A stretch of 64,000 bases of DNA from Cephalotus follicularis (lineage: Eukaryota; Streptophyta; Magnoliopsida; Oxalidales; Cephalotaceae). A program made the translations under genes and the position numbers. Below are positions 1 to 64,000 of this stretch, one piece after another. Numbering within the stretch: position 1 is the stretch's first letter; every line of letters begins with the position of its first letter. Under the pieces are notes generated by a model that did no database searches, had not been told where the DNA came from, and saw only the letters and a list, made by a program, of their open reading frames with translations. The DNA lies in contig BDDD01000569.1 in NCBI GenBank assembly GCA_001972305.1, forward strand, positions 186,001 to 250,000, given 5' to 3'.

Positions 1-346
1 ATGGAATAAAATGATTTTGGCCTCTAGGAAAAAACATGGATTCGGCTACAACAAAAAAAAATAAAGATAAACCTGCAAATCTAATAGCCATGAGTAAGTG
101 TAATTGAGCTCCCAAAAAAAAAATGCATAATTTTAGCCATACTTAAGGGAATAAGGTTTGGGCCTCTAAACCCTCAAGTTACATACATAGTCCAACTCAG
201 AAGTTTTAGCCCAAAATAAAATTTGTAATTTGGCTTAGAAATCCATAGGTACTTGTCAAAAATAATCACATACGTCTCAGAAATTATTATGAATGGCATG
301 CACAAAAATGCATAATTATACTCCTAATATAACATGGGGTGTTACA
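1..346 (-). repeat. Terminal part of a minus-strand LTR (partial)
   Basis: This stretch has no credible ORF. Its right end (336-346) reads TGTAACACCCC on the minus strand, which is the usual 5' start of plant Ty3/gypsy LTRs. I infer that the first bases of an LTR begin at 346 and run leftward out of the window. The match rests on the terminus alone, since no second copy is visible here. Homology to element A's LTR starts immediately afterwards at 349. Confidence 0.35.
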
Positions 347-348
347 CT

Positions 349-701
349 TTAAAACTATATTGTGTTTTTCAGTTTTGACTTAGAATTATGTTTAAGCTTT
401 TGGTTTATGTTTTAACTTTCAATTTATGTTTAAGTTTCATATTTTGAATAAAGTTGCTAGACTATTATTAGATTAAAATTGTTACGTTTAGACCATCACG
501 CAATTTGAATTAAAGATGAATTAATAATTTGATAGTAAGAATAAAGGCAAACCTTGATTTATAGTTAAAAATGAATACATACTAAGTTAATAAATTGATA
601 AAAACAAGAAAAAGAATAAAATTGAGCCAAGTTATAAGATCGGTTATGAATAGTTTAGGATTAGGACCCGTGATGACTCCCTCCGAATCGGGGGTGTTAC
701 A
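349..701 (+). repeat. Element A 5' LTR, only the last 353 bp
   Basis: It matches 7308-7661 base for base apart from about ten differences and ends in GGGGGTGTTACA, as the 3' LTR does. The missing ~2.65 kb were lost by deletion on the left, where the sequence abuts a different LTR terminus at 346. Confidence 0.85.
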
Positions 702-705
702 GAAA

Positions 706-717
706 TGGTATCAGAGA
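706..717 (+). other. Primer-binding site (initiator Met-tRNA), element A
   Basis: TGGTATCAGAGA lies 4 bp after the LTR end. It is complementary to the 3' end of initiator methionine tRNA, the usual primer for minus-strand DNA synthesis in plant LTR retrotransposons, with a final C-to-A change from the common TGGTATCAGAGC. Confidence 0.85.
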
Positions 718-1642
718 ATAGGTTTTGCTTTCCTTATAAGACCTATCTAGGTTTCACTTGTGAGATTGGGTAGACATTGGGTTAGGATTTTTGTTGTGAT
801 CTTTCTGACATGTTTATTGTTTCGACCTTGGTTTCTTTGTTGTTGTGTGTTATGTTTGGATTTATGTTTCGTAGATGGTACGAGCAAGGAATACCCCACA
901 AGGAAACGAACAGACTGAGACTCGTGAAGGAGTACGAAATGAGCCTATGGTTGAAGAGTTAGTTCGACAGGTAGTTGCTCAAGAAATAGATCGACTGATT
1001 CATGCTATGCAAAACCAAGGGCAAGGACGCCAAGAGCAAGTCGCGGCGGAAAGTGCACCGGCTAATGTTCAAGTTGGTGGAGAAATTGGGAACCGGCCTG
1101 ACATTCCTGCATATGTCTTGCTTGAGCGGTTCCAAAAGCAGAGGCCGCAGTCATTTAGTTCGGCCATCACCCCTGTAGAGGCTGAACACTTGATTGCGCA
1201 CATGGAAAAGATCTTCAATGTGTTAGGATGCGATGACGAACAAAAGGTAAGGTTGGCAGCTTATAAGTTGGAAGGGGATGCTCAAAAGTGGTGGCAAACT
1301 TTGAAGTTAGCTAAGGGAGGAGATTACATTGATGCCCTGACTTGGTTTGAATTCTGTGGAGTTTTCTATCAGTAGTATTTCCCCACTGCTGATAAGGAAG
1401 CTTACGCAAGGGAGTTTGTTAACACTAGGCAGAAGGATGGTGAATCAGTCATCGAGTTTTTAGCCCGGTTCACTATGTTAGCGGGTTTTGCTGGATCCGC
1501 GACGGGGTCTGCGTTGGAGCAAGCAGAGAAGTTGAATTGGAAATTGCAGTACCAGCTAAGGGGAAAATTGATAAACTCCAGGTTTGCTGACGTGGCTGAA
1601 GTAGCAAATGCTGCGAAGAATATTGAATTGGAGAGGTTGGAT

Positions 1643-2629
1643 TGAAAGACTACAAGAGGGGGGTGAATTGTAGACTTTAAATAAATTATGAACTTTTTCG
1701 AGAAATAAGCCAACAATAGAAATTAGACCAACAATTAAAAAATAACAATTATAATAAACAGTTATACTTAAGAAAGTAAAGAGATAGAGTAGAGGAATGC
1801 AAACACAGTTTATAGTGGTTCGGCTTAATCTCTTGCCTACGTCCACTTTTCTCAAGGACCTCCTTGAGTTTCCACTAGTATCCGACCTCGAATACAATAA
1901 TCGTGATTGACCTCAATCACACATACAAGGGTTCACTCCCCTCAAATGTTTGAATAAAATACAAGAATGAATAGCTTTTTGTATCACCTCTCAAAGGCTT
2001 GATATAAAATAAATTTGCACACAATGATAACTTTGAAATAAGAACCGAAAAACTCAATGTAATACGATAATTGCTTGTGTAACTTGGATGCCTTTTCTTG
2101 GTTGTTCTTGAGCCTATTTATACTGTTTTCTGGCGATAGAATAATGAAATAGCCGTTGTAGTCTTGTAGCCGTTTGATGCACATTTAGGAAATTTTGTAG
2201 TAGTCTTGTAGCCGTTTGATGCACATTTAGAAAAATTTGTCCTGAAATTATGCGTTGATAAGATAATATCTTATCCAAATTCTTGATCAAAGTGTCGCCG
2301 CCTTAATTTTAGGCGTCGACTTCATGTGCTGAACTTTGTGCTAATATTGTCGCCTCTTTAAAATTTAGTGCTAGAGTATCACTTCTTTCAATTCTTGAGT
2401 GCTGGCGCTTTGTGCGTATTGGTATATGACTTCTTTATGTAAACTCTCGACGCCTTCAAAAATTACTATCTCATAGGCGTCGCCACATCAAAATTAGGTG
2501 TCGACCGTTTGCTTGTTTAAAAAACAATTTATATCTGCTTTGTGTTATTGTTTATCTTGCACAAAACAAACTCATTAGTGGCAAATATGTTATCATCAAA
2601 ATTAGGAATTGAGACATTAAATGTCAACA
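1643..2629 (-). repeat. Complete LTR (3' LTR) of the Sirevirus-like insertion
   Basis: Read on the minus strand it starts TGTTGACATT at 2629 and ends CTTTCA at 1643. It contains a short direct repeat around 2145-2225 and several GTCGCC/GTCGAC cores, including pairs at 2291/2311 and 2475/2496 that are spaced 20-21 bp. Confidence 0.8.
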
Positions 2630-3674
2630 ATCTCCCCCTTTTTGATGATGACAAAAAATTTGCTAGAAAATTTGAATTGAATGTAAAAGAGATTATGAAA
2701 CGTAATGAACAAAACAAAAATTACTCCCCCTCAATTTATGCTCTTTCTGTCATTGTGCAAAAACAAAAACTTGCATACTCCCCCTGCATAATTTGAACAC
2801 AACCAGCAAAAATGCAAAACACAAAAATGTGCTTTACCAAAATTGTCAACAGTCCTCAAATGTGCAAAATGTGTTCATAGAGTCAACATCCTTGTGCAGA
2901 ACATCAAAAATGCAGATATGCAGCAAAAAAAATGGTTCTAAGCTCTGCACATCAAAATGCACCCTGCATAGCAAAATACCAAATGCAAATATGCCAGACT
3001 ACACAGCCTGCAAGTACCACAATACTCAGCCTACAATGTCAGCACCCCTGCAAAAAAAATTCTCATGAACAACCTACAAACATAGCATGAACAACCTGCA
3101 AAAATTATCAAACAGCCTGCAAAAATGACTAACAATACACAGCTTTCATAAAAAAACGGCAGCCCTTCAATAACTAACACTATCCTGCAAACCATCAACA
3201 CACAGCCTGCAATGCAAACACAGCAGCAACATTACTGCAATATATGCTCTATTATGAACTCAAAAATATATGCCCCTGCAACACAACACAGCAGCACACT
3301 CAAAAAATATATATGCCCCTGCAACACAACACAGCAGCAATAGCATAGCAGCAACCAAAAAATATGCACAAAAATATGCACACATGCAAAGCATGGACAG
3401 CCTGCATAAATACTCAGCACCAAAAATATGCACACATGCAAAGCATGGACAACCTGCATAAATACTCAGCACACAAAGCATGGACAACCTGCATAAATAC
3501 TCAGTACACAACAATATGAAAATGTCAACAGCTGTAACATAATAACATAATAGCTTCTCCCCCTTTTTTTGTTATCATCAAAAGGAAATCAAATATAAAG
3601 AGATTAATCAAGATCATCCAACATGTAGACAACATTCATCATTTAAACAAGTAATTCTACTAGACCAAAATGTT
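2630..3674 (-). repeat. Coding-free interior with repeated polypurine-like tracts and tandem repeats
   Basis: On the minus strand AAAGGGGGAGAT abuts the LTR (the functional polypurine tract). Further GGGGGAG tracts occur near 2724, 2778 and 3556. Between them the sequence is A-rich on the plus strand, with recurring CCTGCAA words. It has two direct-repeat sets: one of about 33 bp near 3265 and 3309, and one of about 34 bp starting near 3386, 3438 and 3473. No primer-binding site is found near 3674, which fits loss of the adjoining LTR end. Repeated polypurine tracts are a known Sirevirus trait. No conserved protein is encoded. Confidence 0.65.
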
Positions 3675-4123
3675 ACATTTAGGAAATTTTGTAGTAGTCT
3701 TGTAGCCGTTTGATGCACATTTAGAAAAATTTGTCCTGAAATTATGCGTTGATAAGATAATATCTTATCCAAATTCTTGATCAAAGTGTCGCCGCCTTAA
3801 TTTTAGGCGTCGACTTCATGTGCTGAACTTTGTGCTAATATTGTCGCCTCTTTAAAATTTAGTGCTAGAGTATCACTTCTTTCAATTCTTGAGTGCTGGC
3901 GCTTTGTGCGTATTTGTATATGACTTCTTTATGTAAACTCTCGACGCCTTCAAAAATTACTATCTCATAGGCGTCGCCACATCAAAATTAGGTGTCGACC
4001 GTTTGCTTGTTTAAAAAACAATTTATATCTGCTTTGTGTTATTGTTTATCTTGCACAAAACAAACTCATTAGTGGCAAATATGTTATCATCAAAATTAGG
4101 AATTGAGACATTAAATGTCAACA
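3675..4123 (-). repeat. Truncated LTR (5' LTR) of the Sirevirus-like insertion
   Basis: It matches 2181-2629 over its full 449 bp with one difference noticed. The remaining 538 bp of the LTR and the adjoining primer-binding site are missing, probably by a deletion between LTR and interior. Confidence 0.8.
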
Positions 4124-4648
4124 TGGATTTTCAAGAAGCTCGGCAAGAAAAGGAAAAGAAACAGAATAGGAGTGATTTCCGAGGACAGAATTATGAACAA
4201 CAAGGTGAAGGTAAACAGCAAAAGAAGAATCATAATCAGAATAAGGATGGTAACCCCAATGTTCAGATTTCTTTGTGTGATACGTGTGGGAAACGACATC
4301 CTGTTGGGACATGTTACAAGGCCACTGGGGCATGTTTTGCTTGTGGACAAAAGGGTCATCTCTTTAAGGATTGCCCGAATGCTCGTACTAGAAATAAAGG
4401 AGGAGATGGTAATGATGCCAGACAGCGCAACATTGGAGGTAGAGTTTTCGCCTTAACGACACATCAGACTGCGAACGCACCAGGTATTGTTTTGGTTTTG
4501 TTTTGTTTTGGTAACTGTAACATGTTTGTTTTGATTGATAAGTCAATCTATGCTATGATAACTGAATCGTTTGTTATGCATCATGGTGTGTCTTTTCTGC
4601 TATTGATTCCGATTGATATATGTTAAGATTTCGGGACGAAATCTTTTT

Positions 4649-4660
4649 AAGGGGGGAAGG
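4649..4660 (+). other. Polypurine tract of element A
   Basis: AAGGGGGGAAGG sits immediately before the TGTCATACCCCG start of the 3' LTR and would prime plus-strand DNA synthesis. Confidence 0.85.
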
Positions 4661-4661
4661 A

Positions 4662-7661
4662 TGTCATACCCCGTTCATTCACGTGCATATTTCGAATTTT
4701 GAAATTGATTTATTGGTTGTATTGGCATATTTTGTTTTGGCATAATGTGCTCTTTGGGTTATGTGAATTTAAATTTAGGACTTTTATTTTATTAGGATAT
4801 GATTGTTGGAAAAACAAAAGTTTATTGTTTTGTATTTTAAAATCAGTTTTTAAAATAATAATATTGGTTGGATTATGTATATGAATAGGTAAAATTAATT
4901 GAATTATATTTCGTATAAATATTAAATCGGTTTTTATTATTAATGTGGTAAAATTATTTTAATTGGAAAACAAATCCTTTTATTTTGGGATTTATAATAC
5001 CAATTATATTGCCTTTGGATAATTGATAAAATGTAATTATAAATAAATAATAATTGTTGTTGGTATTTTTAAATCATCAAAATTGGTTTTTAATACAAAA
5101 GGATTTTTTTTAAAAAGGGAATAAATATTGTATTTTGGCAAATAAAAGACTTTTCTTTCTATTTCTTCCCTCTCTTCCCGTTTTTCTTCCTTCTCCCTCA
5201 GAAAAATTGATTTCTTTCCCTCAATTCTCACCCACAATCCCGAAATTTTGCTCATTTTCCTTATTATAACAGATTTGGACTTCCTTTTTGGTTTGGCATG
5301 ACCTAAATTGCCTTTTCTAAGTTGTATATGTATGCTATATGTCATGATTGTGCCTCCATTGTGTGCCTCTCTCCTAGAGCCAAACCTGCAAGATTAGTAT
5401 TCGTTTTGTTCTCCTTTGATCATCATACCAGGTTTGTCTTCCTCTGTTATTATGGTTTAACAATTAAAATTAGTTTAATCATATCCAATACATGCTCATG
5501 TGGTCGCTAGTGAGTTTTAGTTTGATTGTTAGTGAGTCCTGGAAAGTCTAATAATGGCAGTAAACAAGTTTTAAACTTAATAGTTAGTGTTTGACAGGGA
5601 ATTGATTAATAGTTATGCATGCTATGAAGTAGAATTTTCCTTCCTTTAAAAGAAAGATCACCCACTGCATGATTTCTGGATGTTTAAATGCAACTGATAA
5701 GTCACATAAGTCATTTGTAAGTGTTTAAAATCAACTGGTATTGTGATAATGGAGTTTTAACAGAAAATTGGAATTGAATTGCTGTGTTTTTGCTATTCTG
5801 TCACCCAGAACAGTCGACTGCCTCTCAAAGCAGCCGACTGTTTTGCCTTCAACAGTCGACTGGACCCCTGTCACAGTCGACTGGATGCTACCCAGTTTGA
5901 GTAGTCGACTGCCACCCTTTGAGTAGTCGACTGGATTCATACCCAGTTGAGTAGCCGGCTGCCTATGCCACACAGTCGACTGGAATTACCCAGAAAATTT
6001 TCTGGTTTCAAGTTTTGTCATCCGTTTAGTTTTGTAATGAATTGGACCATGTTTTAAGCATTGTTAAACTACTGTTTGATGTTTGAAAGTGATTTTGAAC
6101 CCTTGTATGAATGGTATTGTGTCTTTTAGATTGTTGTGCTTCGAGGGACTTTTAAATTGTTGATCAATTCGTCTATATTTTTGTGATCGCTTAAGGTACG
6201 GATGTTTCGTTCCTTGATAGCCTCCTACTGTTTTTATTATGATAAAATATAGTTTTACTTTATGTATAACGTATGGATTTTCTATCATTCCTTGGCTATA
6301 TGTTTATCAAACTAAACTTAGTTTTATGATCTAGTTTTATAGACTTGATTATGGTTTATGATATGTCACGTAAATAAATTGGTTTTTAACATTTCATGAA
6401 ATTAAAATAATTATATGCTAAGATACGCTACGATATTTTATGAAATGATCATCTCTTTATAGTGGAAAAATAAATGAGTTGATACTACGTAATGATTTTT
6501 GCTATGTCTAGAAATGTTTGGAAAACGTGTATATATTTTTAAATTGATTTTTAAAAATAAAACAATGTTTTTGAAATAAAGATATACACAGAGATATTTC
6601 ATACCTATGGAGGTACCATATGCACGTCGTGGGCCTGGCACGAGGACGTGACATTTCCGTAGCAATGTGATGCGACTACGGCGTCTCTCTTTGTTTTGAA
6701 TAAATCCCATGAGGTGGATTTATGGATCGGATATGTTGTGATAGAGGCGCATGGGTATACTCTAGTTATATGTTATGTTAAGGATACGGATTCTGGGGAT
6801 TGATTGTGTAGTGCCGTACACGTCCTTCCGTTTGGCATGTGGGTGTCACGAACCCCTTGCACCTATGCATATGTGTATGCACTTTGGATCTCAGTAATGA
6901 GATTATGGAGTCGGATAAGTCTCTGTTTATTGTTTTTCATTTGAATATGTTTTGGAATGTTGAACTTAGATTATAAAATTGAATAACGCTTGAAAATTTA
7001 ATACTCGTTTGAATTGATTGTATGACCACTTATCTTCACTCTCTTTGAAAATAATGTTAATTTGCATAGAGCATATGATACTTAAAGATTCAGGTATTTT
7101 TTTTCTATCTCATAAATTATCGTTTTATGTTTTATGATTCTATGTTCGTACTGAGGTTTGCTCAGCCGCGTTTTTGTTTCCATGCGGCAGGTACTATGGG
7201 ACAGCATCCGGGCAATGTGTGATGAGCGAGATGTCACCTATGATAAGGATTACTTAGGGGATGGACTCGTTTTTGCTTAGTTATTTTTATGGTCATGTTA
7301 GGACCCCTTAAAACTATATTATGTTTTTCAGTTTTGACTTAGAATTATGTTTAAGCTTTTGGTTTATGTTTTAACTTTCAGTTTATGTTTAAGTTTCATA
7401 TTTTGAATAAAGTTGCTAGACTATTATTAGATTAAAATTGTTATGTTTAGACCATCACGCAATTTGAATTAAAGATGAATTAATAATTTGATAGTAAGAA
7501 TAAAGGCGAACCTTGATTTATAGTTAAAAATGAATACATACTAAGTTAATAAATTGATAAAAAAAATGAAAAAGAATAAAATTGAGCCATGTTATAAGAT
7601 CAGTTATGAATAGTTTAGGATTAGGACCCGTGACGACTCCCTCCGAATCGGGGGTGTTACA
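4662..7661 (+). repeat. Element A complete 3' LTR (3.0 kb)
   Basis: The LTR begins TGTCATACCCCG and ends GGGGGTGTTACA. It has no coding potential. Landmarks shared with the LTRs of elements I and J are the block around 6600-6690 (CGTGGGCCTGGCACGAGG), the GTAGTGCCGTACAC word near 6810, and the block near 7150-7195 (TTGCTCAGCCGCG followed by CATGCGGCAGGT). A cluster of palindromic cores lies at 5811-5982. Promoter and polyadenylation positions cannot be fixed by eye. Confidence 0.85.
5811..5982. repeat. Array of eight CAGTCGACTG-type palindromes in element A LTR
   Basis: Core starts are 5811, 5831, 5853, 5874, 5902, 5923, 5952 and 5973. Five are perfect NAGTCGACTG and the others differ by one or two bases (CAGCCGACTG, TAGCCGGCTG). 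Steps are 20, 22, 21, 28, 21, 29 and 21 bp. Spacer words such as TTTGAG recur. The array lies about 1.15 kb into the LTR and has no ORF. Confidence 0.85.
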
Positions 7662-9315
7662 ATTTTTTTCATGAAAGTTATGATTTGATTGTTTTTATAG
7701 TTTTACGTTGTTTTACAAATGTTGTACGAATTTATTTTATTAATGCCTTGAGCTGATCACTCAGAGTATTAAGAAATGTTTTATGAAATGTTTTTACAAA
7801 ATGAGAAAATGCAAAGAAATGAGATGAACAACTACTGGATTGCGATCCAGGGAGGATTAATCTAGTAAAAGATTAATGTTATGAGTGGAGAGTGCTCACG
7901 GACATGCATGTGATGTAAGTTGGTGATCGGGGATGTGCACCTTGCCCCAGTGACTGGTTCAATTAGGTTATTTAAGTTTATACAACCCCTCAGTTATTTA
8001 TGAAATGTTCTGTTTCATGAGATATGGACAGAAAAGGAAATGAATGTGAAATGTGCTAGTTTTTATACCAGAAAATGATTTTAATGATGTTTGTTTTCAA
8101 AGTATGTCTATATTAAATGCCAAAAGAATGTATGATTTGGAAAGTGTTTTTAATCATTTTCAAGTCTGGTGGTGTTGTACACCAGAAAAAGTAAGGTTTT
8201 GAAAATGTTCTGTTTTTATAAAATTAGAAGATGATTTTCAATGATATTTTCGAAGTGTATGATTTGGAAACGCTATGATAAAGATTATCAAAACCAATGC
8301 ATTTCAATAATGTTTTATGACTATGATTCTTACTGGGCTATTTGAGCTCTCTCCTTTCAATGTCTTGTTTTCAAATAAACTTGTCCAAGAAATGGTTGAA
8401 CGTGAAAGTGCGAGCTTTAGAGGAAATTCGTAAACGAAGTATTAGAAGGTAAGTATGCTATGCTATGAAGTTTTATGCCTAATGTCATGCATTAATGTTT
8501 TCCGCCATGTAACGTTTTATGATAGACGAGATATAGATATTAAAGTAAGAAAATGAATGTTATAGGTTATGATGTTTTCATGTAAGATGATGATATCAAA
8601 AGGTATTCAACATACTTGAGAGTATGAGAAGTTTATGGTAAAGGTGAGTAATGCATATGATTGTTTTATGATGTAATAAGTTAATGTTTTTCCGCTATGT
8701 AAGGTTATATGCTAAGTGATGTACAAATGCAAAAGTATTATAAATGATTATGATAATGAGGATATGATATCATAGAAATTTGGTGATCAAAGATGTAAGC
8801 ATATTGTGATTCTGTGAAGTTATTGAATACGATGTGATGTTTCCGTTGAGTAATGATGTTAGGTTTTAAATCTAAGTTAAAATTAAATGGTTAATGGATC
8901 GTTAAATGATTTGCTTTCAAAGCTATAAGTTATATTTCCGATGTGTAATATGTTAAGTTATGATCAAATGCAAGGTATCAGAAGGGATTGTCATTATGAA
9001 AGTATTATGAGTATGATGTTAGAAGATGTAAATGTATCCCGTGAAGTTATTGAACATGCTAGATCGTAATTGATTAAATGATTATGGAGTATCAATAATC
9101 AGATCCTGTGAAGTTTAGCGTTTAAAGTTGTAAATATATTTTGATGTTTTGAGGTTATAGAATATGATAAATCATAGTGATGGTTTAAATGGTTGAAGGT
9201 TAACAGATCGTTAAATGATTAAACGATGTGATGGTTAATGGTTCACCCCATGTAACGCACCGATTCCTCGAGGCTCACTTTGAGCATAAAGTGAACTCGG
9301 ATCGGGGGCGTTACA
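7662..9315 (+). repeat. 3' part of an unrelated Ty3/gypsy-type LTR
   Basis: There is no gene in this 1.65 kb. It ends in GATCGGGGGCGTTACA, the typical LTR terminus, preceded by a short inverted element near 9261-9300 (CACTTTGAGCATAAAGTG). Phrases such as TACTGGGCTATTTGAGCT near 8332 resemble plant gypsy LTR interiors. Its start is not visible because element A's LTR abuts it directly. It may be the LTR that element A landed in, but the lost 5' flank of A prevents proof. Confidence 0.5.
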
Positions 9316-9691
9316 TATAATATGGCTCTAATTATTGTATTGCATAAATGGTAATTCATTATTCGAAAATAATGAAAATACAACACACACATCTTATGCA
9401 ACCAAGCATATTATCACATAATAAGCATTAAACTCATCTCATGCAATCTCGCAAATATATCACATATATAAACTACATGGATTTACTAATGCGATTTTCT
9501 CCAGCTAAGCAAATCGCTTGGTCTTATCCTAGGTGTTTTATCACAAAGCATTATATCCCATACAAGCATGGGTCTTGTATATCTTTGAAGACTATTGATC
9601 TGTTCCAACAATCTTCTGGTTGACAACTCTTGTACAACAAAAACTATCTACTATGAAAGAAACCTCGATTTTTCAATCAAGGGGAGGTACA
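9316..9691. other. Unassigned AT-rich sequence
   Basis: I see no conserved protein, RNA gene or repeat partner in this stretch. It separates an LTR end from a CACTA terminus. Confidence 0.5.
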
Positions 9692-10161
9692 CACTACAAG
9701 AAAAATAGTGAACGATGAGGGCGTATGGCGAGGGCACTTGAATCCCCCTGCCATTGAGCATTTTTTTAATTTTTTGTAAAAAGGCAAGGCGAGGGCACTT
9801 TTGCCCTCGCCATGCCCTAGCAAATCGTGAAATACACTGCGAGGGCACTTATTGCCCTTGCCGCTTCCTATACCAATATACCCGACACTTTATTTTTTTT
9901 CTTCCTCTTTCCTTTTCTCACCATCTCTTCCTCCTGCCGCTCTCTCTCCCTCCTTCCTCTCTCTCTCACAGCCGATCCGGTCTCTCTCATCACTGTTGCT
10001 CTCTTTCTTCTCCTCCAGCCAACCTCCAAGCTTGAATTCCAGGTATTGTCGCCGAATTTTTTTTGGGTTATATAGTATAAATCTGTAAANTTATACTAAT
10101 AATTTATATGTATTTGTGTGTATATATGTATATGTATAATTTATATTAATAGTATATATGT
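9692..10161 (+). mobile_element. Left end of a CACTA (En/Spm-type) DNA transposon
   Basis: The sequence begins CACTACAAGAAAA, the canonical CACTA terminal inverted repeat, after the flank ACA. Just inside is a subterminal array of GCGAGGGCA/TGCCCTCGC words in both orientations (9717-9860), as bound by CACTA transposases. A pyrimidine-rich stretch follows (9900-10020), and then CCAG/GTATTG near 10041, which looks like a leader-exon splice donor. No transposase is seen, and the matching right end with the same subterminal motif is not in the window. The inner boundary is approximate. Confidence 0.65.
10090..10090. other. Undetermined base (n)
   Basis: The only ambiguous base in the window lies in an AT-rich tract inside the CACTA fragment. 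It probably marks low read quality or a polishing failure. Confidence 0.95.
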
Positions 10162-11389
10162 TGTTGGAAACCCGGGAGGAAACCAGGTCAATTTTGGGTC
10201 TAGGATGCTAGTGTATATAATTTTAATTTTTCAAAAACCACCAAGACTACAAGTCAAGGTTCACACTAACATCTTACTACCATAATCAATATGCCTAGGA
10301 TCTCTCTTTAATTAACATTCGAATGAAAACAAAATCAAGCATGCACAAAAACAATAAATCAAATAAACATTGTTTATCATAAAAGCATATGGGAAGTGAC
10401 CATAAAAATGTTGGAGACTCCATCACTTTGCTGCTACGCGCTTGCAGCAGCCACATCACATCACCGAACCACTGTCGGATTCTGGCCGGCATGTTAGAGC
10501 GCTGACCAAGACACCAACGAAATCCAGAAGCGCCGATCTACCCATATCCGGTGGAGACCCTACGAGAAGCGCCCTGGAACGCCCTGGCACTACCGGCAGT
10601 GGCGGTAACTCGCTGACTTGGACTTAGCGATCCCGGTCAACGCGGCACGGACCAGCCTCCAAAAACCCGATCTCCACAGAAATGGTGGAGACCCGCTGTG
10701 ACTTGCCACAGAAGGGGCTGTCATAGCCAACGGTGAGTCAAACTCACAGAGTTGACTCGCCTGACGAACACAGGTGCATCTCCTACAACCCCGCACCATA
10801 GATAATCCGATCGAAGTGCCTACACCCAAGGCCTGCCTGAGTCGACGCAGAACGCCAAGCAGTAGCGGCTGACGCGTCGACTCGATAGAGTTGACTCAAC
10901 AAACACAAACCGGCCAGAAACAATAAAAAAAATGCTAAACTAAGATCAAAATGGATAGATCCATTGATTGGCTCCACCCATTGTGATCATCGGCGGCGGA
11001 AAGAGAGGTCGGGAGCGGGAGGCGGCAGAAAACAAATCTTCCGCCAGAGAGAGAAAGAAGGAGAAAACGGGAGAGAGAGAGAGAGAGAGAGAGGAGGAGA
11101 TGGAATACCGTGGGCAACCGCATGCCTCTTCCTGTCCACCGGCGAAGAGCGCCGTCCATCTTCCCCTGTCGAGCACGTGCCTCTTGCGCGCTTAACACGC
11201 ACAGCGTATTCTCTCTCTGTGCAAAAATCGGCCGTGCATTTTTTCATGTCCGTTATGCATTAAAAGGAATTATTGCCCAATAAAAACAATTCACCCTTTT
11301 ATTTTAAAATTATTTTCTCCTTACATTAAAATGTCTCTCACATTTTAATTAAACATGTTTCTCTATTTTAATTTTATAAAAATGTCTCT
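10162..11389 (-). repeat. Unclassified LTR-like segment
   Basis: The segment starts TGTTGGAAACCC and runs up to the element B LTR. The centre is GC-rich, with a (GA)n tract near 11070-11095 that is CT-rich on the minus strand, as in 5' leader regions of gypsy LTRs. It shares the GAGTTGACTC word with the LTRs of element D (near 10749 and 10888). ORFs across the GA/CT tract overlap in several frames and show no conserved domain, so I treat them as chance. Confidence 0.35.
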
Positions 11390-13508
11390 TGTAATACCCT
11401 GTACCTATTTTTAGAGCATTTTATCTTAAGGCCTTATTTGTCAAGGAAAGGACTTAAGTGGAATTTTGGTAAGTTAATTTAAACATGTGGACATGGTTAG
11501 TTTGGGATATTAAATTGTTTTAATGGATAGCTTCTTGAGGAAGCTTGATGTTCCCAATGTTGCGTTTGGATAAGTTTTGGCAGTTGGTAAGAGGGCTGGC
11601 AGAGCCTTCTTGGTAACTGGAGTTCGGCTTGAGAGAGAGAGAAGTGATAAGTGAGAGAAAGAGCTGGGTTCTTCTTCTTCTTCTTCTTTCCCTTCTTTCG
11701 TGAGTGTTTTGATTGCTCTCTTTACTTTTACGCTGTTAAGGTGAGCTCTCCTCTTCCCTGGTTTGTGTCGTGTGGTTGCACGTTGCGTTGGGATCGAGGA
11801 GGGGGATGATAGCCTGGTTTGGCTGGTTATGTTTTCTGTTCATGCATGTGTTATGTCTTCTTCTTGATCTGATATGTGTTAGTTTGCAGACGAGGACCCT
11901 GTTGCTGTGACTGAGCATCTTGGGGTTGGTCGATGGTAGATTGAGGGGATTTGTGAGTGGGACATTCTCTTCTTTCTATTACTTGATATCTAGTGTGCAT
12001 GTCGTTATCTTTTGGTGGAACGTTTTCTGTGGGATTTGGATCCCTGTTACAGTTGTTCATGTTGTCATCCTGTTCTTGGCAGAGCTTGAGAGCTCGGGTG
12101 GTTCTTGGGTTGAATGTATGTTGTTTCCTCTAACGGTTGTTGTTTGTGTCAGACGATCTCTCCTTCTGTTCATGGTTCCTCTAAGATGTGGGATGCACCG
12201 GGATGTGTGGATGGGATGCACTGGGATGTGCGGATGCAATGCATGGGTTCGGACTTGTCACGCCCCCGTTTTTCCGTGAAGGCAACGTTAAAGTGGTAAG
12301 GCAATCAACACAACATAATTCAGCTTATGCGATAAAACGTAAAAGCAAAAACCTTCAATAGCGGAAGCAATGACATGAAATAAGCTGAAATTAAATATGT
12401 ATCACGTATCCCATACTACGTGATACCCACAAAGTTTATATAAAACCCAACAACATTGTCGATCGCCCATAAACGGAGCGTGATAATATAGTACGAATAA
12501 ATAAACCACGTTACAATAATCCAAAAGTCATTGTTCCAAAATCCAATACATAACAATATAAGAACAACTCAGTCTTCTCCTTAAGTCTCCTTGCGCTACT
12601 CCATATCAAACCTCACTCCATCAATCTGTTACAGTAGGGGTTAGCCTTTGTCCTCACTCGGCTAAGTGAAAAGACTCATAAATACAGTTCGAGGTATATG
12701 ATAATGAGCAACATGAATGAATGCATTATGATGAAGTACAATATATATATATCACAGTATATATATCACAGAATATACATGTATAAAGTATATGCATGTT
12801 CACAGTACAGGTATAACCTCATAAGGCTATATCAACACAAGCAGCAAGTATGTCCCCAAAAAGGAAGCAGACAATCAAGTCGTCATGACCGTCGCCACCT
12901 CCTGGTACCAACGTCGTGCACTCTTACTCCAATCCCCGTTTGCGAACGGTTTGAAGCAAGTCCTCCGTACAGGTTGCTTAGCACGACGGCTAAACAATCA
13001 ACAAGTTATTAGCACAGCGGCCAATAATCAACAAGCACAAACACCGTACAATACAAGTCAAGCAATGAATATAATTACTTGATCAAATATATTTGTTTAA
13101 AATATAAAACTCCGTCTCAGGTTGTAATAAGTTATAAACTTGAAACAACACAATTTGAATTGTGTAACCAATCCTTTAAAACATTTCTCCGTCTTTGGAA
13201 AAAACTTTCCCCAGTCATTTCAAATATATATATATTCATATGTTGACAAATATACATTTTCGTACAATAATGATTATAATAATCATACAAGCCTTTCAAA
13301 ATGATTAAAACATTTTAAAATCAACCATAATGCAATTCACAGTAATAGTACAAACATATGCTCAGAATGCATCTAGGATCGTTCCTAGAGTCGTTTCGGG
13401 TCTAGCGGGTCCCATTCGAGCAAAATTTCTTCAAACAGGGGGGGTAGGCATCAACGTTTATCCCAAAGGTGTCGACGTCCTTACCCTAAGGTGCCAACAA
13501 CTCATGCA

Positions 13509-16500
13509 TGTCACACCCGTTCCCTGTAACGACCAATATCCTACCGAGAACGGATATGACGTTCCACATGACAACTTCCTTTCGGAAGTCACCATATGGA
13601 TTTTTATAACTTAAAAACCGCTTCAAGACTTTCCAAGACCATTCATCAAATTTGACTTTTCCAAAACTTTGAAAATTTTTTTAACTCTTAAATTTTTACG
13701 AAAATCGGGCATGTAGTATCCGTTTATCGGACTATGCCCCCTGTAAAGAAAAACACATTTATAAACACACTCCCGAAGGAGGAATCAACAGTTTATAATG
13801 GGGCTCAACCCTCAGCAAACCACATTTTAAAGCAATAAACCTGGGTTGGGCTCAGCCTCAACCGTTTCAACAAGCATTAAAAGTAAATCTATAGGGTTCA
13901 GCCCTTTTTTAAAAGCAAAACCATAAACTGAAATCATTAATATAAAACACGAGTAAATGCGTAATTTAATTTCTGATGTAGTATGCTATGCATGTATTGA
14001 ACTCTGGTAGCATGCCCTGCCCTTGTGGTCCATCTACAGCAACAACTAGCAACTCCTTGCCATCATCTGAAATGAAAACACTGGGAGGGAGTTAGTCCAA
14101 ATGACTAAGTGAGTAGAAACAAAAACATCTCTTGTACATCCATCAAAGAATTGGATGTGCTGAAGAAAATAGAGAATCATATAAAGCAAGAATATGTGCA
14201 ACAACGAGGTAATGTAAATCATAAACAAAAGAAATGATCATTAAGATCCAAAATGATAGTCAAAAACAATAAAGAGATATCGAGATCACAAATGTAAACA
14301 AGATCCATAAACGATATTAAGATTCACAACGATATCGAAATCTCATAACGGAATCCACAAATATAATAGAATCCATAAAAGGAAACTCGATACTCAGCAG
14401 TGGGATCCATAACTATAAACATAAGTCAAGAAGTGAACAAGATCCACAAAAGATAGGACGATCCACAAGGATATCAAGCACATATCAATACTCAACGATA
14501 AGTAACATAAGAATCCATGGGACAAATCTCAATGATCAAGTCAATGCTCTACAAATACGACAGAATCACAATAATATCAATATACATAATTATCAAGAAA
14601 TCAAAGACATAATCATGGATAATAACTCAAAGTATGTGCCCATAGGGTCATAAAATATAGGAGGATGCTGGTACCAATCAATCACTGTCTCATATCTGCC
14701 GTCATATCACATGACAATACAATCTGCTCTACCGCCAAATCACATAGCATCATATCATATCACCGCCAATCACATGGCATCATAATACAACCGCTACAGC
14801 AATAATATAAACCAATAGGCTACAGGATGTCATCATCATCTATCATACACCGGTGTAGAGTGCCTATGTAAACATAACATATATACCTCGACCGAGGGGA
14901 CGTCGTTATTTCACGGATCTGCCCTCGTCGGAACCACATATCTGAACCTCGACCGAGGGGACGTCGTTATTTCACGGATCTGCCCTCGTCGAAATCACAT
15001 AACAAAACCTCGACCGAGGGGACGTCGATATTTCACGGATCTGCCCTCGTCGGAATCACATAACAGAACCTCGACCGAGGGGACGTCGATATTTCACGGA
15101 TCTGCCCTCGTCGGAATCACATATCACAACCTCGACCGAGGGGACATCGTGTACCACACGGATCTGCCCTCGTCGGAATCACATAGCCAATACGGTCAAA
15201 TGGGTCAGGGACGGAGCGTTGGCTGCACTCACACTCAGCATACCATCATAGACAATAGTATGCCGCAGATCCAGGTATGGAACCCGGGTGCAGTTCCCAC
15301 ATAGCACCCCATCATAGACCAATGGGCATACTAAGGAGAGTTGATCGTCGAACGTACCCTCACCATTGACCGGTAATGCATATCAGAAATCCCGGTACCC
15401 AGCATCAGAACATAACACGGTATCACAATATGACAAGTCACAATATCACAAATGTGAGAAGGTGACCAAGTCACCCAGAACATCGAGCATACACCTGCTC
15501 GGAAATCATATCCCCAATAAACATGCTCAACACAAGACATACGGGATTTCAAATCCCAATCGAATCATAACACATCATGGAACACAAAAGGGCACATGAA
15601 TGTATGAGAATCTCAAAGACAAATAAAGCTACGGAGGAAATGTCCCACTCACGGATATCTCAACTAAACACAGAGAATGTGACATTGTCACCAGAGTCGG
15701 ATATAATCATTTAATTCACAACAATGATGTCACAATCACATTATCATACTTTCTAACAATCATTAGGTATAAATCAAGAATGTCAAGAGCAATAGCTCAA
15801 GTATGACAATACGGAGATAGGAGAAACAAATATATCTCCGCAAGAGCCCAAACGGATATAACAATAACACTAACGAAATATGTCCACAGGAGCCAATGCG
15901 GACATAACAAAGAGACAAGAAGAATATACAATCAATCAACGTGTCATATCAATATGAATATTCAATCGAAATATACCGATAAAGGGTTCAAGCGAACGAC
16001 TCGGAAATCGATTCCAATTAAACTATCAATAAGGGATTCCAAGAGCAATTATGGAATCAACATATCACAAGCCATAGAAGTCAACAAACAGAATATCAAC
16101 AAGCTTAGGATATCAACAATTCAGAATCAACAAGCTATGACTTTTAAAGATCACAATAGAGGCAATATCCATCACAAGGAATATCAACAGCAACTAAGAT
16201 AAAATAAGGAAAGAGATGTTCTACTCACAATATCAAAGCCGATACTCCCACGAACTAACCCCTCGAAGCTTTGAATCGGCTATCGGATTCTCGTCATCGT
16301 TTTGTAACTCTATCAACCGTCACACTGCATAAACAATACATATCGGTTACTTCCTACACATACGCAATTAACACGGTGAGTCACCGAAGCTTTGGCCAAT
16401 TTTTGATCAACCTGCCAAAGTTCCGACGACACCTAAAACAGCCCCTAAAACAATTAATCAACTCACATTATTGATCGAAACTCACGGCGACACGCCCAGG

Positions 16501-16932
16501 AACGGGCAGCCACCACCGGCAGTGAGTTGACTCACTGAGTCAACTCGCCGGTCGTCCAACAATTTAGGCCGCTTCACAAAAAAGTCACAAAACCACAAGG
16601 CCTACTCATCTCGGAGAAGAAGGGGTACCGTCGGACGGAGGTGTCGCCTGCAAGTCTGCCCGGTTCAGTCCGGCGCTTCGCCCGACTCTCTCTCCCGGCG
16701 TCTCTCTCTCTCGCGCGCTATCTCTCTCTCTCGTCTCTGTTCTGTCTTCATTCTCGGGCGCATAGCGCCCGAGTGTGCTCTTTTTCTTTTATTTGTCTGG
16801 CGCGTCTAGCGCCTTCTAGACGCGCCAGACCTCTTTTTTTTTGTTATAATATTAACAATAATAGCAAGCACAATTTAATACTATGCTTACGTCATGAACA
16901 TCGACCTCGTAAAAGTGACACGGGGTGTCACA
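13509..16932 (-). repeat. Element D left LTR (3' LTR, 3424 bp)
   Basis: The plus-strand ends are TGTCACACCCG and GGGGTGTCACA. Compared with the right LTR it has ~690 extra bases (about 14757-15440, including a 61-bp tandem array) and lacks ~360 bases corresponding to 22203-22565. A perfect hairpin (GAGTTGACTC, 3-nt loop, GAGTCAACTC) lies at about 16525-16547. The 250-codon-scale ORFs of the region are absent, and the ORF at 16641-17048 crosses the LTR edge and is spurious. Confidence 0.85.
14886..15190. repeat. Five-unit 61-bp tandem repeat in element D left LTR
   Basis: Units start at 14886, 14947, 15008, 15069 and 15130, exactly 61 bp apart. Each begins with the inverted word CCTCGACCGAGG, followed by GGACGTCG and a shared ACGGATCTGCCCTCGTCG block. 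The last unit is the most diverged. The right LTR lacks the whole array. Confidence 0.95.
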
Positions 16933-16949
16933 ATCTCCCCCACTTAAGA
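16933..16949 (-). other. Polypurine tract of element D
   Basis: The minus strand reads TTAAGTGGGGGAGAT directly before the TGTGACACCCC LTR start. Upstream, the phrase TTTGAGGACAAAATTT is the usual end of a gypsy pol region. Confidence 0.85.
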
Positions 16950-16959
16950 AATTTTGTCC

Positions 16960-17640
16960 TCAAAATTTACTCGCAGCACATGATGAAGAAAATTGAGTAC
17001 TGTTTGCGCATTTCTTCCATAGTCTCACAAGAAGTATCTATCAAATGATCTCTCTAGAAGAACTGATCTCGTAAGTCATGAATCTGTACAGGTACACTCT
17101 CAACATCAATACATGGAAGCTATCATGGATACATTCTAGCTCTATAGATAAGTCGAATTGGTAGACAATTGCACCAATACATAGAGTGGTGTCGAATGAT
17201 CCAATGTCGTTGAAACTGAGTCTTTCACAAGTTTTCTAGCTTAATCACTCTTGTACCGTAATGCCTGTAGTAACACTTTTTCATCCAGCTGAAACTTCAT
17301 GTTCACTCGACATTTGTTTACAAACCCCTCACCGATACTATCCCAACATGAGTGTATCTCGTGTTGCCAACCATACAACATTCTTGGAGGTGTCAAGCCA
17401 CTAGCCTGAATCTATAAAAGTCATGAAACAAGACCATCTTAGAACTATTCCCACTCAAGCACGCTTTCGCTGCGCCACTCTAATGGAATCTGGTGCATCA
17501 GTGCTGGTATGGTTACTCCTCAAAGTGGTCTAGATCATAGATGAGCTGAATCAATAGATGTGAGCCGTTTAGGCAAATCATTTCAGTATGACTTAAATCG
17601 TATCGTACCTTAACACTGTCCGTGTCGGTCGTATAGTGAA
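16960..17640 (-). pseudogene. pol: Degenerate Ty3/gypsy integrase C-terminal relic
   Basis: Conceptual translation of the minus strand, crossing stops and frame changes, gives landmarks in the correct order. A piece like the conserved histidine/E-helix region of integrase lies near 17560. PPRMLYGWQ followed by CWDSIGE near 17350-17400 matches the ALYGRKCRSP...CWDEVGE block. VPVQIHDLRDQ near 17070-17110 and EEMRKQY near 16990 match the chromodomain-like C-terminus. No run exceeds a few dozen residues. The relic supports a Tekay-like origin for element D. Confidence 0.7.
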
Positions 17641-19767
17641 ACCCATCGCAACATGTTCCCATATGACGTCAAAGACTACATGAGCCATGCATTGAAGCCA
17701 ACAGGCCCGTTTGTGGGGACAACAAGGCACACGAACTTCATATGTGTCGAAGCGACAACGCTTGAACAACGAATAAGGAACAAAGTCCTATGTTCATTTT
17801 ATATTCCGTATCCAACTCTACGAGAAAAAGTCCAGCAGCCCACAACAACGTCAAATGAACAACGTATGCTTGGAGCACACAACTATTACATAATTAGCCA
17901 CTCCTGAAAGGGTATCAGACTAAAATCTTCCAAGGAACATTGAGATTCTGTTTTCATGTGTATGCAACAGATGATGATCTCAAACGCAATCCACCAATAG
18001 CAAGGATGTCCGAAGACAAAGCTGAAGAGGCATGCGTATCGATCGATGAATCAATATGGAGCCAGCCAAGCCACGCAATCAAAATCCCGCTCAAACGCCC
18101 GTACATATACAAGCAAGAAGTTATTTGAACGAACCACAATTCAAAACGATGAATAGTCAACATCAAATGTGTGGAAACGTCGAGAGAATCCCATGCTAGC
18201 ACCGTTAGGCGTGATATAAAAATGAGTAAAACTTTGGTGCGGATAATCAAGGCTGACAATCGAAGCATCATATACAAAATGCACAAGCTCAAGGCACTAT
18301 AAAGGCAGGTTGCACATACTCACGTCATCACGTGTACAAAACACAATCACACATGGAAGAACGTGCACATAAACACGCAGACAAGCCTCGTACAAGCACT
18401 ACATTATACACGCACAACCGTCGAGCAAACAACAAGGAGTGCACATAATAGCATGCGTACAAACTCATCGTGTGGACAACGAATGCATCGTCTGCATAAA
18501 ATGCATACAAGCGCACATCAAGATGCACGTACAACAGCCAAGCGTAGAACAATTAGCATCAATAGCACAAGGGCACAACAATCATAGCACACTCTTCCAC
18601 TGGAGACTCTAAAGCAGCTGTAATTGCTTGAAGTTTCGGTATTGCTCCACATTAAGTTATTGGTATGTTGAACATCTCGTTAACAAAATTGCGATATTTC
18701 TCTTCATGTTGTTCTACCAGAAGTGCTCCCTCAAGCGACGACACACTTGGTATTTCTAGGTTGTATCGTATAAGATGAACTATGGCCTTCATAAGGTCTT
18801 ACGTTTAACATGCGACGGACATAACATGTCCGTATACATCAGCGTTCCGTTGTCTCGAAGCGAGCAATCAGTGTGATTACAATTCTATCACCAAGCATCG
18901 CTGATTCGGTCCTGCAATATCGGTCTCTCCCGGAGAGTAGACGATAGAGCTCCCATGCATAAGACTGACAAGTTCACGTGGAATGATCGGAAAATTCATC
19001 CGAAGATAGCAAGAGAAGTACAAAACTTCTTACTCAAAGCATTTGTAATCGTGTTTGCATTGCACTAAGGGATTCGTCAGCGTAATTGTAGACCTTAATC
19101 GTCTCCATCGAGCTCTGCTCGAGGTTCAAATCTCTGTCACTGAAGATCTGTATAAAGCCAGCATTCATTTACAATAGGTGATGTCATCTCGACATAACCC
19201 TTATAGGTTAAATCCTTCACTGAACTCCTGCTAACGGTTCCACTAAGTACTCAAACAAAGACATACTATACTGGTTGCCTAAACTTCTTGAATAATTTGT
19301 CACTGTCAACCATTCATCACTATGATGCTATCTTGAAACATGTACAAGAATCATGGAGTAGTTTCTCTAATGCATTTAAAGTGCTCTGTCATGCACATCG
19401 TGCCTAAATAGCTTACAAAGTCTCGAGTAGTTAGGCTATAGCCCGCTAGAACTCTGATTCAGACATATCGATTTATAAAGGGCTATAGAAAAGATAATGT
19501 CCTCGCAGCTAACTTGGCCGCTAGTCAAACAAAAGATGGTATCCAAGAATATCTCCGATTTTCAAATCCTTATCCTTACATCTTATTCTAGCTCTACATC
19601 AAATATCTATCTAGTAACCATAAAATATCTTACTATTTATATCCACAACGGGACCATCTTACCGACCACGGGGCATGCTACCGAACACATGACATGCAAT
19701 GCATGATATGCAAGAGTTTAAAAGCCTTTTGAAAACATTTCACCTTAAAAGTATAGAGAATCTAAAA
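17641..19767 (-). other. Element D interior without recognisable genes
   Basis: About 2.1 kb where gag, protease and reverse transcriptase would be expected. ORFs are at most ~110 codons, lie on both strands and show no domain I recognise. I regard the stretch as decayed internal sequence. Confidence 0.6.
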
Positions 19768-19785
19768 CCAAAAGCTCTGATACCA
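19768..19785 (-). other. Primer-binding site (initiator Met-tRNA), element D
   Basis: The minus strand reads TGGTATCAGAGCTTTTGG, 3 bp from the right LTR. It is a perfect match to the standard TGGTATCAGAGC primer site and fixes the orientation of the element. Confidence 0.92.
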
Positions 19786-19788
19786 AAC

Positions 19789-22700
19789 TGTCACACCCGT
19801 TCCCTGTAACAACCAATATCCTACCGAGAACGGATATGACGTTCCACGTGACAACTTCCTTTCGGAAGTCACCATATGGATTTTTATAACTTAAAAACCG
19901 CTTCAAGACTTTCCAAGACCATTCATCAAATTTGACTTTTCCAAAACTTTGAAAAAAAATTTAACTCTTAAATTTTTACGAAAATCGGGCATTTAGTATC
20001 CGTTTATCGGACTATGCCCCCTGTAAAGAAAAACACATTTATAAACACACTCCCGAAGGAGGAATCAACAGTTTATAATGGGGCTCAGCCCTCAGCAAAC
20101 CACATTTTAAAGCAATAAACCTGGGTTGGGCTCAGCCTCAACCGTTTCAACAAGCATTAAAAGTAAATCTATAGGGTTCAGCCCTTTTTTAAAAGCAAAA
20201 CCATAAACTAAAATCAATAATATAAAACACGAGTAAATGCGTAATTTAATTTCTGATGTAGTATGCTATGCATGTATTGAACTCTGGTAGCATGCCCTGC
20301 CCTCGTGGTCCATCTACAGCAACAACTAGCAACTCCTTGCCATCATCTGAAATGAAAACACTGGGAGGGAGTTAGTCCAAATGACTAAGTGAGTAGAAAC
20401 AAAAACATCTCCTGTACATCCATCAAAGAATTGGATGTGCTGAAGAAAATAGAGAATCATATAAAGCAAGAATATGTGCAACAACGAGGTAATGTAAATC
20501 ATGAACAAAAGAAATGATCATTAAGATCCAAAATGATAGTCAAAAACCTTAAAGAGATATCGAGATCACAAATGTAAACAAGATCCATAAACGATATTAA
20601 GATTCACAACGATATCGAAATCTCATAACGGAATCCACAAATATAATAGAATCCATAAAAGGAAACTCGATACTCAGCAGTGGGATCCATAACTATAAAC
20701 ATAAGTCAAGAAGTGAACAAGATCCACAAAAGATAGGACGATCCATAAGGATATCAAGCACATATCAATACTCAACGATAAGTAACATAAGAATCCATGG
20801 GACAAATCTCAATGATCAAGTCAATGCTCTACAAATACGACAAAATCACAATAATATCAATATACATAATTATCAAGAAATCAAAGACATAATCATGGAT
20901 AATAACTCAAAGTATGTGCCCATAGGGTCATAAAATATAGGAGGATGCTGGTACCAATCAATCACTGTCTCCTATCTGCCGTCATATCACATGACAATAC
21001 AATCTGCTCTGCCGCCAAATCACATAGCATCATATCATCACAAATATGAGAAGGTGACCAAGTCACCCAGAACATCGAGCATACACCTGCTCGGAAATCA
21101 TATCCCCAATAAACATGCTCAACACAAGACATACGGGATTTCAAATCCCAATCGAATCATAACACATCATGGAACACAAAAGGGCACATGAATGTATGAG
21201 AATCTCAAAGACAAATAAAGCTACGGAGGAAATTTCCCACTCACGGATATCTCAACTAAACACAGAGAATTTGACATTGTCACCAGAGTCGGATATAATC
21301 ATTTAGTTCACAACAATGATGTCACAATCACATTATCATACGTTCTAACAATCATTAGGTATAAATCAAGAATGTCAAGAACAATAGCTCAAGTATGACA
21401 ATACGGAGATAGGAGAAACAAATATATCTCCGCAAGAGCCCAAACGGATATAACAATAACACTAACGACATATGTCCACAGGAGCCAATGCGGACATAAC
21501 AAGGGGACAAGAAGAATATACAATCAATCAACGTGTCATATCAATATGAATATTCAATCGAAATATACCGATAAAGGGTTCAAGCGAACGACTCGGAAAT
21601 CGATTCCAATTAAACTATCAATAAGGGATTCCAAGAGCAATTATGGAATCAACATATCACAAGCCATAGAAGTCAACAAACAGAATATCAACAAGCTTAG
21701 GATATCAACAATTCAGAATCAATAAGCTATGGCATTTAAAGATCACAATAGAGGCAATATCCATCACAAGGAATATCAACAGCAACTAAGATAAAATAAG
21801 GAAGGAGATGTTCTACTCACAATATCAAAGCCGATACTCCCACGAACTAACCCCTCGAAGCTTTGAATCGGCTATCGGATTCTCGTCATCGTTTCGTAAC
21901 TCTATCAACCGTCACACTGCATAAACAATACATATCGGTTACTTCCTACACATACGCAATTAACACGGTGAGTCACCGAATCTTTGGCCAATTTCCGATC
22001 AACCTGCCAAAGTTCCGACGACACCTAAAACAACCCCTAAAACAATTAATCAACTCACATTATTGATCGAAACTCACGGCGACACGCCCGGGAACGGTCA
22101 GCCACCACCGGCAGTGAGTTGACTCACTGAGTCAACTCGCCGGTCGTCCAACAATTTAGGCCGCTTCATAAAAAAGTCACAAAACCACCAGGCCTACTCA
22201 TCTTCGCCCGTAACTCGCCGAGAATCGGCGGCTGCCGCCGCGCCTGAGCCCCAGCCGAGACGCCATTGCTCCGGTCTCACCACCACTAGCATCCACAAGC
22301 TCCGGTCTACTCATTGGTGGCTGAGGCTCGCCAGGAATCGGCGCCAAAAGCGTTGCCAGAGGCGGCAGCGAGTCAACTCGCTCAGTTGACTCAGACGCTA
22401 AAATCCGGCCATTTCCGGCCGAATCACGCCACAACAACCGTCGAAATGGGGAGAGGTGGTCTTCTAGACCATGACCGCACCCATCCGCGACGCCAAAAGT
22501 GGCGGACGGCAGTGACAGGGGAAACGGCACAGGGGGAAGAAAAAGAAGAAAAGAGGAGAGAGAAGGAGAAGAAGGGGTACCGTCGGATGGAGGTGTCGCC
22601 AGCAAGTCTTCCCGGTCCAGTCCTGCGCTTCGCCCGACTCTCTCTCCCGGCGTCTCTCTCTCTCGTGCGCTATCTCTCTCTCTTGTCTCTGTTCTGTCTT

Positions 22701-22885
22701 CATTCTCGGGCGCATAGCGCCGGAGTGTGCTCTTTTTCTTTTATTTGTCTGGCGCGTCTAGCGCCTTCTAGACGCGCCATACCTCTTTTTTTTTTGTTAT
22801 AATATTAACAATAATAGCAAGCACAATTTAATACTATGATTACGTCATGCACATCGACCTCGTAAACGTGACACGGGGTGTCACA
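19789..22885 (-). repeat. Element D right LTR (5' LTR, 3097 bp)
   Basis: It is the partner of 13509-16932. It has a deletion near 21035-21040 that removed the 61-bp array, and keeps a GC-rich block (22203-22565) that the left LTR lost. GAGTTGACTC-type inverted repeats lie at about 22114-22140 and 22369-22395. The ORF at 22314-22802 lies in this LTR and has no conserved domain. Confidence 0.85.
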
Positions 22886-22915
22886 ATGCAGATATTCCCA
22901 GGCGTTATTGGACAA

Positions 22916-24226
22916 AAGACATTGATGTCGTTCCAAAGACGTCGATGTCTTTATGATACCAGGAGGTATCAGTTCCCGAATCTTGATTCTAGAGGGTAGA
23001 ATCCGGCCCTTTAATCCTTCATATAACGAATCTCACTCTCTCAAGTGTAAGGCATGCTACTGGCTAACAGGGAATGTAACCAGAACATCATTTCATGAAT
23101 AAAACATGCAATTACCAAAGGCAGTTCACCAACAACGGTAAACACTACTGTTTTTGCAATACCCAGAAAAGGCGTCGATGTCTTCCCAAAGACATCGATG
23201 TCTTTCGCATTCACACACGAAGGCATAACATTACTGTTCTACAATGCCCAGAAAAGGCATCGATGTCTTTACTCAAGCATCGATGTCTTTCACATTTACA
23301 CACGAAGGCATCGACTTCCTTATGTAGGCGTCGATGTCTATCCAACCCAGATCGTTTTCTCAATAGTTTTTACACACCAAGACATTATCAAATCCATCCT
23401 TTACACAAACTAGTTCACATATTCATGTAATCATACATGCATGGTTACTCCGTATATCACAGTAGCCATCACAAAAGTCCAGAGATTACAATTCACCCAT
23501 TAACATGCAATTCATCAATGGCATTCATTATCTTAAAACTCAAAATGCATGTATAAGAATCAATACTTTCCCCTACCTTGTTGTTCCACGTTAGGAACTG
23601 GAAAGTCCACCCCTTTATGTTCCAAACTGGTTCCTGCAGCCTCTAGGTCCTTCCCGTTGCTGCAAGCCACCAAGTCCAAGTTCCAAGCTCCAACCATGCT
23701 CAACAATGGTGTCTCTCTCTTTCTCCCACTCAATGGTTTCCTCCTCTTCCTTCCCTTTGGTGTTTTAAACGAGTGGGAGAGGTGGGGAGGGGGTTGTTCT
23801 TATGTAGAGTGCTCCCTCTCCCTCTTTCTCCCTGCATTCAATGAACACTCTCGTGTTCTCTTCCTCTTTCCCAGTGAATTTCTGAATTCCATTTTGTTTC
23901 TTTCTCATGTTTTCTGTAGGTTGCATGCACACCCACACTATTCATGTTCTTCCTCCTTCCTCAGTCATGCGGGTCAGGAGGCATTATGCATGACCAACAC
24001 GTCTCCTTCCCGTGCCTCAAAAATTTCCCCATTGCATGTTATTTTGTCAGTTCATAACGTCACTGATATTCTTTTCAAAGACGTCGACGTCTTCTATAGA
24101 CGTCGATGTCTTTTCCCTTTTTATACGTGGGGGTCGATGTCTTTGCATACATCAACGTGCATGCACATGCATTCACGTACACCGCTACTTCCATAGGCGT
24201 CGATGTCTTTCCAAAGACATCGATGC
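22916..24226. repeat. Paired CGTCGATGTC-type cores in solo LTR E
   Basis: Cores of the form G(A/G)C(A/G)TCGATGTC occur in pairs whose starts are 19-20 bp apart: 22916/22936, 23171/23191, 23256/23276, 23307/23327, 24080/24099 and 24196/24216. A further single copy lies near 24131. Several are preceded by CAGAAAA or followed by TTT. The pairs sit 40-100 bp or more apart in non-coding LTR sequence. Confidence 0.8.
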
Positions 24227-26210
24227 GTTTATCCCAAAACTGCACCGTTTTGGTTTAAACACACACATTCCTTTCTCCCAAAGCAATAATTAGGGTTTGC
24301 TAACATTATTGAGGCGAAATCTCCAACATTTTCATTAATCCAAGCATACGATTACATCTTAAAAAGAAATATTACAAAACGGAAATACCGGGCGTTACAG
24401 GTCGGTGGTAAAGGGTACGTCCAAAAGCCAACTCTCCTTAGTATTCTCATTGTGTATGATGGGATACGTTGGGGAATTTCCCCTGGGTTGCATACCTAGA
24501 TCTGCAGTGTACTATTGTCTATGATGGTATGCTACGTCGAGTGCAGGGGAGTGCTCCGTTCCTTTCCAATTGGCCGGGGTTAGCGGGCAAGGCCTGGATA
24601 GATACTAGCGGATGAGGTCCAAATAGATTCTAGCGGGCAAGGCCCGGATAGGTGGTGTGTGAGTATGGGTTTGTCCTAGTACTGTGGTGGATAGCGGGCA
24701 AGGCCCAGATAGATACTAGCGGATGAGGTCCGGATAGATTCTAGCAGGCGAGGCCTGAGTAGATGTCTGTGTTTGCCTGGTATGGCGGCTGACCACGGGA
24801 TATTGTGGTGTTGTTCCTCTTCTCTTGTTTATCTTGGGCACAGTTGTTTTACTTGTGATGTTATCTTTTGCTGGATCCTCTAGTTATTGATATTTGACTC
24901 TCTTTTCCTTTGGCACACTCTGAGGAATGGAGCCTTGTGATATTGCTGAGTTTGTGTTCCTTGTTTATCCCCTGACTTGTTCTGTTTTGCCCAGTGGGGC
25001 TTGTTTATATATATATATAGATATTTCTTTTCCTTGTGCGTCCAATGGTTGTGGATGCTATGAAGAATGCTTATTCTTGCTCACTAGTCATTTGGACTAA
25101 TCCCCTCCCAGTTGTTTTGCAGAGGAAGCTGCTGTGACTGCCAGGGCAGTCTTATGGGTTGACAAGGTAGTCAGAGGGGGATGTGTAGAGCTGTCGGCTT
25201 CACGGGCTCATCCTTTCATGCATTCTTGGGGCATATGGGTTTTATTCTTTTGTTGTATGGTCCCCGGCCCGTGGGAGGAAACGATATTCTTTTCTACGAG
25301 TCCCTGACTTGTGATCAGGGGATGATGTTTTTGTGAACATAATATATTATTTTTGAAATGATAATATGATGTGTTTTTTAGATGAATTGTTGTGTTTAAT
25401 GATGCGATTTTTTTGTTTTTATTTAAAATGTTATGTTACATTCTTCTGTTGTTTATCGAGAAGGTTACCCGAGGTCGGGCAGGTCGGGGGATAGCCCCAG
25501 GGCGGGAGTCAACCTGTGGAGTTTGTGTCCTGATCTAAGGAATAGTGCTGGGATGGTTTATGATGTGGTCTGGCATTTCATCGGGCTCTGTCCAAGGAGA
25601 ACATGTTGTCCGAGGAGACGTCCGAGGAGAACGTGTTGTCCAGGGAGGACATGCCCGAGGTTGACATGCCTGGGGATGGCATGCCTGGGTAGGTCATGCC
25701 CAGGGAGACATGCCCAGGGTGGACATGTCCGTGGTCAGTCGTCCAATGAGGACATGCCCAAGGATGGCTTGTCCGGGGAAGGCATGCCATAGGATGAGGT
25801 GCAGGTCTGGCTGGTGTTTGTCATTTTGTGTTGTGTGATGTTGGCATCCCCTGCCCGGGACCTCTGGCGAGACGTAGTGTTGCGTTCTTTGCCCTGGATC
25901 CCTCCCCTGGCACGTTCCTTTAGTGTAATGGTGCATTTGGGCAGTGGGTGTTATGTTTCTTTAGTGGAACGGTGTGTTTGGACAGTGTTGTTTTGTCCCT
26001 TTAGTTAAACGGTGTGTTTTGAAATGGTTTTAAATGTAAGGTTTTATTTACAATTATGCCATTTCTTGTTTGTTTCTTCTCTGCCTTGTGTTTTGGCGCT
26101 GTTTGGGGGTGTTTTGCGTGGCGCTTTTGGCTTACAGGAGATGGGACATTCCTCCTTCCTGATGGGCGGTTCGTCCTAGGTGGCTATCCTGAGGGACGGT
26201 CCATCGCAGT

Positions 26211-26226
26211 TGGTATCAGAGAGACC
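26211..26226 (+). other. Primer-binding site, element B
   Basis: TGGTATCAGAGAGACC starts 2 bp after the LTR end (CCATCGCA). The first eleven bases match the initiator Met-tRNA site. Confidence 0.85.
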
Positions 26227-26369
26227 GGTTTGTGGTTCTAGTGCATGTTTTTTTTCTTCCTACTGTGTGTTGATGCTTTATGGGGTTTTATATGTTGGGT
26301 TTTGCATTTCGTACATGGCATACATGTAGAACGTGTGGTTACGGTGGTTTCTTGCCTTCTGTGTGAAGG

Positions 26370-27764
26370 ATGATGCGCTGTAGTACCACCAGAGGTGGTG
26401 GTCGGATTGGGGGAAGAGGAACCTCCAGGCTAGCTGGGGATCGGGAACCACAGAATGTTCAGCCGAACGTGGAGGTAAATCATGGGGTTGAGGCCAGGGA
26501 AAGCAGGCCGGCAGAGGTCGAGGATCATGCTAGGAAGTCTACTGCTCAAGTACCTCCTCTGGTTGTTGCGGCAAGTCAGTCTGAGCTGTTACAGGCTTTT
26601 ACCTTTTGGGCTCAAACCGTTGGGGTAGTTAGACCTCAACCTTTGCCACTTGAGCATAAGCAACACCTTGGACCTGTTGTTTTTGAAGGATATGTGAACC
26701 CCGGTGATGCAGAGACTTGGCTAAACCGCTTGGAAAGGATATTTGAAAGGATTGACATATCCATGGACCAGCGGGTAGGCAATGCGTCCTTTTTGTTGGA
26801 GCAAGGAGCCTTGCGTTGGTGGGAGGCTTTGAGTGCTAGGTTTGAGGATCCCCCGGAGATCACCTGGGTTTTGTTCAAGAAGGAGTTCCTCCAGCATTTT
26901 CTTCCTTGTACCTATGTTCAGGAGAGGAGGAAGGAGTTCTTGCGATTGTATCAGGGTTCTATGTCGGTGACACAATATGAGCATAAGTTTTTGGAGTTGT
27001 CTCATTATGCTCCAGCCTTGGTGGCTGACTAGGAGGAAAGGTGCCAGAGGTTTTTGGATGGTTTAATGCTGGAGATATGACATTCTGTAGCAACCATTGA
27101 GTGGAATGTTTTTGGTAATCTAGTGGAGTCGGCCATGAGGGTCGAGCCAAGCATTAATGAGCAGAGGAGCAGACAGGACCGAAGACAGAATAGGCCTGCT
27201 TCAAATCTTGAAGTGGAGGAGAGTTCCTCCAAGAATCAGATGACGAGGGGATCTTCATCTGCCAGTGGATTAGTTCGTAATGGGACTTGGGGAGGATCAC
27301 CCCAGCAACGGACTCAGGCTCCGGTCCCTAGTTTTTCTCATGGAACTCCTGAGATGGAGAGTGTAACTTTTTCGTCACCCTCACGTTGTCAGGAGTTTGG
27401 TCGACACCATGTTCGTGAGTGTGGAGTGGAGACACGTTCTTGTTACCATTGTGGTCAGACTGGACATTTGAGGAATCGAAGTCCGTTGAGGTTGCAGGGT
27501 GCAACAGGGGCACAAGGGTTTGCATCCTTGGATGTACAGTCAACAGATAGAGAAGCAGCGCAGAAGACCAATAAGTTAGGAGCACAGGGTAGTGGAGGTG
27601 CTGCTCGGCAAGCCTCTGGTTCGGGAGCTGGTAGCAGTAGACCACCTGGAAAACCTATGGCCACTGCAAGGGTGTACAATTTGAAGACGAGTACAGGCCT
27701 TACCACTCCTTCTGAGGATGAAGGTAAGTTTGTTTCTTCGGATGATGTTCCACCTGTGTTTTAA
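26370..27764 (+). pseudogene. gag: gag of element B with two in-frame stops
   Basis: A 465-codon frame from the ATG at 26370 is interrupted by TAG at 27030 and TGA at 27078. The N-terminus is rich in Arg and Gly. The central capsid region has the Retrotrans_gag pattern (WLNRLERIFERI, LRWWEAL, FLRLYQGSMSVTQYE). A zinc knuckle at 27441-27482 (CYHCGQTGHLRNRS) has lost its last cysteine to serine. The frame ends soon after ARVYNL, the usual bridge to protease, and meets the purine tract, so all enzymatic domains are missing. It differs in sequence from the A/I gag family. Confidence 0.85.
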
Positions 27765-27785
27765 ATTTGGGGGACAAAATTCCTA

Positions 27786-27797
27786 AGTTGGGGAGGA
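27786..27797 (+). other. Polypurine tract of element B
   Basis: GTTGGGGAGGA precedes the TGTAATACCCCG start of the 3' LTR. Confidence 0.8.
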
Positions 27798-28091
27798 TGT
27801 AATACCCCGTACCTGTTTTTAGAGGATTTTATCTTACGACCTTGTTTGGCAAGGAAAGGACCTAAGGGGAATTTTGGTAAGTTAATTTAAACATGTGGAC
27901 ATGGTTAGTTTTGGTTATTATATTTTTTCAATGGATAGCTTCTTGAGGATGCTTGATGTTCCCAATGTTGCGTTGGGATAAGTTGTGGCAGTTGGTAAGT
28001 GGGCTGGCAGAACCTTCTTGGTAAGTGGAGTTCGGCTTGAGAGAGAGAAGTGAGAAGTGAGAGAAAGAGTTGGGTTCTTCTTCTTCTTCTT
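27798..28091 (+). repeat. Element B 3' LTR, first 294 bp only
   Basis: It matches 11390-11690 and ends in a CTT microsatellite. After this, unrelated AT-rich sequence begins (TATTAAACATAAATTTG). The breakpoint within a simple repeat suggests slippage or illegitimate recombination. Confidence 0.85.
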
Positions 28092-28469
28092 TATTAAACA
28101 TAAATTTGTTTGATCTATCTCTATTCTAATGAACTTGTTGTAACTGGATCTAACTCTATTCTAATTATTAAACATAAATTTTTGTATGCCCTCAACTTCA
28201 ACCTGTCGACTAGAATTATAAAACTGAAAAAAAAAACTCAGTTTAACTGGTGCAAGAGAAGCTGCTTCACACAAAGAAACAAAACATTAATGTTAGCAAG
28301 CAAGGTTCTTAAATAAAGGGCAAAGCATTTATCAGCACCTGCCCACGGTGAGTGAGGTAACGTTTTAAAAGAACCATTCCCGGTGTTAGTATACTATGCC
28401 TACTTGCTGGCGCTACATTTGAAGGAAATTCAAGGCAGATATCAAAGGGTTCAATATTAAGCGAACCCT

Positions 28470-29252
28470 CTAAGTTACCAAACTTGCTGGTGAAAGTTGT
28501 ATTATAGCATCACAATTGTCATCAAAAGAACGAAAGCTCTTCCTCCCGAACTTAGTAGGCAGAGAAAATCCATCATGTCGGCTTTTACGATCTTCCAAAT
28601 CCCCCACCCTCAACTCTGAAACGTGATCAATCCTATGTTTTCTCTTCTTGACACGACTACCACCAGAACTAGAATCCTTGCCATTGCCATCAGATAATAA
28701 TTCCTCATGATTGTTATGATTTCCTGTATGCCTACACTTAATTGTGGTTTTATAACGAGGATGTATTTGTATATCGCCCATAAATGACCCTTCATCACCT
28801 ACTACCTGTTGGTAAGTGACATGGATTATAAAACTTCGTTAAGATTTCATCGTGTTTTAATGGGTTTATCAATAGATGTAGTAAAGTTTCATGTGACTAA
28901 CGGTAAAAATTAGGAATAGCGAGTATGCCGATGCTATGATCTTTTTAAACTGGAAAGCATCCACATCTATTTTTAATTTACATACTTTCATATCAGAAAA
29001 TTCTTGGAACTAATGCTTTCTCTGTCCTTGTTTTTAAATATTTCAATTAGGACACACTTTATATGACAGTGACATACTCTATCGCTCTAAAAAAAATTAT
29101 TACTATATTTTAGAGAGAAAGAAGAACAAATTATAGATTAAAAATATATCTACAAAAATAGAACTCACCAGATCAGATCGAATTACAAGATTGTCAGTGG
29201 GCTTCGAATAACGCTCTTGCCACTTCTGTGCTCTGTAATTGTCACGCACCAT
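28470..29252 (-). CDS. Two-exon ORF of unknown function inside CACTA element
   Basis: Exon 1 (29252-29169, minus) encodes 28 residues starting MVRDNYRAQKW and ends at a GTGAGT donor. Its frame stays open upstream for about 30 codons, so the true start may lie further right. Exon 2 begins after an AACAG acceptor near 28804 and runs ~110 codons to a stop at 28470, in the same phase 0. The joined frame is hydrophilic, with a basic patch (VKKRKHR near residue 80) and a Ser/Gly-rich stretch. I do not recognise the family. It could be a captured host-gene fragment or a CACTA accessory ORF. The minus-strand intron has AT-rich composition, as plant introns do. Confidence 0.4.
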
Positions 29253-30099
29253 CTTGTTGGAAGACAAAAATTGAAGAGAATTATGGCGAGGAACAAGATA
29301 TAGTGAAGTGAAGCGACAAACATGGACACGAATTTTAGGGTACGATTAGGACACTCAGCAAAAATGCATAAGAGCTTAAGTCACCAAGTTTAGATAGTTA
29401 CAAAAGGTAAATAGAAATTCCTAACATCAATAATCTTAAAACATCATGACTACTAAAGCCTTTGTGAATGGAACTATAAACATTTAAAATAACTAAAGAC
29501 AGTTTCCATAAAACTGCTAGATGATCAAAGAAGATTCGATATTTATAAGCAGTGACATGCACTTTTATCATGAAAGTGTATTGGGACCTGATAGAGGTGG
29601 GACCTCATAGAGGTGGGGAAAATCAGAATGCCAAATGAATCCTTTTTCCTTAGACCAGACAACATAAGGGACATTGCCTCCGAATAACAAAAAAGGCTAC
29701 CAGATCAAAATCAATGACAAATATAAAATAAGAATGAAAATAACCCGAACACTTTACACCCCCCAAATAAACCCTAATAGTTCAAACCCTAACAAATCTA
29801 TAAAAATAACTAAAAAATAAAAAAAAAAGTATTTGCTACCGCTGCCAACGACGCCGATTGTTGCTGGTTGGTGCCTGTGGAAAGAGAGAGACGTGCTTGG
29901 AGATGTTGAGGTTGCTGGTGGGATGTTGGCATCACCGGTGCTGGTGATGACAGAGAGAACAAGAGAGGCAGTCAACGTAGAGAGAGAGAGAGAAAGGAAC
30001 CTCATGTGCTGCATGTGAACGGGAGAAATTGTTTTGAAAATGGGTAATATTAATTTTATCTAATAGAATTAACCTTTTGATTCAGTAATTATACACTAT

Positions 30100-30335
30100 T
30101 TCAAATAGTATAGCTTTTTCAAACATAAATTTTAAACCGTTTCAAAAACTTAAGGGCCTTTTGAAACGGTAGCTATGTACCGTTTCAAAAAGCCCCACCT
30201 ATTGAAACGGTTAATCTCAACAGTTTCGAATAAGTGGGGCTTTTTGAAATGGACAGCGCGGCCGTTTCAAATGATACCTTTTTGAAACAGCCGCGTAGTC
30301 CATTTCAAAAAGCTGCGTTTCAAAAAAGCTGTTTT
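30100..30335. repeat. CACTA subterminal repeat array (TTGAAACGG)
   Basis: About ten copies of TTTGAAACGG or its complement occur in both orientations within 240 bp of the terminus, several next to AAGCCCC/GGGGCTT words. Such arrays are the usual binding region for CACTA transposase accessory proteins. Confidence 0.75.
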
Positions 30336-30344
30336 CTTGTAGTG

Positions 30345-30971
30345 GTGGCTAGTGCTGGGGAAGGCAGGAATCAAAGCCAAGCGGTTACTACATAATGCAT
30401 GCCAGCAGCTCAGGTATAAGGACACAACGTAAATCACGTATGATCTACTATTCACCTTTGACTAAACACTATCGCGACAATAGGAACTCTATTGACAGAG
30501 GTGTTGACTCTCAAAATAGATAACCCATGGTGGGTCAGTTCAGTGTCATGCCTCTGCACGCACCCTGCATCAGCTGTAGGCCCATCCAAACGGCAATGAG
30601 AGAAGTCGTCCACTAAACGAGGGAGCAAGTATAATACGACAAGTCTTTTCGGTTCATCAATTTCCCATAAAGTGAACCTATAACATGGAACTTCTTTATG
30701 AAGAGACTAAGGATCTCATTCTCATTACCTCTCTAGGCATGAGATCCAACCCCTCGGTGACAGGGCAGTATATTTGTACTCAGTTGACATGGTGATCAAT
30801 TGATCCGTAGAGACGGTCTAGGATAGTACATATAGCAAAATGCCAATCTTTACTGAAAGTGCACAATAGAACACGAATGGAACTAAGAATGTACGATTCA
30901 AGAGTGTGTCATATGTAAAATACATAAGTCTGCAGCCTCCTCATTGCTTGTAGGGACACCCTAATCTAACA
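30345..30971 (-). repeat. LTR of copia fragment F
   Basis: It starts TGTTAGATTAGGG at 30971 next to the purine tract GGGAGAT. The far end is not defined, as it abuts the CACTA terminus at 30344. There is no second copy and no coding content. Confidence 0.6.
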
Positions 30972-31479
30972 ATCTCCCACGTGGCCCTACAAGCACGAAG
31001 ACCTACAGCCTAAGCATATCGCACTCTAGCACTGCTCATGCTCTTGGTCAGTGGGTCTGCTATGTTCGCTTCCCATGCGACTCTCTATGTGGTGACATAT
31101 ACTCTTATGATGTCTCCTATATTTCCTCAATAACATCTCTTTCAAAATGTTACATTCATCTATGATCTCCATGATCAAATGATACCGTTGCTGTATACGT
31201 TTGGGCGGTAATAAGACTCGAGTTCTATTGTTTATGCAAAGCCCCATCGTTGTCCTTATGTTGCACAATTGGACAAGAAATGGATGGAACCACATAAAGT
31301 TCCAAAATGAACTTCCGCTGCCAAACCAGCTACCATATCGGTATCACAGGTTGCAACATACTCTAATTCCATGGTGGAGTATGTTGTCCTCGACTGCCAC
31401 ATACCCCTCCCACTCACACAGCACTACCATTCATGACCAACACATATCCTTAAATGGATTTGTGATCATCCGGATCACA
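30972..31479 (-). pseudogene. pol: Copia RNase H end (fragment)
   Basis: In shifting frames the minus strand encodes STMELEYVA near 31370, QQRYHLIMEIIDE near 31180 and ADPLTKSMSSAR near 31040. These are the last three landmarks of copia RNase H (A-T-STMEAEY, KHI-RRYHLIRE, ADPLTK). At least two frameshifts are needed. The fragment stops at the element G junction. Confidence 0.8.
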
Positions 31480-32793
31480 TGTCACACCCCATTTTAACAA
31501 ACATGTATGATATCAACATAAATCCAATATTATCCAAAAACCCATAAACTTAAAACATTTTTGCGGAGGCACAACATACTGGATTAACAGGGTAGCAACC
31601 ACATGCAGCCCATACTACCTGCTTAAGCTCAAAAGTGCATGTTACATATTACATATGGAAATGTAAATACAACAACGGAGTGTAACTTTATTCATTACAA
31701 AACATTATAACCACTACACATAACAACCTTAAGATAAGCAGAAGCCTCCACGTACGGCTTCAACATCTAACTCAACTTCACTTCGGCAAATCTGTAGAGT
31801 AGGTATTAACAGTTGTCCTCACTTGGATAAGCAGAAAGATATGCATGATAAAGGGATATACGATGCAAGACAACTATGACAGTTTATCATTTTGAAAATA
31901 GTTATATATGTCAATATATATAAGCAAACATGCTAAGTGGCTACAACGATCAATCAACAAGAATACCGCACAAGGGTTCAATCAATTCAATCATTTGTCC
32001 GAAGACCACTATTTGGGTGTCATCTCGTGCTACCTCCTAGCCCAACCGACGAACAGCCTAACCATCACCATACACTCCGATGATGATAGAAAAGGCAAAC
32101 ACTACTGCCAGCACTTGGCGGGCAGTTAACACTCACGATCTGCAAGGCAGATAGGTGGGGTGAATAAGCTTGAGCCAACTCCTGCCATATCCGCTCACCC
32201 GCTGTAGTTAGTGACACACTCCGATCACTAACCATCAGCATCACTCAATCACAATCAATCACCGATATCACATATAGGTAATGTAATATAACACTTCGAT
32301 AAAATCCCTTTTGAGAAAACATTAGATTTCATTAAGTTTTCTTTTAAGAAAACTATAAACACTTACTAGTCCTCACTTAGAGAACTCAACTCAATAACGT
32401 TAGGTTTTCTTTCAAAATAAGTGGAAAACTTTCAAAACAAGTGGATAACCTTCAAAGTATGCATATATCATTTAGTGGTTAAAACGTAACTATGCATATA
32501 GTGTTCAATTCTAGTAACCCTTGCGATAAATATGTTGTAATCATTTTAAGAAAACAGAACATCAATAACAGTAGCACCAACAATAGGTAAGATTGCCTAA
32601 CATTTCAAGGATTGCACATAATAGTCACTCAACAACATTACATGAAATTTACAAGGATTTATATAAGTTGTTCACTTGCTGTAAAACCATTACAATTATC
32701 AGAGGTTTATTATTACAATCCTTTATGAACCCAATTTCAATTTCATTCAATTTAGATTAAACAGTAGGCATTAGAGGCAAAATTGTCTCTGAA

Positions 32794-32907
32794 CAGTCGG
32801 CTGTTCTATATGAATAGCCGGCTGGACACATTGAGTAGTCGGCTGTTTGTACTAAACGGTCAGATGTTTACATTAAGCAGCCGACTGTCACTCGAGACAG
32901 TCGGCTG
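32794..32907. repeat. Six-unit 21-bp array with CAGTCGGCTG core
   Basis: Core starts are 32794, 32815, 32836, 32857, 32878 and 32898, so steps are 21, 21, 21, 21 and 20 bp. Cores are variants of CAGTCGGCTG (CAGTCGGCTG, TAGCCGGCTG, CAGCCGACTG). The spacers differ from one another. The same array in the right LTR (39933-40086) has eight units. Confidence 0.92.
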
Positions 32908-33625
32908 TCCAAGCCCAGGTTCGTTTCAGGAGAAACAGAGTATGCATAAAAACAACCTTCAATTCAATTTCAATCAACATGCAAACACATATAGGCTATC
33001 ATAACACGAAAAGCATGATATATATCATAATAATGCCATAAATTCCTTCTACCTACCTCAAACGCTATTCCAGAATCAATTGAAATTATTCTTCTCTCTA
33101 AGTCCCAACTTCCACTTTCAACGAAAACAATCAGCAATTCAAGCTACGATCGCATGTTAACAGTAGTTATACATAACAAAATCAGTACGTATACACTACT
33201 AAACAACCATAATAGCAACTGAACTCAAGAACAATAGAAGCTTACCAACTTCTCATCTTCTATTCCAAGTTAACTCCACTTGCTTCAATTCCTCATGCAC
33301 ACACACAGAAGATAACTTCTCTTCTTTCAACGTTTCCAACACTCAAAAACATCCATGAATAGTTGATATAAAGGAATTCGTATCAGCAATCCATCTGATT
33401 CTTCTAACTCAAGTTTTCACCATTTTCTTTCTCTCTTTCATAAGTTACTGATTTTGGTTCCTTGCAGGTTGCAGAGGCTCAGAGACAACAATACATCAGT
33501 ATACGCAGTCTGTGACACGTCCATGCCACTTAACCTTGTGAAATCCGTCGTCTGACACCTGTCCAACTTACAACACGCCACACTCTGTTTTCAAGAAACA
33601 CGTTGCCTTCCTGTCCGGACTCCGC

Positions 33626-33751
33626 AAGTCGACTGTTTTTAACGAGTAGTCGACTGCCACCACTTAACTTCGCAGTCGACTGTTACCCTGCGACAGTCGG
33701 CTGTGGCCTGTACAAAACAACCAGTCGGCTGTTTTCATAGATAGTCGGCTG
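33626..33751. repeat. Second palindromic-core cluster in element G left LTR
   Basis: Core starts are 33626, 33647, 33673, 33694, 33722 and 33742 (steps 21, 26, 21, 28, 20), with cores AGTCGACTG or AGTCGGCTG. A matching cluster lies at about 40822-40950 in the right LTR, with more decay. Confidence 0.85.
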
Positions 33752-33924
33752 TTCCTCCCACTATTCACACCACAACACACTTTCAACTCAAGATTTGCAC
33801 TTAAACAAACAGAAGCAAACAACAACCATAAAAACATAACACTTGGACATTAAATCTCAATTAAATTGCGTATTTTATTTATTATGGTTACAATATATAT
33901 TAATTGAATTTTATGGTTATTACA

Positions 33925-33935
33925 TTCCCCCCTCC
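33925..33935 (-). other. Polypurine tract of element G
   Basis: The minus strand reads GGAGGGGGGAA immediately before the LTR start TGTAATAACC. Confidence 0.88.
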
Positions 33936-33945
33936 TTATAAAAAT

Positions 33946-36900
33946 TCATCCCCGAATTTCATTATACATTTCAAATAGGTGAGGAAATGTTTCAACCATG
34001 TCCGCTTCACATTCCCAGGTTGCTTCATCAACCCCATGGAGCTGCCACAGTATTTTCACCATCGGAATTGTCTTATTCCACAACACCTTCTCTTGTCTAT
34101 CCAGAATCCGCATCGGTCGTTCGTCATACGACAACTTATCACTGAGAAACCAAGGATCATAGCTCAAGATATGAGATGGATCAGGAACGTATTTCCTTAA
34201 CATGGAAACATGAAACACATTGTGCACATTCGAGAGATTAGGCGGTACTGCTATCTGATAAGCAACTTTCCCAATTCGGTCCAATATTTCATACGGTCCG
34301 ACATATCTCGGAGCTAATTTCCCTTTCACTCCAAACCTGTGTATGCCTTTCGAAGGCGAGACTCTTAAGAACACATGGTCTCCCTTCTCGAACTCCAGAT
34401 TCCTCCTCCTTCGGTCGGCATAGCACTTCTGTCGATCCTGTGCAGTTTGTAATCTCTACCTGATTATCTCCACTTTATTAGTAGTCTCCTGGACGATATC
34501 AGGTCCCAACACTTGTCTTTCCCCCACTTCATCCCAGCAAACTAGCGATCTACACTTCCATCCGTACAAAGCTTCGTACGGAGTCATCCCAATGCATGTA
34601 TGGTAGCTAATGTTGTAGGATAATTCTATGAGTAGTATGTTATCCTCCCAACTCCCAGCGGAATCAATGACACAAGCACGGAGCATATCCTCAAGAGTCT
34701 GTATAGTGCGCTCCGACTGTCCATCGGTTTGGGGGTGAAACACAGTGCTGAAGTTCAAGGTTGTCCCCAATGTTGCTTGAAACGTCTTCCAGAACCTTGA
34801 AGTAAATCTCGCATCACGATCACACACAATGCTGACTGGCACACCATGTAGTTTCATAATCTCTCGGATATATAATCGAGCCAACTTATCGATCGAATAT
34901 GCCATGTTCATCGGAAGAAAGTGCGCAGACTTAGTCAGTCTATCCACTACAACCCACACTGACTCCTTTCCATTCTGTGACCACGGCAAGCCAGATACAA
35001 AATCCACGGTCACATGCTCCCACTTCCACTCAGCCACTGGTAACGGTTGTAACATACCGGCAGGATTTTGATGTTCATCCTTCACTCTCTGACAAGTCAT
35101 ACTTCTCGCTACATACCCAGAAATGTCACTCTTCATTCCTCTCCACCAGTAGTTCCTCTTCAGGTCATGCCACATCTTAGAGCTTCCTGGATGAATACTA
35201 TAATGCGATTTGTGAGCTTGCTGTAGTAGATCATTCCTTATGCCTTCATCCTCAGGGACACAAACTCTTCCTAGGAACCTCAAGATGCCATCAGCATGCA
35301 CAGCGAATTTAGAGTCAGGTTCTGAACCCAAACTCTCCCAAACATTCCACAACTCGGTGTCACTGTACTGAGCATTCAGAATATGGTCAAGCAGTTCCAT
35401 TTGTGCTCTAAGACTCGCCACAATCACTCCTCGGGAAACCACGAACGGATTCCATCTCTGAAAATCCTCCAAAAGCTTCCACTGGGAAACCATCGCACCG
35501 TCAATCATTGCACTGCGACTCAAAGCATTCGCTATAGCATTGGCTTTGCCCGTGTGGTATTGGATGTTACAATTGTAGTAATTAAAGAACTCCACCCACC
35601 TTTGCTGTCTCATGTTCAGCTCCTTCTGGGAAAACAAATATTTTAAACTCTTATGGTCGGTAAAGATCTCAAACTGAGCACCATAGAGATCATGTCTCCA
35701 CTTCTGTAATGCAAACACTATGGCTGCAAACTCAAGATCATGTACGTGATAGTTCTCCTCATACAGTTTCAACTTTCTTGATGCGTAACCTATCACGCTA
35801 CCACGTTGCATAAGGACACAACCCATTCCTTTCCCAGAAGCATCGGTATAAACAGTAAACCCCTCATTACCCTCAGGTAATGCCAACACTGGAGCCGAAA
35901 CTAGCCGACTCTTCAACTATTGGAAACTTGCCTCACAAGCATCATCCCACTCCCAAATTGCTTTCTTTTGAGTTAACCGAGTCAAGGGATTCGCAAGCTT
36001 CGAGAACCCTTCGATTAAACTTCTATAGTAGACAGCTAAACCCAAGAAGCTATGAACTTCTGTAACGTTCCTCGGTTGGGGCCAATCCACAATACTTTCT
36101 ATCTTTGAAGCATCCACTGACAATCCTTCACTCGACACAATATGACCGAGAAAAGTTACATGATCAAGCCAAAACTCACACTTGCTGAACTTCGCGTACA
36201 ACTGCTCCTTTCGTAAGGTTTTCAACACAATCCGGAGGTGTGGCATATGCTCCTCCACATTCCTGGAATAAATCAGAATGTCGTCTAATAAAATAATGAC
36301 GAATTGATAAAGGTAGGTTTGGAACACCCTGTTCATCAAGCACATAAAAGCTACAGGAGCATTAGTCAAACCAAAAGGCAAAATCAGAAACTCATAGTGC
36401 CCATATCTGGTTCGGAAAGCAGTATTTTCCTCATCCCCTACACGAATCCTCAACTGATGGTAACCTGTCCTCAGGTCAAGCTTGGAGAATACTGTTGAGC
36501 CTTGCAACTGATCGAACAACTCCTCGATGTGAGGTAGAGGATACTTGTTCTTTACTGTCACTTGGTTCAACAATCTATAATCGATGACTAACCTCATCGA
36601 TCCATCTTTCTTCTTCACAAACAAGACCGGTGCTACCCACGGTGTCACACTTGGTGGGATAAAACCCTTATCAAGCTAGATCTGCAATTGAGTTTTCAAC
36701 TCCTTCAATTCAGCGGGTGCCATTCTATAAGGAGCTTTAGATATAGGAGTCGTTCCAGGTATCAGCTCAATACTGAACTCCATATCTCGTTCCGGTGGCA
36801 AAGAACCAAGATCATCTGGGAAAACATCAGGAAAGTCACAGACAACAGGTATCTGTTCCAGATTAGGCGTACCTTTTGTACGATCAATGACATACGCGAA

Positions 36901-37320
36901 GTAACCTTCATATCCACGCTTGAGATATTTCTGCGCTCGCAAATAAGAAATGATAGGAGCAGAAACCTTCTTCTCTCTGACAAACCTACACTCAGTCCCA
37001 TCAGGCATATAGAAAGTCATCATCTTGTTGTAGCAGTCAACACTCTAATGATGAGCATAAAGCCAGTCCATCCCCAAGATTACATCAAAATCTTGGATAG
37101 ATAACACAATTAGATCAGCAGGTAACTAAACCCCAGCTATCGTGATCCCACAACCACGTATCACAGTATCAGATAACAGACTATTTCCAGTTGGAGTATT
37201 CACCTCCAGATCATAAGGCAAGCAAGCAGTAACACAATGCAAATCATACAGAAAACATGATGCAATAAATGAATTTGTAGCACCAAGGTCAATCAGAACT
37301 CTAGCTGAAATACTAGATAT
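33946..37320 (-). pseudogene. pol: pol of element G: protease, RT, RNase H, integrase, chromodomain-like tail
   Basis: Pol copies the element's RNA into DNA and inserts it. One minus-strand frame of ~1,125 codons spans the region, with in-frame stops near 37128 and 37047 and at 36676, 35917 and 34456. In order: protease near 37290 (DLGAT in place of D-S/T-G-A); reverse transcriptase 36800-36100 ([24 protein letters not shown], catalytic LLDDILIYS); RNase H ~35860-35560 ([17 protein letters not shown]); integrase ~35240-34450 with zinc-binding H-H-C-C (one Cys replaced: ARSMTC) and the D,D-E core (VDFVSGLP, VCDRDARFTSRFW, QTDGQSERT); and a C-terminal chromodomain-like tail to 33946 (IRGxW-like RPMRILDRQEKVL, ATWECEADM). 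The few stops suggest a fairly recent loss of function. Confidence 0.93.
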
Positions 37321-37365
37321 GAAATGGTACCTCCCACAACATAAGTAGACTCTGGTACGTCATCC

Positions 37366-38556
37366 TTAGACAAGGTATAGACTCTACCTTTCATAACAGC
37401 TTTTCCTGAATCCCTTCGTGGTTGAACTGCCGCGCTACCATCACTAAGCCCAGCACCTCCTTGCTAAGCCCTCACAATAGGACAATCCTTCACACGATGC
37501 TCTTGCGAACCATACTTCAGACACTTTCCTGGTTTCTTCCAGCAATTATTTTCATCATGACTGGGAAGACCGCAGAAACTACAGCCTCCAGAACTCTGTT
37601 GATCACTTCGATTTGGTGTTTTGGAATGAGAAGCGTTCCTTTGTCCCTTGTTTCCAGACTTGACGAACCCGTAGGATCATTACTTCCTTGACGGTTCAAA
37701 GCAGCAGGCTTTGATTGAGATCCACAAGATGTCTCAAATCTTCTCTCATTAGCATCACCTCCCAGAATTCTCGCCTTTTCTGTCATGTCAATAAAAGAAG
37801 AACACTGGAAAGCTACCAGTCTGGATCGGATGTCCAGTCTCAACCCTTTCAAAAACCTCTGCATCTTCCTCGACTCTCACTCCACTAGATAGGGCGCGTG
37901 TCGGGCAAATTCAATGAACCGTGTCTGTTATTGAGCTACTGTCATGTCTCCTTGACGGAGCTCAAGCAACTCTGTCTCCCTCCTATCCCGCTCCATTTGT
38001 GGAACATAAGCGTCATTGAACTCGGACTGAAATCTGTACAAGGTTCGGTCAAGATCAGGGATTCCCACTTCGCTTCAATCATCTCCCACCAATGGGTAGC
38101 TTCTCCCCATAAGCAGTACACAACAAACTTTAACTTATAAGCATCAGAACATTCTAAAGCAGCAAAGATCTTTTCCATTTCCTTCATCCACTGTTCTGCC
38201 ACTGTAGCATCCAACTCCCCTTTGAACAACAGAGGATTCTGTCGCATGAATCGCTCGAAGTCCCTCTTAAATCTGTCAGCCTGGTACACCTCGGGAGCTC
38301 ATTTGTATTCTTGATTCACCTCATACATTTGTCGCAACTGCTCCATGTTCGCTGCATTAGCCTGAATTTGCTGTTGGAAGAGATCCGCGAAGCGGTCAAA
38401 GTTACTCCTTCCATCAGGCATTTGTAGCATATTATCATCTATATTCAGCTGTGGAGCATTCTCTCCTTCGTTCACTTGCGGAACATCACCATGTGCTTGT
38501 GGTGCATTCTCTCCATGCTTGGCCCTAGGCCTTCTCCGCCTTTCTCATCGATCCAT
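37366..38556 (-). pseudogene. gag: gag of element G with frameshifts
   Basis: The likely start is the ATG at 38556, followed by TGA at codon 4 (a probable CGA change). The capsid part has the gag motif (WMKEMEKIFAALECSDAYK, ATHWWEMIEAKWE, 38289-38070). A frameshift near 38060 moves the rest to another frame, which holds MQRFLKGLRLDIRSR (37864). A second shift near 37560 precedes a zinc-knuckle region around 37590-37480, with a CSFCG motif and a knuckle whose second Cys is Tyr. Gag and pol may be one polyprotein in the parent, as expected for this lineage. Confidence 0.82.
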
Positions 38557-38642
38557 TCTATTTCCTATAAGGAATGATAATAACCATTAGGAAACAAATC
38601 ACTTAATTTTCTGAGAAACTTATGCCAGCTTGAGCATATAAG

Positions 38643-38660
38643 GAATATGCTCTGATACCA
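38643..38660 (-). other. Primer-binding site, element G
   Basis: The minus strand reads TGGTATCAGAGCATATTC, 4 bp from the right LTR. The first 12 bases match the initiator Met-tRNA site. Confidence 0.92.
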
Positions 38661-38664
38661 TGTT

Positions 38665-41118
38665 TGTCACACCCTATTTTAACAAACATATATGATATCG
38701 ACATAAATCCATTATTATCCAAAAACACATAAACTTAAAACTTTTTTTACGGAAGCACAACATACTGGATTAAAAGGGTAGCATGCACACGCAGCCCATA
38801 TACATGTTATATATTACATATGGAAATGTAAATACAACAACGGAGTGTAACTTTATTCATTACAAAACATTATAACCATTACACATAACAACCTTAAGAT
38901 AAGAAGAAGCCTCCACGTATGGCTTCAGCAGCTAACTCGCTTCACTTCGGCAAATCTGTAGAGTGGGAATTAGTCGTTGTCCTCACTTGGCTAAGAAGGA
39001 AGATATACATGATAAAGGGATATATGATGCAAGACATGTATGATAGTTTATCATTTTGAAAATAGTTATATACGTCAATATATATAACCAAACATGCCAA
39101 GTGGCTAGAACGATCAATCAACAAGAATACCGCACAAGGGTACAATCAATTCAATCATTTGTCCGAAGACCACTATTGGGTGTCATCTCATGCTACCTCT
39201 TAGCCCATCCGATGCACTGCCTAACCACCACCATACACTCCAATGATGATATAAAAGGCAAACACTACTGCCGGCACTTGGCGGGCAGTTAACACTCATG
39301 ATCTGCAAGGCAGATAGGTTGGGTCTCAGGCCAACTCCTGGCACATCCGCTCACCCGCTGTAGTTAGTGACACACTCCGATCAGTAACCATCAGCATCAC
39401 TCAATCACAAGCAATCACTAATATCACATATATGTAATGTAATATAACACTTCGATAAAATCCCTTTTGAGAAAACATTACATTTCATTAAGTTTTCGTT
39501 TAAGAAAACTTTAAACACTCGCTAGTCCTCACTTAGAGAACTCCATTCAATAACATTACGTTTTCTTTCAAAATAAGTGGAAAACCTTCAAAATATGCAT
39601 ATATCATTTAGTGGTCAAAACGTAACAATGCATATAGTGTTCAATACTAGTAACCCTTGAGATAAAGATGTTGTAATCATTTTAAGAAAACAGAACATCA
39701 ATAACAGTAGCACCAGCAATAGGTAAGATTGCCTAACATTTCAAGGATTGCACAAAATAGTCACTCAACAACATTACATGAAATCTACAAGGATCTATAT
39801 AAGTTGTTCACTTGCTGTAAAACCATTACAATTATCAGAGGTTGATTATTAGAACCATCATTTATGAACCCAACTCTGATTTCATTCAATTCATATTAAA
39901 AAGTAGGCATTAGAGGCAAAATGGTCTCTGAACAGTCGGCTGTTTTCCTTCACAGTCGGCTGTTGCCTTACACAGTCGGCTGTTCTATATAAAGAGCCGG
40001 CTGGACACATTGAGGGGTCGGTTGTTTGTACTAAACAGTCGGCTATTTACATTAAGCAGTGGACTGTCACTCGAGACAGTCGGCTGTCCAAGCCCAGGTT
40101 CGTTTTAGCAGAAACAGAGTATGCATAAATACAACCTTCAATTCAATTTCAATCAACATGCAAACACATATAGGCTATCATAACACGAAAAGCATGCTAT
40201 ATATATATACACACACATCATAATCATGTCATAAATTCCTTCTACCTACCTCAAACGCTATCCTAGAATTAGTGGAAATGATTCTTCTCTCTAAGTCCCA
40301 ACTTCCACTTTAAACCAAAACAATCAGCATCTCAAGCTACGATAGCATGTTAACAGTAGTTATGCATAACAAAATCAGTACGTATATACTATTGAACAAC
40401 CATAACAACAACTGAACTCAAGAACAACAGAAGCTTACCAACTTCTCAGCTTCTATTCCAAGTTAACCCAGGTTGCTTCAATTCCTCATGCACACACACA
40501 GAAGATAACTTCTCTTCTTTCAACATTTACAACACTCAAAAACATCCATGAATAGCTGATATAAAGGAATCCGTATAAACAATCCATCTGATTCTTCTAA
40601 CTCAAGTTTTCACCATTTTCTCTCTCTCTCTCTCATAACTTACTGATTTTGGTTCCTTGTAGGTTGTAGAGGCTCAGAGACACCAATGCATCAGCATACT
40701 CCATCTGTGACACGTCCATGCCACTTAACCTTGTGAAATCCGTCGTCTCACACCTGCCCAACTTACAACACGCCACACTCTGTTTTCAAGCAACACGTAC
40801 CCTTCCTGTACGAACTCCGCCAGTCAACTGTTTTTAACTGGCAGTCGACTGCCACCGCTTAACTTCCCAAATGACTATTACCCTGCGACAGTCAGCTGTG
40901 GCCTGCACAAAACAACCAGTCGACTGTTTTCACAAACAGTCGGCTGTTCGTCCTACTATTCACACCACAACACACTTTCAACTCAAGCTTGCACTTAAAA
41001 CCAACAAAACCAAACAACAACCATAAAAACATAACACTTGGACATTAAATCTCAATTAAATGCATATTTTATTTATTTTGGTTACAATATACATTAATTC
41101 AATTTTACGGTTATTATA
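38665..41118 (-). repeat. Element G right LTR (5' LTR, 2454 bp)
   Basis: It is the partner of 31480-33924, with many scattered substitutions and small indels. It has two more 21-bp units in its first array. Its outermost dinucleotide is TA, not CA, yet the target duplication follows directly, so the boundary is secure. Confidence 0.9.
39933..40086. repeat. Eight-unit ~21-bp array with CAGTCGGCTG core
   Basis: Core starts are 39933, 39953, 39973, 39994, 40015, 40036, 40057 and 40077 (steps 20, 20, 21, 21, 21, 21, 20). Units two and three are nearly identical to unit one (CACAGTCGGCTGTT) and account for the difference from the six-unit array at 32794-32907. Confidence 0.92.
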
Positions 41119-41806
41119 TCACAATTGAAACTAGAGTTTACCTAACTCTTATGTCTCAATTCACAATCTTTTCCATGTGTCAAGAAATAATCCCGAGTCT
41201 TTCACAGGAATTATATCCTCTTGACAATGTCCCAATGTCTCTTACAGGGATTGGACTAAAATCAACTAGCCAGACGCTTAGGCATATCTATATCAGGCCC
41301 AGTACTAAGTATGGTATACATCATGTAGCCTGTTGCCGAAGCATAAGTTTGCCTATTCATGCGTATCCTCTCCTCATAAGTCTTGGAAGACATCCTCTTG
41401 GAAAGGTGAATTCCTTGGCTAATTGGCAGTAAGCCATATATGGAATTCATTCCGTACCATTTTAGCTCTCTACTGATGTACTGGCTTTGGAATGGTCTGA
41501 ACAACCTACTTGATCTATCTCCTATAGATCTTCATTCTCAAAACGTAGGAAGCCCTTCCCAAATCCTTTCCGGAGAAGTTCTTGGTTTACTGTATTTCAA
41601 CATACCTACATCATTCTCTATGCGTAGTATGTCTTCTACATACAGTGCCAAGAAAGTTATTTCTGGGTTATCCTTTTTCCGGTAGATATTAGGTTTATCC
41701 ATATATTTGATGAAATCAAAATGGATGTTTCAGCTATGGGATGCTTGCTTAAGGTCATAAACCTTTGGAGCTTGCACCTCTTGTGCAAGTGCTCCTTGGA
41801 TGTAAC
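41119..41806 (-). pseudogene. pol: Copia reverse transcriptase segment (fragment)
   Basis: Minus-strand landmarks, in order: YDLKQASHS near 41760 (canonical YGLKQASR), FLAVYVEDIL near 41650 (the catalytic YVDD with D changed to E), GIHLSKRMS near 41405, YASATGYMMYTIL near 41320 and TGPDIDM. Frames shift several times. The segment continues across element G into the RNase H piece at 31479. Confidence 0.85.
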
Positions 41807-43084
41807 TGATAAGCATAAAAATGTGTGATTTTAATGATATATTTATTATATTTTTATGCTTGGAATAGACTACTGTGGTGGTGTTTATTTGATTTTCAGG
41901 TATTATTTGATTATTGCGGAATAAGAGAAAATGGAGCTAAAACGCTACTTTTCGAGTTAAAGTGGTTTGAAGTCAACGATCGGTTAAAGAGTGAACCCAC
42001 TTAAGCGAGACAAGTTAAGATTTAAGGCTCGGAAGATATTGAATATTGGGCTCATTTTGTTCATAAAATTATTTGGAGTATTTTTCGTTCTTGGGCTGAC
42101 TCATTTTGAAGATCCGACGAAAAGATATCATAAGAAGAACAAAGGTTGAATTAATCAAAGTCTTTAGCACGCCACGTGTCGCCGCCATACCAGCCCATTC
42201 AATTTCTGCTGAATCAAAGCATTATCAACGCCTGAAACATGCATATAAGTCCATGCGCATTATGCATACAATCAAGTCTCACATGCGCCAATCAGACATC
42301 TCCAACCAACTTCAATCCATGCATACAACATCAAGCAGCCCATGCATCCATACCCATCAGCAGCCCAACATTCACATGCATACAAGCCCATGCGCAAAAT
42401 ACGTGTTTAATTAAATTAGGTTGTCGGCTGGGCATATAGATATATATACTGCATGAAACAAAGAAGAGAGGGAGAGCTGCAACGAATTGAGGCAGCAGCT
42501 GCTGCAACGCCAGACAATAGAGAACACAATTGAAAGAAAAAAAAAGACGCAGCACAGCAACGCACGGCGCACGGCGATGGAGTTGAAAAATTTATTGAAG
42601 ATTATTGTTGCTTCCGTCGTCATGTCCGGCTAAGTATTTTAATCCCTAGATGTAGATGAACCCATGTTATATATATATTTTAATTTTGGTTTCAAGTTTA
42701 ATTGCATGTTGCGCTAAACTGAAACTTGTGCCATGAATTTAAATATATATATACATGCGGGGATTCTCACATCTACGGGATTGCTGTTTTATATTATTTT
42801 TTTTTTCTTATTTATTTATTTTGTTAGTTCACGTTAGATATTTAATTTGAATTGTTTTGTTTTTCATTAAATTAGTTTAATTCAAAATCAATCATCTTTT
42901 CAATTTATTTATTTGCATTGCTAGCTTAGATTAATTTAATTTAGTATTTGTTATTTTTGTTTAGTGGCATCCTAGGTTTATTTTTATAGCATTTCCTTTC
43001 AGCTTTTCGTGGGAACGATCCCTACTTCCATTTGCTAAATTGTTAGATTAGGGTAATTTTGATTCGGCCTAACGACACCCATCA
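41807..43084 (+). repeat. Probable Athila/Tat-type LTR (solo or truncated)
   Basis: It begins TGATAAGCATAAAAATG and ends CGACACCCATCA. It contains the TTCGTGGGAACGATCCC block (43006-43022) that marks the 3' end of many plant Athila/Tat LTRs. No primer site follows, and the flanks GTAAC (41802-41806) and AGCGC (43085-43089) do not match, so it is not a clean solo LTR. The ORFs at 42106-42555 are GCATGC-rich chance frames. Confidence 0.5.
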
Positions 43085-44330
43085 AGCGCCATGTTATATA
43101 AGTGTCGACGCTTTTGTTGAAAGCGTCGACGCTTTGTGCGAGATGTGCAACCTGTGCACGATCATACAACATGGGCACGTCTTCTCTCTCATCTCCAGCC
43201 GTTATCTCCCATCCATGCATGATATGGACATTTGGGGATCATAGCTTCGAACTCCCTAGGAGTGATGACCATGTTCCTATGTGTATGGGAGAGTGGGAGA
43301 GTGGGAAAAAGGGCTGGTGAGTGCATTTTCTGCAGAAAATTGGTCTGTGTTTTTGAAGAGCTTTTGCTGGGCAAAATTATAAGAGACTTCTCTCTGCACT
43401 TGGATGATTCTCTTCTCTGGATATTCACCAAGCAAGTTACTTATTTAGGGTGGATTGCTTTTGACAACATTTGTCAAATTCAATCTTCTCTCTATAAGCT
43501 TTGAGAGAGAGAGTGAGTGAGCGAGCAAAAACTTTGGGTGTTCCATTTGTTGTCTTGGATTTGATGTTGCAAGGAGCTGCAGTACCTGGGATTTGAAGGA
43601 GTGTATTGACAGTGTCTTCCCAAGTGTGTACCGGAAAAGTTTGAATGAGCCATCACCTATTGGTATATCTCTTGGTTCTTCTTTACACTACCATGTTTTT
43701 GCCATGCTTGTGTGTCACCATTGCTTGTCTTTGGTGACACCGATTCAATTCTTGTGATGATGTGGTGATCCTTGTGGCTTGTGTCCTTGCTTTTATGGAG
43801 TGCTTTTGTTTTTAAAGGGTGTTTTCCCGCTACATTTATGTATATTATAGTTTTATTCTACACCATTTAACCCTTTGTCCATTTTGGCACCGGAAATGGT
43901 TTTACCATTTCTATCAGTGGTATTAGAGCCTCCCACATCATCCTTAGTCGAATTCATGCCTAGGATGATTAACTGATTAAGAGTTTAATAAAAGGATGTG
44001 TTTTATGGCTAAACTAATTTTCAAAGTGCCTTGGTGTAAATATATATGAAATTGGAATATGTATGAAATTGGATTTCTTTGTAATATTAACTTGGAGATT
44101 ATGTTACAATGGGTTTTTGAACATGTTTTGGAAACCTACATAGTGTAGTTTGAGGCCATCAAATGTCTGGTTTGGGCAGATATGGTGAAAGCCTTGTGTT
44201 CAAACCTTCTTTTCAGCAATTTTTGAACTGCAGAAACTGTCCAGGAGACTTAAGCATCGACGCTTGTCGTATTGTATTGATGTTGTATCGACGCCTTGGT
44301 ATAGCGTCGACGCTTATTTGTGTTTAATGT
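43085..44330 (+). repeat. Copia-type LTR end, primer site and interior start (fragment H)
   Basis: The LTR ends TTCTATCA at 43916. A primer-binding site, TGGTATTAGAGCC (43918-43930), follows, matching initiator Met-tRNA with one change. No gag follows, and the interior stops near 44330 at another LTR. AAGCGTCGACGC-type cores occur at 43100, 43121, 44252, 44284 and 44302. The LTR start is cut by the preceding element. Confidence 0.6.
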
Positions 44331-45640
44331 ATTTTTATAACAGTTTCCAAACAAATCAAAACAGTTACGAAACGAAACAAAACGAAACAAATTACGGAAC
44401 AAAACGAATCCTTTACAAAAACAGAACAATTCATAAATAAACTAAATTTATGCAATTCAAATGATCTCATGTCAAAACGTATATATATTGATTCACAAAT
44501 CAGCATAAGGCAAAAATACATTTTAGAGCATATCAGTTTCCAAACTTTTCCAAATTCGTGTTTCATACTGAGAGATGCCATAACGGTTTAAATACATACA
44601 TATATGGAAGGGGTTTGCAAAGCCCACATGCTCTGACGGAACGACGTGTATGACACTACACAATCAATTCCCAAAATATGAATCTGACAAATAACTAGAG
44701 TCGACACATATGCCTCAATGGGCCATATCCTATCATAAGATATAAAGAGACGCCGCAGACTAATCACACCACTACGGAAGTGTCATGTCCCCGTGTCAGG
44801 CCTACAACATGCCTATGGTAACTCCATAGGTAGGAAACACATATATTCTCAGTATTTCAAAAATAATGATTTTATAAAAAATCATTCCAAATTATTGGTT
44901 TACTCCAAAACCAATTCAAAACATATCATATCATAAAATTAGCATACTTCGTAACTGAAAATCAAGCTCATAACAAAATCTGTATCATAGAAATTAACAT
45001 ACTTTCATAGGTGAAAATCATGTTTAATTTATAAAATCAGTAATACTTAACTTTTCTCAAAAGTAATAAAACTAATTTTATTTGAACCATATCGAAACAT
45101 AATAGTCAAAATGAAGAAAGTATTTGTACTTTGTTCAATAAAAACAAAACTGAATTTATTCAAACAAAACCGAAGGATAATAAAAAAAGAAGAAGAAGAA
45201 GAATTCGTATGTTACTCATAAAAATATAAATAGTTTTTATTTCAATAAAATTGAAGGAATAATCAAGAACAAGAAATTCATACATTAATCATTAAACAGT
45301 GAAACAGAGTTTATTTCAATTGAAATCATAGGAATTTATCAAAAAGGAAGTCATCCATACATTGTTCATAAAGTAATGTTTCACTTTAATAAAATCAATA
45401 GAAAACATCAAAGAATGAATTTTCCGTACTTTAATCATAAAAGCTAGTAAAACCAAAGGAGATATCAAGGAAAGAACTATCCGTACATATTAATTAAACG
45501 GTAAAAACTAAATTTATCAAAACCCAAAACAAAGGATGATAATCAAAGGCGAAGAAGGATCCGTACCTTACGCAATCACCGAAAATACCATCAAGCACCA
45601 CGGTTGATACCAATATCTAAAAGATATAAAAAAAAATTAA
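44331..45640 (-). repeat. Truncated 3' LTR of element I
   Basis: The minus strand resembles the middle of the element A and J LTRs: the primer-like block TGGTACC...GCC...GACGTC near 44750-44830 and the GTAGTG block near 44650. The LTR start and the polypurine tract are missing, and the sequence joins gag-side sequence at ~45640. There is no gene. Confidence 0.65.
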
Positions 45641-46049
45641 ACAAGACAAGATCCTTACGGTTACCAATAACAAGGAAGCCCGAAACAATACCTTAAACAT
45701 CCTCAGTCTGACGAGTCACCATATTAAACATTTTGCCTCATACCTTTCGCTGCCCAATATCATTACTATTTCTTCTTCTAATCTTAGCACGAGGGTCAGC
45801 ACATTCCTTAAAGAGATGACCCAGCTGTCCACGCATGAAGCATGCCCTAGTGGCCTTATAACATGTTTCAACAGGATGCCGCTTCCCACAAGTATCACAT
45901 TTATCAATAGGAATAAAATTGGGATTACCCCCGTCTGCTGATCTGCCACCATGGCCCTTATGCCGTTGTCCCGAACTCTGACCCTGATGATCATTTCTAG
46001 CCCGTTTCCTTCCTCCTTCCTGTCTGGCCGCCTGAAAATCCAGCCTTTC

Positions 46050-49000
46050 TGTAATATCCCGTTTTTCCGTATAGAATTTTCGGGCTTTTCGATTTGTTTC
46101 GTATGGGCTGTCGATTTTTTTTCGGTTTGTGAACTGCCCATTTTTGGTTTGTTTTGCTATTGGTTGGGCTAAGTGGGTTTTAACATTAGCCTAGTAGGTT
46201 TTGATATTAAGTCTATGAATAAATAAAACAATTTTTGGCTTTTTTATTTATTTGTTAAAACCCAATTTCAGCATTTAAACAATAAAAGAAACCCTATTTA
46301 TTTATTAAAATTGTTTTCTCTCTCTCTCTCCCTGTCTCCCCGGCCACCCGTTCTCTCTCCCCTCTCTACTGTTGCCGTCGGTATCGGTACCGATATGGCG
46401 CCGGCGAAGGCACCGGTCGAACCCCCACGACGTCCTGAGTCCACCGGACCCAACCCCTGCACCGGCCAACGTCTCCACCGGCGTGCGCACCGTCTTCTCT
46501 CTCCCGGATCTGTTTGGCATCGATTCTCCCGCTCCGGTGATCGTCACGACAAGCCAAGGTCATATTCGGCATCCTGGCGACGAGATGAAGCGAACCCGAC
46601 CAGCCCCGACCCTTGGGGACGCCGGAAAAGCAGATCGGCGCAAAGTTAACCGCGGTCAAACGTCTTCGTTCCGGCCAAACGCGGTGGTTTCATGGCAAAC
46701 GCGCCATGGATATGTGATCACCGGCCTCAAACGCTCCAGATGGGACCCTCAGTGCGTCTGACCGGCGACGCATGACATTCACGCGCCGGCCAATGGCGAC
46801 ATGTTTTCGGACAGCTTTCCGACTCCGCTCTTCGCATAGGTGTGATCCGCTCCAGTTCCGTGATGTGATTATGGCTCTGTGCTCTATTTCGACTGCTTTC
46901 GGTAAACTCTGAACCCTACTCCGTTAAATTCTGATTTCGGTTGAATTATGTATTTATGTAATCGCTTTACGATATTATGAGCTGAACTAGTATTATGATT
47001 CAAAATTGGATGAATTGGACAAATTGGACTTACCTTAGTGAATTCGAAATTATGTTTAGATGAGACTTCTTCGAATTGGACTTAGCAAACCTATTATTAT
47101 CTTATATGGTTATGATTAGTGTACATGACCCATGAGTTGAGGTATGATTTTATTTTAAGTCCTTATGAGAACGATTTTATTTCTGTTAGATGTTTGCAAC
47201 AACCGATGAGCGGTCTAGAGAAGTCTCGATATATATTCTTGAGGTTGTTTTGGTGATCGCATGAGGTACAGATGCTTTCGTTCTTTGGCTATCTTCCCCT
47301 GATTTATTAGAATAAATTCAGTTTTACTTTTATGAATTAAATATGGATTTTTGGTTCTTGGTTATCTCCTTTCGATCTTGTTGGAATAAATTCAGTCTTA
47401 TTTTTATGAACGAGTACGGATTCTCCTTTCTTTGGGTTCTCTATCGGTTTATTTAAAATAAATTCGGATTATGTTATAGTACGGATTTTCTATTTTTTGG
47501 CTATCTGAATTTATTGGAACTGTTTCATTTCACCTTTATGATTAAAGTATGGATTTTTTTTCCTTGACACACTCTTACTGATTCAGTTCTGTTTTGAGAA
47601 TAAATATAGATTCTGGTTTTGTTATCATTCGGTTTTACGAATATGTCCCTTTCTGATTATGAACTTCGTTATGTTTGGATTTTGAAATAAAGTCAGTTGA
47701 TATTTTATTGAAATGAATATTTTCTGGCTTAATGAATTCAGTTGTGTTATGTTTACGAAATACTATGCAAATGTCTCTTAATTGTGAAAATAAAAGAGTT
47801 TCATTTTGATTATGAAAGAATACGTGAAACTATATCGTTTGAGAACGATTTATGATTATGTTTGGGAAACCTTTCCGTGTATTTTAAATTGATTTGATGA
47901 AATCAAGTTTTTGAAATGGTGAAATACTGAGCTTTTATAACCACCTATGGGGGTACCATAGGCATGCTGTGAGCCTGGCACGGGGGCATGACACTTTCCG
48001 TAACGGTGTGATTTGTTTACGACGTCTCTCTGGGATATCCTTGGATAGGATTAGGGATAGGTGCGTATGGATCGATCCTAGTTATATGTTTTGGGATATG
48101 TTATGATATGAGAATTGTATGTGTAGTGCCGTACACTGCAATTCTATTTGGCAATGTGGAATTAGCTACTCCCTTGCTACTATTTGTTTCTGATATGTTA
48201 TGGGTTTTGGTGGTCAGTTATGGAACCTATGTTTTGGGAAAGGTATGCTTTATGTTTTCAAAGTATGGAACTTATGTTTTGAAAGGTTTCGTGTATGTTT
48301 TGAAAGTTGTGGATTTGGTTTTTATGAAAGTTCATATGTGACCTCAAAGAATGTTTAAACTGATTTATTGCTTAAGATTTCTGTTTTGAGTTAACTTTGA
48401 AATCTTACTGCTTTAAAATTATCGTTTATCGTTTACTGCTTTGTTTTGTTCCGTAATCTGCTTGTTTTGTACTATTCAGAAACTGTTTTCTTTTGTTCCG
48501 TAAACTGTTCTTCCCTGTTTCGTAAAGTGTTTCATTTCGTAAAATGTTTTGTGTCGTATCGTGTTTGTTTCAGATACTGTATTGAGCATGATATTGTTTT
48601 ATTTCGGATACTGTTTCGTTTTGGTAAACTGCTTTGTTTTGGATACAGTTTTGTTTTGTTCTGTTATGATTCGTAACTGATATGTTATGATTCGTAACTG
48701 TTCTATTTTGTTTCTTAACCCGTTCTGTTTTGATTCGTATCTGTTTTGATTCAAATTTATGTTGTTTCATAACTGATTTGTTTCATAAACTGTTCGTAAA
48801 CTGTTTTATGATTCTATATCCGTACTGAGGTTTGCTCAGCCGCGTTTTTTTGTTTTCCATGCGGCAGGTTTTCAGGGACAACATGGGCAAGTGTGATGAG
48901 AGAGTTACCCTATGTCAGAGGATCATCTAGGAGTTTGATCCGGTTATGTTCTTAGTTGTGTTATGGTCGTGAATAGGCCAGTTATCTAAACAATATTGTG

Positions 49001-49201
49001 ATTTTGGTTTATGAAAAAGTTTTCATATTATGTTTCAGATTCGGTTTATGTTCCATGATGATACATGTTTTCAGATTTTTAGAACCACCACGTATTGATG
49101 ATGATTAAGATTAAGATCGTTGACAAGTTTTTAGTTCAGTTTTGTGTGACACACCGATCCCGAATCGGGAGTGATCCCGGTTCCGAATCGGGGGTGTTAC
49201 A
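46050..49201 (+). mobile_element. Element J: solo LTR (3152 bp) in element I gag
   Basis: The exact duplication CTTTC (46045-46049 and 49202-49206) and the TGTAATATCCC...GGGGTGTTACA ends show a complete single LTR, left after recombination between the two LTRs of a full element. It shares blocks with the element A LTR (GGGGGTACCATAGGCATG near 47949, GCTCAGCCGCG near 48835). It has a CT-rich leader near 46317-46380 and a GC-rich ORF-bearing part (46311-46761) without conserved domains. Its last 50 bp hold a CCGAATCGGG repeat. Confidence 0.92.
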
Positions 49202-49842
49202 CTTTCCATCTCAATGTTTTTGGCCTCATTGGCCACATCTGACACATCCATAAATTTCTCATTAACCAACTTTCTCCTTAGCCGATTATGAAGTTTCAAC
49301 CAAAACTTCTCCGCTTGCTCAACCGCTATCCCCACTGCATATCCAGCAAAACCCGCCAATCTAGTAAACCGGTTAAAGAACTCCGTAACTCTCTCATCAT
49401 CTTTTTGTCGGGTACTCATGAACTCCCAGGCATACGCCTCTTTATTGGCAATTGGGAAGTATTGCCGATAAAAGACCCCACAAAACCCGGTCCACGATAG
49501 ACCAGTGATAAACTCTCCACCCTGTGCTTTCTTCAGAGCTTTCCACAAATGTATTGCGTCCCCTTCCAACTTGTTGGCAACCAACCTCACTTTTACAATA
49601 TCGCTACACCTTAGCACCTCAAAAATCTTCCCCATTTGGGCTATCCAATATTCAGCATCTACAGGGGTGGATGCCGAACTGAAAGCCATAGGTCTTAGTT
49701 TCGGGAACCTCTCTAACCAGATGTGCACCAAAACATCGGGCTGATCCTCCGCCGTTTCATCCACCCGTGCATTTACTCGTACATTTTCCTCACCCACATT
49801 CCTTTGCTGCTCTTGACCCAAATTCTGCTGTTGCATTGCTTG

Positions 49843-52441
49843 TGTAAGAGCCTTAAATATTATAAAGAATTATTATTGGGCTTTGTAGTTATTTTCCCAC
49901 CGTTTGGACTGGGCCCGAATTTTATGAAGTATTTATTTGGGCCTTAATGGAATATAATTTGTGACTTTGGGCTAGAGAGATTGTGTTCCTCTCCTTGGGC
50001 TGAATTTAATGTAGTAATTGTATTTTTGGGCTTGTAAGTGGAAAGTGTAATTTTTCCCAAGTTGAAGGAGGCTGGCCGAGGCCCAGGTATGGCCTGCACT
50101 CGTGAGAATTGTCTCAACAATTATAGACTCTTCCAATGGAAAGTATAAAAGGATAATGTGATAGAGAGCTATACTTTAGCCATTTTCTTCACGTTTTATT
50201 CCATAGAAATCGGGAGAATGAGAGAGTGGAGGGTAGAAGACAAGTGGGCGCTGTCCATTGGAGCCCCATGTCACCTGCCCTCCAATTGTATAAATACCCC
50301 TTTTTCCTGGGAGTAAGGATTATGCAAGGAAGCAGAAATTGGCAAGGCTAAAGGTGTGTAGCAGACCCCAGCTCAAAGGAAGTCCTGATAAGGCGATCTC
50401 CATTTTCAACCACCATTCAGGTAGGTTACTCCATATCTGGGTGCCTACCAGCCTGTGTGTGTATGATTGTTGTGTGTTACCCTCCTGCCTATGAAATTGT
50501 GCTTGCTGTGTGTGTTAGTTTTATCATTGTCTGAGTATATATATATGAATATATATAATAGGATGTAAGAATAGAACATGTCTATTTGTTCCCTGGCCAT
50601 TATTGAGACATATCTGCCATCATGCATTTTGGGAAGTGATGGGCACACCCTGGCAACTTTGTCCTTGCCCTGGCATTGCGTCACACGCTAATGTTGTTTA
50701 CAGAGATGCCATGATGGAGTGTGAGCTTTCCCCAGCCATGCCCCCGAGCATGGTGACACGCCGAGCTCCTCGCCGGCAGACGCCTGAGCTCCCTTCACCA
50801 CTAGCATACATCATACATGCGTTCAGAGTATGCAATACATGGCACTGGGCAAACACACCTGACTTGCCGCAAAACTCTCATGGCAAGGCGCCCGAGCAGA
50901 TGGAATGCCAGAGGAGATGTGCTGCCGGGGTGTGATGCCGAGCTCCACCTTCATGCCCGAGCAGCCATGCCTGAGCTCCTCTACCAATGCCTGAGGTGAC
51001 CTGCCCGAGCTCTACTACTATGCCCAAGAGTCAAGTACAGGGATGACAACGCCTAGGAGCCATGTACCCAAGGTGTGTATTCCTTCCTGCAATGGTGCCG
51101 GGGTGACAAGGTACTGGGCAACCATGGCAAAGACGCCAAACACCATGGTCGAATTGCCCGAGCTCACTAATACCTGTATCGTCCCCTGCCTAGCTCTTCC
51201 CTGGTGAATGCTAGAGGTGCCACTATAGCTCTCCACCGCCCATTTGCATGCGTCCTGACATGCTAGAGTAGTTGTGGTGATGCCCCAGAGGGATTGTGGT
51301 GTTACACCAGGGACGCTTTGTGCCAGGGATGAAGCGCAAAACCTCCGTACTGTGTGCTTCCTTAACAAACTACAGTGTTGGCCTGCATGTGTCCCCTGGC
51401 GTGCGTTATATGGTAGGAAATTACCCTTCATGCGCCAGGCATGTGTCCAGCATGTGTAGAGTGCCAAGCATCACTTTGCATGTGCCATGTATGCATCCCC
51501 TGGTCTGCCATGCGCCAAGTATAGCCTTACATGCACCATGTATGCATAATGGATACGGTCTTATGCATGGAAAGGTACCATGCACATTTTTATGCTCTGG
51601 TAAGGCTTAATGAATAGAATATGAATGTTAAAGGAAATAAAGGAAGTATAGGATGATCCGAGGCAGGTGAGCCAACTGGGGAGAATTCCGCTGAGCAGGT
51701 GAACCCAAGGGGTGAATACCACGGGGCAGGTGATCCTCGGGCGAATCCGCCTAATGGTGAACCTAAAGATGAATTCCGTCAAGCTGGTGATCCTAAGGGT
51801 GAACCGCCAGAGCAGGTGAGCAAAGGGCGAATTCCGCTCAGCAGGTGAACCTGGAGGAGAATTTCGCGGGTAGGTGAGCCTAAAGGTAAACCTGACATAC
51901 TGACCAGACCATAGGATGACCGGACTAGACTCCTCTGAATGTGATTGATATGTATGGATTGAGTTGAGTAGTCCCAGGACAAAGGATGACTTTTATATGT
52001 TGTTTTATGGTATACACGCTTGTATTATATTTTCTCCTCTGCTTTGTATTGGTTGTTTCCTCTGGTATGTGCTCATATATGTGGTAACCTACACAACCCT
52101 CAGGGTTGCTGACCCATTCTTTTGAATAGGCAGGTACACGGACAGGTAGTGGAGGCACATTGTAGCAGCACCAAGGATAAAGTTATAGCAAGTCCCTCCT
52201 CCTCAACGGTGCATTTTATGAGTAGACTCGCAAGGAATAAATTAAGTATTTATTTTACCTGCTGGTTTGTAGAGGTATATTTTAAATGTATCGAACCGGG
52301 TCTGTATGTTCACACATAAAATAAATGGTTTATGTTTATGATTATTAAGTTTTAATTTTTTTTATGGTTTATGATTATGATGATTGTACGGATTTCCACG
52401 TGTCGAGTCATGGGGCCCAACCCACGGTTCGGGGCTTGACA
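49843..52441 (+). repeat. Element K 5' LTR (2599 bp)
   Basis: It starts TGTAAGAGCC and ends GGGGCTTGACA. A cluster of GCCCGAGCTC-type words lies at 50740-51030, and ~30-bp repeats at 51663-51880. ORFs such as 50603-50935 and 51018-51467 occur in both LTR copies with differences and have no known domain, so I treat them as non-coding. Confidence 0.9.
51663..51880. repeat. Degenerate ~30-bp tandem array in K LTR
   Basis: Eight units of 27-32 bp begin GCAGGTGA or a close variant, at about 51663, 51695, 51726, 51753, 51783, 51812, 51841 and 51870. Many contain GAATTCCGC. The other K LTR has the same array at about 59175-59395, and element M has part of it inverted at 63900-64000. Confidence 0.85.
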
Positions 52442-52446
52442 AGTTT

Positions 52447-52458
52447 TTGTATCAGAGT
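52447..52458 (+). other. Primer-binding site, element K (one mismatch)
   Basis: TTGTATCAGAGT lies 5 bp after the LTR and matches the initiator Met-tRNA site except for a G-to-T change at base 2 and a changed last base. Confidence 0.75.
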
Positions 52459-52550
52459 CGTACTATTATGGATATGCCGGGATAGGACCCTTGGCAAGTG
52501 GAATTAAGACATATGTGTGGATATTGACCCGTTCTTTTATGTAAATCAGA

Positions 52551-54014
52551 ATGGAAGGACAACGAAGTAGAAGTGTACGAGGAGAGAGGTCCGGGCCGTC
52601 GACTAGGCGTACTCGTTCAAATAGTGGTGCCGAAGAATAAGGAGAAGTTAATACACCTCAAGAAGTAGAACCTGTTGCTCCTGCGAGAGAGGAACGAAGA
52701 GGATTTATGAGGAGAATGCGTGCCATGATAAGTCTAATGCATGAATTTAGGCAAGGGCAACTGGATGAAGATGAACAACCACCTACTGCTGTACCAGCTA
52801 GACGTGCAGTAGAGGTTTCTGAATAGTCATCAGCTACTCAACCAGCCAGGTGGGCTGTAGGAGCGAGAAGATCAATTGAGCAACCTTCGCGATGAGAGAA
52901 CCCATTGATTGGATTTTTGAAGTTAAATCCTCTGGCCTTCATAGGAGATCCTGATGGTATATCGGCTAAGACGTGGTTAATGCGAATGGATAAGATCTTT
53001 CGAGTTATGGATTATTCTGACTCTCTGAAGGTTGTGTTTGCAACGTATATGTTACAAGGCGAAGTGGAACACTGGTGGAAGATGATCGAATCCTAGTGGG
53101 AGATATCTGGAATGACATATTCTTGGGATACTTTTAAATCAGAGTTTAGTGACAGATTCTATCCTGAGGTGGAGATTGATAAAAGAGAAACTAAATTTCT
53201 AGGACTGACACAGGGAGATATGACTGTGGCCCAGTATGAGGCCAAGTTCATTGAGTTATCAAGGATATCTCCCTACATGGTAAATACTGAGTCAAGGAAA
53301 GCTAAGAAGTTTCTTGGAGGACTATGACCTGACATCCAGGAGAAGCTAGTACCCCTACATCTGTGATCCTTCTTTGACTTGTCCAACAGGGCACGGGAAG
53401 TTGAAGCCTTGGCTCAGCAGTTTCAGAATCGAGAAATTCAGGCAGGTAGTCGGAGACTTGCCCTTTCTGGTGATTAGTCGGGAAGAAGTTCTGGCATTAG
53501 TAATTAGTCCCGTAGGTCCGGATATCATAGCAGTCCAAGGCAGGGAGAATCTCCCCGTAGTGTTGGTAGCCCAGTAGGACCTTCGAGGTTTGGAAGGTAA
53601 TCTCGTGGTTATCAGCAGAGAAGACACGACCGTGATGCATCACGGAGGTGTCAGTCGAGGGCAGATTCGCAAGGAGGTTCTTCTAATCCTGCCGATGAAG
53701 AACAGGAGTCTGTTGAACCCTGTGTACATTATGGATGTACCAACCATGCTTCTGGGGATTGCTGGTGGAAAGATGGTAGGTGTTGGACTTGTGGAGCTCC
53801 AGATCATATATCTACTCAATGTCCACAGAATCAGTGTAACACAGGAGGTCAAATGGGACAAGGTTCAAACCGATCACAAGGAAGTTTCCAGCAAGGCCGC
53901 CCTAGTACCAGTTCACGAGGAGATCATGGTAAACGGCCGATGGATCTGCACCTACGGTACAAGGAAGAGTTTATGTTATGGATCAGCGAGCTGCAGCTGG
54001 ATCACCTTCAGTGA
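52551..54014 (+). pseudogene. gag: gag of element K with several stops
   Basis: The frame starts at the ATG at 52551 and carries at least eight in-frame stops (among them 52638, 52824, 52893, 53094 and 53325). The capsid region has the gag pattern (WLMRMDKIFRVMDYSD, GEVEHWWKMIES, FLGLTQGDMTVAQYE). Two Cys/His clusters follow: CTNHASGDCWW near 53740 and the knuckle CWTCGAPDHISTQC near 53785. The reading frame is lost near 53950 and the sequence continues as pol in another frame, indicating a frameshift in an ancestral gag-pol fusion. Confidence 0.88.
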
Positions 54015-57000
54015 TTAGAGGTATGGCTTATGTATCTCAGCTTTTGGCACGAACTTTGATTGATCCAAGCTCGTCCCATTCATATGTTGCTTCTCATTTT
54101 ATAAGTCGTATGAATGTGGAGCCCGAGCCTTTACCTTTTATGATAGAGGTCAACACATCAGTAGGAGAGTCGGTTACCTCCTAGTGGGTGTGTAGATCTT
54201 GTGCTATCGAGATTTGTGGACATGTTCTTCCGGCAGACCTTATAGCGCCGCCGATGGGTGATCTCGACATGATTCTTGGTATGGATTGGATATCAGTACA
54301 TTATGCATATGTGGATTGTAATAGGAAGGTTGTAACCTTCCATTTGCCAGGACAGTCTCCGTTCCAGTTTATCGGGACGTTAGAGCATCACCCACTTTCC
54401 ATGATATCTGCTTTTCAGGTTGACAGACTCTTGAGACAGGGTTGTACTACTTACCTGACGCATGTTACGGATGATAGTAAATGGACACCGAAGTTGGAGG
54501 ATGTTCCTGTGGTTTGTGAATTCCCGGACATGTTTTCGGAAGAGCTGACATCCTTACCTCCTGAGAGAGATGTGGAGTTTTCTATAGACTTGCTACCAGG
54601 AACAGCTCCAGTATCGACAGCTCCTTACCGGATGGCCCCTCCTGAGTTAAAGGAATTGAAAGTACAACTGCAGGAGTTGTTGGATAAAGGTTTTATCAGA
54701 CCCATTGTATCCCCATGGGGAGCACCGGTTTTGTTTGTTACGAAGAAAGATGGATCATTACGCATGCGTATCGATTACCGGCAGTTGAATAAGGTGACAG
54801 TTAAGAACAAGTATCTACTGCCGCACATCGATAATCTATTTGATAAGCTAAAGGGATCTTCAGTATTTTCTAAGTTTGATATGAGATCAGGATATCACCA
54901 GCTCAGAGTTAGAGCAGAAGATATTCCCAAGACTGCTTTCAAATCACGATATGGACACTACGAATTTGTAGTGATGTCTTTCGGGGTAACTAATGTCCCT
55001 GCTGCATTTATGAGCTTAATGAACAAGATATTCAGTCCATATCTGGATTTGTTTATCGTGGTGTTAATCGATGACATCCTGATATATTCGAAGTCCATGG
55101 AAGAACATGGAGAACACCTGCACTTGGCATTGCAGACTCTTAGAGACCATCGGTTGTATGCCAAGTTTAGCAAGTGTGAATTCCGGTTGTCAGAGGTAAC
55201 ATTCCTTGGTCATGTTATATCCAGTGCAGGATTGCCAGTGGATCCTACAAAGATTGAAGCAGTGAAGAGATGGGAGCGACCAACAAATGTGACGGAAGTC
55301 CGGAGCTTTCTTGGGGTGGCAGGATACTACCATCGGTTTGTGTAAGGATTTTCAAATATAGCAACACCTCTGACTCGATTGACGCAGAAGAATGTGGTGT
55401 TTGTTTGGGATGATGCTTGCGAACAGAGTTTCCAAGAATTGAAGCATCGTCTAACTACTGCGCCAGTCCTAGCCTTACCATAAGGCCACAAAGGTTTTGT
55501 TGTTTATAGTGATGCATCAGGCAGTGGCCTGGGATATGTCCTTATGCAGAATGGAAGAGTGATCACATACGCCTCAAGGAAATTAAAGCCCCATGAAGAG
55601 AACTATCCAACTCATGATCTTGAGTTAGCAGCGATAGTGTTTGCTTTGCGTAAATGGAGGCATTACCTATATGGTACAAAGTTCGAGGTGTTCACCGATC
55701 ACAAGAGCCTAAAGTACCTGTTCTCTCAGAAGGACCTGAATATGAGGCAATGAAGATGGATGGAGTTACTCAATGACTATAACTGTGAAATACAGTACCA
55801 TCCAGGCAGAGCTAATGTGGTTGCAGACGCCCTCAGTCGTCGATTAGCTTGCCTAACCATTGCTCATATTCAGACACATCCATGGTTAATGGATCGAATC
55901 CGTGAAGCTCAAATCCATGATGGAGAATTACTCAGGTTAGCTCTGAACGAACATGGAGGTTTGAAGATGGATTTCTCTGTACAAGGTGACGAATTGATCC
56001 AATATCATGGCAGAATATGTGTTCCTAATAATAAAGAACTGAAGGATGAACTGTTGTCAAAAGCGCATCGCTCCAGTTTCTCCATACATTCGGGGAGTAC
56101 GAAGATATACCGGGATCTAAAGCTGAACTATTGGTGGAACAACATGAAGAGAGAGATAGCCGAGTATGTTGCTTCCTGTTTAATATGGGAACAAGTTAAA
56201 GATGAGCACCAAAGACCAGCAGGATTGTTACAGTCGTTGCCTATGGCAGAGTGGAAATGGGAACACATAACGATGGATCTCGTGGTAGGACTGCCTGGAA
56301 CAAGGAATGGCCGTGATGCTATATGGGGTAATCATGATCTCTTTACTAAATCTGCACATTTTCTCGCGATCAAGACGAACTTTTCTCTCACACGGCTAGC
56401 AAATCTGTATATTGTTGAAATTGTAAGGCTCCATGGAGTACCACTCAGTGTGGTGTCTGACAGAGACCCTCGTTTTACATCGCAGTTTTGGAGGAAACTG
56501 CAAGAAGCTTTTAGTACTCAGCTGAACTTTAGCACAGCTTTTCATCCCTAGACTGATGAACAGTCTGAGAGGACCATTCAGACTCTGGAAGACATGTTAC
56601 GAGCATGTGTTTTGGATTGGGGAGGTAGCTGGGACGACCATCTACCGTTGGTAGAGTTCTCGTACAACAACAGTTTTCAGTATTGGTATGGCACTGTTCG
56701 AGGCTCTCTATGGAAGGAACTGCAGAGCCCTGATCTGTTTGTTCGAAGTGGGTGAACAGAGTCTTGTGGGACCCAAGCTTGTGCAAGACACAATTGAGAA
56801 GGCAAAGTTATCCGGGAAAGACTCCGCGCACAGCCCAAAGTAGATAGAAAAGCTATGCTGACCACCACAAATGAGAGTTGGAGTTCGCTGTAGGCGATCA
56901 TGTATTCCTTAAAGTCTCACCAACTAAAGGAATTATGAGGTTTAGCATGAAAGGGAAGTTAGCCCCTCGGTTTATAGGACCTTTTGAGATCCTAGAGAGA

Positions 57001-57311
57001 GTAGGCGCCATTGCTTATTGACTTGCCTTACCACCCAGCCCGGTGGATGTACACAATGTATTTCATGTTTCAATGTTGCGGAGGTACCATCCCAACCCTT
57101 CTCACATATTACGACGGGAGCCACTGGATTTGAGAATGGATTTGAGTGTCGAAGAGATTCCTATCAAGATTCTCGACTGACGAATCAAGCAGTGGAGGAA
57201 AAAAACCATTCCGTTAGTGAAGGTATTATGGCAATACCACAGAGTGGAAGAAACTACTTGGGAAAGAGAAGATGATATGCAGACCAAGTACCCTCAGTTA
57301 TTTTCATCCTA
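53957..57311 (+). pseudogene. pol: pol of element K: protease, RT, RNase H, integrase, chromodomain-like tail
   Basis: Protease has GRVYVMDQ and LIDPSSSHSY (the active-site Gly is Ser). Reverse transcriptase (~54550-55130) has [23 protein letters not shown] and catalytic LIDDILIYS. RNase H (~55500-55740) has SDASGSGLG and DHKSLKYL. Integrase (~56050-56720) has the H-H-C-C domain (first Cys kept, ASCLIWEQ with the second lost) and MDLVVGLPG, SDRDPRFTSQFW and [11 protein letters not shown] frameshift near 56690 precedes the ALYG block. The tail (56880-57305) carries RFSMKGKLAPRFIGPFEIL and TTWEREDDM. In-frame stops lie near 54182, 55343, 55481, 55751 and 56549. Confidence 0.92.
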
Positions 57312-57336
57312 GGAAATCTCAGGATGAGATTTCTGT

Positions 57337-57349
57337 AAGGAGGGGAGGA
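57337..57349 (+). other. Polypurine tract of element K
   Basis: AAGGAGGGGAGGA lies directly before the 3' LTR. Confidence 0.85.
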
Positions 57350-59954
57350 CGTAAGAGCCCTAAATATTATAAAGAATTATTATTGGACTTTGTAGTTATT
57401 ACCCCACCTTTTGGACTGGGCCCGAATTTTATGAAGTATTTATTTGGGCCTTAATGGAATATAATTAGTGAGTTTGGGCTAAAGAGATTGTGTTACTCTC
57501 CTTGGGCTGAATTTAATGTAGTATTTGGATTTTTGGGCTTGTAAGGGGAAAGTGTAATTTGGCCCAAGTAGGAGGAGGCTGGCCCAAGCCCAGGTATGGC
57601 CTGTACCCGTGAGAATTGTCTCAACAATTCTAGACTCTTCCAATGGAAAGTATAAAAGGAGAATGGGACAGAGAGCTACACTTTAGCCATTTTCTTCATG
57701 TTTTATTCCAGAGAAATTGGGAGAATGAGAGAGTGGGAGGTAGAAGACAAGTAGGTGTTATCCATGGCAGCCCCCATGTCCCCTGCACTCCAATTATATA
57801 AATACCCCTTTTTGCTGGGAGCAAGGATTGTGCAAGGAAGGAGAAATGGGCAAGGCTAAAGGTGTGTAGCAGACCCCAGCTCAAAGGAAGTCCTGATAAG
57901 GCGATCTCCATTTTCAACCACCCTCCAGGTTGGTTACTCCATATCCGAGTCCCTACCAGCCTGTGTGTGTGTGTGATTGTTGTGTGTTACCCTGTTGCCT
58001 GTGAAATTGTGCATGCTGTGTCTGTTACTATTATCATTGTCTGAGTATATATATATATGAATATATATAATAGGATGTAAGAATAGAACATGTGTATTTG
58101 TCCCCTGGCCATTATTGAGACATATACGCCATCATGCATTTTGGGAAGTGACGTGTGCACCCTGGCAACTTTGTCCTCGCCCTGGCATTGCATCACATGC
58201 TAGTGTTGTTTACAGAGATGCCATGATGGAGTGTGAGCTTTCCCCAGCCATGCGTCTGAGCATGGTGACAAGCCGAGCTCCTCACCGGTAGACGCCTGAG
58301 CTTCTTTCACCATCGGCATACATCATACAGGCGTTCAGAGCACGCAATACATGGCACCGGGCAAACACACCTGACTTTCCACCAAACTCCCATGGCAAGG
58401 CGCCCGAGTAGATGGAGTGCCAGAGGAGATGTGCTGCCGGGGTGTGATGCCAGGATCCACCATCATGCCCGAGCAGCCATGCTCGAGCTCCTCTACGAAT
58501 GCCTGAGGTGACATGCCCGAGCTCCATTATTATGCCCGGGAGTCAAGTGCAGGGATGACAACGCCTGGGAGCCGTGTACCCGAGGTGTGTACTCCTCCCT
58601 TCAATGGTGCCGAGGTGACAAGGTACCGGGCAACCATAGCAGAGACGCCAAACACCATGGTCGAATTGCCCGAGCTCGCTAATACCTGCATCATCCCCTG
58701 GCTAGTTCTTCCCTGGTGAATGCTAGAGGTGCCACCATAGCTCTCCACTGCCCATTTGCGTGCGTCCTAACCTGCTAGAGGAGTTGTGGTGATGCGCCAG
58801 AGGGATTGTGGTGTTACACCAGGGACGCTTTGTGCCAGGGGTGAAGCGCCAAACCTGCATACTGTGCGCTTCCTTAACAAACTACAGTGTTGGCCTGCAT
58901 GTGTCCCCTGGCGTGCGTTATATGGTGGGAAATTACCCTTCATGCGCCAGGCATGTGTCCAGTAGGTGCAGAGTGCCAAGCATCACTTTGCATGCACCAT
59001 GGATGCATCCCCTGGCCTGCCGTACGCCAAGTATAGCTTTACATGCACCATGCATGCATAATGGATACGGTCTTGTGCATGGAAAGGTACCATGCATATT
59101 TTCATGCTCTAGTCAGGCTTAATGAATAGAATATGAATGTTAAAGGAAAGAAAGGAAGTATAGGATGATACCATGCAGGTGAGCCAATTGGGGAGAATTC
59201 CGCCGAGCAGGCGAACCCAAGGGGTGAATACTGCGGGGTAGGTGATCCTCGGGCGAATCCGCCTAATGGTGAACCTAAAGGTGAATTCCGCCAAGCTGGT
59301 GATCCTAAGGGTGAACCGCCAGAGCACATGAGCAAATGGCGAATTCTGCTCGGCAGGTTAACCTGGAGGAGAATTCCACGGGCAGCTGAGCCTAAAGGTG
59401 AACCTAACATACTGACCAGACCATAGGATGACCGAACTAGACTCTTCTGAATGTGGTTGATATGTATGGATTGAGTAGAGTAGTCCAAGGACAAAGGATG
59501 ACTTTTATATGTTGGTTTATGGTATGCGCGCATGTATTATTTTTTCTCCTCTGCTTTGTATTGGTTGTTTCCTCTGGTAGGTGCCCGTATATGTGGTAAC
59601 CTACACAACCCTCACGGTTGCTGACCCATTCTTTTGAATGAGCCAGGTACAGGGCCAGGTAGTGGAGGCACATCGCATCAACACCAAGGATAAAGTTATA
59701 GTAAGTCCCTCCTCCTCGACGATGCAATTTACGATCAGGCTCGCGAGGAATAAATTACGTATTTATTTTACCTGCTGGTTTGTAGCGGTATATTTTAAAT
59801 GTATCAAACCGGGTCTGTATGTCCGCACATCAAATAAATGGTTTATGTTTATGATTATTAAGTTTTAATTTTTTTTATGGTTTATGATTATGATGATTGT
59901 ACGGATTGCCACGAGTCGAGTTGTGGGGCCCAACCCACGGTTCGGGGCGTGATA
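57350..59954 (+). repeat. Element K 3' LTR (2605 bp)
   Basis: It is the partner of 49843-52441, with moderate divergence. Its edges read CGTAAGAGCC and GGGGCGTGATA, each with one change from the 5' LTR, but the target duplication follows exactly. Confidence 0.9.
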
Positions 59955-60238
59955 GCTTGAACCACTTGAGGAACAACTTGTGCAACCACTTGCCTTACCA
60001 GTTCCTCCAAAGTTGGCTCATTTCTTACGCCCTCTCGTGCAACAGCCGGCTCGGCTTCTCGATTTACTTTCCTTGGTCATCCGCCTCTACGTGCCATCTA
60101 CGAATGAGAACCGAAATATGACAAAACAAATAGCGAACTGGTTAAACACATGCCAAAACGATTATCAAGTAATAGCCTTAACCCAATTTCTACCCATGTC
60201 ACAGGTCAAACCTAGATAGGCTTTCTAGGGAACGAAAA

Positions 60239-60252
60239 CCTATTCTCTGATA
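60239..60252 (-). other. Primer-binding site, element I
   Basis: The minus strand reads GGTATCAGAGAATAGG, the same text as in element A. The LTR end normally preceding it is missing and is replaced by a (TA)n(GA)n tract at 60261-60285. Confidence 0.75.
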
Positions 60253-60853
60253 CCCTCAGGATATATATATATAGAGAGAGAGAGACCCCGTAGACCGATC
60301 ACACTACCACGGTAGGTGTCATGTCCTTCGTGCCAAAGGAACATACCTATGAGACCTCATAGGTAAGTTTTTCTCTGTATGTTACTATGCTAAAAACATT
60401 GTTTTATTCTAAAACAATTTAAAACATAACAGCATTTCTAAACAATTTCTGAACATATCTGAAATCATAATCATATATGTATCTGAAAGTTAACGTACTT
60501 TTGATGGTGAAAGTCATGTTTGTTTAACACATTTTCGATAGTGAAAATCATGTACATATTATAAAATAAGTAATATTAACCTTAGTAATAAAACAGATTT
60601 TATTCAAGTTATACCGAATATCCGATAACAAAAAAAAAATCCATAAAATCCAAGAATATCCAAGAATAAGAAATATCCGTACCTTAGCCGTTCGAATAAT
60701 CTAAACAAATCCGAATACAGAAAAAAGCACACTAGGAGTATCCTAACCTGCACCAAAGATAATATCAAGACCTAGACATTTAAGTCCAAACATCACAAAA
60801 CATAGAAAATGCAATTATCAAAACCGCCAGAGAAAGCATTGAAGTGCATGTCA

Positions 60854-61094
60854 AAGCGTTGGCGCTTAACATAGGCATCGATGGTTTTGACACAACAATG
60901 ACCAAAATATTGAACAAAGCGCCGAAGAACAAAATAGCAAAACACGACATAAGCGTCGACCTGTAGACAAAAGCGTCGACGTTTAAGCCATAAGCGTCGA
61001 CGGATAAACAAAACAGTCGACGCTTAGACATATGCATAGCGTTTAAAAATAGGTTTTACACACACAGGCATCGACGCTTACGATAGGCGTCGAC
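60854..61094. repeat. AAGCGTCGAC core array in L/I LTR
   Basis: Core starts are 60854, 60873, 60951, 60971, 60992, 61012, 61066 and 61085, so steps within clusters are 19, 20, 21, 20 and 19 bp. A decayed unit probably lies at 61033. Confidence 0.8.
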
Positions 61095-61902
61095 GCTTTA
61101 CGTCAAAACATGAAACCAGTTGCAGTACCTCAGTTTGAAAACCATGAACAAAACCCTAAATCCTTAAACACAAGTCATAAACAACTATATGTGGGATACG
61201 AAATATGGCTTATAAGTTTGTAAACGTCAGCATATACATATATCAATGCATGAATATATACCATATACAAGATACACATACATATCAACAACCTTGAAGG
61301 TAATATTTTCTGACATCATAACAGTTTGCATAGATGAATAAATTTCAGTTTTTCTTTAACTTTTAATCTCAAAACAGTAGCATGCAAGTTCAAAAACGTG
61401 ACCTCCATGGTTGTAAAATACCATTATAACATTTCAGATAAACATAGATATATAGATTATAGTTTGATCATAGTAACATCAATTTTCGAAATATATTTTT
61501 TGGTTATACTCATTCTTGAACAGATTTTGTATATGACAAGATATAACCATGTTTTTGATCATTCTACAATCCTCTAGTTTGCAAAGTAGAGAGGAAATGG
61601 TAACAATGAAAATAGTAGTACGACATACCTTCAAATAACGCAAACAGATGATGAGAGAATGCAAGAAAATGGCTGCCACTTTTGAGAAGAAAATGTAGGT
61701 GCAGTGTCTTTTAAAAAGAGAAAAGAAATTCTAGTTTGAATGGCTAAAACGTGTAGACTAATGACAGAAATCTGAGGATTAAAACATTTCCAAATGAGTA
61801 AAAACGCGTCCAGCTAAAAAGGAAATCAGATAACCAACTTCGGGAAAGAATCCTTCTTTCCAAAAACAAAGCACCGTCCAAGCAAAAATGGAAACTCGAC
61901 TT

Positions 61903-62032
61903 AAGCGTCGACGGTAAAAGCAAGGCGTCGACGCTTACCCCTTTTTAAAACTAAAGGCATCGATGTCAAGACTATGGGCATTGACGTGTTACACTAGGCC
62001 TAAGCATCGACGTTTTTGATGAAGGCATCGAT
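61903..62032. repeat. Second core array in L/I LTR
   Basis: There are three pairs of GCGTCGAC or GCATCGAT cores with starts at 61903/61923, 61955/61976 and 62002/62023, each 20-21 bp apart. Confidence 0.8.
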
Positions 62033-62172
62033 GCTTAACGCCCAGAAAACAAAAACAAAGAATTTCCAACATAAAATCAAACAGTCAAACAATCATGGCA
62101 TATATCAGAAGACATATACACAACATATATCGATAAACTTGTAAGCGTAGAAACGGGGTATCCCCCCCTAAA

Positions 62173-63356
62173 AAGGATTTCGTCCCAAAATCATAACCAT
62201 ACTCATACCTTATTCAAACAAACTAGGGTATTCCGTCCAAATTTGTTCCGCCAACTCCCATGTGGCCTCACTCTCTGGATGATTCTTCCACATGACCTTG
62301 ACAAACGGAATGGTCTTGCTACGAGTGACCCGTTCTTGCCGATCCAGAATAGCCTCAACCTCTTCATCACAAGACAAGTCCTCCCGAATACTGCCCAAAG
62401 GATAGTGGACCACGTGCAAGGGATGGTACTGGTAACCCCTCAACAAGCACACATGGAACACATTATAGAGATGGGATAACTGCGGAGGCAAAGATGACTG
62501 ATAAGCAACCGCTCTAACATTTTCCAAAACTTCGAAGGGTCCTATAAACCGAGGACTAAACTTTCCCTTCAGTCCAAAGCATCGAACTCCTTTCCATGGT
62601 GAAAGCTTCAAAAATACATGTTCACCTGCTTTGAACTCCAAGTCCCTCCGATGTCTATCTACATAGCTCTTCTGTCAGGATTAAGCTGCCTTCAACCTCT
62701 CCCTAGCTATAGTCACTTTATCAATAGTGATATGAACTAGCTCGGGTCCTTCAATAACTTTCTCTCCAACCTCATCCCAACACGTTGGAGCCCGACACTT
62801 TCTCCCATACAGCACTTCAAACGAAGCCATTCGAATACTAGCATGCCAACTATTATTATACGCAGACTCCACCAAACTCAAGAACTCATCCCAGTTTCCA
62901 GTCTACTCTAAGGCACAAGACCTCAGCATGTCCTCTACAGTCTGGATGGTCCTCTATGAATGCCCATCCGTCTGTGGGTGGAAAGATGTACTGTAATTGA
63001 GCCACGTGCCCCACGCCTTCTGAAACCCTTTCCAAAGTCTAGAAGTGAAACGGGGATCCCTATCCGAAACAATGGATACCGGTGTCCCGTGAAGTCTCAC
63101 TATCTTCCACTGGAAAACCTCCACCAATCGGTCCATAGAGAAATCCTCTTGAATAGCCAAGAAGTGAGCCGATTTCGTCAATCGATCCACTACTACCCAG
63201 ATAGCATCATTCCTTCTGAATGTTCTCGGCAAACCAGTAACAAAATCTATCGCTATGCTCTCCCATTTCCATACTAGAATCTCCAAGGGCTGTAACAATC
63301 CACTAGCTCGCTGATGTTCGATCTTGACCTGCTGACAGACCAAACACCTCCCAACA
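62173..63356 (-). pseudogene. pol: Integrase and chromodomain-like end of element L pol
   Basis: The minus strand encodes, in one frame with stops at ~62954, ~62906 and ~62680, the second half of integrase: CQQVKIEHQ, IDFVTGLP, SDRDPRFTSRLW, QTDGHS, VLYGRKCRAP and CWDEVGE. The tail 62641-62210 carries GLKGKFSPRFIGPFEVL, AILDRQERV and SEATWELAEQ. The phrase before the purine tract (GGGACGAAATCC) is the same as in element A, so L probably represents the pol missing from the A/I family. The 5' side is cut by element M. Confidence 0.88.
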
Positions 63357-64000
63357 TGTCACCCCCTGAACCGTGGGATGGGCCCCATGGCCCGACATGT
63401 GGCAATCTGTATATTCATCATAATCATTAACCATAAAAAAATTAAAACATAATAATCATAAACATAAACAATTTATTTAATGTGTGGATATACATACCTA
63501 GTTCGATACATCAAAAATACACCGCTACAACCAGCAGGTAAAATAAATAGATACATATTTATTTCTTGCAAGTCTGATCACAAAGCGTACTGTCGAGGAG
63601 GAACTTACTATAACTTTATCCTTGATGCTGCTGCGATGTGCCACCACTACCTGTTCTTGCACTTGGCCCATTCACAGGAATTGGTCAGCAACCTGGGGGT
63701 TGTGTAGGTTACCACATATACGGGCACATACCAGAGGAAACAACAATACAAGCAGAGGAGAAAATATAATGCATGCATACCACAATCCATAACATATCAT
63801 TCATCATCCGTTGCTCTCGGACTACTCTACTCAAGCTATACATATCAATCACATCACAGAGGAGTCTAGTCCGGTCATCCTATGGTCTGGTCAGTATGTA
63901 AGGTTCACCTTTAAGCTCACATGCTTGCGGAATTCTCCTCTAGGTTCACCTGCCGAGCGGAATTCTCCCTTTGCTCACTTGCTCTGGCGGTTCACCCGTT
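63357..64000 (-). mobile_element. Element M: K-family LTR, minus strand, runs off window
   Basis: The plus strand starts TGTCACCCCCTGAACC at 63357, the reverse complement of the K LTR end. The match to K's LTR continues to 64000, including part of the ~30-bp GGTGA/GAATTCC array. The flank CAACA (63352-63356) is the expected left target duplication, and its partner lies beyond the window. Confidence 0.85.

Follow-up and report, generated by a model that had tools for sequence, protein, structure and literature searches.

Palindromic cores at two-turn spacing recur in LTRs of gypsy and copia retrotransposons of Cephalotus follicularis

In this study, we observed that short palindromes form arrays in the LTRs of Cephalotus follicularis retrotransposons, and we confirmed that these arrays are real and occur genome-wide. 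The best explanation, to which we assign a probability of roughly 55%, is that they represent paired dyad sites upstream of LTR promoters, to which a host protein would bind cooperatively. The window (the whole analysed stretch of 64,000 nucleotides) contains all four near-palindromic 10-mers named in a preceding sequence-only reading, CAGTCGACTG (7 copies), CAGTCGGCTG (9), AAGCGTCGAC (5) and GGCGTCGATG (3). GTCGAC is present 33 times, compared with 6.1 times in dinucleotide shuffles, and the GTCGAC, GTCGGC and GCCGAC cores together reach 53 copies (15.2 in shuffles, SD 3.8). Sixteen core pairs lie 19-22 bp apart, whereas 100 shuffles averaged 0.07 such pairs and never held more than 1; both LTRs of element G, being mutual copies, are included in these window counts. 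The arrays are far above chance and, as that reading had stated, located in LTRs. Its element letters could be matched to elements with certainty only in part. The LTRs of the element at 49844-59952 are devoid of cores of both classes at up to one mismatch. Two main core classes were distinguished, CAGYCGRCTG (type 1) and GCRTCGAYGC. Information content is 1.5-1.8 bits per base in the cores and 0.3-0.6 in the spacers, a difference that arises partly by construction because units were chosen via their cores.

Spacing by two helical turns was confirmed and is very sharp, most clearly so within pairs. In the window, cores are grouped two by two, with gaps of 18-22 bp inside pairs (27 pairs, mean 20.26, SD 0.84) and of 11-65 bp between pairs of the same array (16 gaps). 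The core spacing proposed earlier (mostly 19-22 bp) is therefore not uniform. Over the 1.58-Gb assembly, CAGTCGACTG recurs at a distance of 15-42 bp 61,175 times, versus 202 for the reversed control. Exact CAGTCGACTG pairs number 38,192 at 19-22 bp versus 236 at 23-26 bp, and a TCGA-centred control palindrome made by rearranging the letters of CAGTCGACTG yielded 0 pairs. For GCGTCGACGC, 4,598 pairs were counted versus 7 for the reversed motif. Two different palindrome classes keep the same spacing. Pairing is distinct mainly in the GCRTCGAYGC class. Across 20 unselected loci of 10 kb each, the blocks of this class comprised two cores (68 blocks), three (2) or five (2). Its two-core blocks have a mean gap of 20.26 (SD 1.16), and neighbouring blocks are separated by 23-109 bp (43 gaps). 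Type 1 arrays often continue at 20-22 bp, at times with odd unit numbers (five in locus L030, three in L029); the unselected loci held six type 1 blocks of at least two units (two each of 2, 4 and 6) and two mixed-class blocks (3 and 4 units). When a gap of 39-43 bp is counted as a missing unit, the blocks of both classes comprise 2 (61 blocks), 3 (4), 4 (8), 5 (4) or 6-8 (3) units. A gap of 27-28 bp, which is not a whole number of helical turns, is also frequent (12 of 83 listed gaps). Steady phasing of whole arrays on one face of the helix, which the sequence-only reading had deduced from a spacing of about 21 bp, was not upheld for A and for one of the two G arrays. Phase coherence at 10.5 bp reached 0.97 and 0.87 in the two LTR copies of one element G array, while the other G array gave 0.35 and 0.57 and the element A array 0.28 (rising to 0.77 with a 10.0-bp period).

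All window array carriers that could be assigned to a class (A, G, H and M) are Ty3/gypsy elements (Table 1). RT, RNase H and integrase are present in element G, and its chromodomain match (20.8 bits) is below the cut-off of 25.1. For element M, only integrase parts were seen, with a C-terminal chromodomain above the cut-off (31.0 bits). Both thus show chromovirus features, and LTR, PPT and integrase features suggest that they may belong to the Tekay lineage. The G LTRs (31480-33925 and 38665-41119) are 92% identical over 2,395 aligned bases, and both contain the arrays. In element A, the start of the 3' LTR was set by the PPT and TGTCATACCCCG, the 5' LTR copy is truncated (349-701) and the interior yielded only gag pieces. 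CpG density is higher in arrays (42-115 per kb) than in their LTRs (20-34 per kb); in A, however, the array has a lower observed/expected ratio (0.59) than the LTR (0.81). The M LTR is partly homologous to the A LTR, and the arrays of both occupy matching places, with different cores.

Table 1. Positions of palindrome arrays and their carrier elements in the window.
Feature	Position	Strand	Remarks
3' LTR of element A	4662..7661	+	about 3.0 kb; terminus GGGGTGTTACA
Element A, CAGYCGRCTG array	5811..5982	+	in 3' LTR; 8 palindromes, 4 pairs; gaps 20, 22, 21, 28, 22, 28, 21
Element H, GCRTCGAYGC-class core pair	13448..13478	+	left of element C insertion; gap 21
Element C	13509..22885	-	inserted within H array; target-site duplication ATGCA (13504-13508, 22886-22890)
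Element H, 8 more cores	22919..23337	+	right of element C; four pairs, gap 20 each; one core with three mismatches
Element H, second array	24081..24226	+	6 cores, three pairs (gaps 19, 18, 20); one core with three mismatches
Element G (gypsy)	31480..41119	-	RT, RNase H, integrase, SH3_Tf2-1
Element G, left LTR, second array	32794..32907	-	6 units (one decayed); about 1.02-1.13 kb from LTR 5' end
Element G, left LTR, first array	33626..33751	-	6 units; gaps 21, 26, 21, 28, 20; about 175-300 bp from LTR 5' end
Element G, right LTR, second array	39933..40086	-	extra 40-bp stretch with exactly two units
Element G, right LTR, first array	40821..40946	-
GCGTCGACGC-class core pair	43102..43132	- (provisional)	gap 21
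GCGTCGACGC-class cores	44254..44313	- (provisional)	three good, one weak; gaps 20, 11, 19
Element M LTR (approximate borders)	60255..62165	-	between chromodomain integrase (62213-62674) and primer-site-like stretch near 60254
Element M, proximal LTR array	60953..61096	-	6 cores, three pairs (gaps 20, 20, 19)
Element M, distal LTR array	61905..62034	-	6 cores, three pairs (gaps 20, 21, 21)

Arrays in both gypsy and copia had been claimed for the window; carriers from the two superfamilies do occur in the genome. Of the 147 window ORFs with a length of 80 aa or more, 50 were scanned with Pfam. No copia domain was detected among them, which lends no support to copia carriers in the window or to the Sirevirus-like insert assumed there, although a broken one could escape. 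Outside the window, CAGTCGACTG arrays were found in two copia LTRs, at loci L034 and L029. At up to one mismatch, type 1 cores number 17 (L034) and 12 (L029) in copia, and 8 (A), 11 and 12 (G), 8 (L031), 9 (L034) and 4 (L032) in gypsy; element M has none, but 12 of the other class. The copia element of L034 (minus strand) encodes copia-type Gag (Retrotran_gag_2, 1.4e-23) followed on the same strand by Pol (Pol_BBD, 1.8e-24), as in Sireviruses; it is then interrupted by gypsy domains, and RT was not seen. It also possesses the Sirevirus LTR/PBS junction CA-ATTGG-TATCAGAGC described in PMC2829016 and, as a candidate for the polyC-rich signal near the LTR 3' end, a run CACCCCCCCTCTAG 10 bp before the LTR end, the published polyC distance being 21 bp as an average. 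The L029 element (Gag, 1e-31) has a different junction, CA-GTTGG-TATCAGAGA, and no polyC run within the preceding 28 bp. TATAAAA lies 43 bp downstream of its last core, and in L034 TATAAGAGG follows about 44 bp past the last core (by eye). In gypsy, one of six LTR segments, that of G, was found to have a TATA-like box less than 400 bp from its last core, at a distance of 128 bp.

Similarity between copia and gypsy is limited to the arrays, spacers included, and the array spacers are more alike than four null models allow (P 0.000-0.027). Since this similarity includes the spacers and stops at the arrays, exchange of a shared unit is favoured over pure convergence. The earlier view that common descent is unlikely is not supported, also given the corresponding A and M arrays. 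Scans of viral contigs for plant elements of this kind yielded no related locus.

We propose that the arrays act as regulatory regions upstream of LTR promoters, in which each palindrome would be a dyad-symmetric site recognised by a host DNA-binding protein in dimeric form. The functional unit would be two palindromes about 20.5 bp (two turns) apart, on which two dimers could cooperate on one face. An array would then consist of several tandem units at free distances, with mainly the spacing inside the unit kept tight. Within a single genome, chromodomain gypsy elements may use one and the same unit as copia elements, of which at least one has a Sirevirus LTR/PBS junction. It could multiply by unit-length duplication and probably moved between families, and other families may use the diverged TCGA-centred versions GCGTCGACGC and ACATCGATGT. 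Protein binding, the host origin of the protein and activation of transcription are predicted here from sequence. Several observations weigh against this explanation: the array sequences matched no known factor, the spacing could be partly inherited, given the 40-bp difference between the G LTRs, a TATA-like box is rare among the six gypsy LTR segments, pairing of type 1 is less clear and 27-28 bp gaps are common. It is tempting to speculate that a single host protein, with two cooperating dimers on each pair, was captured by both superfamilies and that the unit is a mobile copia-gypsy cassette in tens of thousands of copies, a tentative idea that we consider possible at somewhat less than even odds.

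Neighbouring palindromes might instead pair as a stem-loop in the LTR transcript and feed host siRNAs or an element function, as was previously proposed for maize Sirevirus palindromes, where siRNA hotspots were reported (PMC10760457; PMC5311732). Predicted RNA folding of nine array stretches was better than in shuffles (z -1.7 to -8.2), and for seven of them no shuffle folded equally well; good folding is, however, expected of any palindrome array. Partners in the window were more complementary than re-paired cores (27 pairs, six flank settings; Watson-Crick P 0.009-0.063, energy P 0.005-0.017), and no such effect was seen across pair boundaries (15 neighbours). In targeted type 1 loci, P was 0.0008-0.22 (40 pairs, including mutual copies). 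However, the unselected loci grouped by class were not significant (GCRTCGAYGC P 0.17-0.41, 63 pairs; type 1 P 0.25-0.33, 10 pairs), the signal was no stronger when G-U pairs were accepted and hairpins do not need a spacing of 20 +/- 1 bp. An ungrouped test of the same loci was not used, as its mixture of core classes made both complementarity and direct identity look strong. The stem-forming RNA suggested earlier is thus possible, given the complementarity in the window, but is not favoured, and we regard it as unlikely.

Somewhat less probable still is selfish tandem duplication, by which a 20-bp palindromic unit would grow through slippage or unequal exchange and merely inherit its spacing and pairing. 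One of the G LTRs does have exactly one additional 40-bp stretch of two units and unit number differs among elements, but cores remain alike while spacers differ, gaps vary by about one base within pairs and by tens between them, and the spacing is shared by both palindrome classes. Binding of an element-encoded protein (integrase, Gag or an extra protein) would agree with cores that partly differ among families; it appears very improbable, as CAGTCGACTG arrays accompany copia and gypsy proteins that are unrelated to each other, and are also present in element A, which yielded only gag pieces.

The arrays resemble the RM boxes of Sireviruses, palindromic and element-specific motifs in 8-32 copies in LTRs shortly upstream of the TATA box, which averages 37 bp past the motif island (Bousios et al., 2010, PMC2829016). 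The statement that Sirevirus LTRs carry palindromes agrees with this source. The Vitis motif CGGTCGACCG differs from CAGTCGACTG in two symmetric bases. Palindromes in at least eight copies per element are also seen here, but gypsy L032 has only 4. The CGG-CCG core of RM boxes is absent from CAGTCGACTG and GCGTCGACGC, the main cores being CAGYCGRCTG or GCRTCGAYGC; CCGG occurs in minor variants such as TAGCCGGCTG, and the published exception Tnd-1 also lacks the CGG-CCG core (PMC2829016). That comparison covered Ty1/copia only and described the motif as Sirevirus-specific, whereas Ty3/gypsy elements carry it here, and its motif section gives neither a pair unit nor a 19-22 bp rule. As the classified window carriers (A, G, H, M) are gypsy and not Sirevirus, the arrays are RM-box-like but not members by the original definition; they may best be read as extending to gypsy elements the repeated motifs known from Sireviruses. 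According to PMC10760457 and PMC5311732, which cite Bousios et al. (2016), the palindromic cis-regions of maize Sirevirus LTRs are siRNA hotspots. Their palindromes form clusters within the regulatory LTR part for which strong secondary structure is predicted, and in this they resemble the arrays here; partner complementarity, however, is not significant in our unselected loci. In the literature covered, with subscription papers mostly outside, no earlier report was recognised for the motif letters, nor for chromovirus/Tekay palindromes, shared gypsy-copia motifs or Cephalotus LTR elements.

The insulator array of the Drosophila gypsy element consists of tandem host-protein sites within a retroelement, which are not known to be paired palindromes. 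Tandem sites in a retroelement would be common to both systems, the paired palindromes being the difference. In summary, palindromic LTR arrays had been described as a speciality of Sireviruses among copia elements, and the same motif is now found, strictly spaced, in gypsy elements that are unrelated to the copia carriers in this plant. It has thereby become testable whether retrotransposons without common ancestry arrive at a single host control site by convergence or by trading it. Given the tens of thousands of exact pairs that the genome contains, the putative factor could in principle be directly identifiable.

The cores, palindromes around GTCGAC, GTCGGC or GCCGAC, recur in the window, as the sequence-only reading had claimed, and exceed chance: the three hexamers were counted 53 times versus 15.2 in dinucleotide shuffles, and core pairs at 19-22 bp 16 times versus 0.07. 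Type 1 cores (CAGYCGRCTG) are found in element A and in both LTRs of element G, and the GCRTCGAYGC class in elements H and M and in the 43-44 kb stretch. Information per base amounts to 1.5-1.8 bits in cores and 0.3-0.6 bits in spacers, a contrast that is partly built in, as the units were chosen by their cores. When the window cores were grouped two by two post hoc, including three units that deviate from the motif at three positions, gaps within the 27 pairs measured 18-22 bp (mean 20.26, SD 0.84), and the 16 gaps separating pairs within one array range from 11 to 65 bp. All 12 gaps outside 18-22 bp are located between pairs, an order with a chance of about 2 in a million (hand calculation). 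Thus, the proposed spacing of core starts, mostly 19-22 bp, holds inside pairs but not between them, and the array is not uniform. An extra 40-bp stretch, exactly two units long, is present in the right LTR of element G only.

To sample unselected loci, a 10-kb stretch at a fixed coordinate was cut from every thirtieth contig, irrespective of content (20 stretches, 200 kb, 8,531 N). The commonest perfect 10-bp palindromes in these stretches, AT-only sequences excluded, were GCGTCGACGC (12), ACATCGATGT (6), ACGTCGACGT (5) and CAGTCGACTG (5), and a score matrix trained only on the window detected 318 positions above threshold versus 113 in shuffles. Steps of 18-22 bp between neighbouring cores were observed in 14 of the 20 stretches, 11 of which had five or more. 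When cores 18-22 bp apart were linked into blocks, the GCRTCGAYGC class formed blocks of one (102), two (68), three (2) and five (2) cores, type 1 blocks of one (30), two (2), four (2) and six (2), and mixed classes blocks of three (1) and four (1). GCRTCGAYGC-class blocks of two have a gap of 20.26 bp (SD 1.16), and neighbouring blocks of this class are separated by 23-109 bp (43 gaps, counted up to 110 bp). With a 39-43 bp gap taken as one missing unit and classes pooled, block sizes were one (120), two (61), three (4), four (8), five (4) and six to eight (3). In the whole assembly (1,577,397,061 bases), CAGTCGACTG is repeated 15-42 bp on in 61,175 cases (reversed-pattern control 202), with 38,192 pairs at 19-22 bp (control 136) and 236 at 23-26 bp (control 1), while GCGTCGACGC forms 4,598 pairs at 15-42 bp (control 7) and the rearranged palindrome CACTCGAGTG none (control 5); these are non-independent events, since many copies are related by transposition. 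Among the first 83 type 1 places listed, all on contig 1, 57 are spaced at 19-22 bp, 12 at 27-28 bp and 14 at 41-42 bp, and 39 of the first 50 listed for GCGTCGACGC are at 19-22 bp.

Nested LTR retrotransposons are abundant in the window. A Pfam scan of 50 of its 147 ORFs (at least 80 aa) matched gypsy-type Gag, protease, RT, RNase H, integrase and chromodomain and no copia domain, and could miss broken copia pieces. Gypsy pol domains are present in elements G and M, with the chromodomain above the curated cut-off in M and below it in G. Element H contains a gypsy Gag. Element A has a zinc knuckle and a sub-threshold gypsy Gag match, and its gag stretch is similar to ORF 49114-49869, itself a clear gypsy Gag. 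Both A (707-4661) and H (26211-27797) possess a PBS, gag pieces and a PPT, like gag-only non-autonomous elements; the scanned ORFs of their internal parts, from PBS to PPT, yielded no pol domain. The palindrome array of H is interrupted by element C (target duplication ATGCA at 13504-13508 and 22886-22890), and a stretch with a 61-bp tandem repeat of about five copies (14885-15185) is present in only one of the two LTRs of C. A 1.9-kb element inside A (2181-4123) has 449-bp direct repeats with 99.8% identity; its one scanned inner ORF (2709-3065) gave no Pfam match.

LTR-like direct repeat pairs in the window
Feature	First repeat	Second repeat
LTR-like direct repeat pair	349-701	7308-7661
LTR-like direct repeat pair	2181-2629	3675-4123
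LTR-like direct repeat pair	13509-16934	19789-22887
LTR-like direct repeat pair	31480-33925	38665-41119
LTR-like direct repeat pair	49844-52439	57351-59952

Arrays had been assigned to both gypsy and copia LTRs. Both kinds of carrier were found outside the window, in loci L034 and L029 of the same assembly; copia carriers inside it are not supported by the 50 ORFs scanned. L034 and L029 belong to six C1 loci (L029-L034) that were picked for holding type 1 pairs and are uninformative on the frequency of copia carriers. In L034, 9 type 1 cores come after a chromodomain gypsy pol. On the opposite strand, an LTR containing 17 such cores precedes a primer site and a copia Gag. The LTR/PBS junction of this copia element is identical to that published for Sirevirus, with a C-rich run 10 bp before the LTR end. 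A copia Pol_BBD lies further along and is followed by gypsy domains, therefore the copia element is interrupted. The best database matches of the copia Gag (L034:3-809) are from Cephalotus follicularis (93% identity with 72% query coverage, reaching 100% in short segments). L029 harbors a copia Gag and a second copia LTR, which has 12 type 1 cores; the Sirevirus LTR/PBS junction is absent from this element. Its array stretch is duplicated beyond the internal part, the copies being 95% identical. A further type 1 cluster (L029:7487-7674) is located inside the copia element directly upstream of ORFs (7698-8882), one of which has a sub-threshold Transposase_32 match. Additional boxes preceding the envelope gene are described in PMC2829016.

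Tight spacing within pairs, looser spacing between pairs, dyad symmetry and variable spacers are predicted by cooperative two-dimer binding, in which two dimers would bind cooperatively on one helix face at the predicted sites. TATAAAA is located 43 bp past the array end in L029, and TATAAGAGG about 44 bp past the last core in L034 (read by eye); these positions fit a putative upstream activating region for both arrays. Among six gypsy LTR segments, a TATA-like box was found in one (G, at 128 bp). Stem-forming RNA had also been suggested. Predicted folding of array RNA is indeed strong (z -1.7 to -8.2), but in the unselected loci, the test that distinguishes hairpins from independent palindromes gave no significant result.

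According to PMC2829016, palindromic repeated motifs are Sirevirus-specific among Ty1/copia elements. Our literature search, including the available parts of PMC2829016, PMC10760457, PMC5311732, PMC6911290 and PMC11963269, found no report of such arrays in gypsy elements. In contrast to the Ty1/copia motifs described in PMC2829016, the arrays observed here are also carried by gypsy elements. In A and M, arrays with different cores occupy LTR offsets of about 1150-1320 (A) and 1070-1213 (M, by hand), and a homologous LTR block is found downstream of them (1829-2035 in A, 1696-1893 in M). Copia-copia and gypsy-gypsy LTR matches reach past the arrays, whereas copia-gypsy matches are confined to them, in stretches of 29-97 bp. 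Comparing type 1 gaps (19 copia, 25 gypsy), the copia/gypsy spacer likeness exceeds that of shuffled spacers (P 0.000), of spacers with two (P 0.009) or three (P 0.027) fixed end bases and of position-wise resampled spacers (P 0.003). Together, the array-only matches and the spacer likeness favour, over an accumulation of isolated cores, that whole units may have moved between the families or that a middle motif such as ACAGGG may be constrained.
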